Shown here piece after piece: positions 1-64,000 of a DNA stretch of 64,000 nucleotides. Positions within the stretch are counted from its first letter, which is position 1, and the number at the start of each line of letters is the position of its first letter. Source of the DNA: Marchantia polymorpha subsp. ruderalis (taxonomy: Eukaryota > Streptophyta > Marchantiopsida > Marchantiales > Marchantiaceae); contig AP031355.1 in assembly GCA_037833965.1 (NCBI GenBank), positions 14,347,501 to 14,411,500 on the forward strand, in the 5' to 3' direction. The position numbers and the translations under genes are program-made. The notes under the pieces are model-generated. The model was not told the origin of the DNA. It did no database searches and saw nothing but the letters and a program-made list of their open reading frames with translations.

Positions 1-1300
1 ACCGCTAGTTATTTACAAATTTACTGTCAGAAAGGTTTGTTTTAAAAAAAGCTTCTGACAATCTCCATGGACAGTGTGTCTTTTTCCGGGTAGCTGACGA
101 CGGCCTCTATATCCTATATATTGGTGTATGTCGTCATGCCCTCCACTAGGAAGGATCCCAAAATTTCCTCATATTACAACCAGAAAGAAAACAACTTTGG
201 TGTATGGGCACTTAATTCATCATATGTACCATCTGTAAATATGGCTGTCTGGATCCGATCTCTGAGCAGTACCCTAAATTCGGATTATCATCTCCAGGCA
301 TGTTTCATCGATAAATCGTTGCGAAAGCTCTTGTACCAGGAGAAGTGATCTCTGGAGACAAGTAATAAATCGGCTAAAGAAGGTCAGAAGGCTTAAAGCT
401 GAGGAAATCACTAATATTGAGTTCAAAAGAAGATCCACATTAACCTGATGCAGTATTCACGTCTTTGCAGAATTCAAATCAGTGGTTCATAATAAAAAAT
501 AATAATTCCTTTGTAGTTGGAACGAAGAATGCATAAAAGAAACTCTATGTTTCCAAAACGACAGCCATGTATGAAGACAAAATGCTTTATCCTCAGAACA
601 GTGTCCTCTAGTTTCAGGAAGAGGACAGTAATAAATTCCTGAAAGCACTCGTATTAATGATTTAGTGTGTATGAAACTAATCATTAACATTTGCTGGTGA
701 GCTCCTACAAGTATAATCAAAAGGAATGATCTAAGTTTCTACTGCGTGGACAATATATCGACCATGACTCCCTTTGCCAGATTCAAGCCATGATTTGCTA
801 AGAATTAATACACATCCAATGAATAAATAAATAATTAAATAAATATAGGCAAGTACATAAATAAATCTATCTATCTATATTTACATACAGACATATCTGT
901 CATGCTTTCTAATTCGAGATGCAGGGCTCGTCACTATTTGCTCGTATGCAAGTTAGCGCACGAGCTCCATAAAGTGGACTTATCTCTATCATCGTTTTCA
1001 GAGCATACTGATGCTCACACGTGCTGATTTGTTTTTACCCGTATAGTTTTGCCATGTCTAGACAACCTCGGAGACTTTTTGCTCATCTTGAGTCCAATGA
1101 CAATTAGGTTGTGTATAGTATTTCGTTATCGATAAATCTGAATCATTTTCGATATTCTCTTACATCCAAAATTATGACAAATCAAATTATCAAGCCTATA
1201 TCTCTCATTCTCGCTGTGGCCACTGAAATACATTTGCAGATCTGGGTTTTGAGGGGATCACGCTAGTGATTTTGTGTCAACACGTTCAGAATGATCACAT
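1..1300. repeat. Left arm of a diverged inverted repeat
   Basis: Read on the minus strand, this stretch aligns by eye with the plus strand of about 7,200-8,460, with many substitutions and small indels. Clear anchor pairs are 644-658 with 7,786-7,800 (shared core ATACGAGTGCTTTCA), 949-970 with 7,531-7,549 (AGCTCGTG), 540-560 with the GGAAACAT region near 7,890, and 370-400 with 8,046-8,080 (AAGCCTTCTGA). Paired coordinates sum to roughly 8,440-8,500, so the arms are collinear. The match seems to run to the left edge, so the arm may continue outside the window. No coding potential was recognised. Confidence 0.7.
820..890. repeat. AT-rich simple repeat (AATA/ATCT units)
   Basis: Runs of AATAAATAA and TCTATCTATCTA are visible. 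This is an ordinary microsatellite inside the left inverted-repeat arm. Confidence 0.8.
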
Positions 1301-1887
1301 GTGTAATGTTAGATAGTGCACACCAATCCACCAATCCCACTCTCATGATTCCGCCAGCTTGTCGCCAACTTTGCTGACCATGACTTCAAGGCCATCGTAA
1401 TGATTACTCTTTCAGATATGCCTATCGTCATCCATTTCTGAATTGTGACATCCAATGTAAAAGAATGCTTGATCATCTTCATGATTCATATTCTGGACAA
1501 AAATGTACCTCAAAGCAGCTCAGAATTTTAAGCAGTGCTATAGCTGTTACTAGCATCGAGCAGCTCCAAAACCACTGTCCCTATTCCACTGATTACTTTT
1601 CTTTAGTCACTCTCTACACAGAATTTTGATTCGAAGAGTATGAGCTGTAAGAGCCGTCCATTGTGAGGAACGAGATATCAGATTTTGTATGCTTGCCTGC
1701 TTATACTGAGCGTGCAAGGACTGCAGAGCGCTTGAAAAACGCTGGATTCGTGTCCTGACTGTTCATTATTCTTCCTGTGACGAGCAGTCGCATCAACTCA
1801 TGCACTGTTAAGGATGCTTGTAATGTTCGAGTTGACTCAGAGGACTCATCGTGAAGTCGACGATCCTCACAAGGTTTGACGTAAAAA
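1301..1887. other. Non-coding stretch next to solo LTR A
   Basis: No gene or RNA was recognised. Weak inverted similarity to 6,764-7,200 is possible, which would make the two arms nearly meet where solo LTR A sits. I could not confirm it by eye. Confidence 0.4.
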
Positions 1888-3243
1888 ACTATTGTGGTAA
1901 CACACTTTTTGTTTTTTTTGCAGAATTTAAACAATTTTAGAAAACTAGTACCAAAGCAGTGTTTGTAGCTAGAGAAGGGTACGCTAAATAGAGTGGATTG
2001 ATGAGATCGTCACGAGGGCACAAAGAATCACGTAGTCGGATGTACCAACGCCAACGTCTTCGGCGCCTTCGGCAAAGACTTCTTTTTGAGGTGTCTCTAC
2101 TCACGCGCCTCTAGCGTACAAGGAAGCTACGCTTCCGGCGCAGACACCTCAGGAGGAGGTTTTGCTAAAGACGTCAGGAGAAGGGCCCGGACCTCTAAAG
2201 GCATCCGACCATGAGTGCGCCTTCGGCGAAGCGCCGCTAGCGCGGAAAGGGAAAACCTTCATAACAATCGGGATACACGGTAGATCCAGTTGGTTGAAGT
2301 TGCATTAGAAAGAGCTCAGGACGCTCGTTCTAACGAGCCCAAGAGCGCCGGAGATGGATCAGGAATGGAGAAGTTATGAGCGTCGGAAAACTCGTAGCCG
2401 GACATGCGCCGTTCGCGCTAGGGTTCACAGCCGGAAAGGATTCCCGTACGCCCTCGGCGATGCGCCTTCGGCGGAATCACGCGCTCACAGGAGGAAACCA
2501 ACTCAGAGTCGGAAGCGCCTTTGGCGGCTGTTCATGGAAGGAAAGCGCCGGTCGGATGTACGCCTCCGACGTGGCGCTGACGGCCGGATGCGCTGGCACG
2601 AGTTGCGCTGACGGATATGCGCTGGCAGCAACGGACGAGGCATAAAGGACAAAATAGGCGGTACGACTGCGCGCCGGCGTAATTCGCTCCGGCTGGATGT
2701 GCGCCTCCAGCAAGGCGCCGACGGATAATGAACGCACCAGCGGCGACACGCCTCCGGAGAAGGGCGGGTTAGGAAAAGACAACAGGGCCGACGTATACCC
2801 TGCAGCGGACTCGAGTCCGGAAGGTGGCGGCGGCGGGAGAATTCAACGTTTAAGCATGCGAATGCGCGCAAGGCGGAGACGTGAATTCGCGCATGCAAAG
2901 GGCGAACCGTTAAGCCGTATAGCCGGCTGCGTACGTTGCAACCAGTAAGAACGTTGGACGTTCTTGAAATCGGAGAAGAAAAGACTGCGCTCCAGTCTCA
3001 TTCTCTCATTCTTGACTTTGCAATTTCCAGTTCCAAGATTACGCGCAAGGGCGGAGCGACCTGCAGTGAGAGTAGAGAGTGCGGAGACGAGTTGCACAAG
3101 GATCTTGGCGGACCTCGAAAGAATTGGGAGTAGCGATCTTGAACGAGCGCAGAGAGAGTGAGCAGTCAGTGCTTGAGTGGCCGACGCGCAGTGGCGATTG
3201 TGAGAGAGTGAGCGAAAGAACGTTTGTGTGTGCAGGCAACGCA

Positions 3244-5799
3244 ATGTCGAAGGTTCCCCAACTGCGAGTGTCTCCACTCAGGGTGCCGCAGATCGGTCTA
3301 CGCGCATTTCAAGATGTGCTGACGAGGCTGAAGCTCGATTTTCTCCTCTGGGGGTGGAATTGGACGTGTCCGGAGATGGTGCGCGAGTATCTGCAAGAGA
3401 GACACAAGCCTTCTCGCGGATTTCGCCCACACCCAGAGAGATGGGAAATTTGCAATTGGGCGCAGGTGTTGGGCAGGTGTGCCGGCGAGGAAGGGGATCT
3501 CCTCTTCGAGGCCGATAGCGTGAAGGTGTCCCAGGAGGAAGAAGTCTCTTACAATGAGCTCTTCAAAGTGGCCAGACATCCCAAGAACGGTTTCCGGACT
3601 CGGGATTACAAGGATCGATTGCGGAGAAATGTCGCGACAGCATTGCTGCAGATATTGCAGCCGACCAAGACCGCTTACATGCATGGTTGGCAGGTAGAGT
3701 TCGTGGAGCTAGTGTTGTCAGGAGCTCCGGTGCATTGGGCACGGCTCCTGTGGAAGGTGACGCGCCAACATGCGCAAGAAGAGAGGGGAGGAACGCTCAA
3801 TCATCTATCGCCTTACTTAATCGTGTTTTACCGGGCGATGGGATGTTTGACGAATGCTGAGAAAACTCGGTTTCCGCAGCTGAGCCGGTCTTATCCAGGT
3901 AGATATTCGAGGGAGGCCGAAGTAGACACGGATCCGGACGAGGAACCTGCCAGTACGCCTCCGGCTCCGGCTCCAGCCAGAGCAGCAGAAGAACGTCGAA
4001 GTGAGCGCATTCCGCGCAAGCGGAAGTGGGATGAGAGACCTGAGGACAGGCAGCCGGAAGTACCAGCTGCGCCGACTCGTGGTCGGCCCACCCAAGAGCC
4101 TCATAGTCGACCAAAACAGAGGGCACGCAGGATGCCAACTGTTACTGAGGAGACCAGGCGAACTCCGACCCGGCGGAATCTCACACAGGAAGAGATAATC
4201 GCTCAGGTTCTAGGGAAGACGGCAGAAACCTCTGCACAGAAGGCACCACGGCCTTCGGGAGGAGATGGACGGACTGACAGCCGGCCGACTGCGAGTCGGA
4301 TGACTGAAGGTCGACAGACGGAAGGAAGGCCAACTGAACGGCGCGTTGAACCGGACAGCAGGCCGGAAACGGAAGAGAGTTTGGCTGACGAGCCAACAAT
4401 CCTCAGAGGGTCGTCTTCGGCGGAAGGCACTTCTGGAAGAACGCCCCCAACAAGCAGGCCAAGTGGAGTCAAGACGCGCAGGGTGTATCCGACTCCTAGT
4501 CGGACAACTGCTGGTCGGCCGACTGCGAGTCGGACAACAGAGAGTCAGCCGGATTCGCCGACTGCGAGACGGATGGGGCCAACGACCAGTGTGCGGACGC
4601 CTTCGGCGGACGCACCTTCAGCAAGGACACCTTCCGCGCAGATTGCGCCGGAAGGACAGGCAGCAGAAGCGGGCGGTGCAAGAGTGACAAAAGTCACTGC
4701 GGCGTCGACCCCTTCACAAACCGAAGATCGAGCCGGAACAGGGGCTCAAGCAGTGGGATCTCCCACTGCCCTGGATATTTTAGCAGGCAGTGGAGCAGCA
4801 GTCGCAGCAGAAGCTGCTGCGCGCCACAGTTCCAGGGAGTCGCCAAGGGATTCAGTGGCGACTGAGATCCTCGAGACTGAGGATGAGACGAGCTCGGAAG
4901 AGCAAGAAGAGGATTCGGTGCAGAAAACGCCAACAGGGGTGCTGTGCGAACAGATAGTTCCACTCCTGCGATATCTGGATCGCAAGACATCCAAATACGC
5001 AAGTGCCTTAAAACCGCAGTCTTATGTGGAGACAATCAGGCGAAGGACGAGGAGCAAGGTGGCAAGGTGGGCCTCTAGATGCGGAGTATATGTGGATAGG
5101 AACACCGCCCTCCGACAACACCTGGCGGTCACCCAGAAGCTGTACCAAGCCTTGCAGCAGCAGAAGGAGGATGCGGCGACGAAGAGTCAGGCGGAGGCCG
5201 AACTAATACGGGCAAAGATCGAGTCGGAACTGCAGGAGGAGCGGAGACAGAACGAAGTCCTAGCAGCCGAGCTTGCGCGCCAGACGCGCGCCTTAGAGGA
5301 AAGTCAAAGAGCCCGGAAGGAGGATGAGGAGTTGTTGTGCAACTTGCAAACCGAGTGCTCGGATTTGAGGACACAACGTGCGGATTTAGAAATGCAGCTG
5401 GCAGAGGTGGAGAGCAGCTGCAGGGCACGAGGAGAGTTGGCGGCACGGGTGACTCGTTGTCTAAACGGATACACCCATTGGGAGGTGGCAGCTCAAGAGA
5501 GGGTTACACTCCGGGAGTTCGAGCTTCGGGCGGCGGCATTGACGGAAGGTGACAGTCGGAGTCGGCGGCGAGTGGCAAGAAAATTAGAAACTTTCTTGTC
5601 GGGTGCGCGCGACACTATGGCGCACTTGCAGTCGGAAGTCACTGCAGCACTCCGACGCCTGGGGTTACGCAGCCGGTCGGAAGACTGGCAAGGTAGAGAT
5701 AGTACGCGGAGCAGTCCGGCGCGCAGGAGGCGCAGCACCGGATCTGTTGAGTGCAGTAGAGTAGTTTGGTTTCGCGCAGATGCTGCGAGTGGTAGATAG
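3244..5799 (+). CDS. U3-encoded LTR protein of solo LTR A (about 851 aa)
   Basis: This is a long open frame inside U3. The frame is open from an upstream ATG at 3,079, but the ATG at 3,244 (MSKVPQLRV) aligns with starts in the other copies (MTRPSRLRM in C, MSKLNRLRI in I), so it is preferred. The first 210 residues or so are a conserved domain with the landmarks LLWGWNW, RGFRPHPERW, WAQVLGRCAG, TRDYKDR, GGTLNHLSP and GCLT. A long Pro/Ser/Thr/Arg-rich middle follows, with a basic PRKRKW...RPKQRARR patch that could be a nuclear signal. The last 270 residues or so are predicted coiled coil, ending RRRRSTGS. There are no RT, protease or zinc-knuckle motifs. The function is unknown. The frame looks whole. 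Confidence 0.75.
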   Translation: MSKVPQLRVSPLRVPQIGLRAFQDVLTRLKLDFLLWGWNWTCPEMVREYLQERHKPSRGFRPHPERWEICNWAQVLGRCAGEEGDLLFEADSVKVSQEEEVSYNELFKVARHPKNGFRTRDYKDRLRRNVATALLQILQPTKTAYMHGWQVEFVELVLSGAPVHWARLLWKVTRQHAQEERGGTLNHLSPYLIVFYRAMGCLTNAEKTRFPQLSRSYPGRYSREAEVDTDPDEEPASTPPAPAPARAAEERRSERIPRKRKWDERPEDRQPEVPAAPTRGRPTQEPHSRPKQRARRMPTVTEETRRTPTRRNLTQEEIIAQVLGKTAETSAQKAPRPSGGDGRTDSRPTASRMTEGRQTEGRPTERRVEPDSRPETEESLADEPTILRGSSSAEGTSGRTPPTSRPSGVKTRRVYPTPSRTTAGRPTASRTTESQPDSPTARRMGPTTSVRTPSADAPSARTPSAQIAPEGQAAEAGGARVTKVTAASTPSQTEDRAGTGAQAVGSPTALDILAGSGAAVAAEAAARHSSRESPRDSVATEILETEDETSSEEQEEDSVQKTPTGVLCEQIVPLLRYLDRKTSKYASALKPQSYVETIRRRTRSKVARWASRCGVYVDRNTALRQHLAVTQKLYQALQQQKEDAATKSQAEAELIRAKIESELQEERRQNEVLAAELARQTRALEESQRARKEDEELLCNLQTECSDLRTQRADLEMQLAEVESSCRARGELAARVTRCLNGYTHWEVAAQERVTLREFELRAAALTEGDSRSRRRVARKLETFLSGARDTMAHLQSEVTAALRRLGLRSRSEDWQGRDSTRSSPARRRRSTGSVECSRVVWFRADAASGR

Positions 5800-5832
5800 G
5801 ATAGCGTAGTGCTAGTTAGGATCTTTTGAGAG

Positions 5833-5861
5833 TATAAAGTAGATCAAGGCGTTTTGCCTTG
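5833..5861 (+). promoter_or_regulatory. LTR TATA box and adjoining hairpin (A)
   Basis: TATAAAG (5,833-5,839) lies 34 bp after the U3 frame stops. It is followed by CAAGGC-GTTTT-GCCTTG (5,845-5,861), a 6-bp stem with a 5-nt loop ending about where transcription should start. Other copies carry CCAGGC-GTTTT-GCCTGG at the same place, so one base pair has changed on both sides. Confidence 0.7.
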
Positions 5862-6763
5862 GGACTCTTCCAGTTTCGGAAGTGCAGATCAGGAACTCAC
5901 TTTCTTGGCGTGTTTGTGCATTTTGGTCCTGGCACCACGTAGAGAAGCTGCAGCATAGCGAAGTTACCGTATGTTGTAGTTGAAGGCCTTCGGCTGAATG
6001 TTCAGAGCTCGCACCCGGTTAGAGACTTGAGTAGTGCGGATCTGCACCTGCGGGTGATTTCTGATGCTCAGAGCCGGCTGCGAGTTAGAGACTTGAACAG
6101 TTCCCCCTTACTCCTTCGAGTGACATATCCTGATTGTACTCCTACGGGAAGTTTCCCCTGAATGCCAATGTGAAGTTTCATTACTTCGTGTAAACCTTGG
6201 TTTGTAATTCAGGTTGTGTGTGTGTTACTGGATCGTGTTTTCAGTAAGTTCTCAGTCGGGTCTGCACTCCCTGCGTTTTGTGTGATAGTCGAGGGTGACG
6301 TCCACGGCGTACGTAGAGGCTTCGTTCCGAAGTGAGAAGTCCAGTCCGGGTACCCCCGCTAGTTCCTGGCGGAAGGGCAGTAAAAGCCGGAGTGGGAGGC
6401 ACTTCCTGCAGAACCTCTGAGTGAACTTGCGAGACACTTTCCTCCTGAAATCCGAAGCGGAGGTCCTGACCGACCTCCGAGTTGTGCTTTTTGCCAGTTT
6501 CAGGTGTGTGTGTGTGTGTGTTGAGTGACCAAGCTGTACCGTGCATCCTCCGAGCATCCTCCGAGTTGAGTTCCTCCTCCGAGTCGAGCCTCCGAGTCGA
6601 GCACTACAGTATTTCTGGGAGTGACAGTCGCCTAGAATTCAAACTCTACCAAAAGTCTGTTAAATGTGACACTTTTACTCTTGTGTGTTGCCTCTGTCCC
6701 TGTGGGTTCGATCTTTTTACCACCATACTGCAGTTTTAGCCTTTGGTGGGTTATTACAACTAT

Positions 6764-7199
6764 ATAAAACACTTGAAAGCTTGTTTGCAATGCATATCAG
6801 TACGCATAGCTGTACATTTTCTCCCAAATTCCGAACAGGCTGTATTGGCCTTAGTACAATGACGAGGACAAGAAGATATGATGAAAACATAAAACGACTC
6901 ATCTGTCCTTCAAGGTATAACTTCGATGAACTTGACAGCCATTTAGGATATGTATAAGACAAACATGAAAGCTATCCGTAACCTGCAACTACACATTTAT
7001 TTTTCTAACAAAGTTATATTTTCGAACAAAGTCCAAAACCATTGCTTCCGGACTGCCCACTACCCAATTCTTTGAGCCTATAAGAATTTTCTGATATATG
7101 AAATGAAAGTGCGGATCATTTTCGCGGATTAAGATCATCCACTGGGTTCAATTTTGTTGCTCCGACCTTGCGCGTCTAAAAATTTGAGACATACAAAAC
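6764..7199. other. Non-coding DNA right of solo LTR A
   Basis: AT-rich. No gene, RNA or repeat was recognised. Confidence 0.4.
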
Positions 7200-8460
7200 T
7201 TTACAGAAATCTAGAGCCCGGAGCCATGTTGGATAACATGTAGTTTTGAATGATTTTTCCGTAAGATCACTGTAATCAGGAATCCACAGGGACTATCTCG
7301 TACCTTCATAATAATTCATTGTTCTGATGAAATCTAGCCAGATTGCAAAGCAGACTGTGAGCAAGTCAGATTATCTCTTCATACAATATACAACTTCATA
7401 TCCCTGATCCTCAGAAGGTATCAGAAATGTTGGAGAATGGCGGGATGTGGCTAGTCAGTATGGTGAGGGCATATCTGCACGCGTGTTCCAGGTTGAAGTG
7501 ATTCTGATTGTGGATAATTCTACTTTATGCAGCTCGTGCCTTACTTGCAGGCAAGCAAATCATGACGAGCCCTGTGATCACCTATTTCGATTTCGAAAGC
7601 ATGCACAGTTATGTCCGTATAATACGTATTAATATGTGTCATATATTAATCCGGTTCTATATTCCTCATTTGCAACTCATGGCTTCACTTTGAAAAGGAG
7701 AATTATGGTCAATCCATAGTAAATACTGCCCACGTAATGCAGCATCAGATCATTGCAGAATGCTTCAAAATGATGCGTTCTCAATGATTCATACGAGTGC
7801 TTTCAAGAGTGAATATGTATCCTTTTCCTCAAACTAAACGACATTGTATTCAGGACAACTCATTCTTCCCGGTAAATAGCTGTTGTTCTGGAAACATGGA
7901 GATCCCAATATCAATACTTCATTCCGATTACAGAAGAAAAGAAAGGTTGAGATAATATGCCACTCATTTAAGTTTGGTTCTGCAGAAACTGGAAAAATCC
8001 ATCGTAAATTCCATCGTCTGGGCTCAATAATTGAGAATTCATCAGGTTAAAGCCTTCTGATCTCTCTCTTGAGATTTATCACTTGCTTCCAGAGTTCAGT
8101 TTTCATGAGCTCGATTTTCTTGATACCAGAGTTGTTATAACGTCTTATGACCGAAATAGTTTATGACTCCAAGTGATAATAACAATTCAGGCTCCTCACC
8201 AGAGATGGGATACAGAAATCCATTATAGCAGAAGGACCATGAACTAAGTAAACCAGTGGCAGAAGACGAGGACCCCATTCTTCTATCTGACTATTGGGCT
8301 GGATGTTGCATGAGAGCTTACTTTGCATATTAATATCTGAGGGACAAGATCTTGTGTCTCTTGAGGGATTCGAGATAAACCTCTATAGTGAAGACGTTCT
8401 CCAGACGCGACATTGTCTGTAGCATGTGGACTGTGGAAGACTTATATTGATTTCAAGTTG
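7200..8460. repeat. Right arm of a diverged inverted repeat
   Basis: Partner of 1-1,300 in opposite orientation. The best-matching section is about 7,500-8,240. It leads directly into the upstream region of the peroxidase gene, so by symmetry the left arm could lead to a second peroxidase-like gene on the minus strand beyond the left edge. Short frames here are not convincing genes. Confidence 0.7.
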
Positions 8461-8619
8461 AAGACTAAGTCTAACGTTTCCAAATACACATCCTCAGCAT
8501 GCGAGAGATCCGTCTCCGAGTTGACATCATATGCCAGTTATCACTCTTACATGAATGGATGTCATGCACGATTAAAAATCATGGCTATATGTGCAACCAG
8601 CTGTTGCTTGCAACATCAG

Positions 8620-8626
8620 TATAAAT
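8620..8626 (+). promoter_or_regulatory. Possible TATA box of the peroxidase gene
   Basis: TATAAAT lies about 300 bp upstream of the peroxidase ATG. If used, it would give a 5' leader of roughly 270 nt. It is the only good TATA match close upstream; the support is positional only. Confidence 0.35.
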
Positions 8627-8922
8627 GCATCCACTTTGTAGAAGGTCATCATCACCGGCTCAACTTTCCGAGCCAAACTGGATCTCCTTGCATCGATTGC
8701 CATCAGCAGGTACCCATCCTTATGTAACACTACTTTCGAGCTGAGTACGAGTATTGTACACATTATTTACAATCTTCTGAATCTTGTCTACATCAATGAC
8801 TTCGCCTGAATCTTCTGATCAATCCACTGACAGTGTTGAGAAAGTTAGATTCAAATGCATTGTCTGCGCTTCTAACTGTCTCGTACCATGTTCTGCAAGC
8901 AGCCTACTTTCAGCAGGCAAAG

Positions 8923-10511
8923 ATGGCATCAGCAAGCGCCACCGGCCACAATGCTCTTCTGGTGAGCATTGTACTTTTGGCGACAGTGTGTGCATGCACT
9001 GCGGAGACTCCTTATGCGGCAGGTCTGTCTGAGGACTTTTACCAGAAAACCTGCCCTCAAGCAGCTTCCATCGTCGACGCCTACGTCACCAAGTTCCTCA
9101 GGAAGGACAGAAACTTTGCTGGTGCCTTCAACAGGTTGCAGTTCCATGATTGCTGGGTCGGGGTAAGAAATCTTGATCAACAAAACTATTATGTCAGAAT
9201 GATATGTACTGACTGCAATTTCAGTGAACGTTCTGAGAGAAGTCTTAGAATGTTATCGGTAGGAAAATGTTTACGCGGACTTTTGAAGTACAAAGGAAGT
9301 GTTACTACCGTGGGCGGCTTCAAGAATGTGTTACTGAGTAGTTCTGTGATGAAATCCAGGGCTGCGATGGCTCGGTTCTTTTGAATTCGACCCAAACGAA
9401 CCAAGCGGAGAGGGAAGCTCATGTCAACTTCGGGCTCAGAGGCGTTGCAGAGGTTGATCAAATCAAGGCAGCCCTGGAACATTCCTGCCCAGGAGTTGTG
9501 TCTTGCGCCGACATTCTGATCATGGCTGCTCGTGATGCCACAGCCAAGGTTATTTCTAATATATGCAACACTTTGTTCTGCATTCATGAAAGCATGTTCT
9601 GCATTTAAGTTCAAGCATAAAATCAGTCTACCTCACAATTTTAAAAGCATTTTGGCCACATGTTGAAACCTGTAGGTTGGAGGCCCCACTTGGCCAGTGG
9701 CTATGGGTCGTCGAGACGGAGTGAACTCCACATCCTTTATGGCTGATAGCAATCTACCATTCCCTGTGCTGAACTTCAGCGGGCTGGTTGCTAACTTTGC
9801 TGCCAAGGGCTTCAATGCAAGAGAAATGATCACACTCTCAGGTCAATATTTTCGAACAATCAGCCTTGCTTAACATACAAACTTTTACACTTCTTACCGT
9901 ACATCCCTGTGCCATCGGACGGGGTCCTCCCATCCTTTCTCCTAAATTACTCGGTAGCTAGCAATCGTTGCATTAGAAGATATTCTTTCCAATTTTGAAC
10001 TACGTCTTGGTCTCAACTCACTGTTGCTTCACTGTTTTACTGACAACAACTGTCAGATTAAGATGTAATCGGATATGCATCTTCATGTTCATGTTGTGCA
10101 GGTGCACACACTATTGGTCGGACTCACTGCAACGGAATCCTCCCACATCTCTACAACTTCACTGGAAAGGATGATGCCACCGACACGGACCCTGCCATGA
10201 ATAAGAACTTCGCTGTTTTCCTCAAGAAGCATTGTCCTCAGGGTAACAGGACGAACACAATCTTCATCGACTCCACAGCCAACACGTTCGACCGTGCCTA
10301 CTACAAAAATGTGCTGAAGGGAAAGGGAATTTTCATCACTGATTCGGCGCTCATTACCAATCCTGCAGGCAAGAAAGTCGTCACCACGTTCTCGAAACCT
10401 GGCTCTGCCTTCTTCACAGAATTCGCCGCTGGCATGGTGAAGATGGGAAATCTGGGGGTGCTCACTGGCACGGAGGGCCAAATTCGCAGGACGTGTCAGT
10501 TCGTAAATTAA
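8923..10511 (+). CDS. Class III (secretory) plant peroxidase, four exons
   Basis: Haem peroxidase of the plant secretory class, which uses H2O2 to oxidise phenolics in wall and apoplast or vacuole. Exons read from the sequence: 8,923-9,162, 9,360-9,548, 9,676-9,841 and 10,102-10,511. All introns are GT...AG, giving 334 residues, a normal family length. The introns fall at the three classic class III positions (before GCDGS, after the AARD motif, and inside SGAHTIG). Residues 1-27 or so form a signal peptide (hydrophobic LLVSIVLLATV). YQKTCP holds the first cysteine (C44). RLQFHDCWV supplies distal Arg71 and His75; GCDGSVLL, SCADIL and GRRDG follow; proximal His201 is in SGAHTIG. RLQFHDCW replaces the commoner RLHFHDCF. 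The gene looks intact. The closest AATAAA is at 10,863. It is the only confident host gene in the window. Confidence 0.93.
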
Positions 10512-12932
10512 ATACCCATTCTAGAGTTTCAACAAGCTTTAGATAGGTCGGAGTAGCAACACTGAGGAGAACGTATTGTCTCCCAACATTCTTGTCAGAC
10601 CCTTAGAATAGCTACATTCATTAATTATTCGTGCTTTTATTTTCGGTCTCTCAGAATAAGCTGAAGTTGTAGACGCACGACTATTTCGCCCTGCGCTGGT
10701 TTCTGAGCTTCCTCTTTATGGACTTAGACCACCAAACGTAGGACCGGGATGAACGTCATTGTCTACAACTGGAAGATGACGGACCAGAATAACTTCCGGA
10801 TTTGGCCAGGGATGGTCAAATGTAAGTTTATCCTGAGACTGAGACTTTGGAGAAGAACAAACAATAAACAAAGAAGCGATTTTGGACCGACTCAATCAAG
10901 AAGTTTGTGGATCTTTCCAGTTTATGAACTGAATGCTAGCTATTGAATATCGTGTGGCGAAGATTTACTGATTCTTCATGGATTGATATGTGTTTGTACA
11001 GCTCCCCTCATACAAAACTCTTCTAGGAGCTCCACGTGAAAAAGATTTCATCTTGAAAAGTAGATGAATTCTATGGAGCCTGCTCCCACCATTACCTTAA
11101 ACCTATTTCAAGAACGTCACAGCCATACAACTTCATTGCTCCTCTGTAGTCCCCTGCTTGCAGGTCTCGGAGTGTGCACGTCTGTAATCATTGCACCATC
11201 GACTTTCAGAACTGAGCTTCGCTGTCGTAAGTTTCAAAGTTGTGTGCAGCTTCTCGATTTTTTTGGCTGGAAGGAAAGAACAGCACTTTAGCATTCAGTA
11301 GAGTTCTTTCTAAGTGATTGCACTGTTATGGGCCAGAAACAAGAATGCGCATGCAGCTTGCAATTGACATGCTCATGATAGCAAAAGTTGCAGGGTGAAT
11401 TTTAGAAATTAGAAGATTTCGATCTTTTGTGAATTTCAGAACCACTTTACTGAGGAGAGCCGCAATGTTGAGACATGTGATGGTTGCTGATCTTGAGCTA
11501 CACATAAACTGCGTATATTCGTCAAGATACCGATTCAAAGTGGTCGACTCAATCGAATTAGACTCACGCTCGTTCAAAGCACAATTTTTTTGGGATTTTC
11601 CAGGGCTTTTGGAGACGACGATTCAGCCCTCAGATGCACAACTTAGCAAAAGAGCTGATGTACTTATCGATGAGGACGTCTCATCACGGTTTGATCCCAG
11701 AATTCAAACCTGGCACCTTTCTCGTCCTCCGTGAATAATAGGGGCGATGGAAACCACATGGAGGAATCATTCATCGACAAAACTCTCACAGATTGAGCTT
11801 CGATGATCGTGAGTACTATCTTTTGGCACATTCCCCACATTGAAATCAGTAAAGTAGTATCTCTATGGTCTGAAAGATCCGTTCGTTACATCTCATCCAT
11901 ATGTGCATCACAATTTACCAACAACTGGGATACTACAGAGGAGGTGGTTAAAGTTTTTCCACTCTGCGACGGCTTCTCTGTCCATGATCCCACTTTTATT
12001 CCAAAATCAAATTTGACTTGGAATGAAATAATGAAAATTCTCTCGTCTTTCTCGTCTGTATATGGAAAATTATTCGGAGCATGTGTTGGCACATGCTTCG
12101 GATCTTCCTCCCGTCTTCACTCAGCAGAAGAGTTGCTTTCATTGTGCACGTCCTAGAGGACATGAAATCCTGCTTATTCGTATATAAAAGCACCTCGCAT
12201 CACAGAAACAAGTGATAAAACAAGTGAACTACGGATGGACAGCAGCTACGGGTTATTGTTAAAAGGTCCCGTAGCCGTAAGTCCAGCTTTATCCCTATAC
12301 ATCTATGAAGTTGAAACGAAAAGTTGTTGGACTTGATCGTGCGAGGTAGTTGTAGCACCATAGTAGGCAATTACAGCAGTTGTTTTTCCTTGGACGTGAA
12401 TGCAGCTCTTACGTAAAATACCACGTGTCAATCTTGGCTTAGCTCGTTATTGCTCAAGGCCAAATATGTGACGGCTGCTTCTTGAGTGAAGCGGTGGGAA
12501 TTACAGGATGAGAAGTCTATGCTGAGTTGGAAGAACCTGCCATCACGATGAAGACATTTGCGCACACCCATAACCGGTGTATTATGCAAGATGGTGTTCT
12601 CGAAATTTGTCCATAATCGCCACATATGACTTGACGGAAAAGGTGCATCTCCTCTTTATACAGAAGATTTGTCAAGTGCATCATGGCCGGGCCGCAAATC
12701 GCCATCAGCTGCTGCACTAGAGATGCACTGCTGGGAATATGCACGTCCACACGTTTCTCCTCCAGCCCATTGTCCGGATGGACCTTCCCCGGCATACTCA
12801 AACCTGTCGAAAACAACCAAAGCTACATGCTCGACCCCAAGATCTTCAACCTCGAATTCGTACTTCCCTTGCACATTCGGTACCGAGTATCACCAAAATC
12901 CACGAGCACACTGAGATTTGACTAAAATCGAG
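10512..12932. other. Intergenic DNA between the peroxidase and the transposon stack
   Basis: No gene could be named. It holds a good TATA match (12,181-12,188, TATATAAA) followed by an 8-bp inverted pair GCTACGGG...CCCGTAGC (12,245-12,252 and 12,268-12,275). It also holds an open frame at 12,683-12,925 (plus strand, 80 codons, ending LPLHIRYR... before the LTR at 12,933). The frame at 11,803-12,156 (117 codons) has no recognisable motif. These frames may be chance. Confidence 0.4.
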
Positions 12933-13969
12933 TGTGGTAGTGTAGTTTTTTAGTTTTTTTGGAAATAATGTAGTTGGGAAGTAAAGATGAGCAACTTTTA
13001 ACTTTTAGAGCAGTAGTACTAAAAAGAGTAGTAATTAGGGAATTTTGAAATAGATGCTGAGTAGGATTAGGAGATAAGAAGAAACCTAGTAGATAGAACT
13101 CGACTTGCTCGTTCCAACGAGCCCAAGAACGTGAGGAATGGACAAGGGAAACTCGAGTTACAAAGGTATGAAGTGGAGACTCTATTTCAACGAGGGCCTA
13201 ATACAGTCTTCAGCGAATAGTCTTCGGTCTTCAACGTTAGGGTATTAGGAGTTACCTACAAAGGGGCTTAGGCGACGGACCCCATTGAAGTAAAAGATGG
13301 AGTCGCATGGGAAAGAAATTCAAATTTTGGCACCTTCAATTGGCACGAGTTTGCAATGCCATTGCGGCGGCGGACTACATCAGGAGTAGCATGTATTCGT
13401 CTCCCACATTTCACATCATTTTAGCGCGTAGTTGCGAATTGAGGAAGGAACAAGGTGCGGGAGTGCAAAATTGCAGATGCACCCATGGGATGAGCCGGAG
13501 AAATTCAATTGACAGCTCTGAAGGTGCCCAAAGTCGGATTAAGGAATTATCGAGGCTAATTGATTCTCCCCAAACTAGATTTCTTGCTGTGGAGTTGGAA
13601 TTGCATCTGCGCGACGATGGTCCAAGAGTGAAGTGGCAGGAGCGCGCCGGATGCTGATGTACTTCAAGGAAATCCCGTGCTTTGGCAAATTTGGTATTTG
13701 GAAAAAAGTTCTAGTACTGTGCACAAGAGAAGATGGCGATCTCAATTTCGACAATGAGAGTGTCAAGGTGACGCGAGCGGAAGAAAAGATGTACACAACC
13801 CTATTCAAGAAACCACGCACATGCAAGAGTGGGTACCGGACAACAGGATATCAAGATCGATTGCAAAGTAATGTAGCGTAGCTCTTATGCAAATCCTTCG
13901 ACCTTCCCCAACGACTTATTTGACGACTTCGCAGGTCGGATTTGTAGAATGAGCTTTAAGAGGACAAGG
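12933..13969 (+). mobile_element. Element G, part 1: start of an ancient LTR of the same family
   Basis: It starts TGTGGTAGTG followed by T-runs, like the U3 start of LTRs A and E, and contains the CTCGTTCCAACGAG motif (about 13,106-13,120). At about 13,630-13,960 it shows similarity to the conserved N-terminal domain of the U3 protein (DNESVKVT, GYRTTGYQDR). It is strongly diverged, broken in several places and clearly the oldest copy. It is interrupted at 13,970 by element B. Later pieces of G appear to resume at about 35,346, 41,004 and 48,621. Confidence 0.65.
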
Positions 13970-14365
13970 TGTGGTACCCCACTTTTGGCAATTTTGAGGA
14001 AATTAAAACATTTTTGGAAAACTGTACCCTGGCAGCATTGTAAATAGCCTTCGGTACATCAAAACGGAGTGAATCCGGAAGATCGCGGGGATTCTCGAGG
14101 GATCTTGTAGAATCTAGGATTTGGGGTGCGGCAGTAAGGACAGGCACCACCCTCCCTGCGAGCTCTGCAGTTAGGACCCCTACGACGCAAGGCGCAAAAC
14201 CCGCCTTCGGAGGTTGCGTCCGCGGCGGTAGGGAAATCCTCCATAATTAGGTCGACCCTTGGGCGCCTTGACCAAGTTAGGGTCTCGTTGGAAAGAGCTC
14301 GACGCACCGATTCCAACGAGTCCAAGAACGCTTGGAACGGATGAGGACTTAGGGAGTTATCACTA

Positions 14366-16216
14366 TTGAAAGATACGGAGACGGTCGCCTTCGGCGGAAG
14401 GAGTTCGCCACCGGCGGGAATTCCGCCTACGCGGAAGGGGGAATCAAGTTTTGTCCTATGCGCGGACGAAGGCGTTCGCCTGTGCACAGGCGAAGTAGGG
14501 TTTGGGGAGGCGCGAAGTCCGCCTACGCACAGGTCGCCTGTGCACAGGACACCTCCACACGTGCCGCCTGTGCACAGGCAAGAATCACCCCCGTTCCAAC
14601 GTAGGAAGGGGAAGGAGCCGGCGGAAGAACCGCCTACGAGACACCGGCCCTCGGGGCCAGACCCTCCGGCGCACCACGCGCCGCAATTTGCGCCTTCGGC
14701 GCCAGGGCCTTCGAGCCGAGGAGATACGAGCAGGGAGCGTGCGGAGGCCGCACCATCGGCGGGTAGTCCGCCGATAGATGCGCCTTCGGCGGTAGGGCCT
14801 ATAGCCCAAGGGACATCGGGCGAGCGGCCCCCGGCCATGTCGCCTTTGGCGATGGATGTCCGCGGCGCTACGCCTGCGGCGGACAAGGCGCCGGCATTTG
14901 CGCCTGCGCACAGGCCGAGCACAGCCCCCACGGACCGATCAAGGGAGCAGCAACAGACGGTGGAGCGGAGTGACTGTCCGCGGGATGAAATTTCGATGCG
15001 CGATGCGCAATCAAACCCCGCGCAGCCACCCTCCGCTCGATCGCCTTCGGCGGCGGGCGTCTGCGGCAGAGAGGACACGGTAGACGACCAACAAGCGAGC
15101 GGCGGGGATGCCGCACGGGCACATTCGCCTACCGCCTTAGACATTTTGGCGAAGAGCAGCGAGGCTGCAGCCGTGCCTTCGTAGGCAGCACACGTCGACG
15201 ACGTGCAGCCCCACTCGGGGCAGTCGCCGACGCAATCAATGGCGACTGAAATTCTCCACTCGGATGATGACGACGGAGGCTCCACTGAAGAAATGTCAGG
15301 AGCAGAGGACACCGAGGAGGAGGAGGAGAAAATTGTTGGAGCGCCGGCGGCGGCGCTCTCTGAGCAGGTGATTCCGTTGCTGAGGTACTTGGATCGCAAG
15401 GTCGATAAATACGCCGACCCACTTCAGCCAGGATCTTACATCGAGTTAGTGCGCAGGACTCGCACTAAAGTCCACACCAGCAAGCTGTTAGCTAGAGTGG
15501 ACCAGGAGTTGAGGGAATTGAAGGAGAAGCATGCATGCTTGTGGGGTCAGTATAAACTTAATCAGAAATTCTACAAGTACTCCGAGAAGGTGAAGGATGA
15601 GAAACTGGACGAGCTCACCAAGGAGCAGGTGAAGGTCAAGGAAGCACTCATTTCTGAGCAGGCCCAGAATCGGATTTTGTCAGAGGAGCTCGTGCGACAG
15701 ACGCGGTTGTTGGAACAATGTCAGCTCGCACGGCAGGCGGATGAGGAGTTAATCCGCAGGTTACAGTCAGAGTGTGGCGAATTGAGAGCGCAACGTGCTG
15801 AGGCCGAATCGCAATTAGTGATAATTGAAGAGGATCGCAGGAAGGAGGCGGATCGCACGAAGGTGGAGACGGCGAGGCGTGTCGCCCACTGTCTCAAGGG
15901 CTACGCCCACTGGGAAGTGAAGGCGCAGGAGAAACTCACACTGCGTGAGTTTGAATTGCGCGCAGCCGGGTTGTTGTCAGGCGACAGTAGGAGTCGACGG
16001 AAGGTAGCAAAGAAGCTCGATGCTTTTCTGTCGAAGGCACAGGATACCATGTCCGCCCTCGAAGTGGAGGTGTCCGCGGCGTTGCAGCGGTTGGGACTGC
16101 GCAGTCGAACGGAAGATTGGCAGGGTAGGGAGTTAGTGCGCGGCAATCCGCCGCGCAGGAGACGTAGTACAGGTTCCGCGGAGTGTAGTGTAGCGTGGTT
16201 CCGTGCAGGCGTGTAG
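14366..16216 (+). pseudogene. Remnant of the U3-encoded protein in LTR B
   Basis: The middle low-complexity region and the coiled-coil tail (to RRRRSTGSAECS) of the U3 protein are recognisable; the conserved N-terminal domain is not present. The frame is broken. The middle part is unusually rich in short palindromes such as CGCCTGTGCACAGGCG (14,477-14,492). Confidence 0.75.
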
Positions 16217-16252
16217 CGTAGTGCAGTGTAGTGCTAGGTAGGACTTAGAAGG

Positions 16253-16281
16253 TATAAAATAGTTCCAGGCGTTTTGCCTGG
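16253..16281 (+). promoter_or_regulatory. LTR TATA box and hairpin (B)
   Basis: TATAAAA (16,253-16,259), then CCAGGC-GTTTT-GCCTGG (16,265-16,281). Transcription of the element would be expected to start close to the end of the hairpin, so U3 is 13,970 to about 16,280 and R-U5 is about 16,280-16,817. Confidence 0.7.
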
Positions 16282-16839
16282 GGTTCTTTCCCATCAGAAG
16301 TGCAGATCAGGAACCCATTTCCTTTGCGTGTTTGTGTCCTTGAGTTCTGTCACCACGCACGAGGAGTTACAACTTAGCGTTCCGCATTTTGTAGCTGAAG
16401 GCCTTCGGTCGAATGTTCAGAGCTAGTCCATTGGTTAGAGACTTGAGTAGTTCGGATCTGCACCTGCGGGTGACTGCCGATGCTCAGAGCCAGTGACTAG
16501 TTAGATACTTGAACAGTTTCGCCCCTACACCTTCGAGTGTTTCTTTCTGATTGTACTCCCTTGGGATTTTTCCCCTGAATGCCAAAGTGAAGTTTTGCTA
16601 CTTCGTGTAAGCCTTGGTTGTAAATTCAGGTTACGCTGCAGCAGGTGCCTTGAGGGTAACCCCTGCAGTATTTCTGGGAGTGACAGTTGCCTGAGAATTC
16701 AAACTCCTCAATAGTCTGTTAAAACGTGACACTTTGTACCCTGTGTGTTCCTCTGTCCCTGTGGGTTCGACCTTTCTACCACTATATTGCAGTTTTAGCC
16801 TTTAGTGGGTTATTACATAAGAAGCCGACAACTTCTTTT

Positions 16840-16857
16840 TGGCGCCGCTGCCGGGGA
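16840..16857 (+). promoter_or_regulatory. Primer binding site, tRNA-Asp type (B)
   Basis: TGGCGCCGCTGCCGGGGA matches the form known for Athila/Tat-type elements, complementary to the 3' end of tRNA-Asp. It starts 22 nt after the LTR end; the spacer contains AAGAAG-(7 nt)-CTTCTT, a small potential hairpin that is also present in element C. Confidence 0.8.
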
Positions 16858-16903
16858 CAGTTGCGTCAACACCGGGGTTTTCACGAGCAGCCATGCTCGG
16901 TGA

Positions 16904-19738
16904 ATGTCGACTGGAGCTAGCGGGAGCAACCTAAGTGCTAGAGCTGTCCGCAGGTTCCGACGAGATTCAGAGAAGGCCGTGGAAGAGACACGGCGTCAAA
17001 ACAAGAAAACACCAAAAAGAGTACCTAAGCCTAGTTCGGCCGACATCCTTGGGGAACCTACCCCCGGCGACTCGGAACCAAACTTGGTGCTTACAGTTCT
17101 ACTAGATATTCCTTGCACGGACCCGCCTCGTGATTTAGAAACGACCGCCCGAGAACCGTCGACAGACACACCGATGGCGGACAGACAAGCCAATGTGCGG
17201 CTACCTCAGCCGATTACTAAACATTCCTACCCAAAGTATAAAGGGAGTGGGGATGACGACGATGCAGATTCATACATCAAGTTGTTCGAATCGGTGTCTA
17301 TTGCCAATCGCGAGATCGCAGACGACGACCGACTAAGGATCTTCCCAAGCCTTCTGCGGAAGAAAGCGAGGAGTTGGTACAATCACGAGAGCATCGATCC
17401 GACTGGGCTGACAACATGGGCCCAGCTGAAGGAGAAGTTCCTTCGCCGCTTCCGTGAGCTCGGCTACGACAGCCGGGTATTGACAAAGTTACGTAACTTG
17501 CAGCGAGAGAAGAAGGAGAGTCTGCGTGACTACACTGAGAGATTTCTCGACCTCCTTGACAGAATACCGAAAACAGGACCAGGGTCCCCTTTCTCGGTAC
17601 AACAAGCTGTGGATTGGTACGTGACCGGTTTAACTCGGGAGATGGAGACCTTTTGCCGACGCAGCAAGTGCGACACTATTGAGGATGTGATTGCATCGGC
17701 AGAAGCCTTCGAAACTTCCACTCTCAACCGAAGAGGGAGAGAGAGACGGGAGTCAAAGGAGCGCAAACCGAAGGGAGGGCGAAGACGACGTAGAGGTACA
17801 ACTCCGTCATCGGAGGAATCGTCTTCGGACGAGAACCGTTCCTCATCCGAAGAAGAGGAAACCTCATCGTCGGAGGAGGAGAAGAAGAGGAAGAAGCATG
17901 GGGCAGCGAAGAAGAAGGGCACCCGACGAGTGACTACGGACAGAGCGCCGGGAGACATAGCCTCGAAGATGGAGACCCTTGTGAAGGACTTCGCCGATCT
18001 CAAGGTTCAAGTGGTAGGCGGGCATGATCGCCGAAAATCACCCGGGAGAGTGCGAGCGAACTTATGGTGTACTACGTGCGGGGCGGTGGGACATGCAAAC
18101 ACCGAGTGCCTTACCACCCGTCCGTCATATCCAGTCAACGCAGTGGAGTGGGCACAACCGTACTATGGAGAGCACCCCCAGTACTATGGAGAGGCTAGCG
18201 AAGAGACAGCCTACGCCGTCCAGTCGGTTCCCACCCCTACTGCAGTTTCAGCAATGCAAGTCCCACGATATCATCCGGTGGATCGGGCCACTACAGTACC
18301 CGTGAGGCGGAGAGCACCTCCAGGGACGTTTGACCCACCGCCACCGCGAGCTTGTTATAACTGCGGGGAAGTTGGACACTTCTCACCACAGTGTCCCCAT
18401 CCAAAAAGGCGAAACGATTATGTTCCGACATGTAGTAATTGCAAGAAGACCGGACATACTGCGCCAGAGTGTGATCAGCCACCAGTCCCTCGGCCAGCGG
18501 TACGATTTGTGAACCCTCCTGCCAAGGAGGACGTCCAAGTTAACCAGGTCGAAGTAGGTTCAGACGGGGATGACGAAGACGAAGAATGGCCGGCGGAAGA
18601 GGTCATGTGCGCACGGGTCGAAACTCGTAGTTCCAAGAAATCGAAGGAGCAAGAGCGTGACACTCGCAAGCACGAACGGAGAACCGACGACCGGACGGGA
18701 AAAGGGAAGGAGAAGACATCCAGCAAGTCCGACTTGCGACCTGCACGGAAGTCTTCGGTTACGCGAGAGGCACCAGCAGTGCGCCCCCAGACAGCAGTCG
18801 AGGATGAGCCAGTACGCTTGCTGAAACGGGACTATGCTCCGGATATCCGCAACGAGGTAACCAACCTGTTGAAGGAAGCGATCCGCACTCAAAAGGACCC
18901 ACAGCGGCCAGACTTGCCATCCTTCCTTGGGGCGAAGTTGGCAGCCACCGTGGAACCTCGTAGAGTGTCGCCGCCGACCCCGGCGACCCAACGCGCCCAC
19001 TATGACTTGGTCGAAGATCTCGGGAGTCAGAAAGTGAACATCACGTTCAAGCAGCTCCTGGAGGACAATAAGACGTATCGGAGAATGTTGATGCTTTCGC
19101 TACGGCGTCCGCGGAAGCCGCGCGCATCCACCTCCTCTCAAGTATATCAAGTGGAGAGCGAAGACCAAGGGCCACCAGAGATCGATGTGGAAATAGCAGG
19201 GTGTTGTGTACGCAGGGTACCAATCGACTCTGGATCAGGAGTCAACATAATGACGGAGGATACCGCGAGAGCTTTGGGGTTCAGTCAATACGAACCCTCG
19301 AAGCGTGTGTTGAGATTAGCGGATCAGACGCGGAGAATGCCTGCAGGTATGCTGCGCAATGTCAAAACAATCATCGGTGGTGCGGACTTTCGGTTGACGT
19401 ATATCATCCTTCAACCGATGATGAAGCAGGGCTATGACGTTCTGCTCGGGCGACCATGGCTATATGGCGCACAAGTCAGATGTGATTGGCGAAGGCATCG
19501 CCTTAAGTTTCCCCATCCTTCGGAACCGACCAAGACCATTACGGTGCCCTGGAATAGGGTCAGACACGAAGGAGAGACCCCATCGACAAGTGCAGGTTAC
19601 ACATCGGGCGGGGACAGTGAGTCGACCGCGCGATCGGATTCCAGTGGTACCGAATCCGATTATTTCGTGGGATTCGTTGCCTGCTGTTCGGTGGGAGAAG
19701 AAGAAGAGCCGGAAGCTATTCAGCCGGAAGACGAATAG
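16904..19738 (+). CDS. gag and protease of element B
   Basis: 944 codons. Residues 100-290 or so are a retrotransposon gag domain (YPKYKGSGDD, SWYNHESIDP, RFRELGYDS). A basic and Ser/Glu-rich stretch (290-345) follows. There are three CCHC zinc knuckles (C-x2-C-x4-H-x4-C): WCTTCGAVGHANTEC, CYNCGEVGHFSPQC and CSNCKKTGHTAPEC. An aspartic protease sits near the C-terminus, with active site VPIDSGSGVNIM. It is part of a retroelement; gag-protease and pol lie in separate frames. Confidence 0.88.
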   Translation: MSTGASGSNLSARAVRRFRRDSEKAVEETRRQNKKTPKRVPKPSSADILGEPTPGDSEPNLVLTVLLDIPCTDPPRDLETTAREPSTDTPMADRQANVRLPQPITKHSYPKYKGSGDDDDADSYIKLFESVSIANREIADDDRLRIFPSLLRKKARSWYNHESIDPTGLTTWAQLKEKFLRRFRELGYDSRVLTKLRNLQREKKESLRDYTERFLDLLDRIPKTGPGSPFSVQQAVDWYVTGLTREMETFCRRSKCDTIEDVIASAEAFETSTLNRRGRERRESKERKPKGGRRRRRGTTPSSEESSSDENRSSSEEEETSSSEEEKKRKKHGAAKKKGTRRVTTDRAPGDIASKMETLVKDFADLKVQVVGGHDRRKSPGRVRANLWCTTCGAVGHANTECLTTRPSYPVNAVEWAQPYYGEHPQYYGEASEETAYAVQSVPTPTAVSAMQVPRYHPVDRATTVPVRRRAPPGTFDPPPPRACYNCGEVGHFSPQCPHPKRRNDYVPTCSNCKKTGHTAPECDQPPVPRPAVRFVNPPAKEDVQVNQVEVGSDGDDEDEEWPAEEVMCARVETRSSKKSKEQERDTRKHERRTDDRTGKGKEKTSSKSDLRPARKSSVTREAPAVRPQTAVEDEPVRLLKRDYAPDIRNEVTNLLKEAIRTQKDPQRPDLPSFLGAKLAATVEPRRVSPPTPATQRAHYDLVEDLGSQKVNITFKQLLEDNKTYRRMLMLSLRRPRKPRASTSSQVYQVESEDQGPPEIDVEIAGCCVRRVPIDSGSGVNIMTEDTARALGFSQYEPSKRVLRLADQTRRMPAGMLRNVKTIIGGADFRLTYIILQPMMKQGYDVLLGRPWLYGAQVRCDWRRHRLKFPHPSEPTKTITVPWNRVRHEGETPSTSAGYTSGGDSESTARSDSSGTESDYFVGFVACCSVGEEEEPEAIQPEDE

Positions 19739-19747
19739 CAATTAACG

Positions 19748-21603
19748 GTGGGACTGGGAAGGAGTGAGACGAGTCACACCGAGGGCATTGTCGACCCTAG
19801 TGACTGTCACGAAGTACAACTCAGTCCCGACAAGTGCTTGAAGGTATCAAGCACAGTGAGAGGGGACGAGCTAAGGAAAGTACAGGCATTCCTTAGCCAT
19901 TATGTCGACGTCTTCGCCTGGAAGATCGAAGACATGAAGGGGATACCTGCACGGTATGGGGAACACCGCATCGATTTACTGGACGACTCAGTACCCATAC
20001 GACAGCGCCAGTATCGCCTCAACCCAAAATACTCCTTGCTAGTTAAGGAGGAGATAGATAAGTACTTGAGTGCTGGTATTATTTACCCAGTGCTCAGCAG
20101 TGAGTGGGTGTCGCCGATTGTTATCGTACCCAAGAAGTTGACGGGTAAGATACGAGTGTGTCAGGATTTCCGGAAGTTGAATGCAGCAACACGCAAGGAT
20201 CATCACCCGTTGCCGTTCACGGATGCCATTCTAGACCATGTCGCAGGACATGAATGCTATAGCTTCCTGGACGGGTTCTCAGGTTATAATCAGGTGTCTA
20301 TCCGGGAACAGGACAAGGATAAAACTACGTTCACAACCGACTGGGGAACTTACGCATACCACAAGATGCCCTTCGGTCTGTGCAACGCGCCTGCCACCTT
20401 TCAACGGATGATGACCAATATCTTCCAGGAACAACTGAGGAAGTTCCTGGAAATATTCATAGATGACTTCTGTGTCTTTGGGAAGCGGTCTGAACACCTA
20501 AGTCACTTGAAGCAGACCTTCGATAAATGTAGAGAGAGCAGTTTATCACTGCATCCCGAGAAGTGCTTTTTCTTTATGACTAGTGGGATCTTGTTGGGTC
20601 ATCGGGTCTCGGCAGACGGCATTGCGGTGGACATCGAGAAGGTCAAGGTTATACTCGAGCTTGAGCCACCCACGAATCTAAGAGAGCTGCGAGCATTCCT
20701 GGGTCATGTGGGCTACTACCGAAGATTCATACACCTGTATGCAATACTGGCGGCGGACCTGACCAAGTTGTTGAAGAAGGACGAGCCTTATGCCTGGGGT
20801 GCGAACCAGCAGTCAGCATTTGAGGCTCTTAAGGCGAAACTCACGACCGCTCCCGTACTAAGGAGTCTAGACTGGAATCGACCATTCCATGTTTACGTTG
20901 ACACATCTGCATTCGCCATCGGTGTAGTACTGAGTCAAAAGGATGACAACAAAAAGGACTACCCGATCTACTTCGCGAGCCGACAGCTGTCTCTAGCAGA
21001 GCGGAAGTACACCACGACGGAGAGAGAAGCGTTGGGGATGGTGTACTCCTGTAAAAAGTTCCGTCACTACCTAATCTGCTACGAATTTGTGTTCCATGTG
21101 GACCACTACGCATTGCAACACCTAGTCAAGAAAGCCGACCTATCCGGTCGGATCGCCAGGTGGGTGTTGTTACTACAAGAGTTCACCTACACAGTCCAGA
21201 CCAGGAAAGGGGTGCACCACGAAAATGCGGATTACTTGTCCCGATTATGGACCCAGCCGACAGAGGAGGAATTGGTGGACGATTTTCCAGATGAAGAGTT
21301 ATTTCAGTTGTCTGCAGGGCACGAGTCCCGCTATGCCGACCTGTATCGATATCTGCTAACCCTCCAGTGTCCCGTAGGCATGGATTTGGAACAGCGAACT
21401 GTCTTCATTCATAAGGCAGGCCCGTACCAACTCCAGCAGGGGGTTTTGTTCAAAAAGATGGCAGATGAGCGCTTATGCAGATGCCTGGAGGAATCAGAGG
21501 TACCAAGAATAGTGAGTGCAATGCATACAGAGGAGGCGGGTGGACACTATGCCACCAGGAACACGGTCACAAAGATTCTAAATGCGGGGTATTGGTGGCC
21601 GAC
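19748..21603 (+). CDS. pol of element B: reverse transcriptase, RNase H, start of integrase
   Basis: RT motifs IRVCQDFRKLN, MPFGLCNAPATFQR and FIDDF (catalytic DD pair in the last). RNase H begins at PFHVYVDTSAFAIG, with TEREALGMVYSCKKFRHYL and HENADYLSRLW. The histidine part of the integrase zinc finger follows (GGHYATRNTVTKILNAGYWWP). The coding region stops being B at 21,603, where the LTR of element C begins. Class: Ty3/Gypsy (RT then RNase H before integrase). Fossil; incomplete. Confidence 0.88.
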
Positions 21604-24600
21604 TGTAATAACCCACTAAAGGCTAAAACTGCAATATAGTGGTAGAAAGGTCGAACCCACAGGGACAGAGGAACACACAGGGTACAAAGTGTCACGTTTT
21701 AACAGACTATTGAGGAGTTTGAATTCTCAGGCAACTGTCACTCCCAGAAATACTGCAAGTGTCCACTCGGAGCGCACTCGGAGGTCGCACAGTGCAGCGT
21801 AACACACACACACACACACCTGAAACTACAGAAACACAACCCAGAGATCCGTTAGGACCTCTACTTCAAGATTTCAGGGGGAAAGTCTCTCTCAAGCACA
21901 CTCGGCAAAGCTGCGGGCAGTGACTTCCAACTCCGGCTTTTACAACGCTTCCACTAGCTTGCTGCTAGTGTAGGAAACCCGGTTTGGACTACCTACTTCG
22001 GATCGAAGTCACTCAGACGCGGTGAACAACACTCTCAACTCACAAAACGCGCAGAGAACACAGGTCCGCACTGAAGGACTCACTGAGAAACATTCCAGTA
22101 ACACAACAACAGTCTATTGAAGAGTTTGAATTCTCAGGCACTTGTCATTCCCAGAAATACTACAGGGGTTACCCTCAAGGCACCTGCTGCAGCGTAACCT
22201 GAATTTACAACCAAGGCTTACACGAAGTAGCAAAACTTCACTTTGGCATTCAGGGGAAAAATCCCAAGGAGTACAATCAGAAAGAAACACTCGAAGGTGT
22301 AGGGGCGAAACTGTTCAAGTATCTAACTAGTCACTGGCTCTGAGCATCGGCAGTCACCCGCAGGTGCAGATCCGAACTACTCAAGTCTCTAACCAATGTA
22401 CTAGCTCTGAACATTCGGCCGAAGGCCTTTAGCTACAAAATGCGGAACGCTAAGTTGTAACTCCTCGTGCGTGGTGACAGAACTCAAGGACACAAACACG
22501 CAAAGGAAATGGGTTCCTGATCTGCACTTCTGATGGGAAAGAACCCCAGGCAAAACGCCTGGAACTATTTTATACCTTCTAAGTCCTACCTAGCACTACA
22601 CTGCACTACGCTACACGCCTGCACGGAACCACGCTACACTACACTCCGCGGAACCTGTACTACGTCTCCTGCGCGGCCGACTGCCGCGCACTAACTCCCT
22701 ACCCTGCCAGTCTTCTGCTCGACTGCGCAGTCCCAACCGCTGCAACGCCGCGGACACCTCCCCTTCGAGGGCGGACATGGTATCCTGTGCCTTCGACAGA
22801 AAGGCTTCGAGCTTCTTTGCTACCTTCCGCCGACTCCTACTGTCGCCTGACAACAACCCGGCTGCGCGCAATTCAAACTCACGCAGTGTGAGTTTCTCCT
22901 GCGCCTTCACTTCCCAGTGGGCGTAGCCCTTGAGACAGTGGGCGACTCGCCTCGCCGTCTCCACCTTCGTGCGATCCGCCTCCTTCCTGCGATCCTCTTC
23001 AATCATCACTAATTGCGATTCGGCTTCAGCACGTTGCGCTCTCAATTCGCCACACTCTGACTGCAACCTGCGGATTAATTCTTCATCCGCCTGCCGTGCG
23101 AGCTGACATTGTTCCAACAACCGCGTCTGTCGCACGAGCTCCTCTGACAAAATCCGATTCTGGGCCTGCTCAGAGTTGAGTGCTTCCTTGACCTTCACCT
23201 GCTCCTTGGTGAGCTCGCCCAGTTTCTCATCCTTCATCTTCTCGGTGTGCTTGTAGAACTTCTGATTAAGCTTGTACTGACCCCACAAGCACGCATGCTT
23301 CTCCTTCAAGTCCCTCAACTCCTGGTCCACTCTAGCTAATAGCTTGCTGGTGTGGACTTTAGTGCGAGTCCGCCTGCGCACTAACTCGATGTAAGATCCC
23401 GGCTGGAGTGGGTCGGCGTATTTATCGACCTTGCGATCCAAGTACCGCAGCAACGGAATCACCTGCTTAGAGAGCGCCGCCGCCGGCGCTCCAACAATTT
23501 CCTCCTCCTCCTCCTCGGTGTCTTCTGCTCCTGACATTTCTTCCGTGGAGCCTCCGTCGTCATCATCCGAGTGGAGAATTTCAGTCGCCATTGATTGCGT
23601 CGGCGACTGCCCCGAGTGGGGCTGCACGTCGTCGACGTGTGCTGCCTGCGAAGGCACGGCTGCAGCCTCGCTGCTCGTCGCCAAAATGTCTAAGGCGGAA
23701 GGCGAATGTACCCGAGCGGCATCCCCGTCGCTCGCTGGTTGATTGCCTACCGCGTTCTCTCTGCCGCCGTCGTCCGTCGCAGAAGGCGATCGAGCGGAAG
23801 GTGGCTGCGCGGGGTTAGATTGCGCATCGCGCATCGAGATTTCATCCCGCGGACAGTCACTCCGCTCCTCTGTCTGTTGCTGCTCCCTTGATCGGCCCGT
23901 GGGGGCTGTGCCCGGCCCGTGCGCAGGCGCATTTGCCGGCGCCTTGTCCGCCGCAGGCGTAGCGCCGCGGACATCTATCGCCGAAGGCGACATGGCCGGG
24001 GGCCGCACGCCCGATGTTCCTTGGCCTATAGGCCCTACCGCCGAAGGCGCATCTATCGGCGGACTTCCCGCCGATGGTGCGGCCTCCGCACGCTCTCTGC
24101 TCGTATCTCCTCGGCTCGAAGGCCCTGGCGCCGAAGGCGCAAATTGCGGCGCGCGGTGCGCCGGAGGGTCTGGCCCCGAGGGCCGGTGTCTCGTAGGCGG
24201 TTCTTCCGCCGGCTCCTTCCCCTTCCTACGTTGGAACGGGGGTGATTCTTGCCTGTGCACAGGCGGCACGTGTGGAGGTGTCATGTGCACAGGCGGACTG
24301 CTCCTTCCCACGCGTAAGCGTAGATCCACGTCCACTTGTGTTCGCCGGTCCGCGGAGGCTCGTCCGTCCGCGGAGGTTCGCCTGTGCGCAAACGGAACAT
24401 CTGTCCGCATCGCACGTGGTAACTCCGGAGGCCCTTGGCCCGTAGGCGGCCTCTCTCCCGACGAGGTTGCAGCGTGGCCCGTTGCTCCTGCGGTCGTCCG
24501 CGCTTCCTCTCGCCTCTCTGGCGACGCACTTCCTATCTCCGTCGCAATCGTCGCCGTGTCTGCACTGTCAGCTGGCAACACCAGTCTGCGTGCCTTCTGC

Positions 24601-26964
24601 TTCGTCCGGCTGTATGGCTCGCACAGCGGCCGCGGTCGAATGGGAGCAGAGGGTTCTTGATGCTGCTCCTCTTCGGACTCTTCCCTCCATCGCCGCTTCC
24701 GCGGCACTCGCGCTGCAGGGGTGTGTCTCCCTTCGTCCCTCCGTCTTGATGGGGTAGAAGTCGGTGACTCCTCCGCATCAGTGTCGACCTCGTTCTCCCG
24801 CACATACTTCCCGGGATGGTCGATGGACAATGGCGGAAAATGTTCAAGCTCCGCCGCTGTCAAACAATTCCGCTGTCGATAAAAATTGATGAGGAAAGGA
24901 GAAAGATGGTTTAGAGTTCCCCCTTTCTCCTCAAACGCGTGCTGTCGCATCACCCTGTGCAGGATGCTCGCCCAGTGAATTGGAGTTCCCTCGATGACGC
25001 ACTCCACAAAAGAGACCTGCCACAATGTGATGTAGCAGGCGCGGTGCGGCTGCAGTAATTGCATCAGCGCCGCGGACAAAGTCCGGCGAAATCGATCCTT
25101 GTAATCACGGGTCCTGTACCCATTCTTGGTAGACCTCCCGGTCTTGAACAGCTCCACAAATTGCGCCTCTTCTTGCTTGGTCACCTTGATGCTCTCACTG
25201 TCGAAAAGGAGATGCCCTGGCATGCCAGCACATCTTCCCAACGCCTGCGCCCAATCTTGAACTGTCCACCGGTCAACATGCGGACGCAATCCGCGCGAGG
25301 GTGGTCCCTGTGGCTCTAGCCACTCGCGCACCATATTCGCGCAGATGTAATTCCATCCCCATAGCAAGAAATCGAGCTTTCTTGCTATTAAGCGCTCCTC
25401 GAAAGCGCGCAGCCCGTTCTGCGGCAGGCGAAGTGGCACCATCCGCAATCTGCTCGGTCTCGTCATTGCGTTCCTGGGGTTCGCTCGCCCGCTCATTCTA
25501 CTTCCGCACTGCCCGCGTTTCTTTCTCTCTCGGCAAACTCTAATCGCCCTCAATTCCAAATCACGCGCACTCACTTCTCCCTCAATCAACAAGAAATCTC
25601 CTGTGCGACGACGTCGAGAATGTTCCGCAGCCAGCAGATGGATGCGCGCAGCGCGCACAAGAGATTGGAATCGCGAATTCAAGAATGGGACGTTCTCCGC
25701 CGCCCGGTCGAAGGTCATGGTCGGCTCTTGGTCGTGAAGAACGTCTCACTTGATGGCCGCGCCGGCTGTACGCTGGAACGGTCTTCGCTCTCACGCGCGG
25801 CTTCACGCTCCGCCGTCGTCGATTAAACTCTCACGCTCGAATTGGCGGATTTGAACTCCGCGAGCGTGTCACCCTGCGGACATGGGGGCGTAGCGCCCAA
25901 GGCGAGTTTTCCGCCTTGCGCGGTACACTTGTTCGTACCGCCCCTCGGCCAATCCCCCTCTGCCTTGACGCGTGTGTCCGCATGTCGGACAAAAATTCAA
26001 CTCCTGCCTGTGCGCAGGCAGGAGCCTCGGCGGATTCTCCGCCGGCGCGGAACTTGAACATCCTCCTGTGCACAGGCGTCCGCCTGTGCGTAGGCGAATT
26101 CCGTCCGCGGCGCTGCGCTGGCGCGGAAGGCGTTGACCGTGGTCAGCCGTCTCCGTCCAGTCTGTCCGTTCCTTGTCTCTCCGTCGGCGCTTCCGCCGCC
26201 GCAACTCCGTCCGTCCAAGAGCGCATCCACCCGTGCCGTCCGCATGGTCCGTACCGATTGGATTACTCTGGCGGCTCCTCCGACGTACGCGGCGCCGCGC
26301 TGGCGCGGAAGGCGCCGTACACTTTCTACCTCACAAGGCGCATTTCTAGGGCCCAAGGCGGATTTCCCGCCGACGCCGAAGTGCCTGTGCACAGGCGAAC
26401 GCCTGTGCGTAGGCGGACTTCGCGCCTTCCCTAACCCTACTTCGCCTGTGCACAGGCGAACGCCTTCGTCCGCGCATAGGGCAAAACTTGATTCCCCCTT
26501 CCGCGTAGGCGGAATTCGCGCCGGTGGCGAACTCCTTCCGCCGTAGGCGACCGCCTCCGTTTCTTCCAATAGCGATAACTCCCTAAGTCCTCATCCGTTC
26601 CAAGCGTTCTTGGGCTCGTTAGAATCAGCGCGTCGAGCTCTTTCCAACGGGACCCTAACTTGGTCAAGGCGCCCGAGGGTTGACCTAATTACGGGGGTTT
26701 CCCTACAGCCGCGGACGCAACCTCTGAAGGCGGATTTTGCGCCTTGCGCCGTAGAGATCCTAACTGCAGAGCTCGCAGGGAGGGTGGTGCCTGTCCTTAC
26801 TGCGGCACCCCAAATCCCAGATTCTACAAGATCCCTCGAGAATCCCCGCGATCTTCCGGATTCACTCTGTTTTGATGTACCGAAGGCTATTTACAATGCT
26901 GCCAGGGTACAGTTTTCCAAAAATGTTTTAATTTCCTCAAAATTGCCAAAAGTGGGGTACCACA
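21604..26964 (-). repeat. 3' LTR of element C (full length, subfamily I)
   Basis: 5,361 bp, minus strand from TGTGGTACCCC (26,964) to GGTTATTACA (21,604). It contains the U3 frame at 22,611-25,718, TATA at about 22,568-22,574 and the hairpin CCAGGC-GTTTT-GCCTGG (22,546-22,562). R-U5 is the long form: two copies of the GAATTCAAACTC block (about 21,715-21,757 and 22,109-22,165) around a (CA)n-bearing segment. Confidence 0.9.
22611..25718 (-). CDS. U3-encoded LTR protein, 3' LTR of C (1,035 aa)
   Basis: Open from MTFDRAAENV. Residue M85 (MTRPSRLRM) aligns with the likely start in A and E, so the protein may be 951 aa. Residues 90-310 are the conserved domain (LLWGWNYICANMVREWL, RGLRPHVDRW, WAQALGRCAG, TRDYKDRFRR, GGTLNHLSPF, NCLT). 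At 335-385 there is a basic region with PRKRRW and PKQKARRL-like patches. About 390-750 is Pro/Ser/Arg-rich and encoded by palindrome-rich DNA; about 755-1,000 is coiled coil; the C-terminus is PRRRRSTGSAECS. It lies wholly in U3, ending about 37 bp before the TATA box. Function unknown. The frame looks whole. Confidence 0.78.
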   Translation of the reverse strand: MTFDRAAENVPFLNSRFQSLVRAARIHLLAAEHSRRRRTGDFLLIEGEVSARDLELRAIRVCRERKKRGQCGSRMSGRANPRNAMTRPSRLRMVPLRLPQNGLRAFEERLIARKLDFLLWGWNYICANMVREWLEPQGPPSRGLRPHVDRWTVQDWAQALGRCAGMPGHLLFDSESIKVTKQEEAQFVELFKTGRSTKNGYRTRDYKDRFRRTLSAALMQLLQPHRACYITLWQVSFVECVIEGTPIHWASILHRVMRQHAFEEKGGTLNHLSPFLINFYRQRNCLTAAELEHFPPLSIDHPGKYVRENEVDTDAEESPTSTPSRRRDEGRHTPAARVPRKRRWREESEEEQHQEPSAPIRPRPLCEPYSRTKQKARRLVLPADSADTATIATEIGSASPERREEARTTAGATGHAATSSGERPPTGQGPPELPRAMRTDVPFAHRRTSADGRASADRRTQVDVDLRLRVGRSSPPVHMTPPHVPPVHRQESPPFQRRKGKEPAEEPPTRHRPSGPDPPAHRAPQFAPSAPGPSSRGDTSRERAEAAPSAGSPPIDAPSAVGPIGQGTSGVRPPAMSPSAIDVRGATPAADKAPANAPAHGPGTAPTGRSREQQQTEERSDCPRDEISMRDAQSNPAQPPSARSPSATDDGGRENAVGNQPASDGDAARVHSPSALDILATSSEAAAVPSQAAHVDDVQPHSGQSPTQSMATEILHSDDDDGGSTEEMSGAEDTEEEEEEIVGAPAAALSKQVIPLLRYLDRKVDKYADPLQPGSYIELVRRRTRTKVHTSKLLARVDQELRDLKEKHACLWGQYKLNQKFYKHTEKMKDEKLGELTKEQVKVKEALNSEQAQNRILSEELVRQTRLLEQCQLARQADEELIRRLQSECGELRAQRAEAESQLVMIEEDRRKEADRTKVETARRVAHCLKGYAHWEVKAQEKLTLREFELRAAGLLSGDSRSRRKVAKKLEAFLSKAQDTMSALEGEVSAALQRLGLRSRAEDWQGRELVRGSRPRRRRSTGSAECSVAWFRAGV

Positions 26965-26978
26965 TGCCCCCCTCCTCA
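26965..26978 (-). promoter_or_regulatory. Polypurine tract of element C
   Basis: On the minus strand TGAGGAGGGGGGCA ends directly at the LTR start TGTGGTACC. It is the expected plus-strand primer site and confirms the 3' LTR boundary. Confidence 0.8.
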
Positions 26979-27001
26979 ATTGTGAGCGCCCACGCGAACA
27001 C

Positions 27002-28093
27002 TCACATATGGTATTTCTTCAACCGCCACCCGTTCACTCGGGTGCCTAACAAATCGCCGGCCAGGTCCGCAAGTTGGATGGATCCATTCGGGAAGACTTC
27101 GACAACCCTGTAAGGTCCCATCCATCTTAGGTGCAGTTTGCCTGGGAATCTGGCATGCCTGCTGTCGTAGAGCAATGCCAAATCACCCGCCTGCAGTAGT
27201 ACCGGTTTGATCTTTTTATCGTATCTCTCCTTTCGGCGGAGCTGGATTTTCCTGGTGCGATCTTCGGCGTCTCGTCTCCTCTCATCCAGCAGCGTGACCT
27301 CCTGTAACCTGTAGAGCTGACTCTCCTCTGCGCCCATCCTCTGCAAATCCAACGTTCGTTGGGTGGGTACTTCAAATTCGATCGGGAGGATCGGGTGTTG
27401 CCCATACACCAGAAAGTATGGTGTCTGTTTGGTCGTGATCTTCTCAGCTGTGCGGTACGCCCATAGAGCTGCTGCTAGCTTCGTATCCCAGTCATGAGCG
27501 TGATTCACCGTGACCTTGAGTAGTATTTTACACAGCAGACCATTGGACTTCTCCGTCAGTCCATTTGCCTTGGGATTGTATGGAGTAGTCTTCCGGTGCT
27601 TGATGTGGAAGTACCGTGTCAGATCTTCGATGATCTGATTCAGAAAATGCGTGCCCCGGTCGCTGACTAGCTCTAAGGGACATCCGTAGCGTGTGATGAT
27701 TGACTCAAACAAGAATGCTGCCACTGTGGCAGCATCATCCCTTCTGGTGGCCCTGGCCTCTACCATTTTGGTGGCGTAGTCCGTTGCTACCAGAATGTAG
27801 CGCCTTCGTGTACTTCTAGTCACTGGTTGTATCGGCCCTACAAAGTCAATACCCCACTTTTCGAAAGGTGCTAGAGGCATGATGGGAGTCAGGGGCCAGC
27901 GTGTTGTAGGCGTCGGTCTCCCCGTCCTCTGGCAACTGTCGCACTTGCGGATGTAATCGAGAACATCCTTAAACATGGTCGGCCACCAATATCCCGCATT
28001 TAGGATCTTTGTGACCGTGTTCCTGGTGGCATAGTGTCCACCCGCCTCCTCTTGGTACCTCTGATTCCTCCAGGCATCTGCATAAGCGCTCAT
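27002..28093 (-). CDS. Integrase of element C
   Basis: Zinc-binding part GGHYATRNTV ... CDSCQR, then the DDE core: WGIDFVGPIQ, VSDRGTHFLNQ, and the KTTPYNPKANGLTEKSNG stretch holding the final Glu. The C-terminal region ends WMGPYRVVEVFPNGSIQL, with no chromodomain. This supports a non-chromovirus Gypsy element. Fossil part. Confidence 0.85.
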   Translation of the reverse strand: MSAYADAWRNQRYQEEAGGHYATRNTVTKILNAGYWWPTMFKDVLDYIRKCDSCQRTGRPTPTTRWPLTPIMPLAPFEKWGIDFVGPIQPVTRSTRRRYILVATDYATKMVEARATRRDDAATVAAFLFESIITRYGCPLELVSDRGTHFLNQIIEDLTRYFHIKHRKTTPYNPKANGLTEKSNGLLCKILLKVTVNHAHDWDTKLAAALWAYRTAEKITTKQTPYFLVYGQHPILPIEFEVPTQRTLDLQRMGAEESQLYRLQEVTLLDERRRDAEDRTRKIQLRRKERYDKKIKPVLLQAGDLALLYDSRHARFPGKLHLRWMGPYRVVEVFPNGSIQLADLAGDLLGTRVNGWRLKKYHM

Positions 28094-28233
28094 CTGCCAT
28101 CTTCTTGAACAAAACCCCCCGCTGGAGTTGGTACGGACCTGCCTTATGAATAAAGACAGTTCGCTGTTCCAAATCCATGCCTTCAGGACACTGGAGGGTT
28201 AGCAGATATCGATACAGGTCGGCATAGCGGGAC

Positions 28234-28620
28234 TCATGTCCTGCTACGAGTTTCGACCCGTGCGCACATAACCTCTTCAGCCGGCCATTCTTCGTCTTCG
28301 TCATCCCCGTCTGAACCTACTTCGACCTGGTTAACTTGGACGTCCTCCTTGGCAGGAGCGTTCACAAATCGTACCGCTGGCCGAGGGACTGGTGGCTGAT
28401 CACACTCTGGCGCAGTGTGCCCGACCTTCTTGCAATTACTACATGTCGGAGCATAATCGTTTCGCCTTTTTGGATGGGGACACTGCGGTGAGAAGTGCCC
28501 AACTTCCCCGCAATTATAACAAGCTCGCGGTGGCGGTGGGTCAAACGTCCCTGGAGGTGCTCTCCGCCTCACGGGTACTGTAGTGGCCCGATCCACCGGA
28601 ATATATCGTGGGACTTGCAT
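28234..28620 (-). CDS. Zinc-knuckle part of gag, element C
   Basis: Two CCHC knuckles, CYNCGEVGHFSPQC and CSNCKKVGHTAPEC, nearly identical to those of B, followed by the acidic SDGDDEDEEWP segment. Part of a broken element. Confidence 0.8.
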   Translation of the reverse strand: MQVPRYIPVDRATTVPVRRRAPPGTFDPPPPRACYNCGEVGHFSPQCPHPKRRNDYAPTCSNCKKVGHTAPECDQPPVPRPAVRFVNAPAKEDVQVNQVEVGSDGDDEDEEWPAEEVMCARVETRSRT

Positions 28621-28650
28621 TGCTGAAACTGCAGGAGGGGTAGGAACCGA

Positions 28651-29970
28651 CTAGACGGCGTAGGCTGTCTCTTCGCTAGCCTCTCCATAGTACTGAGGGT
28701 GCTCTCCATAGTACGGTTGTGCCCACTCTACTGCGTTGACTGGATATGACGGACGGGTGGTAAGGCACTCGGTGTTTGCATGTCCCACCGCCCCGCACGT
28801 AGTACACCATAAGTTCGCTCGCACTCTCCCGGGTGATTTTCGGCGATCATGCCCGCCTACCACTTGAACCTTGAGATCGGCGAAGTCCTTCACAAGGGTC
28901 TCCATCTTCGAAGCTATATCTCCCGGCGCTCTGTCCGTAGTCACTCGTCGGATGCCCTTTTTCTTTGCTGACCCATGCTTCTTCCTCTTCTTCTCCTCCT
29001 CCGACGATGAGGTTTCCTCTTCTTCGGATGAGGAACGGTTCTCGTCCGAAGACGATTCCTCCGATGACGGAGTTGTACCTCTACGTCGTCTTCGCCCTCC
29101 CTTCGGTTTTCGCTCCTTCGACTCCCGTCTCTCTCTCCCTCTTCGGTTAAGAGTGGAAGTTTCGAAGGCTTCTGCCGATGCAATCACATCCTCAATAGTG
29201 TCGCACTTGCTGCGTCGGCAAAAAGTCTCCATCTCCCGAGTTAAACCGGTCACGTACCAATCCACAGCTTGTTGTACCGAGAAAGGGGACCCTGGTCCTG
29301 TTTTCGGTATTCTGTCAAGGAGGTCCAGAAATCTCTCAGTGTAGTCACGCAGACTCTCCTTCTTCTCTCGCTGCAAATTACGTAACTTTGTCAAAACCCG
29401 GCTGTCGTAGCCGAGCTCGCGAAAGCGGCGAAGGAACTTCTCCTTCAGCTGGGCCCATGTTGTCAACCCAGTCGGATCGATGCTCTTGTGATTGTACCAA
29501 CTCCTCGCTTTCTTCCGCAGAAGGCTTGGAAAGATCCTTAGTCGGTCGTCGTCTGCGATCTCGCGATTGGCAATAGACACCGACTCGAACAACTTGATGT
29601 ATGAATCTGCATCGTCGTCATCCCCACTCCCTTTGTACTTCGGGTAGGAATGTTTAGTAATCGGCTGAGGTAGCCGCACATTGGCTTGTCCGTCCGCCAT
29701 CGGTGTGTCTGTCGACGGTTCTCGGGCGGTCGGTTCTACTTCACGAGGCGGGTCCGTGCAAGGAATATCTAGTAGAACTGTAAGCACCAAGTTTGGTTCC
29801 GAGTCGCCGGGGGTAGGTTCCCCAAGGATGTCGGCCGAACTAGGCTTAGGTACTCTTTTTGGTGTTTTCTTGTTTTGACGCCGTGTCTCTTCCACGGCCT
29901 TCTCTGAATCTCGTCGGAACTTGCGGACAGCTCTAGCACTCAGGTTGCTCCCGCTAGCCCCAGTCGACAT
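28651..29970 (-). CDS. gag of element C
   Basis: 439 codons, almost identical to the first part of the B gag (MSTGASGSNLSARAV start, gag domain, Ser/Glu-rich stretch, first knuckle WCTTCGAVGHANTEC). Together B and C show one family present in both orientations. Confidence 0.85.
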   Translation of the reverse strand: MSTGASGSNLSARAVRKFRRDSEKAVEETRRQNKKTPKRVPKPSSADILGEPTPGDSEPNLVLTVLLDIPCTDPPREVEPTAREPSTDTPMADGQANVRLPQPITKHSYPKYKGSGDDDDADSYIKLFESVSIANREIADDDRLRIFPSLLRKKARSWYNHKSIDPTGLTTWAQLKEKFLRRFRELGYDSRVLTKLRNLQREKKESLRDYTERFLDLLDRIPKTGPGSPFSVQQAVDWYVTGLTREMETFCRRSKCDTIEDVIASAEAFETSTLNRRGRERRESKERKPKGGRRRRRGTTPSSEESSSDENRSSSEEEETSSSEEEKKRKKHGSAKKKGIRRVTTDRAPGDIASKMETLVKDFADLKVQVVGGHDRRKSPGRVRANLWCTTCGAVGHANTECLTTRPSYPVNAVEWAQPYYGEHPQYYGEASEETAYAV

Positions 29971-30016
29971 TCACCGAGCATGGCTGCTCGTACAAACCCC
30001 GGTGTTGACGCAACTG

Positions 30017-30034
30017 TCCCCGGCAGCGGCGCCA
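30017..30034 (-). promoter_or_regulatory. Primer binding site, tRNA-Asp type (C)
   Basis: Same 18-nt site as in B, on the minus strand, 22 nt from the end of the 5' LTR at 30,057. Confidence 0.8.
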
Positions 30035-30056
30035 AAAAGAAGTTGTCGGCTTCTTA

Positions 30057-33000
30057 TGTAATAACCCACTAAAGGCTAAAACTGCAATATAGTGGTAGAA
30101 AGGTCGAACCCACAGGGACAGAGGAACACACAGGGTACAAAGTGTCACGTTTTAACAGACTATTGAGGAGTTTGAATTCTCAGGCAACTGTCACTCCCAG
30201 AAATACTGCAACTGTCCACTCGGAGCGCACTCGGAGGTCGCACAGTGCAGCGTAACACACACACACACACACACCTGAAACTACAGAAACACAACCCAGA
30301 GATCCGTTAGGACCTCTACTTCAAGATTTCAGGGGGAAAGTCTCTCTCAAGCACACTCGGCAAAGCTGCGGGCAGTGACTTCCAACTCCGGCTTTTACAA
30401 CGCTTCCACTAGCTTGCTGCTAGTGTAGGAAACCCGGTTTGGACTACCTACTTCGGATCAAAGTCACTCAAACGCGGTGAACAACACTCTCAACTCACAA
30501 AACGCGCAGAGAACACAGGTCCGCACTGAAGGACTCACTGAGAAACATTCCAGTAACACAACAACAGTCTATTGAAGAGTTTGAATTCTCAGGCACTTGT
30601 CATTCCCAGAAATACTACAGGGGTTACCCTCAAGGCACCTGCTGCAGCGTAACCTGAATTTACAACCAAGGCTTACACGAAGTAGCAAAACTTCACTTTG
30701 GCATTCAGGGGAAAAATCCCAAGGAGTACAATCAGAAAGAAACACTCGAAGGTGTAGGGGCGAAACTGTTCAAGTATCTAACTAGTCACTGGCTCTGAGC
30801 ATCGGCAGTCACCCGCAGGTGCAGATCCGAACTACTCAAGTCTCTAACCAATGTACTAGCTCTGAACATTCGGCCGAAGGCCTTTAGCTACAAAATGCGG
30901 AACGCTAAGTTGTAACTCCTCGTGCGTGGTGACAGAACTCAAGGACACAAACACGCAAAGGAAATGGGTTCCTGATCTGCACTTCTGATGGGAAAGAACC
31001 CCAGGCAAAACGCCTGGAACTATTTTATACCTTCTAAGTCCTACCTAGCACTACACTGCACTACGCTACACGCCTGCACGGAACCACGCTACACTACACT
31101 CCGCGGAACCTGTACTACGTCTCCTGCGCGGCCGATTGCCGCGCACTAACTCCCTACCCTGCCAGTCTTCCGCTCGACTGCGCAGTCCCAACCGCTGCAA
31201 CGCCGCGGACACCTCCCCTTCGAGGGCGGACATGGTATCCTGTGCCTTCGACAGAAAGGCTTCGAGCTTCTTTGCTACCTTCCGCCGACTCCTACTGTCG
31301 CCTGACAACAACCCGGCTGCGCGCAATTCAAACTCACGCAGTGTGAGTTTCTCCTGCGCCTTCACTTCCCAGTGGGCGTAGCCCTTGAGACAGTGGGCGA
31401 CTCGCCTCGCCGTCTCCACCTTCGTGCGATCCGCCTCCTTCCTGCGATCCTCTTCAATCATCACTAATTGCGATTCGGCTTCAGCACGTTGCGCTCTCAA
31501 TTCGCCACACTCTGACTGCAACCTGCGGATTAATTCTTCATCCGCCTGCCGTGCGAGCTGACATTGTTCCAACAACCGCGTCTGTCGCACGAGCTCCTCT
31601 GACAAAATCCGATTCTGGGCCTGCTCAGAGTTGAGTGCTTCCTTGACCTTCACCTGCTCCTTGGTGAGCTCGCCCAGTTTCTCATCCTTCATCTTCTCGG
31701 TGTGCTTGTAGAACTTCTGATTAAGCTTGTACTGACCCCACAAGCACGCATGCTTCTCCTTCAAGTCCCTCAACTCCTGGTCCACTCTAGCTAATAGCTT
31801 GCTGGTGTGGACTTTAGTGCGAGTCCGCCTGCGCACTAACTCGATGTAAGATCCCGGCTGGAGTGGGTCGGCGTATTTATCGACCTTGCGATCCAAGTAC
31901 CGCAGCAACGGAATCACCTGCTTAGAGAGCGCCGCCGCCGGCGCTCCAACAATTTCCTCCTCCTCCTCCTCGGTGTCTTCTGCTCCTGACATTTCTTCCG
32001 TGGAGCCTCCGTCGTCATCATCCGAGTGGAGAATTTCAGTCGCCATTGATTGCGTCGGCGACTGCCCCGAGTGGGGCTGCACGTCGTCGACGTGTGCTGC
32101 CTGCGAAGGCACGGCTGCAGCCTCGCTGCTCGTCGCCAAAATGTCTAAGGCGGAAGGCGAATGTACCCGAGCGGCATCCCCGTCGCTCGCTGGTTGATTG
32201 CCTACCGCGTTCTCTCTGCCGCCGTCGTCCGTCGCAGAAGGCGATCGAGCGGAAGGTGGCTGCGCGGGGTTAGATTGCGCATCGCGCATCGAGATTTCAT
32301 CCCGCGGACAGTCACTCCGCTCCTCTGTCTGTTGCTGCTCCCTTGATCGGCCCGTGGGGGCTGTGCCCGGCCCGTGCGCAGGCGCATTTGCCGGCGCCTT
32401 GTCCGCCGCAGGCGTAGCGCCGCGGACATCTATCGCCGAAGGCGACATGGCCGGGGGCCGCACGCCCGATGTTCCTTGGCCTATAGGCCCTACCGCCGAA
32501 GGCGCATCTATCGGCGGACTTCCCGCCGATGGTGCGGCCTCCGCACGCTCTCTGCTCGTATCTCCTCGGCTCGAAGGCCCTGGCGCCGAAGGCGCAAATT
32601 GCGGCGCGCGGTGCGCCGGAGGGTCTGGCCCCGAGGGCCGGTGTCTCGTAGGCGGTTCTTCCGCCGGCTCCTTCCCCTTCCTACGTTGGAACGGGGGTGA
32701 TTCTTGCCTGTGCACAGGCGGCACGTGTGGAGGTGTCATGTGCACAGGCGGACTGCTCCTTCCCACGCGTAAGCGTAGATCCACGTCCACTTGTGTTCGC
32801 CGGTCCGCGGAGGCTCGTCCGTCCGCGGAGGTTCGCCTGTGCGCAAACGGAACATCTGTCCGCATCGCACGTGGTAACTCCGGAGGCCCTTGGCCCGTAG
32901 GCGGCCTCTCTCCCGACGAGGTTGCAGCGTGGCCCGTTGCTCTTGCGGTCGTCCGCGCTTCCTCTCGCCTCTCTGGCGACGCACTTCCTATCTCCGTCGC

Positions 33001-35217
33001 AATCGTCGCCGTGTCTGCACTGTCAGCTGGCAACACCAGTCTGCGTGCCTTCTGCTTCGGCCGGCTGTATGGCTCGCACAGCGGCCGCGGTCGAATGGGA
33101 GCAGAGGGTTCTTGATGCTGCTCCTCTTCGGACTCTTCCCTCCATCGCCGCTTCCGCGGCACTCGCGCTGCAGGGGTGTGTCTCCCTTCGTCCCTCCGTC
33201 TTGATGGGGTAGAAGTCGGTGACTCCTCCGCATCAGTGTCGACCTCGTTCTCCCGCACATACTTTCCGGGATGGTCGATGGACAATGGCGGAAAATGTTC
33301 AAGCTCCGCCGCTGTCAAACAATTCCGCTGTCGATAAAAATTGATGGGGAAAGGAGAAAGATGGTTTAGAGTTCCCCCTTTCTCCTCAAACGCGTGCTGT
33401 CGCATCACCCTGTGCAGGATGCTCGCCCAGTGAATTGGAGTTCCCTCGATGACGCACTCCACAAAAGAGACCTGCCACAATGTGATGTAGCAGGCGCGGT
33501 GCGGCTGCAGTAATTGCATTAGCGCCGCGGACAAAGTCCGGCGAAATCGATCCTTGTAATCACGGGTCCTGTACCCATTCTTGGTAGACCTCCCGGTCTT
33601 GAACAGCTCCACAAATTGCGCCTCTTCTTGCTTGGTCACCTTGATGCTCTCACTGTCGAAAAGGAGATGCCCTGGCATGCCAGCACATCTTCCCAACGCC
33701 TGCGCCCAATCTTGAACTGTCCACCGGTCAACATGCGGACGCAATCCGCGCGAGGGTGGTCCCTGTGGCTCTAGCCACTCGCGCACCATATTCGCGCAGA
33801 TGTAATTCCATCCCCATAGCAAGAAATCGAGCTTTCTTGCTATTAAGCGCTCCTCGAAAGCGCGCAGCCCGTTCTGCGGCAGGCGAAGTGGCACCATCCG
33901 CAATCTGCTCGGTCTCGTCATTGCGTTCCTGGGGTTCGCTCGCCCGCTCATTCTACTTCCGCACTGCCCGCGTTTCTTTCTCTCTCGGCAAACTCTAATC
34001 GCCCTCAATTCCAAATCACGCGCACTCACTTCTCCCTCAATCAACAAGAAATCTCCTGTGCGACGACGTCGAGAATGTTCCGCAGCCAGCAGATGGATGC
34101 GCGCAGCGCGCACAAGAGATTGGAATCGCGAATTCAAGAATGGGACGTTCTCCGCCGCCCGGTCGAAGGTCATGGTCGGCTCTTGGTCGTGAAGAACGTC
34201 TCACTTGATGGCCGCGCCGGCTGTACGCTGGAACGGTCTTCGCTCTCACGCGCGGCTTCACGCTCCGCCGTCGTCGATTAAACTCTCACGCTCGAATTGG
34301 CGGATTTGAACTCCGCGAGCGTGTCACCCTGCGGACATGGGGGCGTAGCGCCCAAGGCGAGTTTTCCGCCTTGCGCGGTACACTTGTTCGTACCGCCCCT
34401 CGGCCAATCCCCCTCTGCCTTGACGCGTGTGTCCGCATGTCGGACAAAAATTCAACTCCTGCCTGTGCGCAGGCAGGAGCCTCGGCGGATTCTCCGCCGG
34501 CGCGGAACTTGAACATCCTCCTGTGCACAGGCGTCCGCCTGTGCGTAGGCGAATTCCGTCCGCGGCGCTGCGCTGGCGCGGAAGGCGTTGACCGTGGTCA
34601 GCCGTCTCCGTCCAGTCTGTCCGTTCCTTGTCTCTCCGTCGGCGCTTCCGCCGCCGCAACTCCGTCCGTCCAAGAGCGCATCCACCCGTGCCGTCCGCAT
34701 GGTCCGTACCGATTGGATTACTCTGGCGGCTCCTCCGACGTACGCGGCGCTGCGCTGGCGCGGAAGGCGCCGTACACTTTCTACCTCACAAGGCGCATTT
34801 CTAGGGCCCAAGGCGGATTTCCCGCCGACGCCGAAGTGCCTGTGCACAGGCGAACGCCTGTGCGTAGGCGGACTTCGCGCCTTCCCTAACCCTACTTCGC
34901 CTGTGCACAGGCGAACGCCTTCGTCCGCGCATAGGGCAAAACTTGATTCCCCCTTCCGCGTAGGCGGAATTCGCGCCGGTGGCGAACTCCTTCCGCCGTA
35001 GACGACCGCCTCCGTTTCTTCCAATAGCGATAACTCCCTAAGTCCTCATCCGTTCCAAGCGTTCTTGGGCTCGTTAGAATCAGCGCGTCGAGCTCTTTCC
35101 AACGGGACCCTAACTTGGTCAAGGCGCCCGAGGGTTGACCTAATTACGGGGGTTTCCCTACAGCCGCGGACGCAACCTCCGAAGGCGGATTTTGCGCCTT
35201 GCGCCGTAGAGATCCTA
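30057..35217 (-). repeat. 5' LTR of element C, lacking its outermost U3 end
   Basis: Matches the 3' LTR almost base for base, except for about the first 200 bp of U3, which are absent. It ends in the LTR terminus GGTTATTACA at 30,057. The right end near 35,217 is replaced by a small rearranged piece. Confidence 0.85.
31066..34173 (-). CDS. U3-encoded LTR protein, 5' LTR of C (1,035 aa)
   Basis: Same protein as in the 3' LTR of C, with about four residue differences (for example PFPINFY against PFLINFY). The frame looks whole. The near identity reflects copying of one LTR from the other at reverse transcription, so this pair says nothing about selection. Confidence 0.78.
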   Translation of the reverse strand: MTFDRAAENVPFLNSRFQSLVRAARIHLLAAEHSRRRRTGDFLLIEGEVSARDLELRAIRVCRERKKRGQCGSRMSGRANPRNAMTRPSRLRMVPLRLPQNGLRAFEERLIARKLDFLLWGWNYICANMVREWLEPQGPPSRGLRPHVDRWTVQDWAQALGRCAGMPGHLLFDSESIKVTKQEEAQFVELFKTGRSTKNGYRTRDYKDRFRRTLSAALMQLLQPHRACYITLWQVSFVECVIEGTPIHWASILHRVMRQHAFEEKGGTLNHLSPFPINFYRQRNCLTAAELEHFPPLSIDHPGKYVRENEVDTDAEESPTSTPSRRRDEGRHTPAARVPRKRRWREESEEEQHQEPSAPIRPRPLCEPYSRPKQKARRLVLPADSADTATIATEIGSASPERREEARTTARATGHAATSSGERPPTGQGPPELPRAMRTDVPFAHRRTSADGRASADRRTQVDVDLRLRVGRSSPPVHMTPPHVPPVHRQESPPFQRRKGKEPAEEPPTRHRPSGPDPPAHRAPQFAPSAPGPSSRGDTSRERAEAAPSAGSPPIDAPSAVGPIGQGTSGVRPPAMSPSAIDVRGATPAADKAPANAPAHGPGTAPTGRSREQQQTEERSDCPRDEISMRDAQSNPAQPPSARSPSATDDGGRENAVGNQPASDGDAARVHSPSALDILATSSEAAAVPSQAAHVDDVQPHSGQSPTQSMATEILHSDDDDGGSTEEMSGAEDTEEEEEEIVGAPAAALSKQVIPLLRYLDRKVDKYADPLQPGSYIELVRRRTRTKVHTSKLLARVDQELRDLKEKHACLWGQYKLNQKFYKHTEKMKDEKLGELTKEQVKVKEALNSEQAQNRILSEELVRQTRLLEQCQLARQADEELIRRLQSECGELRAQRAEAESQLVMIEEDRRKEADRTKVETARRVAHCLKGYAHWEVKAQEKLTLREFELRAAGLLSGDSRSRRKVAKKLEAFLSKAQDTMSALEGEVSAALQRLGLRSRAEDWQGRELVRGNRPRRRRSTGSAECSVAWFRAGV

Positions 35218-35345
35218 GAAGATCCTAAAGAAACACTCGAAGGTGTAGGGGCGAAACTGTTCAAGTATCTAACTAGTCACTGGCTCTGAGCATCGGCAGT
35301 CACCCGCAGGTGCAGATCCGAACTACTCAAGTCTCTACTCAAGAA
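35218..35345 (-). repeat. Rearranged fragment of LTR R-U5
   Basis: About 35,228-35,337 repeats the R-U5 sequence found at about 30,737-30,845 (AAACACTCGAAGGTGTAGGG onward), followed by a short local repeat of ACTACTCAAGTCTCT. It joins the truncated C LTR to element G and looks like the scar of a deletion or repair event. Confidence 0.65.
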
Positions 35346-35653
35346 CTACTCAAGTCTCTCCACTTCGTTGGAGGAGTTAGCTGATTGAGTAGTGGAGGGA
35401 GTGGAGAGAACTGACATGGAGTAGCATCCAGCATCTTCACCTCAGACATCTACGGGAACTATCATCCTGGAGCGACGAAGACCCTTTGGCGGAAGAGACT
35501 CAGTAGGTCAAAATTAATGTGGCAGATGTGCTGAGTGAACATGTTCTTCCCTTGCTCCTTTATTTAGACGAAAAGTTGGAGAAGTATGCCGGACAATCCG
35601 TCGTGGGATCTTACGTGGAGTTAGTGCATAGCAGGACGCGGGCGAAGGTGGCC
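35346..35653 (+). mobile_element. Element G, part 2 (diverged U3 protein segment)
   Basis: From about 35,520 it encodes a segment like the start of the coiled-coil tail (VLSEHVLPLLLYLDEKLEKY; compare LCEQIVPLLRYLDRK in A). It is strongly diverged and broken. Interrupted at 35,654 by solo LTR D. Confidence 0.65.
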
Positions 35654-38600
35654 TGTAATAACCCACTAAAGGCTAAAACTGCAATATAGTGGTAGAAAGG
35701 TCGAACCCACAGGGACAGAGGAACACACAGGGTACAAAGTGTCACGTTTTAACAGACTATTGAGGAGTTTGAATTCTCAGGCAACTGTCACTCCCAGAAA
35801 TACTGCAAGTGTCCACTCGGAGCGCACTCGGAGGTCGCACAGTGCAGCGTAACACACACACACACCTGAAACTACAGAAACACAACCCAGAGATCCGTTA
35901 GGACCTCTACTCAAGATTTCAGGGGGGGAAAGTCTCTCGGGAGTACACTCAGCGAAGCTGCGGGTAGTGACTCCCAACTCCGGCTTTTACAACACTTCCG
36001 CTAGCTTGCTGCTAGCGTAGGAAACCCGGTTTGGACTGCCTACTTCGGATCGAAGTCACTCAGACGCGGTGAACAACACTCTCAACTCACAAAACGCGCA
36101 GAGAACACAGGTCCGCACTGAAGGACTCACTGAGAAACATTCCAGTAACACAATAACAGTCTATTGAAGAGTTTGAATTCTCAGGCACTTGTCATTGCCA
36201 GAAATACTACAGGGGTTACCCTCAAGGCACCTGCTGCAGCGTAACCTGAATTTACAACCAAGGCTTACACGAAGTAGCAAAACTTCACTTTGGCATTCAG
36301 GGGAAAAATCCCAAGGGAGTACAATCAGGAAGGAACACTCGAAGGTGTAGGGGCGAAACTATTCAAGTATCTAACTAGTCACTGGCTCTGAGCATCGGCA
36401 GTCACCCGCAGGTGCAGATCCGAACTACTCAAGTCTCTAACCAATGTACTAGCTCTGAACATTCAGCCGAAGGCCTTCAGCTACAAAATGCGGAACGCTA
36501 AGTTGTAACTCCTCGTGCGTGGTGACAGAACTCAAGGACACAAACACGCAAAGGAAATGGGTTCCTGATCTGCACTTCTGATGGGAAAGAACCCCAGGCA
36601 AAACGCCTGGAACTATTTTATACCTTCTAAGTCCTACCTAACACTACACTGCACTATGCTACACGCCTGCACGGGACCACGCTACACTACACTCCGCGGA
36701 ACCTGTGCTACGTCTCCTGCGCGGCGGACTGCCGCGCACTAACTCCCTACCCTGCCAGTCTTCCGCTCGACTGCGCAGTCCCAATCGCTGCAACGCCGCG
36801 GACACCTCCACTTCGAGGGCGGACATGGTATCCTGCGCCTTCGACAGAAAAGCATCGAGCTTCTTTGCTACCTTCCGCCGACTCCTACTGTCGCCTGACA
36901 ACAACCCAACTGCGCGAAGTTCAAACTCACGCAGTGTGAGTTTCTCCTGCGCCGCCACTTTCCAGTGGGCGTAGCCCTTGAGACAGTGGGCGACACGTCT
37001 TGCCGTCTCCACCTTTGTGCGATCTGCCTCCTTCCTGCGATCTTCTTCAACTATCACTAATTGCGATTCGGCCTCAGCACGTTGCGCTCTCAATTCGCCA
37101 CACTCTGACTGTAGCCTGCGGATTACCTCCTCATCCGCCTGCCGTGCGAGCTGACACTGTTCCAACAACCGCGTCTGTCGCACGAGCTCCTCTGACAAAA
37201 TCCGATTCTGGGCCTGCTCAGAAATTAGTGCTTCTGTGACCTTCACCTGCTCCTTGGTGAGCTCTTCCAGTTTCCCATCCCTCACCTTCTCGGAGTACTT
37301 GTAGAATTTCTGATTAAGTTTATACTGACCCCACAAGCATTCATGCTTCTCCTTCAATTCCCTCAACTCCTGGTCCACTCTAGCTAATAGCTTGCTGGTG
37401 TGGACTTTAGTGCGAGTCCGCCTTCGCACTAACTCGATGTAAGATCCCGGCTGAAGTGGGTCGGCGTATTTATCGACTTTGCGATCCAAGTACCTCAGCA
37501 ACGGAATCACCTGCTCAGAGAGCGCCGCCGCCGGCGCTCCAACAATTTCCTCCTCCTCCTCCTCGGTGTCCTCTGCTCCTGACATTTCTTCGGTGGAGCC
37601 TCCGTCGTCATCATCCGAGTGGAGAATTTCAGTCGCCATTGATTGCGTCGGCGACTGACCCGAGTGGGGCTGCACGTCGTCGACGTGTGCTGCCTGCGAA
37701 GGCACGGCTGTAGCCGCGCTGCTCTTCGCCAAAATGTCTAAGGCGGTAGGCGAATGTGCCCGTGCGGCATCCCCGCCGCTCGCTTGTTGGTCGTCTACCG
37801 TGTCCTCTCTGCCGCCGACGCCCGCCGCCGAAGGCGATCGAGCGGAGGGTGGCTGCGCGGGGTTTGATTGCGCATCGCGCATCGAAATTTCATCCCGCGG
37901 ACAGTCACTCCGCTCCTCCGTCTGTTGCTGCTCCCTTGATCGGTCCGCGGGGGCTGTGCTTGGCCTGTGCGCAGGCGCAAATGCCGGCTCCTTGTCCGCC
38001 GCAGGCGTAGCGCCGCGGACGTCCATCGCCAAAGGCGACATGGCCGGGGGCTGCTCGCCCGATGTCCCTTGGCCCTGAGGCCCTACCGCCGAAGGCGCAT
38101 CTACCGGCGGATTACCCGCCGATAGTGTGCCTTCCGCACACTCCCTGCTCGTATCTCCTCGGCTCGAAGGCCCTGGCGCCGAAGGCGCAAATTGCGGCGC
38201 GTGGTGCGCCGGAGGGTCTGGCCCCGAGGGCCGGTGTCTCGTAGGCGGTTCTTCCGCCGGCTCCTTCCCCTTCCTACGTTGGAACGGGGGTGATTCCTGC
38301 CTGTGCACAGGCGGCACGTGTGGAGGTGACCTGTGCACAGGCGAGCGCCTGTGCAGAGGCGGACTGCTCCTTCCCACGCGTAAGCGTAGATCTACGTCCA
38401 CTTGTGATCGTCTGTCCGCGGAGGCTCGTCCGTCCGCGGAGTCTCGTCTGTGCGCAAACGGAACACCTGTCCGCAACGCACGTGGTAACTCCGGAGGCCC
38501 TTGGCCCGTAGGCGGCCTCACGCCCGTCGAGGCTGCAGCGTGGTCCGTTGCTCCTGCGGTCGTCCGCGCTTCCTCATGCTTCTCTGGCGACGCACTTCCT

Positions 38601-40998
38601 TTCTCCGTCGCAATCGTCGCCGTGTCCGCACTGTTGGCTGGTAACACCAGTCTGCGTGCCTTCTGCTTCGGCCGGCTGTATGACTCGTACAACGGCCGCG
38701 GTCGAATGGGAGCAGAGGGTTCTTGATGCTGCTCCTCTTCGGACTCTTCTCTCCATCGCCGCTTCCGCGGCACTCGTGCTGCAGGAGTGTTTCTCCCTTC
38801 GTCCCTCCGCCTTGATGGGGTAGAAGTCGGTGACTCCTCTGCATCAGTGTCGACCTCATTCTCCCGCACATACTTCCCGGGATGGTCGACGGACAACGGC
38901 GGAAAATGCTCAAGCTCCGCCGCTGTCAAACAATTCCGCTGTCGATAAAAATTGATGAGGAAAGGAGAGAGATGGTTTAGAGTCCCCCCCTTCTCCTCAA
39001 AAGCGTGCTGTCGCATCACCCTGTGCAGGATGCTCGCCCAGTGAATTGGAGTTCCCTCGATGACGCACTCCACAAAAGAGACCTGCCACAATGTGATGTA
39101 GCAGGCGCGGTGTGGCTGCAGTAATTGCATCAGCGCCGCGGACAAAGTCCGGCGAAATCGATCCTTGTAATCACGGGTCCTGTACCCATTCTTGGTAGAC
39201 CTCCCCGTCTTGAACAGCTCCACAAATTGCGCCTCTTCCTGCTTGGTCACCTTGATGCTCTCACTGTCGAAGAGGAGATGCCCTGGCATGCCGGCACATC
39301 TTCCCAATGCCTGCGCCCAATCTTGGACTGTCCACCGATCAACATGCGGACGCAATCCGCGCGAGGGTGGTCCCTGTGGCTCTAGCCACTCGCGCACCAT
39401 ATTCGCACAGATGTAGTTCCATCCCCATAGCAAGAAATCGAGCTTTCTTGCTATTAAGCGCTCCTCGAAAGCGCGCAGCCCGTTCTGTGGTAGGCGAAGT
39501 GGCACCATCCGCAATCTGCCCGGTCTCGTCATTGCGTTCCTGGAGTTCGCTCGCCCGCTCATTCTACTTCCGCACCGCTCGAGCTCCTTTCTCTCTCGGC
39601 AAACTCTAATCGCCCTCAATTCCAAATCCCGCGCACTCACTTCTCCCTCAATCACCAAGAAATCCCCCGTGCGGCGACGTCGAGAATGTTTAGCAGCCAG
39701 CAGATGGACGCGCGCAGCGCGCACAAGAGATTGGAATCGCGAATTCAAGAATGGGACGCTCTCCGCCGCCCGGTCGAAGGTCATGGTCGGCTCTTGCTCG
39801 TGGAGGACGTCTCACTTGATGGCCGCGCCGGCTCTACGCTGGAACGGTCTCCGCTCTCACGCGCGGCTTCACGCTCCGCCGTCGCCGATTAAACTCTCAC
39901 GCTCGAATTGGCGGATTTGAACTCCGCGAGCGTATTACCCCGCGGACATGGGAGCGCAGCGCCGAAGGCGAGTTTTCCGCCTTGCGCGGTACACTTGTTC
40001 GTACCGCCCCTCGGCCAATCCCCTTCTGCCTCGACGCGTGTGTCCGCATGTCGGACAAAAGTTCAACTCCTGCCTGTGCGCAGGCAGACTCCTCGGCGGA
40101 TTCTCCGCCGGCGCGGAACTTCATCCTCCTGTGCACAGGCGACCTCCTGTGCGCAGGCGAATTCCGTCCGCGGCGTCGCGCTGGCGCGGAAGGCGTTGAC
40201 CGTGGTCAGCCGTCTCCGTCCAGACTGTCCGTTCCTTGTCTCTTCGTCGGCGCTTCCGCCGCCGCAACTCCGTCCGTCCAAGAGCGCATCCACCCGTCCC
40301 GTCCGCATGGTCCGTACGGATTTGATTACTCTGGCGGCTCCTTGCTCGTCCGCGGCGCCGCGCTGGCGCGGAAGGCGCCGTACACTTTCTACCTCACAAG
40401 GCGCATTTCTAGGGCCCAAGGCGGATTTTCCGCCGACGCCGAAGCGCCTGTGCACAGGCGAACGCTTGTGCGTAGGCGGACTTCGCGCCTCCCCAAAACC
40501 CTACTTCGCCTGTGCACAGGCGAACTTCCTTCGTCCGCGCATAGGACAAAACTTGATTCCCCCTTCCGCGTAGGCGGAATTCCCGTCGGTGGCGAACTCC
40601 TTCCGCCGAAGGCGAACGTCTACGTATCTTCCAATAGTGATAACTCCCTAAGTCCTCATCCGTTCCAAGCGTTCTTGGACTCGTTGGAATCAGTGCGTCG
40701 AGCTCTTTCCAACGAGACCCTAACTCGGTCAAGGCGCCCGAGGGTTGACCTAATTATGAAGGATTTCCCTACCGCCGCGGACGCAACCTCCGAAGGCGGG
40801 TTTTGCGCCTTGCGTCGCAGGGATCCTAACTGCAGAGCTCGCAGGGAGGGTGGTGCCCATCCTTACTGCTGCACCCCAAATCCTAGATTCTACAAGATCC
40901 CTTGAGGATCCCCGAAGGCTATTTACAATGCTGCCAGGGTACAGTTTTTTCCAAAAATGTTTTAATTTCCTCAAAATTACCAAAAGTGGGGTACCACA
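35654..40998 (-). mobile_element. Solo LTR D (subfamily I) with intact U3 frame
   Basis: 5,345 bp, minus strand, TGTGGTACCCC at 40,998 to GGTTATTACA at 35,654. It has an exact 5-bp duplication TGGCC on both sides (35,649-35,653 and 40,999-41,003). TATA lies at about 36,616-36,622 and the hairpin at 36,594-36,610. It has a short CA repeat and long-form R-U5. It inserted into element G. The U3 frame looks whole. Confidence 0.92.
36659..39784 (-). CDS. U3-encoded LTR protein of solo LTR D (1,041 aa)
   Basis: Same architecture as in C and close in sequence, from an independent insertion. It starts MTFDRAAESV, with the likely conserved start at MTRPGRLRM; the domain from 90 to 310 is nearly unchanged. 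Differences cluster in the low-complexity middle. The tail is coiled coil and the end is RRRRSTGSAECS. Conservation of the N-terminal domain and coiled coil against a drifting middle is what constraint would look like. Confidence 0.78.
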   Translation of the reverse strand: MTFDRAAESVPFLNSRFQSLVRAARVHLLAAKHSRRRRTGDFLVIEGEVSARDLELRAIRVCRERKELERCGSRMSGRANSRNAMTRPGRLRMVPLRLPQNGLRAFEERLIARKLDFLLWGWNYICANMVREWLEPQGPPSRGLRPHVDRWTVQDWAQALGRCAGMPGHLLFDSESIKVTKQEEAQFVELFKTGRSTKNGYRTRDYKDRFRRTLSAALMQLLQPHRACYITLWQVSFVECVIEGTPIHWASILHRVMRQHAFEEKGGTLNHLSPFLINFYRQRNCLTAAELEHFPPLSVDHPGKYVRENEVDTDAEESPTSTPSRRRDEGRNTPAARVPRKRRWREESEEEQHQEPSAPIRPRPLYESYSRPKQKARRLVLPANSADTATIATEKGSASPEKHEEARTTAGATDHAAASTGVRPPTGQGPPELPRALRTGVPFAHRRDSADGRASADRRSQVDVDLRLRVGRSSPPLHRRSPVHRSPPHVPPVHRQESPPFQRRKGKEPAEEPPTRHRPSGPDPPAHHAPQFAPSAPGPSSRGDTSRECAEGTLSAGNPPVDAPSAVGPQGQGTSGEQPPAMSPLAMDVRGATPAADKEPAFAPAHRPSTAPADRSREQQQTEERSDCPRDEISMRDAQSNPAQPPSARSPSAAGVGGREDTVDDQQASGGDAARAHSPTALDILAKSSAATAVPSQAAHVDDVQPHSGQSPTQSMATEILHSDDDDGGSTEEMSGAEDTEEEEEEIVGAPAAALSEQVIPLLRYLDRKVDKYADPLQPGSYIELVRRRTRTKVHTSKLLARVDQELRELKEKHECLWGQYKLNQKFYKYSEKVRDGKLEELTKEQVKVTEALISEQAQNRILSEELVRQTRLLEQCQLARQADEEVIRRLQSECGELRAQRAEAESQLVIVEEDRRKEADRTKVETARRVAHCLKGYAHWKVAAQEKLTLREFELRAVGLLSGDSRSRRKVAKKLDAFLSKAQDTMSALEVEVSAALQRLGLRSRAEDWQGRELVRGSPPRRRRSTGSAECSVAWSRAGV

Positions 40999-41003
40999 TG
41001 GCC

Positions 41004-41672
41004 GCATCCACAGAGACATCCAAGCGAGTAGAGAGCTTGACTACATAGTGCGCAGCGGCGAAGGCTTTGTTGCATGAGAAGAAAATGCAACTTCGGGAGT
41101 CAGATTCGGAGTACGCGGAACTTCAGAGGAGTTTACTTGAGGAGAAGGAACTTCGGAAGTCGGCGGATAAGGCTTGTGAGAGCCTTCGGAGTGACATTGA
41201 GACTACAAGGAAGGCAACAGTTGACATTCGGAATAGATTGAAGGTGTCTAGGGCGGCCTTCAATAAGGAGTCGCACCGTGTAGATGAGTTGACTTTAGAT
41301 CTTGGGAGGCGAGATCACTTGCATGCAACTGAATTAGCAGCGAAGGCAAAGTAGTTGGCAGAGTGCGAGGCCGCTCGATCTTTGGAGTTGGAGCAGTTGG
41401 AGAAGTTGGAGGCTAATTGCAATGAGATACTGTCGCAGCGGTCGGCAGTAGAAGAGCAGTTGAATGTGGTGGAAGCGAAACTGCTCAAAGTGAAAGAGAG
41501 GAATCAACAGTTAACGGATTGACTCCGTCACTCCGTGCATGAGGACAACATTTCTCTCTGGTTTGGAGAAAACGAAGGAAAACTTACAGTTGGAGATTTC
41601 AACAGTTTTGCGTAGGCTAGGATTATATAAGAATTTAGCGCATGTGGTAACTGTTGGGTCTGCTGGTGTGGC
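41004..41672 (+). mobile_element. Element G, part 3 (coiled-coil segment)
   Basis: At 41,067-41,354 and onward it encodes a heptad-rich segment (ELQRSLLEEKELRKSADK, LRSDIETTRKATVDIRNR) and later a motif like the end of the coiled coil (LRRLGLYKN). It is more diverged than the other copies and broken. Interrupted at 41,673 by solo LTR E. Confidence 0.6.
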
Positions 41673-42404
41673 TGTGGTAACACACTTTTTGTTTTTTCGC
41701 AGAATTTAAACAAATTTTAGAAAAGAAGTACCGAAGCAGTGTCTGTAGTTAGGAATGGTACGATAAATAGAGTGAATTGAGGAGATCGCGGGTCACGAAG
41801 AATCGCGGAGATGGGCGTACCAGCGCCAATCGCCTTCGGCGCCTTCGGCAAGATCTCCTTTGCTGAGGTGTCTTTACCCACGCGCCTCCAGCGCTTAGGG
41901 AAGGTACGCTTCCGGCACAGACACCTCCAAAGGAGAAGTCGCTGAAGACGTCGGAAGCCGGCAAGGACCTCTTAATGCTTCCGACCATGAGTGCGCCTCC
42001 GGCGATGCGCCGTTAGCGCGGGACAGAAACCTTCATAACGATCAGGATTCACAGTAGTTCTAGTTGTTTGAGGTCTCATTGGAAAGAACTCTGGACGCTC
42101 GTTCTAACGAGCCCAAGAGCGCCGGAGATGGATCAGGGACGAGGAAGTTATGAGCGTCGGTAAACTCGCATCCGGCGATGCGCTGTTCGCGCTAGGGTTC
42201 ACCGTCGGAAAGGACCCCCGTACGCCTGCGGCGATGCGCCTTCGGCGGAACCACGCGCTCATGAGAGGAGATCAAGTCGGAGGCGGAAGTGCCTTCAGCG
42301 ACTGCGCAGCGGAAGAGAAGCGCCGGCCTGATGTACGCCTCCGACGTGGCGCGGACAGGCGGGTGCGCTGGCATAATCCGCGTTGGTGGGATATGCGCCG
42401 TCGG

Positions 42405-44347
42405 TGTAATAACCCACTAAAGGCTAAAACTGCAATATAGTGGTAGAAAGGTCGAACCCACAGGGACAGAGGAACACACAAGGTACAAAGTGTCACGTTT
42501 AACAGACTATTGAGGAGTTTGAATTCTCAGGCGATTGTCACTCCCAGAAATACTGCAAGTGTCCACTCGGAGCGCACTCGGAGGTCGCACAGTGCAGCGT
42601 AACACACACACACACACACACACACACCTGAAACTACAGAAACACAACCCAGAGATCCGTCAGGACCTCTACTCAAGATTTCAGGGGGAAGGTCTCTCAA
42701 GAGTACACTCAACGAAGCTGCGGGTAGTGACTCCCAACTCCGGCTTTTACAACACTTCCACTAGCTTGCTGCTAGCGTAGGAAACCCGGTTTGGACTGCC
42801 TACTTCGGATCGAAGTCACTCATACGCGGTGAACAACACTCTCAACTCACAAAACGCGCAGAGAACACAGGTCCGCACTGAAGGACTCACTGAGAAACAT
42901 TCCAGTATCACACCATAACAGTCTATTGAAGAGTTTGAATTCTTAGGCACTTGTCATTCCCAGAAATACTACAGGGGTTACCCCAAAGGCACCTGCTGCA
43001 GCGTAACCTGAATTTACAACCAAGGCTTACACGAAGTAGCAAAACTTCACTTTGGCATTCAGGGGAAAAATCCCGAAGGAGTACAATCAGAAACGAACAC
43101 TCGAAGGGGTAGGGGCGAAACTATTCAAGTATCTAACTAGTCACTGGCTTTGAGCATCGACAATCATCCGCAGGTGTAGATCCGAACTACTCAAGTCTCT
43201 AACCAATGTACTAGCTCTGAACATTCAGCCGAAGGCCTTCAGCTACAAAATGCGGAACGCCAAGTGGTAGCTCCTCGTGCGTGGTGACAGAACTAAGGAC
43301 ACAAAACACGCAAAGAAAATGAGTTCCTGATCTGCACTTCCGATGTTGGGAAAGATCCCAAGGCAAGACGCCTTAAACTACTTTATACCTTCTAAATCTT
43401 AACTAGCACTACACTGCACTACGCTACACGCCTGCACGGAACCACGCTACACTACACTCCGCGGAACCTGTGCTTCGCCTCCTGCGCGACGGACTGCCGC
43501 GCACTAACTCCCTACCCTGCCAGTCTTCTGCTCGACTGCGCAGTCCCAAACGCTGCAACGCCGCGGACACCTCCGCTTCAAGGGTGGACATGGTATCCGG
43601 CGCCTTCGACAGAAAAGAGTCTAACTTCTTCGCCACCTTCCGCCGACTCCGATTTAATTCACACGCTCGAATTGGCGAATTTGAACTCCGCGAGCGTACT
43701 ACGCCGCGGACATGGGTGCACAGCGCCGAAGGCGGATTTTCCGCCTTGCGCGGTACACTCGTTCGTACCGCTCCTCGGCCAATCCCCCTTTGCCGAAGGC
43801 GATCAACCGCGAATCGGACAAAAGTTGAACACTCGCCTGTGCGTAGGCGAACTTCCGCGCCTACGTCAAATCCCTATATCGCCTACGCGTAGGCGAACTG
43901 CTTTCGTCCGCGCATAGGACAAAACTTCCCTTGCCTGTTCGCAGGCGGAAAGCTGAGTATCTTGCGACCTTCATAACTCCCGGAGTCCTCATCCGTTTGT
44001 GGCGTTCTTGGGCTTGTTGGAATCAGTGCGTCGAGCTCTTTCCAACAAGACCCTAACCAAGTCGAGGCGTTCGGGGATTGACCCGATTCTGAAGGATTCC
44101 TCTAGCGCCGAAGGCGGATTTTGCGCCTTGCGCCGAAGGGGTTATACCTTCAGAGCCCGCAGGGAGGGTGGTGTCCGTCCCCGACGTTGCACCTCACGCC
44201 TGGATTCTACAAGTTCCCTCGAGATTATCTGCGATCTTCCGATTTCACTCTGTTTTGATGCACCGAAGGCTATTTACACTGCTGCCGCGGTAAAGTTTTC
44301 CAAAAATGTTTTAATTTCCTCAAAAATACCAAAAGTGGGGTACCACA
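42405..44347 (-). mobile_element. Solo LTR F, shortened, nested in E
   Basis: 1,943 bp, minus strand, GGGGTACCACA end at 44,347 and TGTAATAACCC end at 42,405, with an exact 5-bp duplication GTCGG (42,400-42,404 and 44,348-44,352). Only the last part of the U3 frame remains (43,424-43,636). The hairpin form here is AAGGC-GTCTT-GCCTT. It is younger than E. Confidence 0.9.
43424..43636 (-). pseudogene. C-terminal remnant of the U3 protein in F
   Basis: About 70 codons, matching the last part of the coiled coil and the RRRRSTGSAECS end. The rest of the frame is absent. Confidence 0.7.
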
Positions 44348-45053
44348 GTCGGCGATATGCGGGGCAGAACGGACAAAACAAGTGGTACAAGTACGTGTCG
44401 GCGTATTTCGCGCCGACTTGATGTGCGCCTCCAACAAGGCGCCGACGGAGAAGGAGTACGCATGCGGCGACACGCCTCCGGCGATGCGCAGGTTGGGAAA
44501 AGACAACATAGTCGGAGCGTACGCTCCACTGCGGCGAACTCGAGTCCGGAAGCCCTCGGCGATGGCGAACTCAGAGCCGGAGGACGATGGCGGCGGGAGA
44601 ATTCAACATTCACGCATGCGAATGCGCGCAGTGCGGAGTCGTGAATTTGAGCATGCGAGGGAGAACCGTTAGGCCGTATAGCCGGCTGCGTAATCAAGTA
44701 TGATTGTACCCAGTGAGAGCGTTGTGCGATCTTGAATTCGGAGAAGAAAAGTCTGCTCTCCAGTCTCATTCTTTCATTCTTGATTGTGAGTTTTCCAGCT
44801 TCAGAGCTTGAGCGCGCAAGGGCGGAGAGACCTTCAGTGAGTTGGAGAGAGTGCAGGAATCAGTGAGCAGGAAGGAGTGCGTAGCAACCAGGCGCGCGTA
44901 GGCGAGTTGCGCTAGGATCTTGACGGACCCCGAAGAGGGTTTGCGAGTAGAGAGATTGAGCGCGCAAGGAAGGAGAGAGTGATTTCAGTTAGTGTCTGAG
45001 CGGCCGACGTGCAGCGGCGATTGTGAGAGATCGAGCGGGAGAGAAGAACGTCT

Positions 45054-47615
45054 GTGTGTGCAGGGAGAGCAAGAAAGATGTCGAAGGTCCCCCAGCTGCG
45101 AGTGTCTCCACTCAGAGTGCCGCAGATCGGTCTGCGCGCATTCCAAGATGTGTTGACAAGGTTGAAGCTTGATTTCCTCATGTGGGGATGGAATTGGACG
45201 TGTCCGGAGATGGTGCGCGAATACTTGCGGGAGAAACACCAGCCCTCGCGCGGATTCCGCCCCCACCCCGAGAGGTGGGACATTAGTCACTGGGCGCAGG
45301 TATTAGGAAGGTGTGCAGGCGAGGAAGGGTATCTCCTCTTCGAGGACGAGAGCGTGAAGGTGTCGAAGGAGGAAGAAGTTTCCTACAATGATCTTTTCAA
45401 AGTTGGCAAGCATCCCAAGAACGGTTTCCGGACGCGGGATTACAAGGATCGATTGCGGAGAAATGTCGCGACTGCATTACTTCAAATATTGCAGCCGACC
45501 AAGACCGCCTACATGCATGGTTGGCAAGTGGGATTTGTGGAGCTAGTGTTGTCAGGAGCTCTGGTTCATTGGGCACGGCTCCTGTGGAAGGTGACGCGCC
45601 AACATGCGCAAGAAGAGAGAGGAGGGACCCTCAATCATCTTTCGCCTTACCTGATCGTGTTCCATCGAGCGATGGGATGTTTGACAGCTTCAGAGCGGGC
45701 ACGATTTCCGCTGCTGACCCGGAGTAATCCGGGTAGATACTTGTGGGAGGCTGAAGTGGACACAGATCCGGACGAAGCACCTGCCAGTCCAGCTCCAGCT
45801 CCGGCTCCGGCAAGAGCAGAAGAAGGGCATCGAAGTGAACGCGCACCGCGGAAGCGGAAATGGGATGAGAGACCAGAAGACAGGCAGCCGGAAGCTCCCG
45901 CTGCGCCGATTCGGAGTCGGCCAACCCACGAGCTTCACAGCCGGCCGAAACAGAGGGCACGTAAGATGGTGTTGCCAACTAGCAGTGAGGAGACCGCGCG
46001 TACTCCGGTCCGGCGGAATGTCCTGCCCACGCAGGAAGAGATAATCGCGCAGGTTATGGGGAGGTCGGTGAACCCCTCTGCGGAGAAGGCGCGGATGCCT
46101 TCAGAAGAAGGCAGGCGAACTGACAGTCGGGCGACTGAAGGTCGGCCAACTGCAGGTCGGCAAGAGCAGCGCGTTGAACCGGACAGCAGGCCGGAAGCAG
46201 AAGAGAGTTTGGCTGCAGAGCCAACAACTCTCAGAGAGTCGTCTTCGGCAGAAGACGCTTCTGAGAAAACGCCTCCAGCAAAGAGGCCAAGTGGAGTAAA
46301 GACGTGCAGAGTGGATCCGACTGCCAGACGGACAACTGCTAGTCGGCCGACTGCGAGTCGGTCAACTGAGAGTCGACCAGATTCGCCGACTGCGAAGCGG
46401 ACAGACCCGACGACCATTGTGCGGACGCCTTCGGCGGACACAACTCCGGCGAAGACACCTTCCGCGCAGATCGCGCCGGAGGAGCAGGCAGCAGAAGTGG
46501 GCGGTGCAGAGGCAACAAAAGTGACTGCGGCGCCGACCCCTTCAAGAACCGAAGATCGAGCCGGAACAAAGGCTCAGGCAGTGGGATCCCCCACTGCCTT
46601 GGATATTTTAGCAGGGAGTGGAGCGGCAGTCGCGGCGGAAGCTGCCGCGCGCCACAGTTCCAGGGAGTCGCCAAGAGATTTTGTGGAGACTGAAATCCTC
46701 GAAACAGAGGATGAGACGAGTTCGGAAGAGCAGGAAGCGGACTCTGTGCGGGGGACGCCAACAGGGGTACAGTGCGAGCAGATAGTGCCGCTCTTGCGAT
46801 ATTTGGATCGCAAGGCAGCAAAGTACGCGAGTTCCAAAAAACCGCAGTCTTATGTGGAGATTGTCAAGAGCAGGACGAGGAGCAAGGTAGCCATTTGGGC
46901 CACTAGGTGCCAAACGTTGGAGATGAGGAATACTGCCCTCCAACAGCACCTGGCGATCACGAAGAGGCTACACCAAACCCTGCAACAACAGCGGGAGGAT
47001 GCGGCGACGAAAGCCCAAGCGTATGTCGAGCTAATGCGGGCAAAGATCGAGTTGGAATTGCAGGAAGAGCGGAGACAAAACCGCATTCTAACAGAGGAGC
47101 TTGCGCGCCAGACGCGCGCATTAGAGGAAGGTCAAAGCACGCGCAAGGCGGATGAAGAGTTGCTGCGCAACTTGCAATCCGAGTGCGCGGAATTAAGGGC
47201 GTAGCGCGCGGATGCGGAGATGCAGCTGGCAGAGGTGGAAGACAGCAGCCGGACGCGAGAAGAGTTGGTGACGCGGGTGACCCACTGTCTTAGAGGATAC
47301 ACCCACTGGGAAGTGGCGGCACAAGAGAAGATCACGCTCAGGGAGTTTGAGCTTCGGGCGGCGGCATTGACGGAGGGTGACAGTCGGAGTCGGCGGCGAG
47401 TGGCGCGGAAATTAGAAACCTTCTTGTCGGGTGCGCGCGACACTATGACGCACTTGGAGTCGGAAGTGACTGGGGTCCTTCGGCGGCTGGGGTTGCGCAG
47501 CCGGTCGGAAGACTGGCAGGGTAGGGAGATAGTGCGAGGCAGTCCGGCGCGCAGGAGGCGCAGTACCGGATCTGCAGAGTGCAGTAGTGTAGTTTGGTTT
47601 CGTGCAGGCGCTTAG
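45054..47615 (+). pseudogene. U3-encoded protein of solo LTR E (slightly broken)
   Basis: The likely conserved start MSKVPQLRV lies at about 45,078. It has the same domain order as A: conserved domain with MWGWNW, RGFRPHPERW, LGRCAG, TRDYKDR and GGTLNHLSP; Pro/Ser/Thr-rich middle; coiled coil; RRRRSTGSAECS end. It appears broken in about one place and is otherwise well preserved. Confidence 0.78.
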
Positions 47616-47659
47616 AATAGCAGGTAGTGCAGCGTAGTGTTAGTTAGAACCTTAGAGGG

Positions 47660-47688
47660 TATAAAGTAGTTCAAGGCGTTTTGCCTTG
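47660..47688 (+). promoter_or_regulatory. LTR TATA box and hairpin (E)
   Basis: TATAAAG at 47,660-47,666, then CAAGGC-GTTTT-GCCTTG. Same arrangement and same stem version as in A. Confidence 0.7.
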
Positions 47689-48620
47689 GGATTCTTCCAG
47701 TTTCGGAAGTGTAGATCAGGAACTCACTTTCTTGGCGTGTTTGTGCATTTGGTCCTGGCACCACGTAGAGGAGCTACAACTTAGTGAAGTTACCGCATTT
47801 TGTAGTTGAAGGCCTTCGGCTGAATGTTCAGAGCTAGTATACCGGTTAGAGACTTGAGTAGTGCGGATCTGCACCTGCGGATGATTTCTGATGCTCAGAG
47901 CCGGTTGCGAGTTAGATACTTGAACAGTTCCCCCTTACACCTTCGACTGACATATCCTGATTGTACTCCTACGGGAAGTTTCCCCTGAATGCCAAAGTGA
48001 AGTTTTGTTACTTCGTGTAAACCTTGGTTATCAATTCAGGTTATGTGTGTGTGTTACTGGATTGTGTCTTAGTTGAGTCTCTCAGTCGGGCCTGTACTCT
48101 CTGCGCTTAGTGTGAGTCGAGAGTGACGTCCACCGCGTATGAGTGACTTCGTTCTGAAGTGGGAAGTCCAATCCGGGTTCCCTACGCCAGCAAAAACTAG
48201 CGGGAGGGTTGTAAAAGCCGGAGTGGGAGTCACTACCTGCAGAGCCTCTGAGTGTACTCTTGAGAGATTTTCCCCCTGAAATTCTAAGCGGAGGTCCCGA
48301 CCGACCTCAGACTTGTGCTTTTCCAGTTTCAGGTGTGTGTGTGTGTGTGTGTGTTGAGTGACTTACGCTGCACTGTGCATCCTCCGAGCATCCTCCGAGT
48401 CGAGCATCCTCCGAGTGACCTCCGAGTTGAGCATCCTCCGAGCGGCCTCTGAGTCGAGCACTGCAGTATTTCTGGGAGTGACAGTCGCCTGAGAATTCAA
48501 ACTCTCCAAAAGTCTGTTAAACGTGACACTTTGTACTCTGTGTGTTGCCTCTGTCCCTGTGGGTTCGATCTTTTTACCACCATACTGCAGTTTTAGCCTT
48601 TGGTGGGTTATTACAGTGGC

Positions 48621-48856
48621 GCTTGTTAGGAGCTCCCATCACAGCGAGTGATATCTTGGAGTGTTACTTAGGAATAAGAAGGCCCAAGGATTTGACTTCA
48701 GGGGCATTCTCATTAGTTAGATTCTTAGTGTCAGCCTGCATTCCTCCGTGCATTTGTGGAATTGAGTGTGTTTGCCACCGTGTATGAGCTACTTCAGTTT
48801 GTCGAAGATATCGCATTGGAAGAAGAGTATACATTTGGATGTTCTGAGTAGTGTAT
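48621..48856 (+). mobile_element. Element G, part 4 (probable)
   Basis: The sequence to the right of E, beyond its target duplication, should continue element G. It has an open stretch to about 48,787 but no motif that I can name. Where G ends was not found. Confidence 0.4.
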
Positions 48857-49047
48857 TGTGAGCACAAAACTGTGCTCACATGTCTTTTTACCCTTATGAT
48901 TAGTTAGTTAGTTAGATTATGGAAGCTCGAACTCCCACCTGGACTACAAACGCTGAAGGGTGGGAAGGTTCGGCTCACATGTATGACTAGCTTAGGATTT
49001 AATAAAATCTGTTAATTGGAAGCTCGGTGCAGCTATCTTAGTGTTTA
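48857..49047 (+). repeat. TGTGAGCACA palindrome and inverted-repeat segment (left copy)
   Basis: 48,857-48,880 is a near-perfect palindrome TGTGAGCACA-AAAC-TGTGCTCACA followed by TGTCTTTTTACCCTTATGA. The same sequence occurs inverted at 58,107-58,149 next to element H. 48,911-48,977 is repeated inverted, with a few differences, at 56,063-56,128. It is probably one end of an LTR of the H family or another terminal-repeat element that received insertion I. Confidence 0.6.
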
Positions 49048-49543
49048 TGTAATAACCCACTAAAGGCTAAAACTGCAATATAGTGGTAGAAAGGTCGAAC
49101 CCACAGGGACAGAGGAACACACAGGGTACAAAGTGTCACGTTTAACAGACTATTGAGGAGTTTGAATTCTCAGGCGACTGTCACTCCCAGAAATACTGCA
49201 AGTGTCCACTCGGAGCGCACTCGGAGGTCGCACAGTGCAGCGTAACACACACACACACACACACACCTGAAACTACAGAAACACAACCCAGAGATCCGTC
49301 AGGACCTCTACTCAAGATTTCAGGGGGAAGGTCTCTCAAGAGTACACTTGTAATAACCCACTAAAGGCTAAAACTGCAATATAGTGGTAGAAAGGTCGAA
49401 CCCACAGGGACAGAGGAACACACAGGGTACAAAGTGTCACGTTTTAACAGACTATTGAGGAGTTTGAATTCTCAGGCAACTGTCACTCCCAGAAATACTG
49501 CAAGTGTCCACTCGGAGCGCACTCGGAGGTCGCACAGTGCAGC

Positions 49544-49574
<31 letters not shown>

Positions 49575-50364
49575 CCACCTGAAACTACAGAAACACAACC
49601 CAGAGATCCGTTAGGACCTCTACTCAAGATTTCAGGGGGGGAAAGTCTCTCGCGAGCACACTCGGCGAAGCTGCGGGTAGTGACTTCCAACTCCGGCTTT
49701 TACAACACTTCCACTAGCTTGCTGCTAGTGTAGGAAACCCGGTTTGGACTGCCTACTTCGGATCGAAGTCACTCATACGCGGTGAACAACACTCTCAACT
49801 CACAAAACGCGCAGAGAACACAGGTCCGCACTGAAGGACTCACTGAGAAACATTCCAGTAACACAACAACAGTCTATTGAAGAGTTTGAATTCTCAGGCA
49901 CTTGTCATTCCCAGAAATACTACAGGGGTTACCCTCAAGGCACCTGCTGCAGCGTAACCTGAATTTACAACCAAGGCTTACACGAAGTAGCAAAACTTCA
50001 CTTTGGCATTCAGGGGAAAAATCCCAAAGGAGTACAATCAGAAAGAAACACTCGAAGGTGTAGGGGCGAAACTGTTCAAGTATCTAACTAGTCACTGGCT
50101 CTGAGCATCGGCAGTCACCCGCAGGTGCAGTTCCGAACTACTCAAGTCTCTAACCAATGTACTAGCTCTGAACATTCGGCCGAAGGCCTTCAGCTACAAA
50201 ATGCGGAACGCTAAGTTGTAACTCCTCGTGCGTGGTGACAGAACTCAAGGACACAAACACGCAAAGGAAATGGGTTCCTGATCTGCACTTCTGATGGGAA
50301 AGAACCCCAGGCAAAACGCCTGGAACTATTTTATACCTTCTAAGTCCTACCTAACACTACACGG

Positions 50365-50755
50365 CAATGCCATGGTGCGAGCCGCAACAGATCCTACATC
50401 TGAGGAGTCGGCGGCTGCCTTCCCCTCTAACTTACAACCTAAATCTAACCCTAACCCTAAATCTGAATCCTAAGCCTACTGTACAGAGCCGCCAGCGCCT
50501 CTCCATCCAAGATCTGAGGCTGAAAATTTGCACGCATGCGTGGCCGGCCGAGATCAACGGCCCCACAAAACTTCAAATCCATCCAACCGTCCATCGCAAA
50601 GATATGGACCCCGCAAGATCTCTGAACCTAGGCCAAAATTCCTTCTCCAAAATCCGAGGACTGTGGGTTCCACGCGTCCTACACGCAAGCCGCCTACTCG
50701 CAGGCCGCCTTGGGCCGAAGGCCCCCTCTAATTGTTAACGCCGAAGGCCTCACGC
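50365..50755. other. Unrelated U3 segment of solo LTR J
   Basis: Not found elsewhere in the window. It includes CTAACCCTAACCCTAAATC (50,445-50,463), similar to plant telomere repeats but not the exact CCCTAAA array. Frames through it look like chance. It may be U3 captured from another element or from host DNA. Confidence 0.5.
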
Positions 50756-50764
50756 CTAACCATG

Positions 50765-51640
50765 ACAGCCGCTTTCGACGCTCATAACTCATTGACGCCT
50801 TATCCGTTTCAAGAGATCTTGGTCTCGTTGGAACCAGCTCGTCGAGTTCTTTCCAACGAGACCCGAATCAAGTCAAACCGCTAAGAATTGAGAAAGTTAT
50901 GTCGGTTTTACTCTTCCGCCGAAGGCGTTCGCCTATCCACAGTCCGTCCGCGGCGATGACCTGGCTGTCCGCGGCGCTGACCTGGCCGTCCGCGGCGCTG
51001 CGCTGGCGCAGAAGGCGCCGTACACTTTCTACCTCACAAGGCGCATTTCTAGGGCCCAAGGCGGATTTCCCGCCGACGCCGAAGCGCCTGTGCACAGGCG
51101 AACGCCTGTGCGCAGGCGAACTTCCTTCGTCCGCGCATAGGACAAAACTTTCTTCGCCTGTGCAGAGGTGGAAAGCTGAGTATCTTGCGACCTTCATAAC
51201 TCCCGGATTTCTCTTCCGTTCGTGGCGTTCTTGGGCTCGTTAGAATCAGCGCGTCGAGCTCTTTCCAACGAGACCCGAACCAAGTCGAGGCGTTGCGAAT
51301 TGAGAAAGTTATGAGGGATTCACTCTTCCGCCGAATGCACTCTCCCGCATCGCCAAAGGCGTTGACCCGAAGGCGTTGACCGAAGGCGTCTACCGCCCAA
51401 GGCGCATCTTCCGGCGGTTCTTACGCCGAAGGAGTACCGCCAAAGTCGCTCTACCGCCGAAGGCCCCCCCATCAGTAACTTCCGACACTCATAACTCAGT
51501 GATCTCTCATCCGTTTCACAAGTTCTTGGGCTCGTTAGAACCAGCGCGTCGAGCTCTTTCCAACGAGACCCTAAGCATTTCAAAGCGTTACGAATTGAGA
51601 AAGTTATGAGTGATCTACCGCCGAAGGTGCTCGAAGCGGA
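50765..51640. repeat. Array of about three U3 repeat units in J
   Basis: Each unit contains CATAACTC, ATCCGTTTCA, CTTGG(G/T)CTCGTTGGAA or TTAGAA, (G)TCGAG(C/T)TCTTTCCAACGAGACC and a GAATTGAGAAAGTTATG segment. Units centre near 50,830, 51,240 and 51,540. The same unit occurs singly in the other U3 regions and in threes at 57,060-57,950. Confidence 0.7.
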
Positions 51641-52533
51641 TCCTGCAGCATGAACCGCCCGTTCCGTCCCAAGCGTCCCACTGTGGCCTAAGCCCAAAAC
51701 CCCTTGACTGTCCTCGATCCTCTTTTTACTCTGGTTTCGCGTACCGATTACTATTTACAGCTGCTGCCGCGGTACTTACTATTCAAAAATGTTTTAGTTC
51801 CGACAAAAAACAAAAAGTGGGTTACCACAACACTCAACGAAGCTGCGGGTAGTGACTCCCAACTCCGGCTTTTACAACACTTCCACTAGCTTGCTGCTAG
51901 CGTAGGAAACCCGGTTTGGACTGCCTTCTTCGGATCGAAGTCACTCATACGCGGTGAACAACACTCTCAACTCACAAAACGCGCAGAGAACACAGGTCCG
52001 CACTGAAGGACTCACTGAGAAACATTCTAGTAATACACCATAACAGTCTATTGAAGAGTTTGAATTCTTAGGCACTTGTCATTCCCAGAAATACTACAGG
52101 GGTTACCCCAAAGGCACCTGCTGCAGCGTAGCCTGAATTTACAACCAAGGCTTGCACGAAGTAGCAAAACTTCACTTTGGCATTCAGGGGAAAAATCCCG
52201 AAGGAGTACAATCAGGAACGAACACTCGAAGGGGTAGGGGCGAAACTATTCAAGTATCTAACTAGTCACTGGCTCTGAGCATCGACAATCATCCGCAGGT
52301 GTAGATCCAAACTACTCAAGTCTCTAACCAATGTACTAGCTCTGAACATTCGGCCGAAGGCCTTCAGCTACAAAATGCGGAACGCCAAGTGGTAGCTCCT
52401 CGTGCGTGGTGACAGAACTAAGGACACAAAACACGCAAAGAAAATGAGTTCCTGATCTGCACTTCCGATGTTGGGAAAGATCCCAAGGCAAGACGCCTTA
52501 AACTACTTTATACCTTCTAAATCTTAACTAGCA

Positions 52534-55497
52534 CTATCCCAAACGCTGCAACGCCGCGGACACCTCCGCCTCGAGGGTGAACATGGTATCCCGCGCCTTG
52601 GACAGAAAAGAGTCTAACTTCTTTGCCACCTTCCGCCGACTCCTACTGTCACCTGACAACAACCCGGCTGCACGAAGCTCTAACTCACGCAGTGTGAGTT
52701 TCTCCTGCGCCGCCACTTCCCAGTGGGCGTAGCCCTTGAGACAGTGGGCGACTCGCCTCGCCATCTCCTCCTTCGTACGATCTGCCTTTCGCCTGCGATC
52801 GTCTTCAATTACTACCAACTGCGATTCGGCCTCCGCACGCTCCGCTCTCAATTCCCCGCACTCCGACTGTAGCCTGCGGATTAAATCCTCATCCGCCTGT
52901 CGTGCGAGCTGACACTCCGCCAACAACCGCGTATGTCGCACGAGCTCCTCTGACAGAATCTGATTCTGAGTTTTCTCAGAAATCAATTCTTCCGTGGTCT
53001 TTACCACATCCCTGGTGAGCTCTTCCAGTCTCGCCTTCTTCAATGTGTCGTAGTGGCTGTGCGTCTTCAGCACGAGATTATATTGTCCCCACAAACAGTC
53101 ATGCTTCTCCCGCAATTCCTTCAGCTCCCGGTCCACCCTAGCTAGTAGCTTGCTGGTGTGGACTTTAGTGCGAGTCCGCCTGCGCACTAACTCGATGTAG
53201 GACCCCGGCTGAAGTGGATCGGCGTATTTATCAAATTTGCGATCCAAGTACTTCAGCAGAGGTAGTACCTGCTCAGAGAGCGCCGCCGCCGGCGCTCCAA
53301 CAATTTCCTCCTCCTCCTCCTCAGTATCTCCTGATCCCGACATTGCTTATGTGGAGCCTCCGTCGTCATCATCCGAGGGAAGGATTTCGGTCGCCATTGA
53401 TTGCGTTGGCGACTGACCCGAGTGGGGCTGCGAGTTGTCTACGGGTGCTGCCGCCGAAGGCACTCCTGCAGCTTCGCTGCTCCCCGCTAAAATGTCCAAG
53501 GCGGTGGATGAATGCGGTCGTGCTGCATTCCCATCCCCCACCTGTCGATCGTCGACTATGTCCTCTTCGCCGCCGACGTCCGCCGCCGAAGGCGATCGAG
53601 CAGAATGTGTCTACGCGGGGTGTAATTGCGCATCGCGCACCCGAATTTCGTCCCGCGGACAGACAATCCGCTCCTCCGTTAGGTCCCGCTCTCTCGGTCG
53701 GTCCTGCGCGAGGGCTGCGTGTGGCCTGTGCGTAGGTGCAAATACCGGCGCCTTGTCCGCCGCAGGCGCAGCGCCTAAGGCGTCAATCGCCGAAGGCGAC
53801 AGAGCAGGAGGCCGCTTGCCCGATGTCCCTGGCCCCGAAGGCCCTACCGCCGAAGGCGCATTTGCCGGCGGATTACCCGCCGAAGGTGCGGTCTCCGCAC
53901 GCTCCCTACTCAAAACTCGCTGACCCGAAGGCCCTGGCGCCGAAGGCGCAAATCGCGGCGCGTTGTACGCCGGAGGGTCTGGTCCCGAAGGCCCTTGACC
54001 CGAAGGCGGATCTTCCGCCGGCTCCTTCCCCTTCCTACGTTGGATCGGGGGTGAATCCTGCCTGTGCGTAGGCGGCCGCCTGTGCATAGGCGAACTTTCT
54101 CTGCCTACGCGTAGGCGGAGGTCCACGTCCGCTTGAGGTCGCCTTTCCGCTGAAACTCGCCTGTGCGTAGGCGGAACACTCGCCCGCATCGCACGTGGTA
54201 ACTCCGGAGGCTTTTGGCCCGAAGGCCGCCTCTCGTCCGTCGGAGGTGTAGCGTGGTCCGCCGCACCTGCGGACGTCCGCGCTCTCTCGCTCCTCTCTGG
54301 CGACGCACTTCCCTTCTCCGTGGCGATCGTGGCCGTGTCCGCGCTACTGGCTGGTAACACAAGCCTGCGCGCCTTCTGCTTCGGCCGGCTGCACACTTCG
54401 TGCAGTGGCCGCTGTCGTATGGGAGCAGTGGGTTCACGATGCTGCTCCTCCTCGGACTCCTCTCTCCATCGACGCTTCCGCGACACTCTTGCTGCGGGTG
54501 TGCTTCTTCCCTCGTCTCTCCGTGTCGGTGGAGTAGAAGCTGGTGACTCCTCTGCATTGGTGTCGACCTCGTTATCCCGCACATACTTCCCGGGATGGTC
54601 GACGGACAATGGCGGAAAGCGAGCGAGCTCCGCCGCAGTCAAACAGTTCCTCTGCCGATAGAAATTGATCAAGAAAGGGGAGAGGTGATTGACAGTTCCC
54701 CCCTTCTCCTCGAATGCGTGCTGTCGCATCACTCTGTGCAGGATGCTCGCCCAGTGAATTGGAGCTACCTCGATGATGAGCTCCACAAAAGAAACCTGCC
54801 ACAAGGTGATGTAGGAGGTGTGGTGTGGCTGCAGCAATTGCAGCAGCGCCGCTGCTAAAGTTCGGCGGAAGCGATCTTTGTAGTCGCGGGTCTTGTACCC
54901 ATTTTTGGTAGACCTCTCCCGCTTGAACAATTCCACAAATTGCGCATCGTCTTGCTTTGACACCTTGACGCTCTCACTATCAAAGAGAAGGTGCCCTTCG
55001 ATGCCGGCACACCTCCCCAATGCCTGCGCCCAATCTTGGACGGTCCACCGATCGACATGCGGACGCAATCCGCGCGTAGGTGGTCGCTGTGGTTCCAGCC
55101 ATTCGCGCACCATGTCCACACAAATGTAATTCCATCCCCACAGCAAGAAATCGAGCTTTCTTGCGATCAGCCGTTCTTCGTAGGCACGCAACCCGTTCTG
55201 TGGAAGCCGGAGCGGCAGTATCCGCAATCTGTTCAGCTTCGACATTGCGTTCTTGAAATTAGCTTGCTCGCTAATTCTCTCTCTGCTCCGCTCAAGCTCC
55301 TTGCTCCCTCTGCAAACTCTAATCTCACTCAATTCCAAATCGCGCGCACTCAATTCTCTCTCAATCAACAAGTAATCCTCCGCGCGGCGATGTCTGGGAT
55401 GCTTAGCAGCTAGCAGGTGGACGCGCGCAGCTCGCACTAGAACATGAAATCGCGAATTCAAGAATGCGGCGCCCTCCGTCTCCCGGTCGAAGGTCAT
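52534..55497 (-). pseudogene. U3-encoded protein of LTR I (broken)
   Basis: N-terminal portion MTFDRETEGA ... MSKLNRLRI, conserved domain (LLWGWNYICVDMVREWL, RGLRPHVDRW, LGRCAGIEGH, GGTVNHLSP), Pro/Ser-rich middle and coiled coil are all recognisable. It is broken in a few places. It is diverged from C and D yet keeps the domain landmarks, so it is a third sequence lineage within the minus-strand group. Confidence 0.75.
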
Positions 55498-56062
55498 GGT
55501 CGGCTCTTGGTCGTGAGGGTCGAATCACTTGATGGCCGTGTCGGCTCTACGCTAAAACGGTCTCCACTCTCACGCGCGGCTTCACGCTCCGCCGACGCTG
55601 ATTTAACTCCCACGCTTGAATTGGCAAATTTGAACTCCGCTAGCGTACTACGCCGCGGACAGGGGTGCGCAGCGCCGAAGGCGGATTTCTCGCCTTGCGC
55701 GCTACACTCGTTCGTACCGCTCCTCGGCCAATCCTCCTACACCGAAGGCGATCGTCCGCGCATCGGACAAAAGTTGAACACCCTTCTGCGTAGGCGGAAT
55801 CCCCGGCGGAATCTCCGTCGGCGCGGAACTTCATCCGCCTGTGCGTAGGCGCTCGCCTGCGTGTAGGCGAATTCCGTCCGCGCTGCTGCGCTGGCGCGGA
55901 AGGCGTTGACCGCGGTCAACAGGCTTCGTCCAGTCTGTCCATTTCTTGTCTCTCCGTCGGCGCTCTCGCCGCCGCAACTCCGTCCGACCGAAGGCGCATC
56001 CATCCGTTCCGTCCGTACATTCCGTATGGTCCGTACGGATTTTACTACTCCGGTGGTTCCTC

Positions 56063-56156
56063 TGAGCCCAACCTTCCCACCCTTCAGCGTTTGTAGTCCA
56101 GGTGGGGGTTCGAACTCCCATAATCTAACTTCTCTGATCACAAGCCATGTTCTCAC
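56063..56156 (-). repeat. Inverted-repeat segment (right copy)
   Basis: 56,063-56,128 is the inverted match of 48,911-48,977 (ATTATGG(A/G)AG, CCACCTGGACTACAAACGC, GAAGGGTGGGAAGGTT). It ends in TGTTCTCACA at 56,156, close to the terminal TGTGAGCACA of the left copy. GTGTAT follows it (56,157-56,162) and also precedes the left copy (48,851-48,856). Confidence 0.6.
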
Positions 56157-56990
56157 AGTGTATTCAAGACAATGAGATGATAAACACTTGCTCTTCCATA
56201 GACAAATTGTCCAAAACTGAAACTAACACCTGCTGCCTACTATTTCCACAAGAGCATCAGACAAGCTCTTTGTTACATAAAGATCTAACCCAACTCTAGG
56301 TGACTTCCTCAATACTACAGCCGCTGGGAGCTTTCCTAGATCCCAATTCCACTCCCAATTCCTACTCATATTTCAGCATTGATTTCTCAGCTTCCACCTT
56401 CAGACCCCACCAGATTCCTCTCTCAGATTCAACTCTCCCTTTCCAGTTTCAAATTCAGATTCCGACTGTCAGATTTCAGTCTCAGATTTCACTTCACTCT
56501 CAGCTCCCATTCTAAGATCTTCCACTCTGATCTCAGATCCCACTCACAGATTTTACACTTCAATCTCAGATCCCACTTAAATTTCACTCTCAAATACAAC
56601 TCTCCACCCACGAGAGTTTGCTTCCTCCTACTTCGAACTCTCCACACTCCCCTCCTAACTCTCACCACTTCCCTGCGAAAAATCGCTCACACCACACTCT
56701 ATCCTACGACCGATACCACTTCCGTCTCCACACACGCACACCTCAAGCTCTCGCACACTGGTGCACTCCCAACTCTCCGCTCCCAGGCCGAACACACCAC
56801 CAGGTCTCAGCTCCAAGGCCGAACACACCACCTCGAAAATCCAAGGCCGAGACACCCACAGCCCGCCTGCATGCCCCACCCGCAATGATGGGTAGCTGCC
56901 TGCTCCCCCTGCGCGACTTCACGCCGCCGCCGCCACCACACCTGTACATTCTACATTCCTGACCACCCGATCTCCGCCAAAGAGAATCTT
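56157..56990. other. Pyrimidine-rich non-coding stretch
   Basis: On the plus strand it is strongly C/T-rich, with loose repeats of TCAGATTCC/CTCAGATCCCA (about 56,400-56,600). It holds no convincing gene; frames through it look like products of base bias. It is probably LTR or leader sequence of an element related to H, read on the minus strand as purine-rich. Confidence 0.45.
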
Positions 56991-57599
56991 CTTCCGCGCA
57001 CCGCCAAAGGCATCCACCCGCCGAAGACGCACGACCGCACCTTTGCCTATCTATAACAGTCACTTCCGACACCTATAACTCACAGATCCTTGCTCCGTTT
57101 CAAAAGTTCTTGGGCTCGTTGGAACGAGCAAGTCGAGCTCTTTCCAACGAAACCCTAAATGAGTCAACCCGTTACGAATTGCGAAAGTTATGCCGGTTTT
57201 ACCCTTCGCCGAAGGCACACCGCCGAAGGCCTGTTATCTGTTATCGCCGAAAGCGCCCGCACGATGTTCGCCGGTTGGATGTCTTCCGGTTTGATATCCT
57301 CTGGTTCGATGTTGTCCTACCCTATCCGCCGCTTTCAACGCTCATAACTCAGTGACGGCTTATCCGTTTGAAGAGTTCTTGGTCTCGTTGGAACGAGCGT
57401 CGCAAGGTTTTTCCAACGAGACCCTAATCAAGTCAAACCGTTAACAAATGAAAAATATATGCCGATTTTCTTGTTTCGCCGAAGGCCCGTGCACGATGTT
57501 CACCGGCTCTGAGTTCGCCGACCCCGAGTTCGCCGATTCGGAGTTAGCCGACTCTGAGTTCTCCGACCTCGTATTGCCGAAGGCCTGCTCGCTGTTGTC

Positions 57600-57750
57600 G
57601 CGAAGGTGTCCGAAGTCGGAGACGTCCGGAGCCGTCCGGAGCCGAAGACGTCCGAAGCCGGAGACGTCCGAAGCCGGAGACATCCGGTGCCGAAGACGTC
57701 CGAAGCCGGAGACGTCCGAAGCCGGAGGCGTCCGGAGCCGAAGACGTCCG
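57600..57750. repeat. GTCCGAAGCCGGAGAC-type tandem repeat
   Basis: About seven tandem or near-tandem units of 15-18 bp (GACGTCCGAAGCCGGA with variants). Every frame through it is open and repetitive, so the apparent small proteins here are artefacts. Confidence 0.75.
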
Positions 57751-58125
57751 AAGCCGAACTCGCCTCAACCCTTCCCATCAGTAACTTCCGACACTCACAA
57801 CTCAGTGATGCCTTATCCGTTTCAAGACTTCTTGGTCTCGTTGAAACAAGCGTCGCGAGCTCTTTCCAACAAGACACTAATTGAGTCAAGGTGTCACACA
57901 TTGAAAACGTTATGAGGGTTTCACTGTTTCGCCGAAGGCCTTTCCCCGAAGGAACTTCACCGAAGGCACTTCGCCGGAGACCCTGCCCTGAAGGCCCCCT
58001 TCCGCACCTTTGTCTACTAACTATTACACCAACTCCTAATCTTGCCAAAACTTCCAGAAAACTCCAAGCACAACTTTGCAAGAGCTTAAATCTAAACTTT
58101 TAACTCTCATAAGGTTAAAAAGACA

Positions 58126-58149
58126 TGTGAGCACAGTTTTGTGCTCACA
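58126..58149. repeat. Palindrome TGTGAGCACA-GTTT-TGTGCTCACA
   Basis: Perfect 10-bp arms with a 4-nt centre. Together with 58,107-58,125 it is the inverted partner of 48,857-48,897. It marks the presumed LTR start of H. TGGCGACCATCAGGGG, which resembles a primer binding site, begins 5 nt to its right, although this should be the polypurine side of H. Confidence 0.65.
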
Positions 58150-58207
58150 TCATTGGCGACCATCAGGGGAAGATTCCTGAATCTCTAGCTCTGCAGGTTA
58201 GACAGCT

Positions 58208-61200
58208 TCAAATCCGATACTGCTTGCATCTACTTCCTGCAGTGCGTGTGGGGAAAACTTCTCCATTGAACGTTTCCAACTGCACTGAGTTGTTTGGAAA
58301 TACCTCACGAATCAGATAAGGCCCTAACCATACTGCATCAAACTTTCCTGGGAACTCAAGCTTCCTACCATCTTGGAGCATCACCATCATACCTGGCCTC
58401 AAAGTCCTTTTCTTATGCTTCTTGTCAAAGGTGATCTTTCTCCTCCGTTGAATGGCCTCAATATGTTGAGCACTCATTCTCCTCCTCTCATCAAGCTCTT
58501 CTAATGTCGTCAGCCTATTCCTTAATGACTGACTGTTTGTAAGCCGTGACTGCACTGCAACTCGGAGTGATTCCACCTCGAATTCGATGGGGAGAGTGGC
58601 CTCCAATCCATACACTAAAGAAAATGGCGTTGCCTGGGTCGTCACCTTGAAAGTTGTCCGATAAGCCCACAATGCTGCTGTCAGCTTGGTGTCCCAATCC
58701 CTTTTTGAGTCAACCACCGTCTTGCGAAGAATACTCACCAGAGTTCCATTGACTCGCTCTGTCTGACCATTGGTTTGTGGATGATACGGAGTAGTTTTTC
58801 TGTGATCTATCTGAAATCTATCTGTCATTTCTCGAATTACAGAATTCAGAAAATGCGAGCCCCTATCACTCACTAAAATTTTCGGACATCCAAAACGGGA
58901 GATAATATTTTTGTACATAAAATTGGCAGCATGCACTGCTGTATTCGTCTTGACTGCTCTGGCCTCTGCCCACTTGGTCAGGTACTCCGTGGCCACTACA
59001 ATGTAAGCCATGCCTCTTGACGAATGAGGATGAATCTCACCGATATAATCAATTCCCCATTTTTCAAAAGGTACAAGAGGCAATGAAACGTGTAGAGGCA
59101 TCTCCATTCGAAGGTCATTCCTAGCATACCTCTGACAGGCATCACAGCGCTTCACATATTCATGAGAGTCCCTAAACAATCTAGGCCAGAAGTATCCCGC
59201 TCTAAGTATTTTCTGACCTGTAAGTTGGCCAGAAAAATGTCCTCCACAAGCACTGTCGTGGCAAGCCTCTAAAATTGCGGGAACCTCCACTTCTGACACA
59301 CACCTTCTCAGAACACCATCAACTCCCCTTCTAAACAATCTGTGACCAATCACTGCGAAATGTCTACTGTTGACTCTCACCTTCCTCCTTTCCTCCTTAG
59401 TCCAATCACTTGACAACTGCTGAGTTGTCAAAAACTCTACTATTCCAGCATACCATTCTGGCTGAGCTGTTACTACAAAAAGACTATCATCTATCAATCT
59501 ATCATCTAATGGACAAGTCCCTACATTCTCCGACAGCCTAGATAGATGGTCGGCCTGCAAGTGCATGCGACCAAGTTTATACTCCACAGTGTAGTCAAAT
59601 TCCTCCAGCAATAAAACCCACCTGGCCAATCTTCCACTAAGCTCCGCCTTGTTCACCAGATATTTGATTGCCATATGATCAACGAAAAAAACGACTGGAT
59701 TACAGATCAGATAATGTCTAAACTTCTTGACAGAAAAAACCATGGCCAAGCACTCCCTCTCGGTCATAGAATAGTTTCTCTCCGCTGGATTCAACTGCCT
59801 ACTGGCATAAGCGATTGGCAAGTCCTTCCCCTTCTCTCCTGTAGACTGACACAACGCACTACCCACTGCTACACTACTTGCATCACAAAAAACGTGAAAA
59901 GGCATGCTCCAGTCAGGAGGCCTCAACACCGGATAAGTACTCAACCTGGACTTCAATTCTTCAAAAGCTTCTTGACAAGCATCTGTCCACTCAAACCTGT
60001 TCTCCTTCCTCAACAATTGAGTAATATGCACTACAATCTTGGCAAAGTCAGGAATCAACTCTCTATACCACCCTACATGTCCCAATAATTTGGCTACACC
60101 CTTGGCATTCGTGGGAGTTGCCAATCCTTCAATGACTGCAATCTTATCAGGATCCGGTTCTTTTCCCTTCTCACTCACAACATAACCCAAAAGAACTCCT
60201 CTCAGAACACCTAGGAATGTCTTCTCAGGATTCAGAGCTAGCTGCATTCTTCTACATCTAATGAGAGCTTTTCTAACACACTGCAGATGCTCATCAGCAC
60301 TTGACTGAGTGCTAAAATCGTCCACAAAAACTGTCATAGACTTGTATAACAAATCCGTGAAAATATACATCACCAACCTTTGGAATGTGGCTGGTGCATT
60401 GCACAATCTGAAAGGCATAACAACCCATACAAAAGTTCCCCACGGAGTTGTGAAGGCTGTTTTGTGAACATCTTGCACTGCTATGGAAATCTGATTGTAG
60501 CCAGCATATCCATCCATGAACGTGTACCTCGCATGACCTCCAACTTCCTCCAAAAGCAGCGTGATAAAAGGTAAAGGAAAGTGATCCTTCTCAGTACAGG
60601 CATTCAGCTTCCTATAATCCACACACACTCTAAGTTTCCCATTCTTCTTCTTGACCAAAACCATAGGAGAAACCCAATCCGTGATCTCTACAGGCTTAAT
60701 GAATCCAGCTTTGAGTAATCTCTCCAATTCTGCTCGAACTAACAACTGTAACTGTGGGTTCATTCTTCTCTCCTTCTGTCTAATAGGCTTAGCTCCAGGG
60801 ACCAGAGAAATCCGATGCTCCACCATTTCACGAGGTACTCCCTTCAACTCATCATACGACCAAGCAAAGGTATCACTGAATTCATCTACCAACTCACCAT
60901 ACTTATGTATCTCATCCTCTCCTAGGTTAGAACCCATCTTCATTTGCTTCAACTCTCCTCCTCTGATGGACACCTCCACATATTTCCAGTCTTCCTCCGC
61001 CACATGAGTTTGTTCCTCCGAGCTTTGATACCAATCTGGAGGGACCTGAGGATAGTCCCTGACGTCTTGGCCCACCACAATTCCGGTTGATGTAGTCTTG
61101 AAATGCAAGGGTTCCTCCAACTTCGCAGTTTGCACAGTATTCTCCTCCTCTTGAGTTCCATCAACATGCACGAAATCCACGTCAGTAATATCCAACTCGT

Positions 61201-64000
61201 CCAACCATGGAGTGAGACCTCCATGTATCCACTCTTCCTCTATAAGAACCTCACATGGTTCTAGCAACAGATACTCTTCTCTCTGTGAACTGATCACCTC
61301 CTTCTTGAAAATTTCGTGTTGAGAAATCATCATGGCGTCACAACCTGACTCAAGATTATCTCTCAACCATTGAGCAAACTCTCCATCATCGCTTCTGCTG
61401 TAAAAACTAGGACCTAAGCTACCTGATCCTACATCTAATCTATTTTTTCTGTCATTCGGCTGAACCACTCCCACTAAAGTGTCATCACACTTGGCCTCGT
61501 TTTTCTCTTCTTCCTTCCCTGAAGAATGCTCGGAATCCTCTTTCATCCTTCCACCTAAGGACCCTATTGACACCTTGACTCTGTTATCCTGAGTACCATA
61601 TGTGATTGATGGCTTCAGTCCTCCCCAATCCACAATTGCATTAGTCATTCTCAACCAAGGTCTACCCAATAGAATAGGGAAAGTGTCCCTATTCGAATGC
61701 ATCTTAATCACATGAAATGTGACAATGTACTCCTTACCACTAGTGGACAAACGGCAATCTTTAATCATCACCACTGGTACAGCCGAAGTCTGATTGGCCA
61801 TATTGATAATGAAAGGTGAGCGGCCTGTCAGATTCAAACCTAACCTTCTCATGGTGTGTTCAGGTAGGATGTTCAGACCACTACCCCCATCAACTAATAC
61901 ATTGGGAATCACCTTGTCTACCACAACCACCTCTATCTCCACAGGTTTGACATCTTGACTTACTTTTTGCAAATGAACTCTAGCAGCGACTCTAGTCTTC
62001 GTCTTTCTACTCCTTCTATGTACTGGAATGCCCTCCTTCAAGGTCTTGCGAGCAATGGGAGATATTTCCAGCAGCTGACCAAAAGTAATGTCTGCCTTTA
62101 GCAAACTCAGATCTGACCACAAATTGTACTTCTCAGATTCTCTCCTTCTCTGACGTATCATACCCTCCCACTCTTTCACAGGAATCCCAGGTCCTTCCCA
62201 CTCTCTCGGTTCATTGCTTTCTGAATCTTGCATGACAGGTGGCACTTCTGCATCACGCATAACCTCATCTCTTTTCTCCTCTGCCCTTGTAGTCCTCCTT
62301 GCTCTCCTCGCCACTCTCTCAAGATCAGAGAGATGAGGAGGCTCCTCAGATGAAGTCTCTCCTTGCTCATCTTCATTTTTCTCAGTTTGCATTTTTCGAT
62401 GCATAGCTCTGGTGGTGACAGCAAGGGCCGGAGCTTCATGCATAATCACATCATCCGAACTTTTCAACTTATAAGTGATTAGGTTAGCATGTGGAGGCCA
62501 CTGATTCTGCTCTTGTTCGACTATCCCCTTACCAAGATCAGAACTGTTAGCATGTGGAGGCCACTGATTCTGCTCTTGTTCGACTATCCCCTTACCAAGA
62601 TCAGAACTACTACGTTGGACATCTCCATCATCGCATGCAAACCTAGCATCTTGAGAGTTTGAAGAACATGGATCTGCAAAAGAAACCTGTTTTCTGCTGT
62701 CACTACGAGGTTCATCTCGTGGTTCACTCTGGATAGGAATATATCTGTTCACTGTCTGCAGTCCAACAGGTGGATTGAATGTCTGTTTGCTGTTCTCATG
62801 ATCATAATACAAGTTAGGAGGTCTAAGATTGTTAGAATGCTCATTCTGCGGTCTTGCACCCCTCATATTTTCTCTTGCCTGGTAAGGACTAACAGTAGGC
62901 TGAGGCATCCTAATAACTTTATCTGGCTGCCGACATTGGTCGGAGGGATGACTACCTCCACAATTACTACACCCATTAACTCCAACTTCAGACCAACACT
63001 GACCTGGATAGTGCCACCTACCACAAAATGCATGAAATTCTTTTCTCTCCATATTCTGACCAACCTGACCCCTAGGAGGTCCTCTGTACCCGTTTTGACC
63101 TTGGTAATTTGGTCCTTGGCCCCTTTGGTGCTGCACAGGTGGGCCACCGCTCATTCTGTTGTCACGGTTTGGCACCACCCTACAAAATTGCCTGGTATGT
63201 CCAGATTGACCACACTGGACACACCACATGCTTGATGCATGTCTACCTGACTCGACTGGAGGAGGAGGCCCTGGCTGTTGACTCCTGATCATCAAGGCCA
63301 TCTGATCTGTGATATTTTGCATTTGCTTCATCATAGTCTCTTGAAAGCCCACTTGGCTAGCATTTAATCTCTTCTCTACATCTGCCAGGTTAGGATCTAC
63401 AGTAGGGGCTGGCAATGCTAAAACAGGTGCTGGCTCTCTGGTCTGCGAAATTGACTCACTGAGAGAATAGGGAGCTTGACCCCTAAGCCTACCTGAGTCT
63501 CCTTCAATTACTCTAGGACAAATGGGGATGAACTGGGGAATGGATTCAACCTCCTTCCTCCACAATCTATCATAGTCTTTATCAATATTCTCTATCTCCC
63601 TGGCAGCCATCTTGGCTTCAGCAAGAGTTTGAGGGCTTCTCTCCAGCACCCCACGGATGGTTCCAGATTTGAAAAAACCTTGGATAAAAAATTGTCTCAG
63701 CGTATCGTCATTGAGCATTGTACTCACAAAACGCGCACAGACAAGATCAAATCTTCTAATGTAAGCTGAGATTTCCTCTTCCCTTCCCTGTTTTAACGAT
63801 GCCAAAGCTCTCAATGCAGAACCCTGCCCCACCTCAGGCCTAAACTCATTCAAGAACTCCCTTTGCATTTGGTCCCATCCCCCAAAATGACCTTCAGAAT
63901 GATCCCTATACCACTCATACGCCTCACCTTCCAGGGTAGTAGGAAACCAGACCAAACAATACCCTTGGTCCGTAATCAGAGCGCTGGCTAGCCTCTCAAC
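58208..64000 (-). CDS. gag-pol of Gypsy element H (runs off the right edge)
   Basis: One open frame of more than 1,915 codons, still open at the window edge, so the gag start is outside. Order along the protein: gag domain (EAYEWYRDH, FLNEFRP), CCHC knuckle WCVQCGQSGHTRQFC and a second Cys-rich segment, protease NVLVDGGSGLNIL, RT (LRVCVDYRKLN, MPFRLCNAPATFQR, FVDDF), RNase H (PFHVFCDASSVAVG, TERECLAMVFSVKKFRHYL), integrase zinc finger (HDSACGGHF ... CDACQRY) and DDE core (WGIDYIGEI, VSDRGSHFLN, KTTPYHPQTNGQTERVNG). There is no chromodomain at the C-terminus. Ty3/Gypsy, non-chromovirus, a different family from B and C. The visible part looks whole. Confidence 0.9.
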   Translation of the reverse strand, partial: VERLASALITDQGYCLVWFPTTLEGEAYEWYRDHSEGHFGGWDQMQREFLNEFRPEVGQGSALRALASLKQGREEEISAYIRRFDLVCARFVSTMLNDDTLRQFFIQGFFKSGTIRGVLERSPQTLAEAKMAAREIENIDKDYDRLWRKEVESIPQFIPICPRVIEGDSGRLRGQAPYSLSESISQTREPAPVLALPAPTVDPNLADVEKRLNASQVGFQETMMKQMQNITDQMALMIRSQQPGPPPPVESGRHASSMWCVQCGQSGHTRQFCRVVPNRDNRMSGGPPVQHQRGQGPNYQGQNGYRGPPRGQVGQNMERKEFHAFCGRWHYPGQCWSEVGVNGCSNCGGSHPSDQCRQPDKVIRMPQPTVSPYQARENMRGARPQNEHSNNLRPPNLYYDHENSKQTFNPPVGLQTVNRYIPIQSEPRDEPRSDSRKQVSFADPCSSNSQDARFACDDGDVQRSSSDLGKGIVEQEQNQWPPHANSSDLGKGIVEQEQNQWPPHANLITYKLKSSDDVIMHEAPALAVTTRAMHRKMQTEKNEDEQGETSSEEPPHLSDLERVARRARRTTRAEEKRDEVMRDAEVPPVMQDSESNEPREWEGPGIPVKEWEGMIRQRRRESEKYNLWSDLSLLKADITFGQLLEISPIARKTLKEGIPVHRRSRKTKTRVAARVHLQKVSQDVKPVEIEVVVVDKVIPNVLVDGGSGLNILPEHTMRRLGLNLTGRSPFIINMANQTSAVPVVMIKDCRLSTSGKEYIVTFHVIKMHSNRDTFPILLGRPWLRMTNAIVDWGGLKPSITYGTQDNRVKVSIGSLGGRMKEDSEHSSGKEEEKNEAKCDDTLVGVVQPNDRKNRLDVGSGSLGPSFYSRSDDGEFAQWLRDNLESGCDAMMISQHEIFKKEVISSQREEYLLLEPCEVLIEEEWIHGGLTPWLDELDITDVDFVHVDGTQEEENTVQTAKLEEPLHFKTTSTGIVVGQDVRDYPQVPPDWYQSSEEQTHVAEEDWKYVEVSIRGGELKQMKMGSNLGEDEIHKYGELVDEFSDTFAWSYDELKGVPREMVEHRISLVPGAKPIRQKERRMNPQLQLLVRAELERLLKAGFIKPVEITDWVSPMVLVKKKNGKLRVCVDYRKLNACTEKDHFPLPFITLLLEEVGGHARYTFMDGYAGYNQISIAVQDVHKTAFTTPWGTFVWVVMPFRLCNAPATFQRLVMYIFTDLLYKSMTVFVDDFSTQSSADEHLQCVRKALIRCRRMQLALNPEKTFLGVLRGVLLGYVVSEKGKEPDPDKIAVIEGLATPTNAKGVAKLLGHVGWYRELIPDFAKIVVHITQLLRKENRFEWTDACQEAFEELKSRLSTYPVLRPPDWSMPFHVFCDASSVAVGSALCQSTGEKGKDLPIAYASRQLNPAERNYSMTERECLAMVFSVKKFRHYLICNPVVFFVDHMAIKYLVNKAELSGRLARWVLLLEEFDYTVEYKLGRMHLQADHLSRLSENVGTCPLDDRLIDDSLFVVTAQPEWYAGIVEFLTTQQLSSDWTKEERRKVRVNSRHFAVIGHRLFRRGVDGVLRRCVSEVEVPAILEACHDSACGGHFSGQLTGQKILRAGYFWPRLFRDSHEYVKRCDACQRYARNDLRMEMPLHVSLPLVPFEKWGIDYIGEIHPHSSRGMAYIVVATEYLTKWAEARAVKTNTAVHAANFMYKNIISRFGCPKILVSDRGSHFLNSVIREMTDRFQIDHRKTTPYHPQTNGQTERVNGTLVSILRKTVVDSKRDWDTKLTAALWAYRTTFKVTTQATPFSLVYGLEATLPIEFEVESLRVAVQSRLTNSQSLRNRLTTLEELDERRRMSAQHIEAIQRRRKITFDKKHKKRTLRPGMMVMLQDGRKLEFPGKFDAVWLGPYLIREVFPNNSVQLETFNGEVFPTRTAGSRCKQYRI
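62483..62608 (-). repeat. 63-bp direct repeat inside the H gag-pol frame
   Basis: Two identical or nearly identical adjacent 63-bp units (starts 62,483 and 62,546), each encoding the 21 residues from SSDLGKG to WPPHAN. The length is a multiple of three, so the frame stays open. It lies in the linker between gag and protease. Confidence 0.85.

What the first reader, a model, noticed from the sequence alone, without database searches (positions are those of the whole stretch)
21604..40998. A Gypsy family whose giant LTRs carry a long protein-coding frame in U3
LTR ends are fixed by target duplications, primer site and polypurine tract. Between the U3 start and the TATA box of the long LTRs lies one frame of about 850-1,040 codons. 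It is open in A, in both LTRs of C and in D, and recognisable in B, E, I and G. It ends 34-45 bp before the TATA box, so it lies wholly in U3. The full element RNA would carry it at its 3' end after pol, as sag lies in the LTR of mouse mammary tumour virus. Extra frames in plant LTR elements are known (for example in Ogre/Tat relatives), but usually in the internal region; a protein this large inside U3 is unusual.
Basis: partly seen in the sequence, partly recalled or inferred. Interest (0 to 1): 0.88.

Follow-up and report, generated by a model that had tools for sequence, protein, structure and literature searches.

The report
Liverwort retrotransposon gene inside its LTR
In the liverwort Marchantia, a very abundant jumping element carries a large, conserved protein gene inside its terminal repeats, a place that in most such elements holds only control signals, so even leftover single repeats can keep the gene.

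Summary
The window comes from a Marchantia polymorpha genome. LTR ends are fixed by target duplications, an LTR/primer-site junction and a polypurine tract just before the LTR. One sense frame of 907-1,050 codons (stop to stop) lies wholly in U3 of the 4.9-5.4 kb LTRs and ends 33-36 bp before TATAAA. It is not chance (300 shuffles per LTR reach at most 342 codons), and substitutions fit protein coding in that frame: dN/dS 0.24-0.35 overall, 0.03-0.13 in the N-terminal domain (window pairs). Among best-scoring genome rows, 43 of 45 of one subfamily and 48 of 50 of another have no stop; of 18 5' LTRs picked by position, 5 frames are fully open. The family has 5,694 exact LTR tails and 1,219 LTR/primer junctions. 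In the element examined, gag-pro and pol fill the internal region, so this is its only extra gene. The protein has a conserved N-terminal domain, a disordered-looking middle and a long proline-free tail. It has no predicted membrane segment, no Pfam family and no named relative found outside M. polymorpha. I read it as a nuclear regulatory or accessory protein of the element; function and expression are inferred. Placement resembles MMTV sag; membership does not.

The parts
1893..6758 (+). solo LTR A (type A, 4,866 bp, duplication ACTAT)
   Evidence: head, tail and flanks
3079..5799 (+). U3 frame of A, 906 codons; conserved domain starts at Met 3244
12933..13969 (+). start of J, an old third-type LTR; degraded U3 frame from about 13485, cut by B
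13970..16817 (+). 5' LTR of B (type C) with an internal deletion that removes the first part of the U3 frame
16838..16856 (+). primer-binding site of B
   Evidence: complementary tRNA-like string at 4 genomic places (not confirmed as tRNA genes)
16904..19738 (+). gag-pro of B, ending in a UAG CAA UUA context, followed in frame by pol
19739..21603 (+). pol of B (RT, RNase H, start of integrase), interrupted by C
21604..26964 (-). 3' LTR of C (5,361 bp); polypurine tract just before its head
22611..25718 (-). U3 frame in the 3' LTR of C, 1,035 codons; conserved Met at 25466
27002..28093 (-). integrase part of C, ending just before the polypurine tract
28651..29970 (-). gag part of C
30018..30036 (-). 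primer-binding site of C
30057..35217 (-). 5' LTR of C, lacking about its first 200 bp
31066..34173 (-). U3 frame in the 5' LTR of C, 1,035 codons, 7 nucleotide changes from the 3' copy
35654..40998 (-). solo LTR D (5,345 bp, duplication GGCCA)
36659..39784 (-). U3 frame of D, 1,041 codons
41673..48615 (+). solo LTR F (type A, duplication GTGGC), interrupted by G
42405..44347 (-). solo LTR G, internally deleted (duplication CCGAC), inserted in the U3 leader of F
45054..47204 (+). U3 frame of F, open for 716 codons
49349..51829 (-). solo LTR H (duplication AGTGT), inserted in the U5 part of E; no U3 frame of 250 codons
52537..55497 (-). U3 frame of E, one register throughout but 2 internal stops

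Best explanation
A very abundant Ty3/Gypsy family of Marchantia polymorpha carries a third gene placed wholly in U3 of its LTRs. SHOWN BY SEQUENCE: the gene sits between the LTR start and the TATA box, so it exists in both LTRs of an element and stays in solo LTRs (A, D), and it evolves as a protein under purifying selection; gag-pro and pol fill the internal region. INFERRED: the protein acts in the nucleus in trans on the element's own DNA or RNA, as a regulator of transcription or silencing or a helper of RNA export, using the conserved N-terminal domain to bind a target and the long helical tail to oligomerise. INFERRED: it is made either from a separate transcript that starts in the 1.2 kb U3 leader and ends in the same LTR, or from a spliced element RNA, because the frame lies over 1 kb behind pol in the full RNA. 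CONSEQUENCE (inferred): collapse to a solo LTR, which deletes gag and pol, keeps this gene.
For: LTR anatomy. Coding in one frame: sense-frame dN/dS 0.26-0.32 in five comparisons, the other two sense frames 0.92-1.41, antisense frames 0.80-1.54 except the one sharing the wobble position, 0.35-0.49. N domain dN/dS 0.029 (C/D), 0.110 (C/E), 0.125 (D/E), 0.095 (A/F). Five open copies of the position-chosen sample plus C and D: N domain 34 silent against 3 replacement changes, binomial P 8e-16; middle 77:99, P 6e-5; C-terminal part 51:39, P 6e-8. Two broken copies compared with each other show dN/dS 0.70 overall, 0.42 in the N domain (L041/L043), which fits relaxation after death. Gaps inside the frame that are multiples of three: 1 of 1 (C/D), 3 of 3 (C/E), 3 of 3 (D/E), 5 of 7 (A/F), 18 of 34 (C/A); outside 1 of 10, 2 of 4, 1 of 3, 4 of 26, 5 of 40. 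Open genome copies. No membrane segment: highest 19-residue hydropathy 1.14 (C) and 1.22 (A); proline-free tails of 241 and 233 residues; basic clusters beside the N domain. Pol stop to next LTR only 37 bp.
Against: No RNA or protein evidence was available. No Pfam family or solved-structure match points to a function. Structure predictions failed (mean pLDDT 40.9 and 46.7). The middle third is only weakly constrained (0.33-0.56). The rows and the 30 loci are best protein matches, which favours conserved copies, and the lists are capped. 13 of 18 position-chosen 5' LTRs lack a fully open frame. The third, older subfamily has no copy that I could confirm open.
Confidence: 0.55

Rival explanations
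1. The protein counters host silencing: it binds a short motif repeated in the family's LTRs and keeps them unmethylated, as VANC proteins do for VANDAL transposons (recalled).
For: A 24-base motif in the U3 leader is shared by types A, C and J and occurs at 4,783 places, control 0, near the number of LTR tails, 5,694. Gene and motif travel together in solo LTRs A and D.
Against: No binding or methylation data. The motif could be an enhancer or RNA signal read by host factors.
Confidence: 0.2
2. It is a structural or envelope-like protein made from a spliced RNA, in the way proposed for barley Bagy2.
For: Sense orientation, 3' of pol, the place of env; splicing reported for Bagy2 (PMC7264820, text part 1 of 3).
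Against: No membrane segment: highest 19-residue hydropathy 1.22; long proline-rich middle and helical-looking tail.
Confidence: 0.1
3. The host has taken over the U3 protein, and selection acts through a plant function of some solo LTRs.
For: Solo LTRs A and D keep open frames; gene models exist in M. polymorpha annotations.
Against: Selection is seen across many similar copies and across two divergent subfamilies, which points to element-level selection; one pair of broken copies looks relaxed.
Confidence: 0.05
4. The frame is a by-product of G+C-rich sequence and not a gene, or the LTR ends are wrong.
For: The region from 22 to 40 kb is 52-62% G+C in 2 kb steps.
Against: Shuffles reach 342 codons at most; single-frame selection; duplications and a complete internal region between LTRs.
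Confidence: 0.01

Closest known systems
Mouse mammary tumour virus sag (and HIV-1 nef in part)
   Same: A protein frame lying wholly in U3 (sag) and hence present in both LTRs; MMTV also has an extra promoter that can express sag alone (PMC12789967, passages).
   Different: Retrovirus of mice; sag is a type II membrane protein. This frame is about three times longer (sag length recalled), has no predicted membrane segment and sits in a plant Ty3/Gypsy element. Sequence was not compared with sag.
Additional ORFs of plant Ty3/Gypsy elements (Athila ORF-1, Ogre plant mobile domain, Retand TRP28, Retrosat2 ORF0)
   Same: Extra gene of unknown or supposed regulatory role in a long plant Gypsy element (PMC6317226 section 13; PMC11963269 abstract and discussion; PMC3485330 passages; PMC7264820 part 1 of 3).
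   Different: Those lie in the internal region, TRP28 antisense after pol and ORF0 before gag; here the gene is sense and inside the LTR. None of plant mobile domain, Transposase_28 or Athila ORF-1 was hit by 22 family members at E up to 1.
CERV of the C. elegans Gypsy element Cer1
   Same: Accessory protein of a Gypsy element with no known homology outside Caenorhabditis; it is needed for export of the element RNA (PMC10309623 passages).
   Different: [quoted passage not shown] no sequence relation was tested.

Membership tests
Ty3/Gypsy LTR retrotransposon | gag, protease, RT, RNase H, integrase in Gypsy order; PBS, PPT, 5-bp duplication | tested here: met
Chromovirus | chromodomain in pol | tested here: not met
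   none among Pfam hits of the pol frame at E up to 0.001
Tat (Ogre, Retand) | a second RNase H domain | tested here: not met
   Pfam hits of pol at E up to 0.001 show only the RT-linked RNase H; criterion from PMC6317226 section 13
Retand | long pol-3'LTR region with antisense TRP28 frame | tested here: not met
   37 bp between pol stop and LTR in L039; no PF04195 hit of the U3 protein
Athila | RT phylogeny | not tested
   no RT tree built; pol relatives listed include liverwort and angiosperm proteins
MMTV sag-like U3 gene (works like) | whole frame inside U3 | tested here: met
MMTV sag (member) | type II membrane protein | tested here: not met
   no membrane segment by hydropathy; sequence relation to sag not tested
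Plant mobile domain / Transposase_28 / Athila ORF-1 / Transposase_32 | Pfam profile match | tested here: not met
   22 members, E up to 1, no such hit; hhalign with one Transposase_32 carrier gave 0.4% probability; more remote kinship stays open

The most novel reading that the evidence does not exclude
Each LTR is a self-contained gene plus target: the U3 protein recognises the conserved leader motif CTNRTTCYAACGAGYCCAAGARCG in the family's LTRs and keeps them open or controls their transcription. Thousands of solo LTRs, usually taken for inert remains, would then form a dispersed trans-acting gene family, and solo-LTR formation would not disarm the element.
Probability: 0.18. Interest if true: 0.88.

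Novelty: new variant of a known kind. Interest (0 to 1): 0.72.

Why it matters
The texts I read place extra genes of plant LTR elements in the internal region; a conserved gene of about 850-1,040 codons inside U3 changes what an LTR, and a solo LTR, can do. It offers a test of whether solo LTRs act in trans, in a haploid model plant with good genetics (recalled). It also warns annotators: such frames are listed as hypothetical plant genes, and an LTR mask would hide them.

Tried and rejected
Chance open frame: rejected by shuffles and six-frame comparison. Wrong LTR ends: rejected. Gene carried in the internal region: rejected, pol stops 37 bp before the LTR. Descent from the element's own gag: hhalign probability 0.15%. 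Known Pfam domain: none convincing; coiled-coil type hits such as CENP-K to single members are taken as composition matches. Solved-structure relatives: none at E up to 10. AlphaFold2 models of the N domain had mean pLDDT 40.9 and 46.7, so no fold search was made. No Rfam hit in the window at gathering scores. Third subfamily: the search reported a 902-codon open frame for rows at C6:13709682-13712387, but reading that strand of the DNA gave open runs over 150 codons of only 296 and 180 (which stopped with a script error after printing these), so I do not call it open. First tRNA patterns were one base too long and found nothing; the corrected one found 4 places, not confirmed as tRNA genes. 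The generic initiator-Met primer pattern is not this family's. Paper searches for coding LTRs: 0 papers; 0 papers; judged from titles and starts of abstracts, none listed a plant element with a gene in U3; the library lacks most subscription papers.

Dropped rows: the 30 loci were cut to 25 distinct frames (two of them are the window's own C copies); only the 5 open copies of 18 plus C and D were used; two loci (L047, L051) were first read from the wrong junction and redone.

Full report
SOURCE. The window is C6:14347501-14411500 of a 241.5 Mb genome in 9 contigs. All named relatives of the U3 protein are Marchantia polymorpha subsp. ruderalis proteins, so the host is taken to be this liverwort. 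The size is close to the chrU-bearing v7.1 assembly (241,484,302 bp in 9 sequences; PMC13078153 passages).

ANATOMY. The cluster is a nest of LTRs of one family. LTRs start TGTGGTA and end GGGTTATTACA; five solo LTRs (A, D, F, G, H) carry matching 5-bp flanks. In C the LTR end is followed by a primer-binding site, and the 3' LTR is preceded by a polypurine tract. The two C frames differ at 7 nucleotides, so the insertion looks young. Elsewhere in the genome L039 shows the internal region of a type-A element: LTR end 1187, PBS 1210, gag-pro 1271-4108, pol 4109-6949, PPT 6974-6984, next LTR 6987. There is no room for another internal gene. Many U3 frames of type A lie in pairs about 10.66 kb apart, as expected for two LTRs of one element.

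THE FRAME. It runs 907 (A), 1044 (C) and 1050 (D) codons from stop to stop, against at most 342 in 300 shuffles each, ends 33-36 bp before TATAAA and about 960-1,010 bp before the LTR end. Across subfamilies the N-terminal domain begins at one aligned Met.

SELECTION. In five comparisons the true frame has dN/dS 0.26-0.32 and the other sense frames 0.92-1.41; the only low antisense frame (0.35-0.49) is the one whose wobble position coincides. Antisense frames of 250 codons or more over the U3 frames are 305 codons in each C copy and 446 in B, none in A or D. In window pairs constraint is strongest in the N-terminal 225 residues or so (0.03-0.13), weak in the middle (0.33-0.56), intermediate in the tail (0.20-0.29). 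To avoid picking conserved copies, I took every fifth of the first 90 listed LTR/primer junctions (18 loci on C1-C3, of 756 exact junctions). Five frames were fully open, two ran full length with 3 and 1 stops, eleven were truncated, shifted or interrupted. Among the five plus C and D the N domain has 34 silent and 3 replacement changes where 71.5% replacements are expected. Compared with the two broken copies the N domain gives 0.13-0.21; the two broken copies differ from each other with dN/dS 0.70 overall and 0.42 in the N domain, which fits loss of constraint in dead copies but is one pair. Type A and type C are about 42% identical in the U3 protein, 63% in gag-pro, 91% in the first part of pol and 84% in the integrase end, with silent sites saturated, so the gene is old though it changes faster than pol.

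COPY NUMBER. 1,219 exact LTR/primer junctions and 5,694 exact LTR tails imply several thousand solo, 3' or broken LTRs. Of the best-scoring genome rows 43 of 45 (type C; the two C4 rows are halves of one place) and 48 of 50 (type A) have no internal stop. These are capped lists of best matches, not a random sample. A third subfamily (P0025, J) gave 108 rows, of which 98 carry stops by my count of the listing; it looks old.

PROTEIN. The N domain has about 225 residues and comes out helical in two low-confidence models; then a P/S/T/A/E/R-rich middle with basic clusters next to the domain and an acidic patch; then a proline-free tail of 233-241 residues. No membrane segment by hydropathy. No Pfam or solved-structure relative. 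Apart from two unnamed entries, no relative outside M. polymorpha appeared among 7,996 and 7,993 scored candidates, whereas pol finds close relatives in the liverwort Riccia sorocarpa in the same collection. As the U3 protein evolves much faster than pol and the search needs shared five-residue words, this does not show that Riccia lacks it.

MECHANISM. Shown: place, openness, selection. Inferred: expression and role. The full element RNA would carry the frame last, over 1 kb behind the pol stop, so a separate U3-leader promoter or splicing is likelier than scanning. No promoter or splice site was demonstrated. Nuclear action is inferred from basic clusters and lack of a membrane segment. A motif in the U3 leader conserved in A, F, C, D and J and found at 4,783 places is a candidate target. 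Regulation, silencing escape and RNA export cannot be told apart from sequence.

COMPARISON. The nearest arrangement is MMTV sag (PMC12789967 passages). Plant Gypsy elements often have extra genes, but the texts read describe them in the internal region (PMC7264820 part 1 of 3; PMC6317226 section 13). The element is not a chromovirus or Tat by the features tested; its exact lineage was not placed. LTRs up to about 5 kb are known in non-chromoviruses, so LTR length alone is not new.

Noticed in passing
window 19736-19738; L039:4106-4108: gag-pro and pol share one frame and are separated by a single UAG followed by CAA UUA (B) or CAA CUA (type A), the tobacco mosaic virus type of leaky stop (context rule recalled), conserved between divergent subfamilies.
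   Followed up: partly
G000:C6:28267005-28370513 and others: Head-to-tail arrays of LTR-internal units: 9 rows on a grid of 11,156 bp on C6, 5 rows at 10,662 bp at C6:10.77 Mb, others near 11.1-11.2 kb on C7, C2 and C3.
   Followed up: no
window 2324-2347 (A), 26605-26628 (C), 13108-13131 (J): U3-leader motif CTNRTTCYAACGAGYCCAAGARCG, in type A part of a palindrome GCTCGTTCTAACGAGC, 4,783 genome places, control 0.
   Followed up: partly
window 12933-41600: J, an old third-type LTR, appears cut by B (itself cut by C) and by D; U3-protein-like pieces lie at 13503, 35477 and 41265 on the + strand.
   Followed up: partly
window 58208-63955 (-): One 1,915-codon frame with gag, RT, RNase H and integrase domains: another Gypsy element without an internal stop.
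   Followed up: partly
G000:C1 about 2.2-3.3 Mb: Junction spacings recur along the 5.6 Mb contig, perhaps the triplication reported on the U chromosome (PMC13078153 passages).
   Followed up: no
window 62483-62608: A perfect tandem duplication of 63 bp inside that other element's frame.
   Followed up: no
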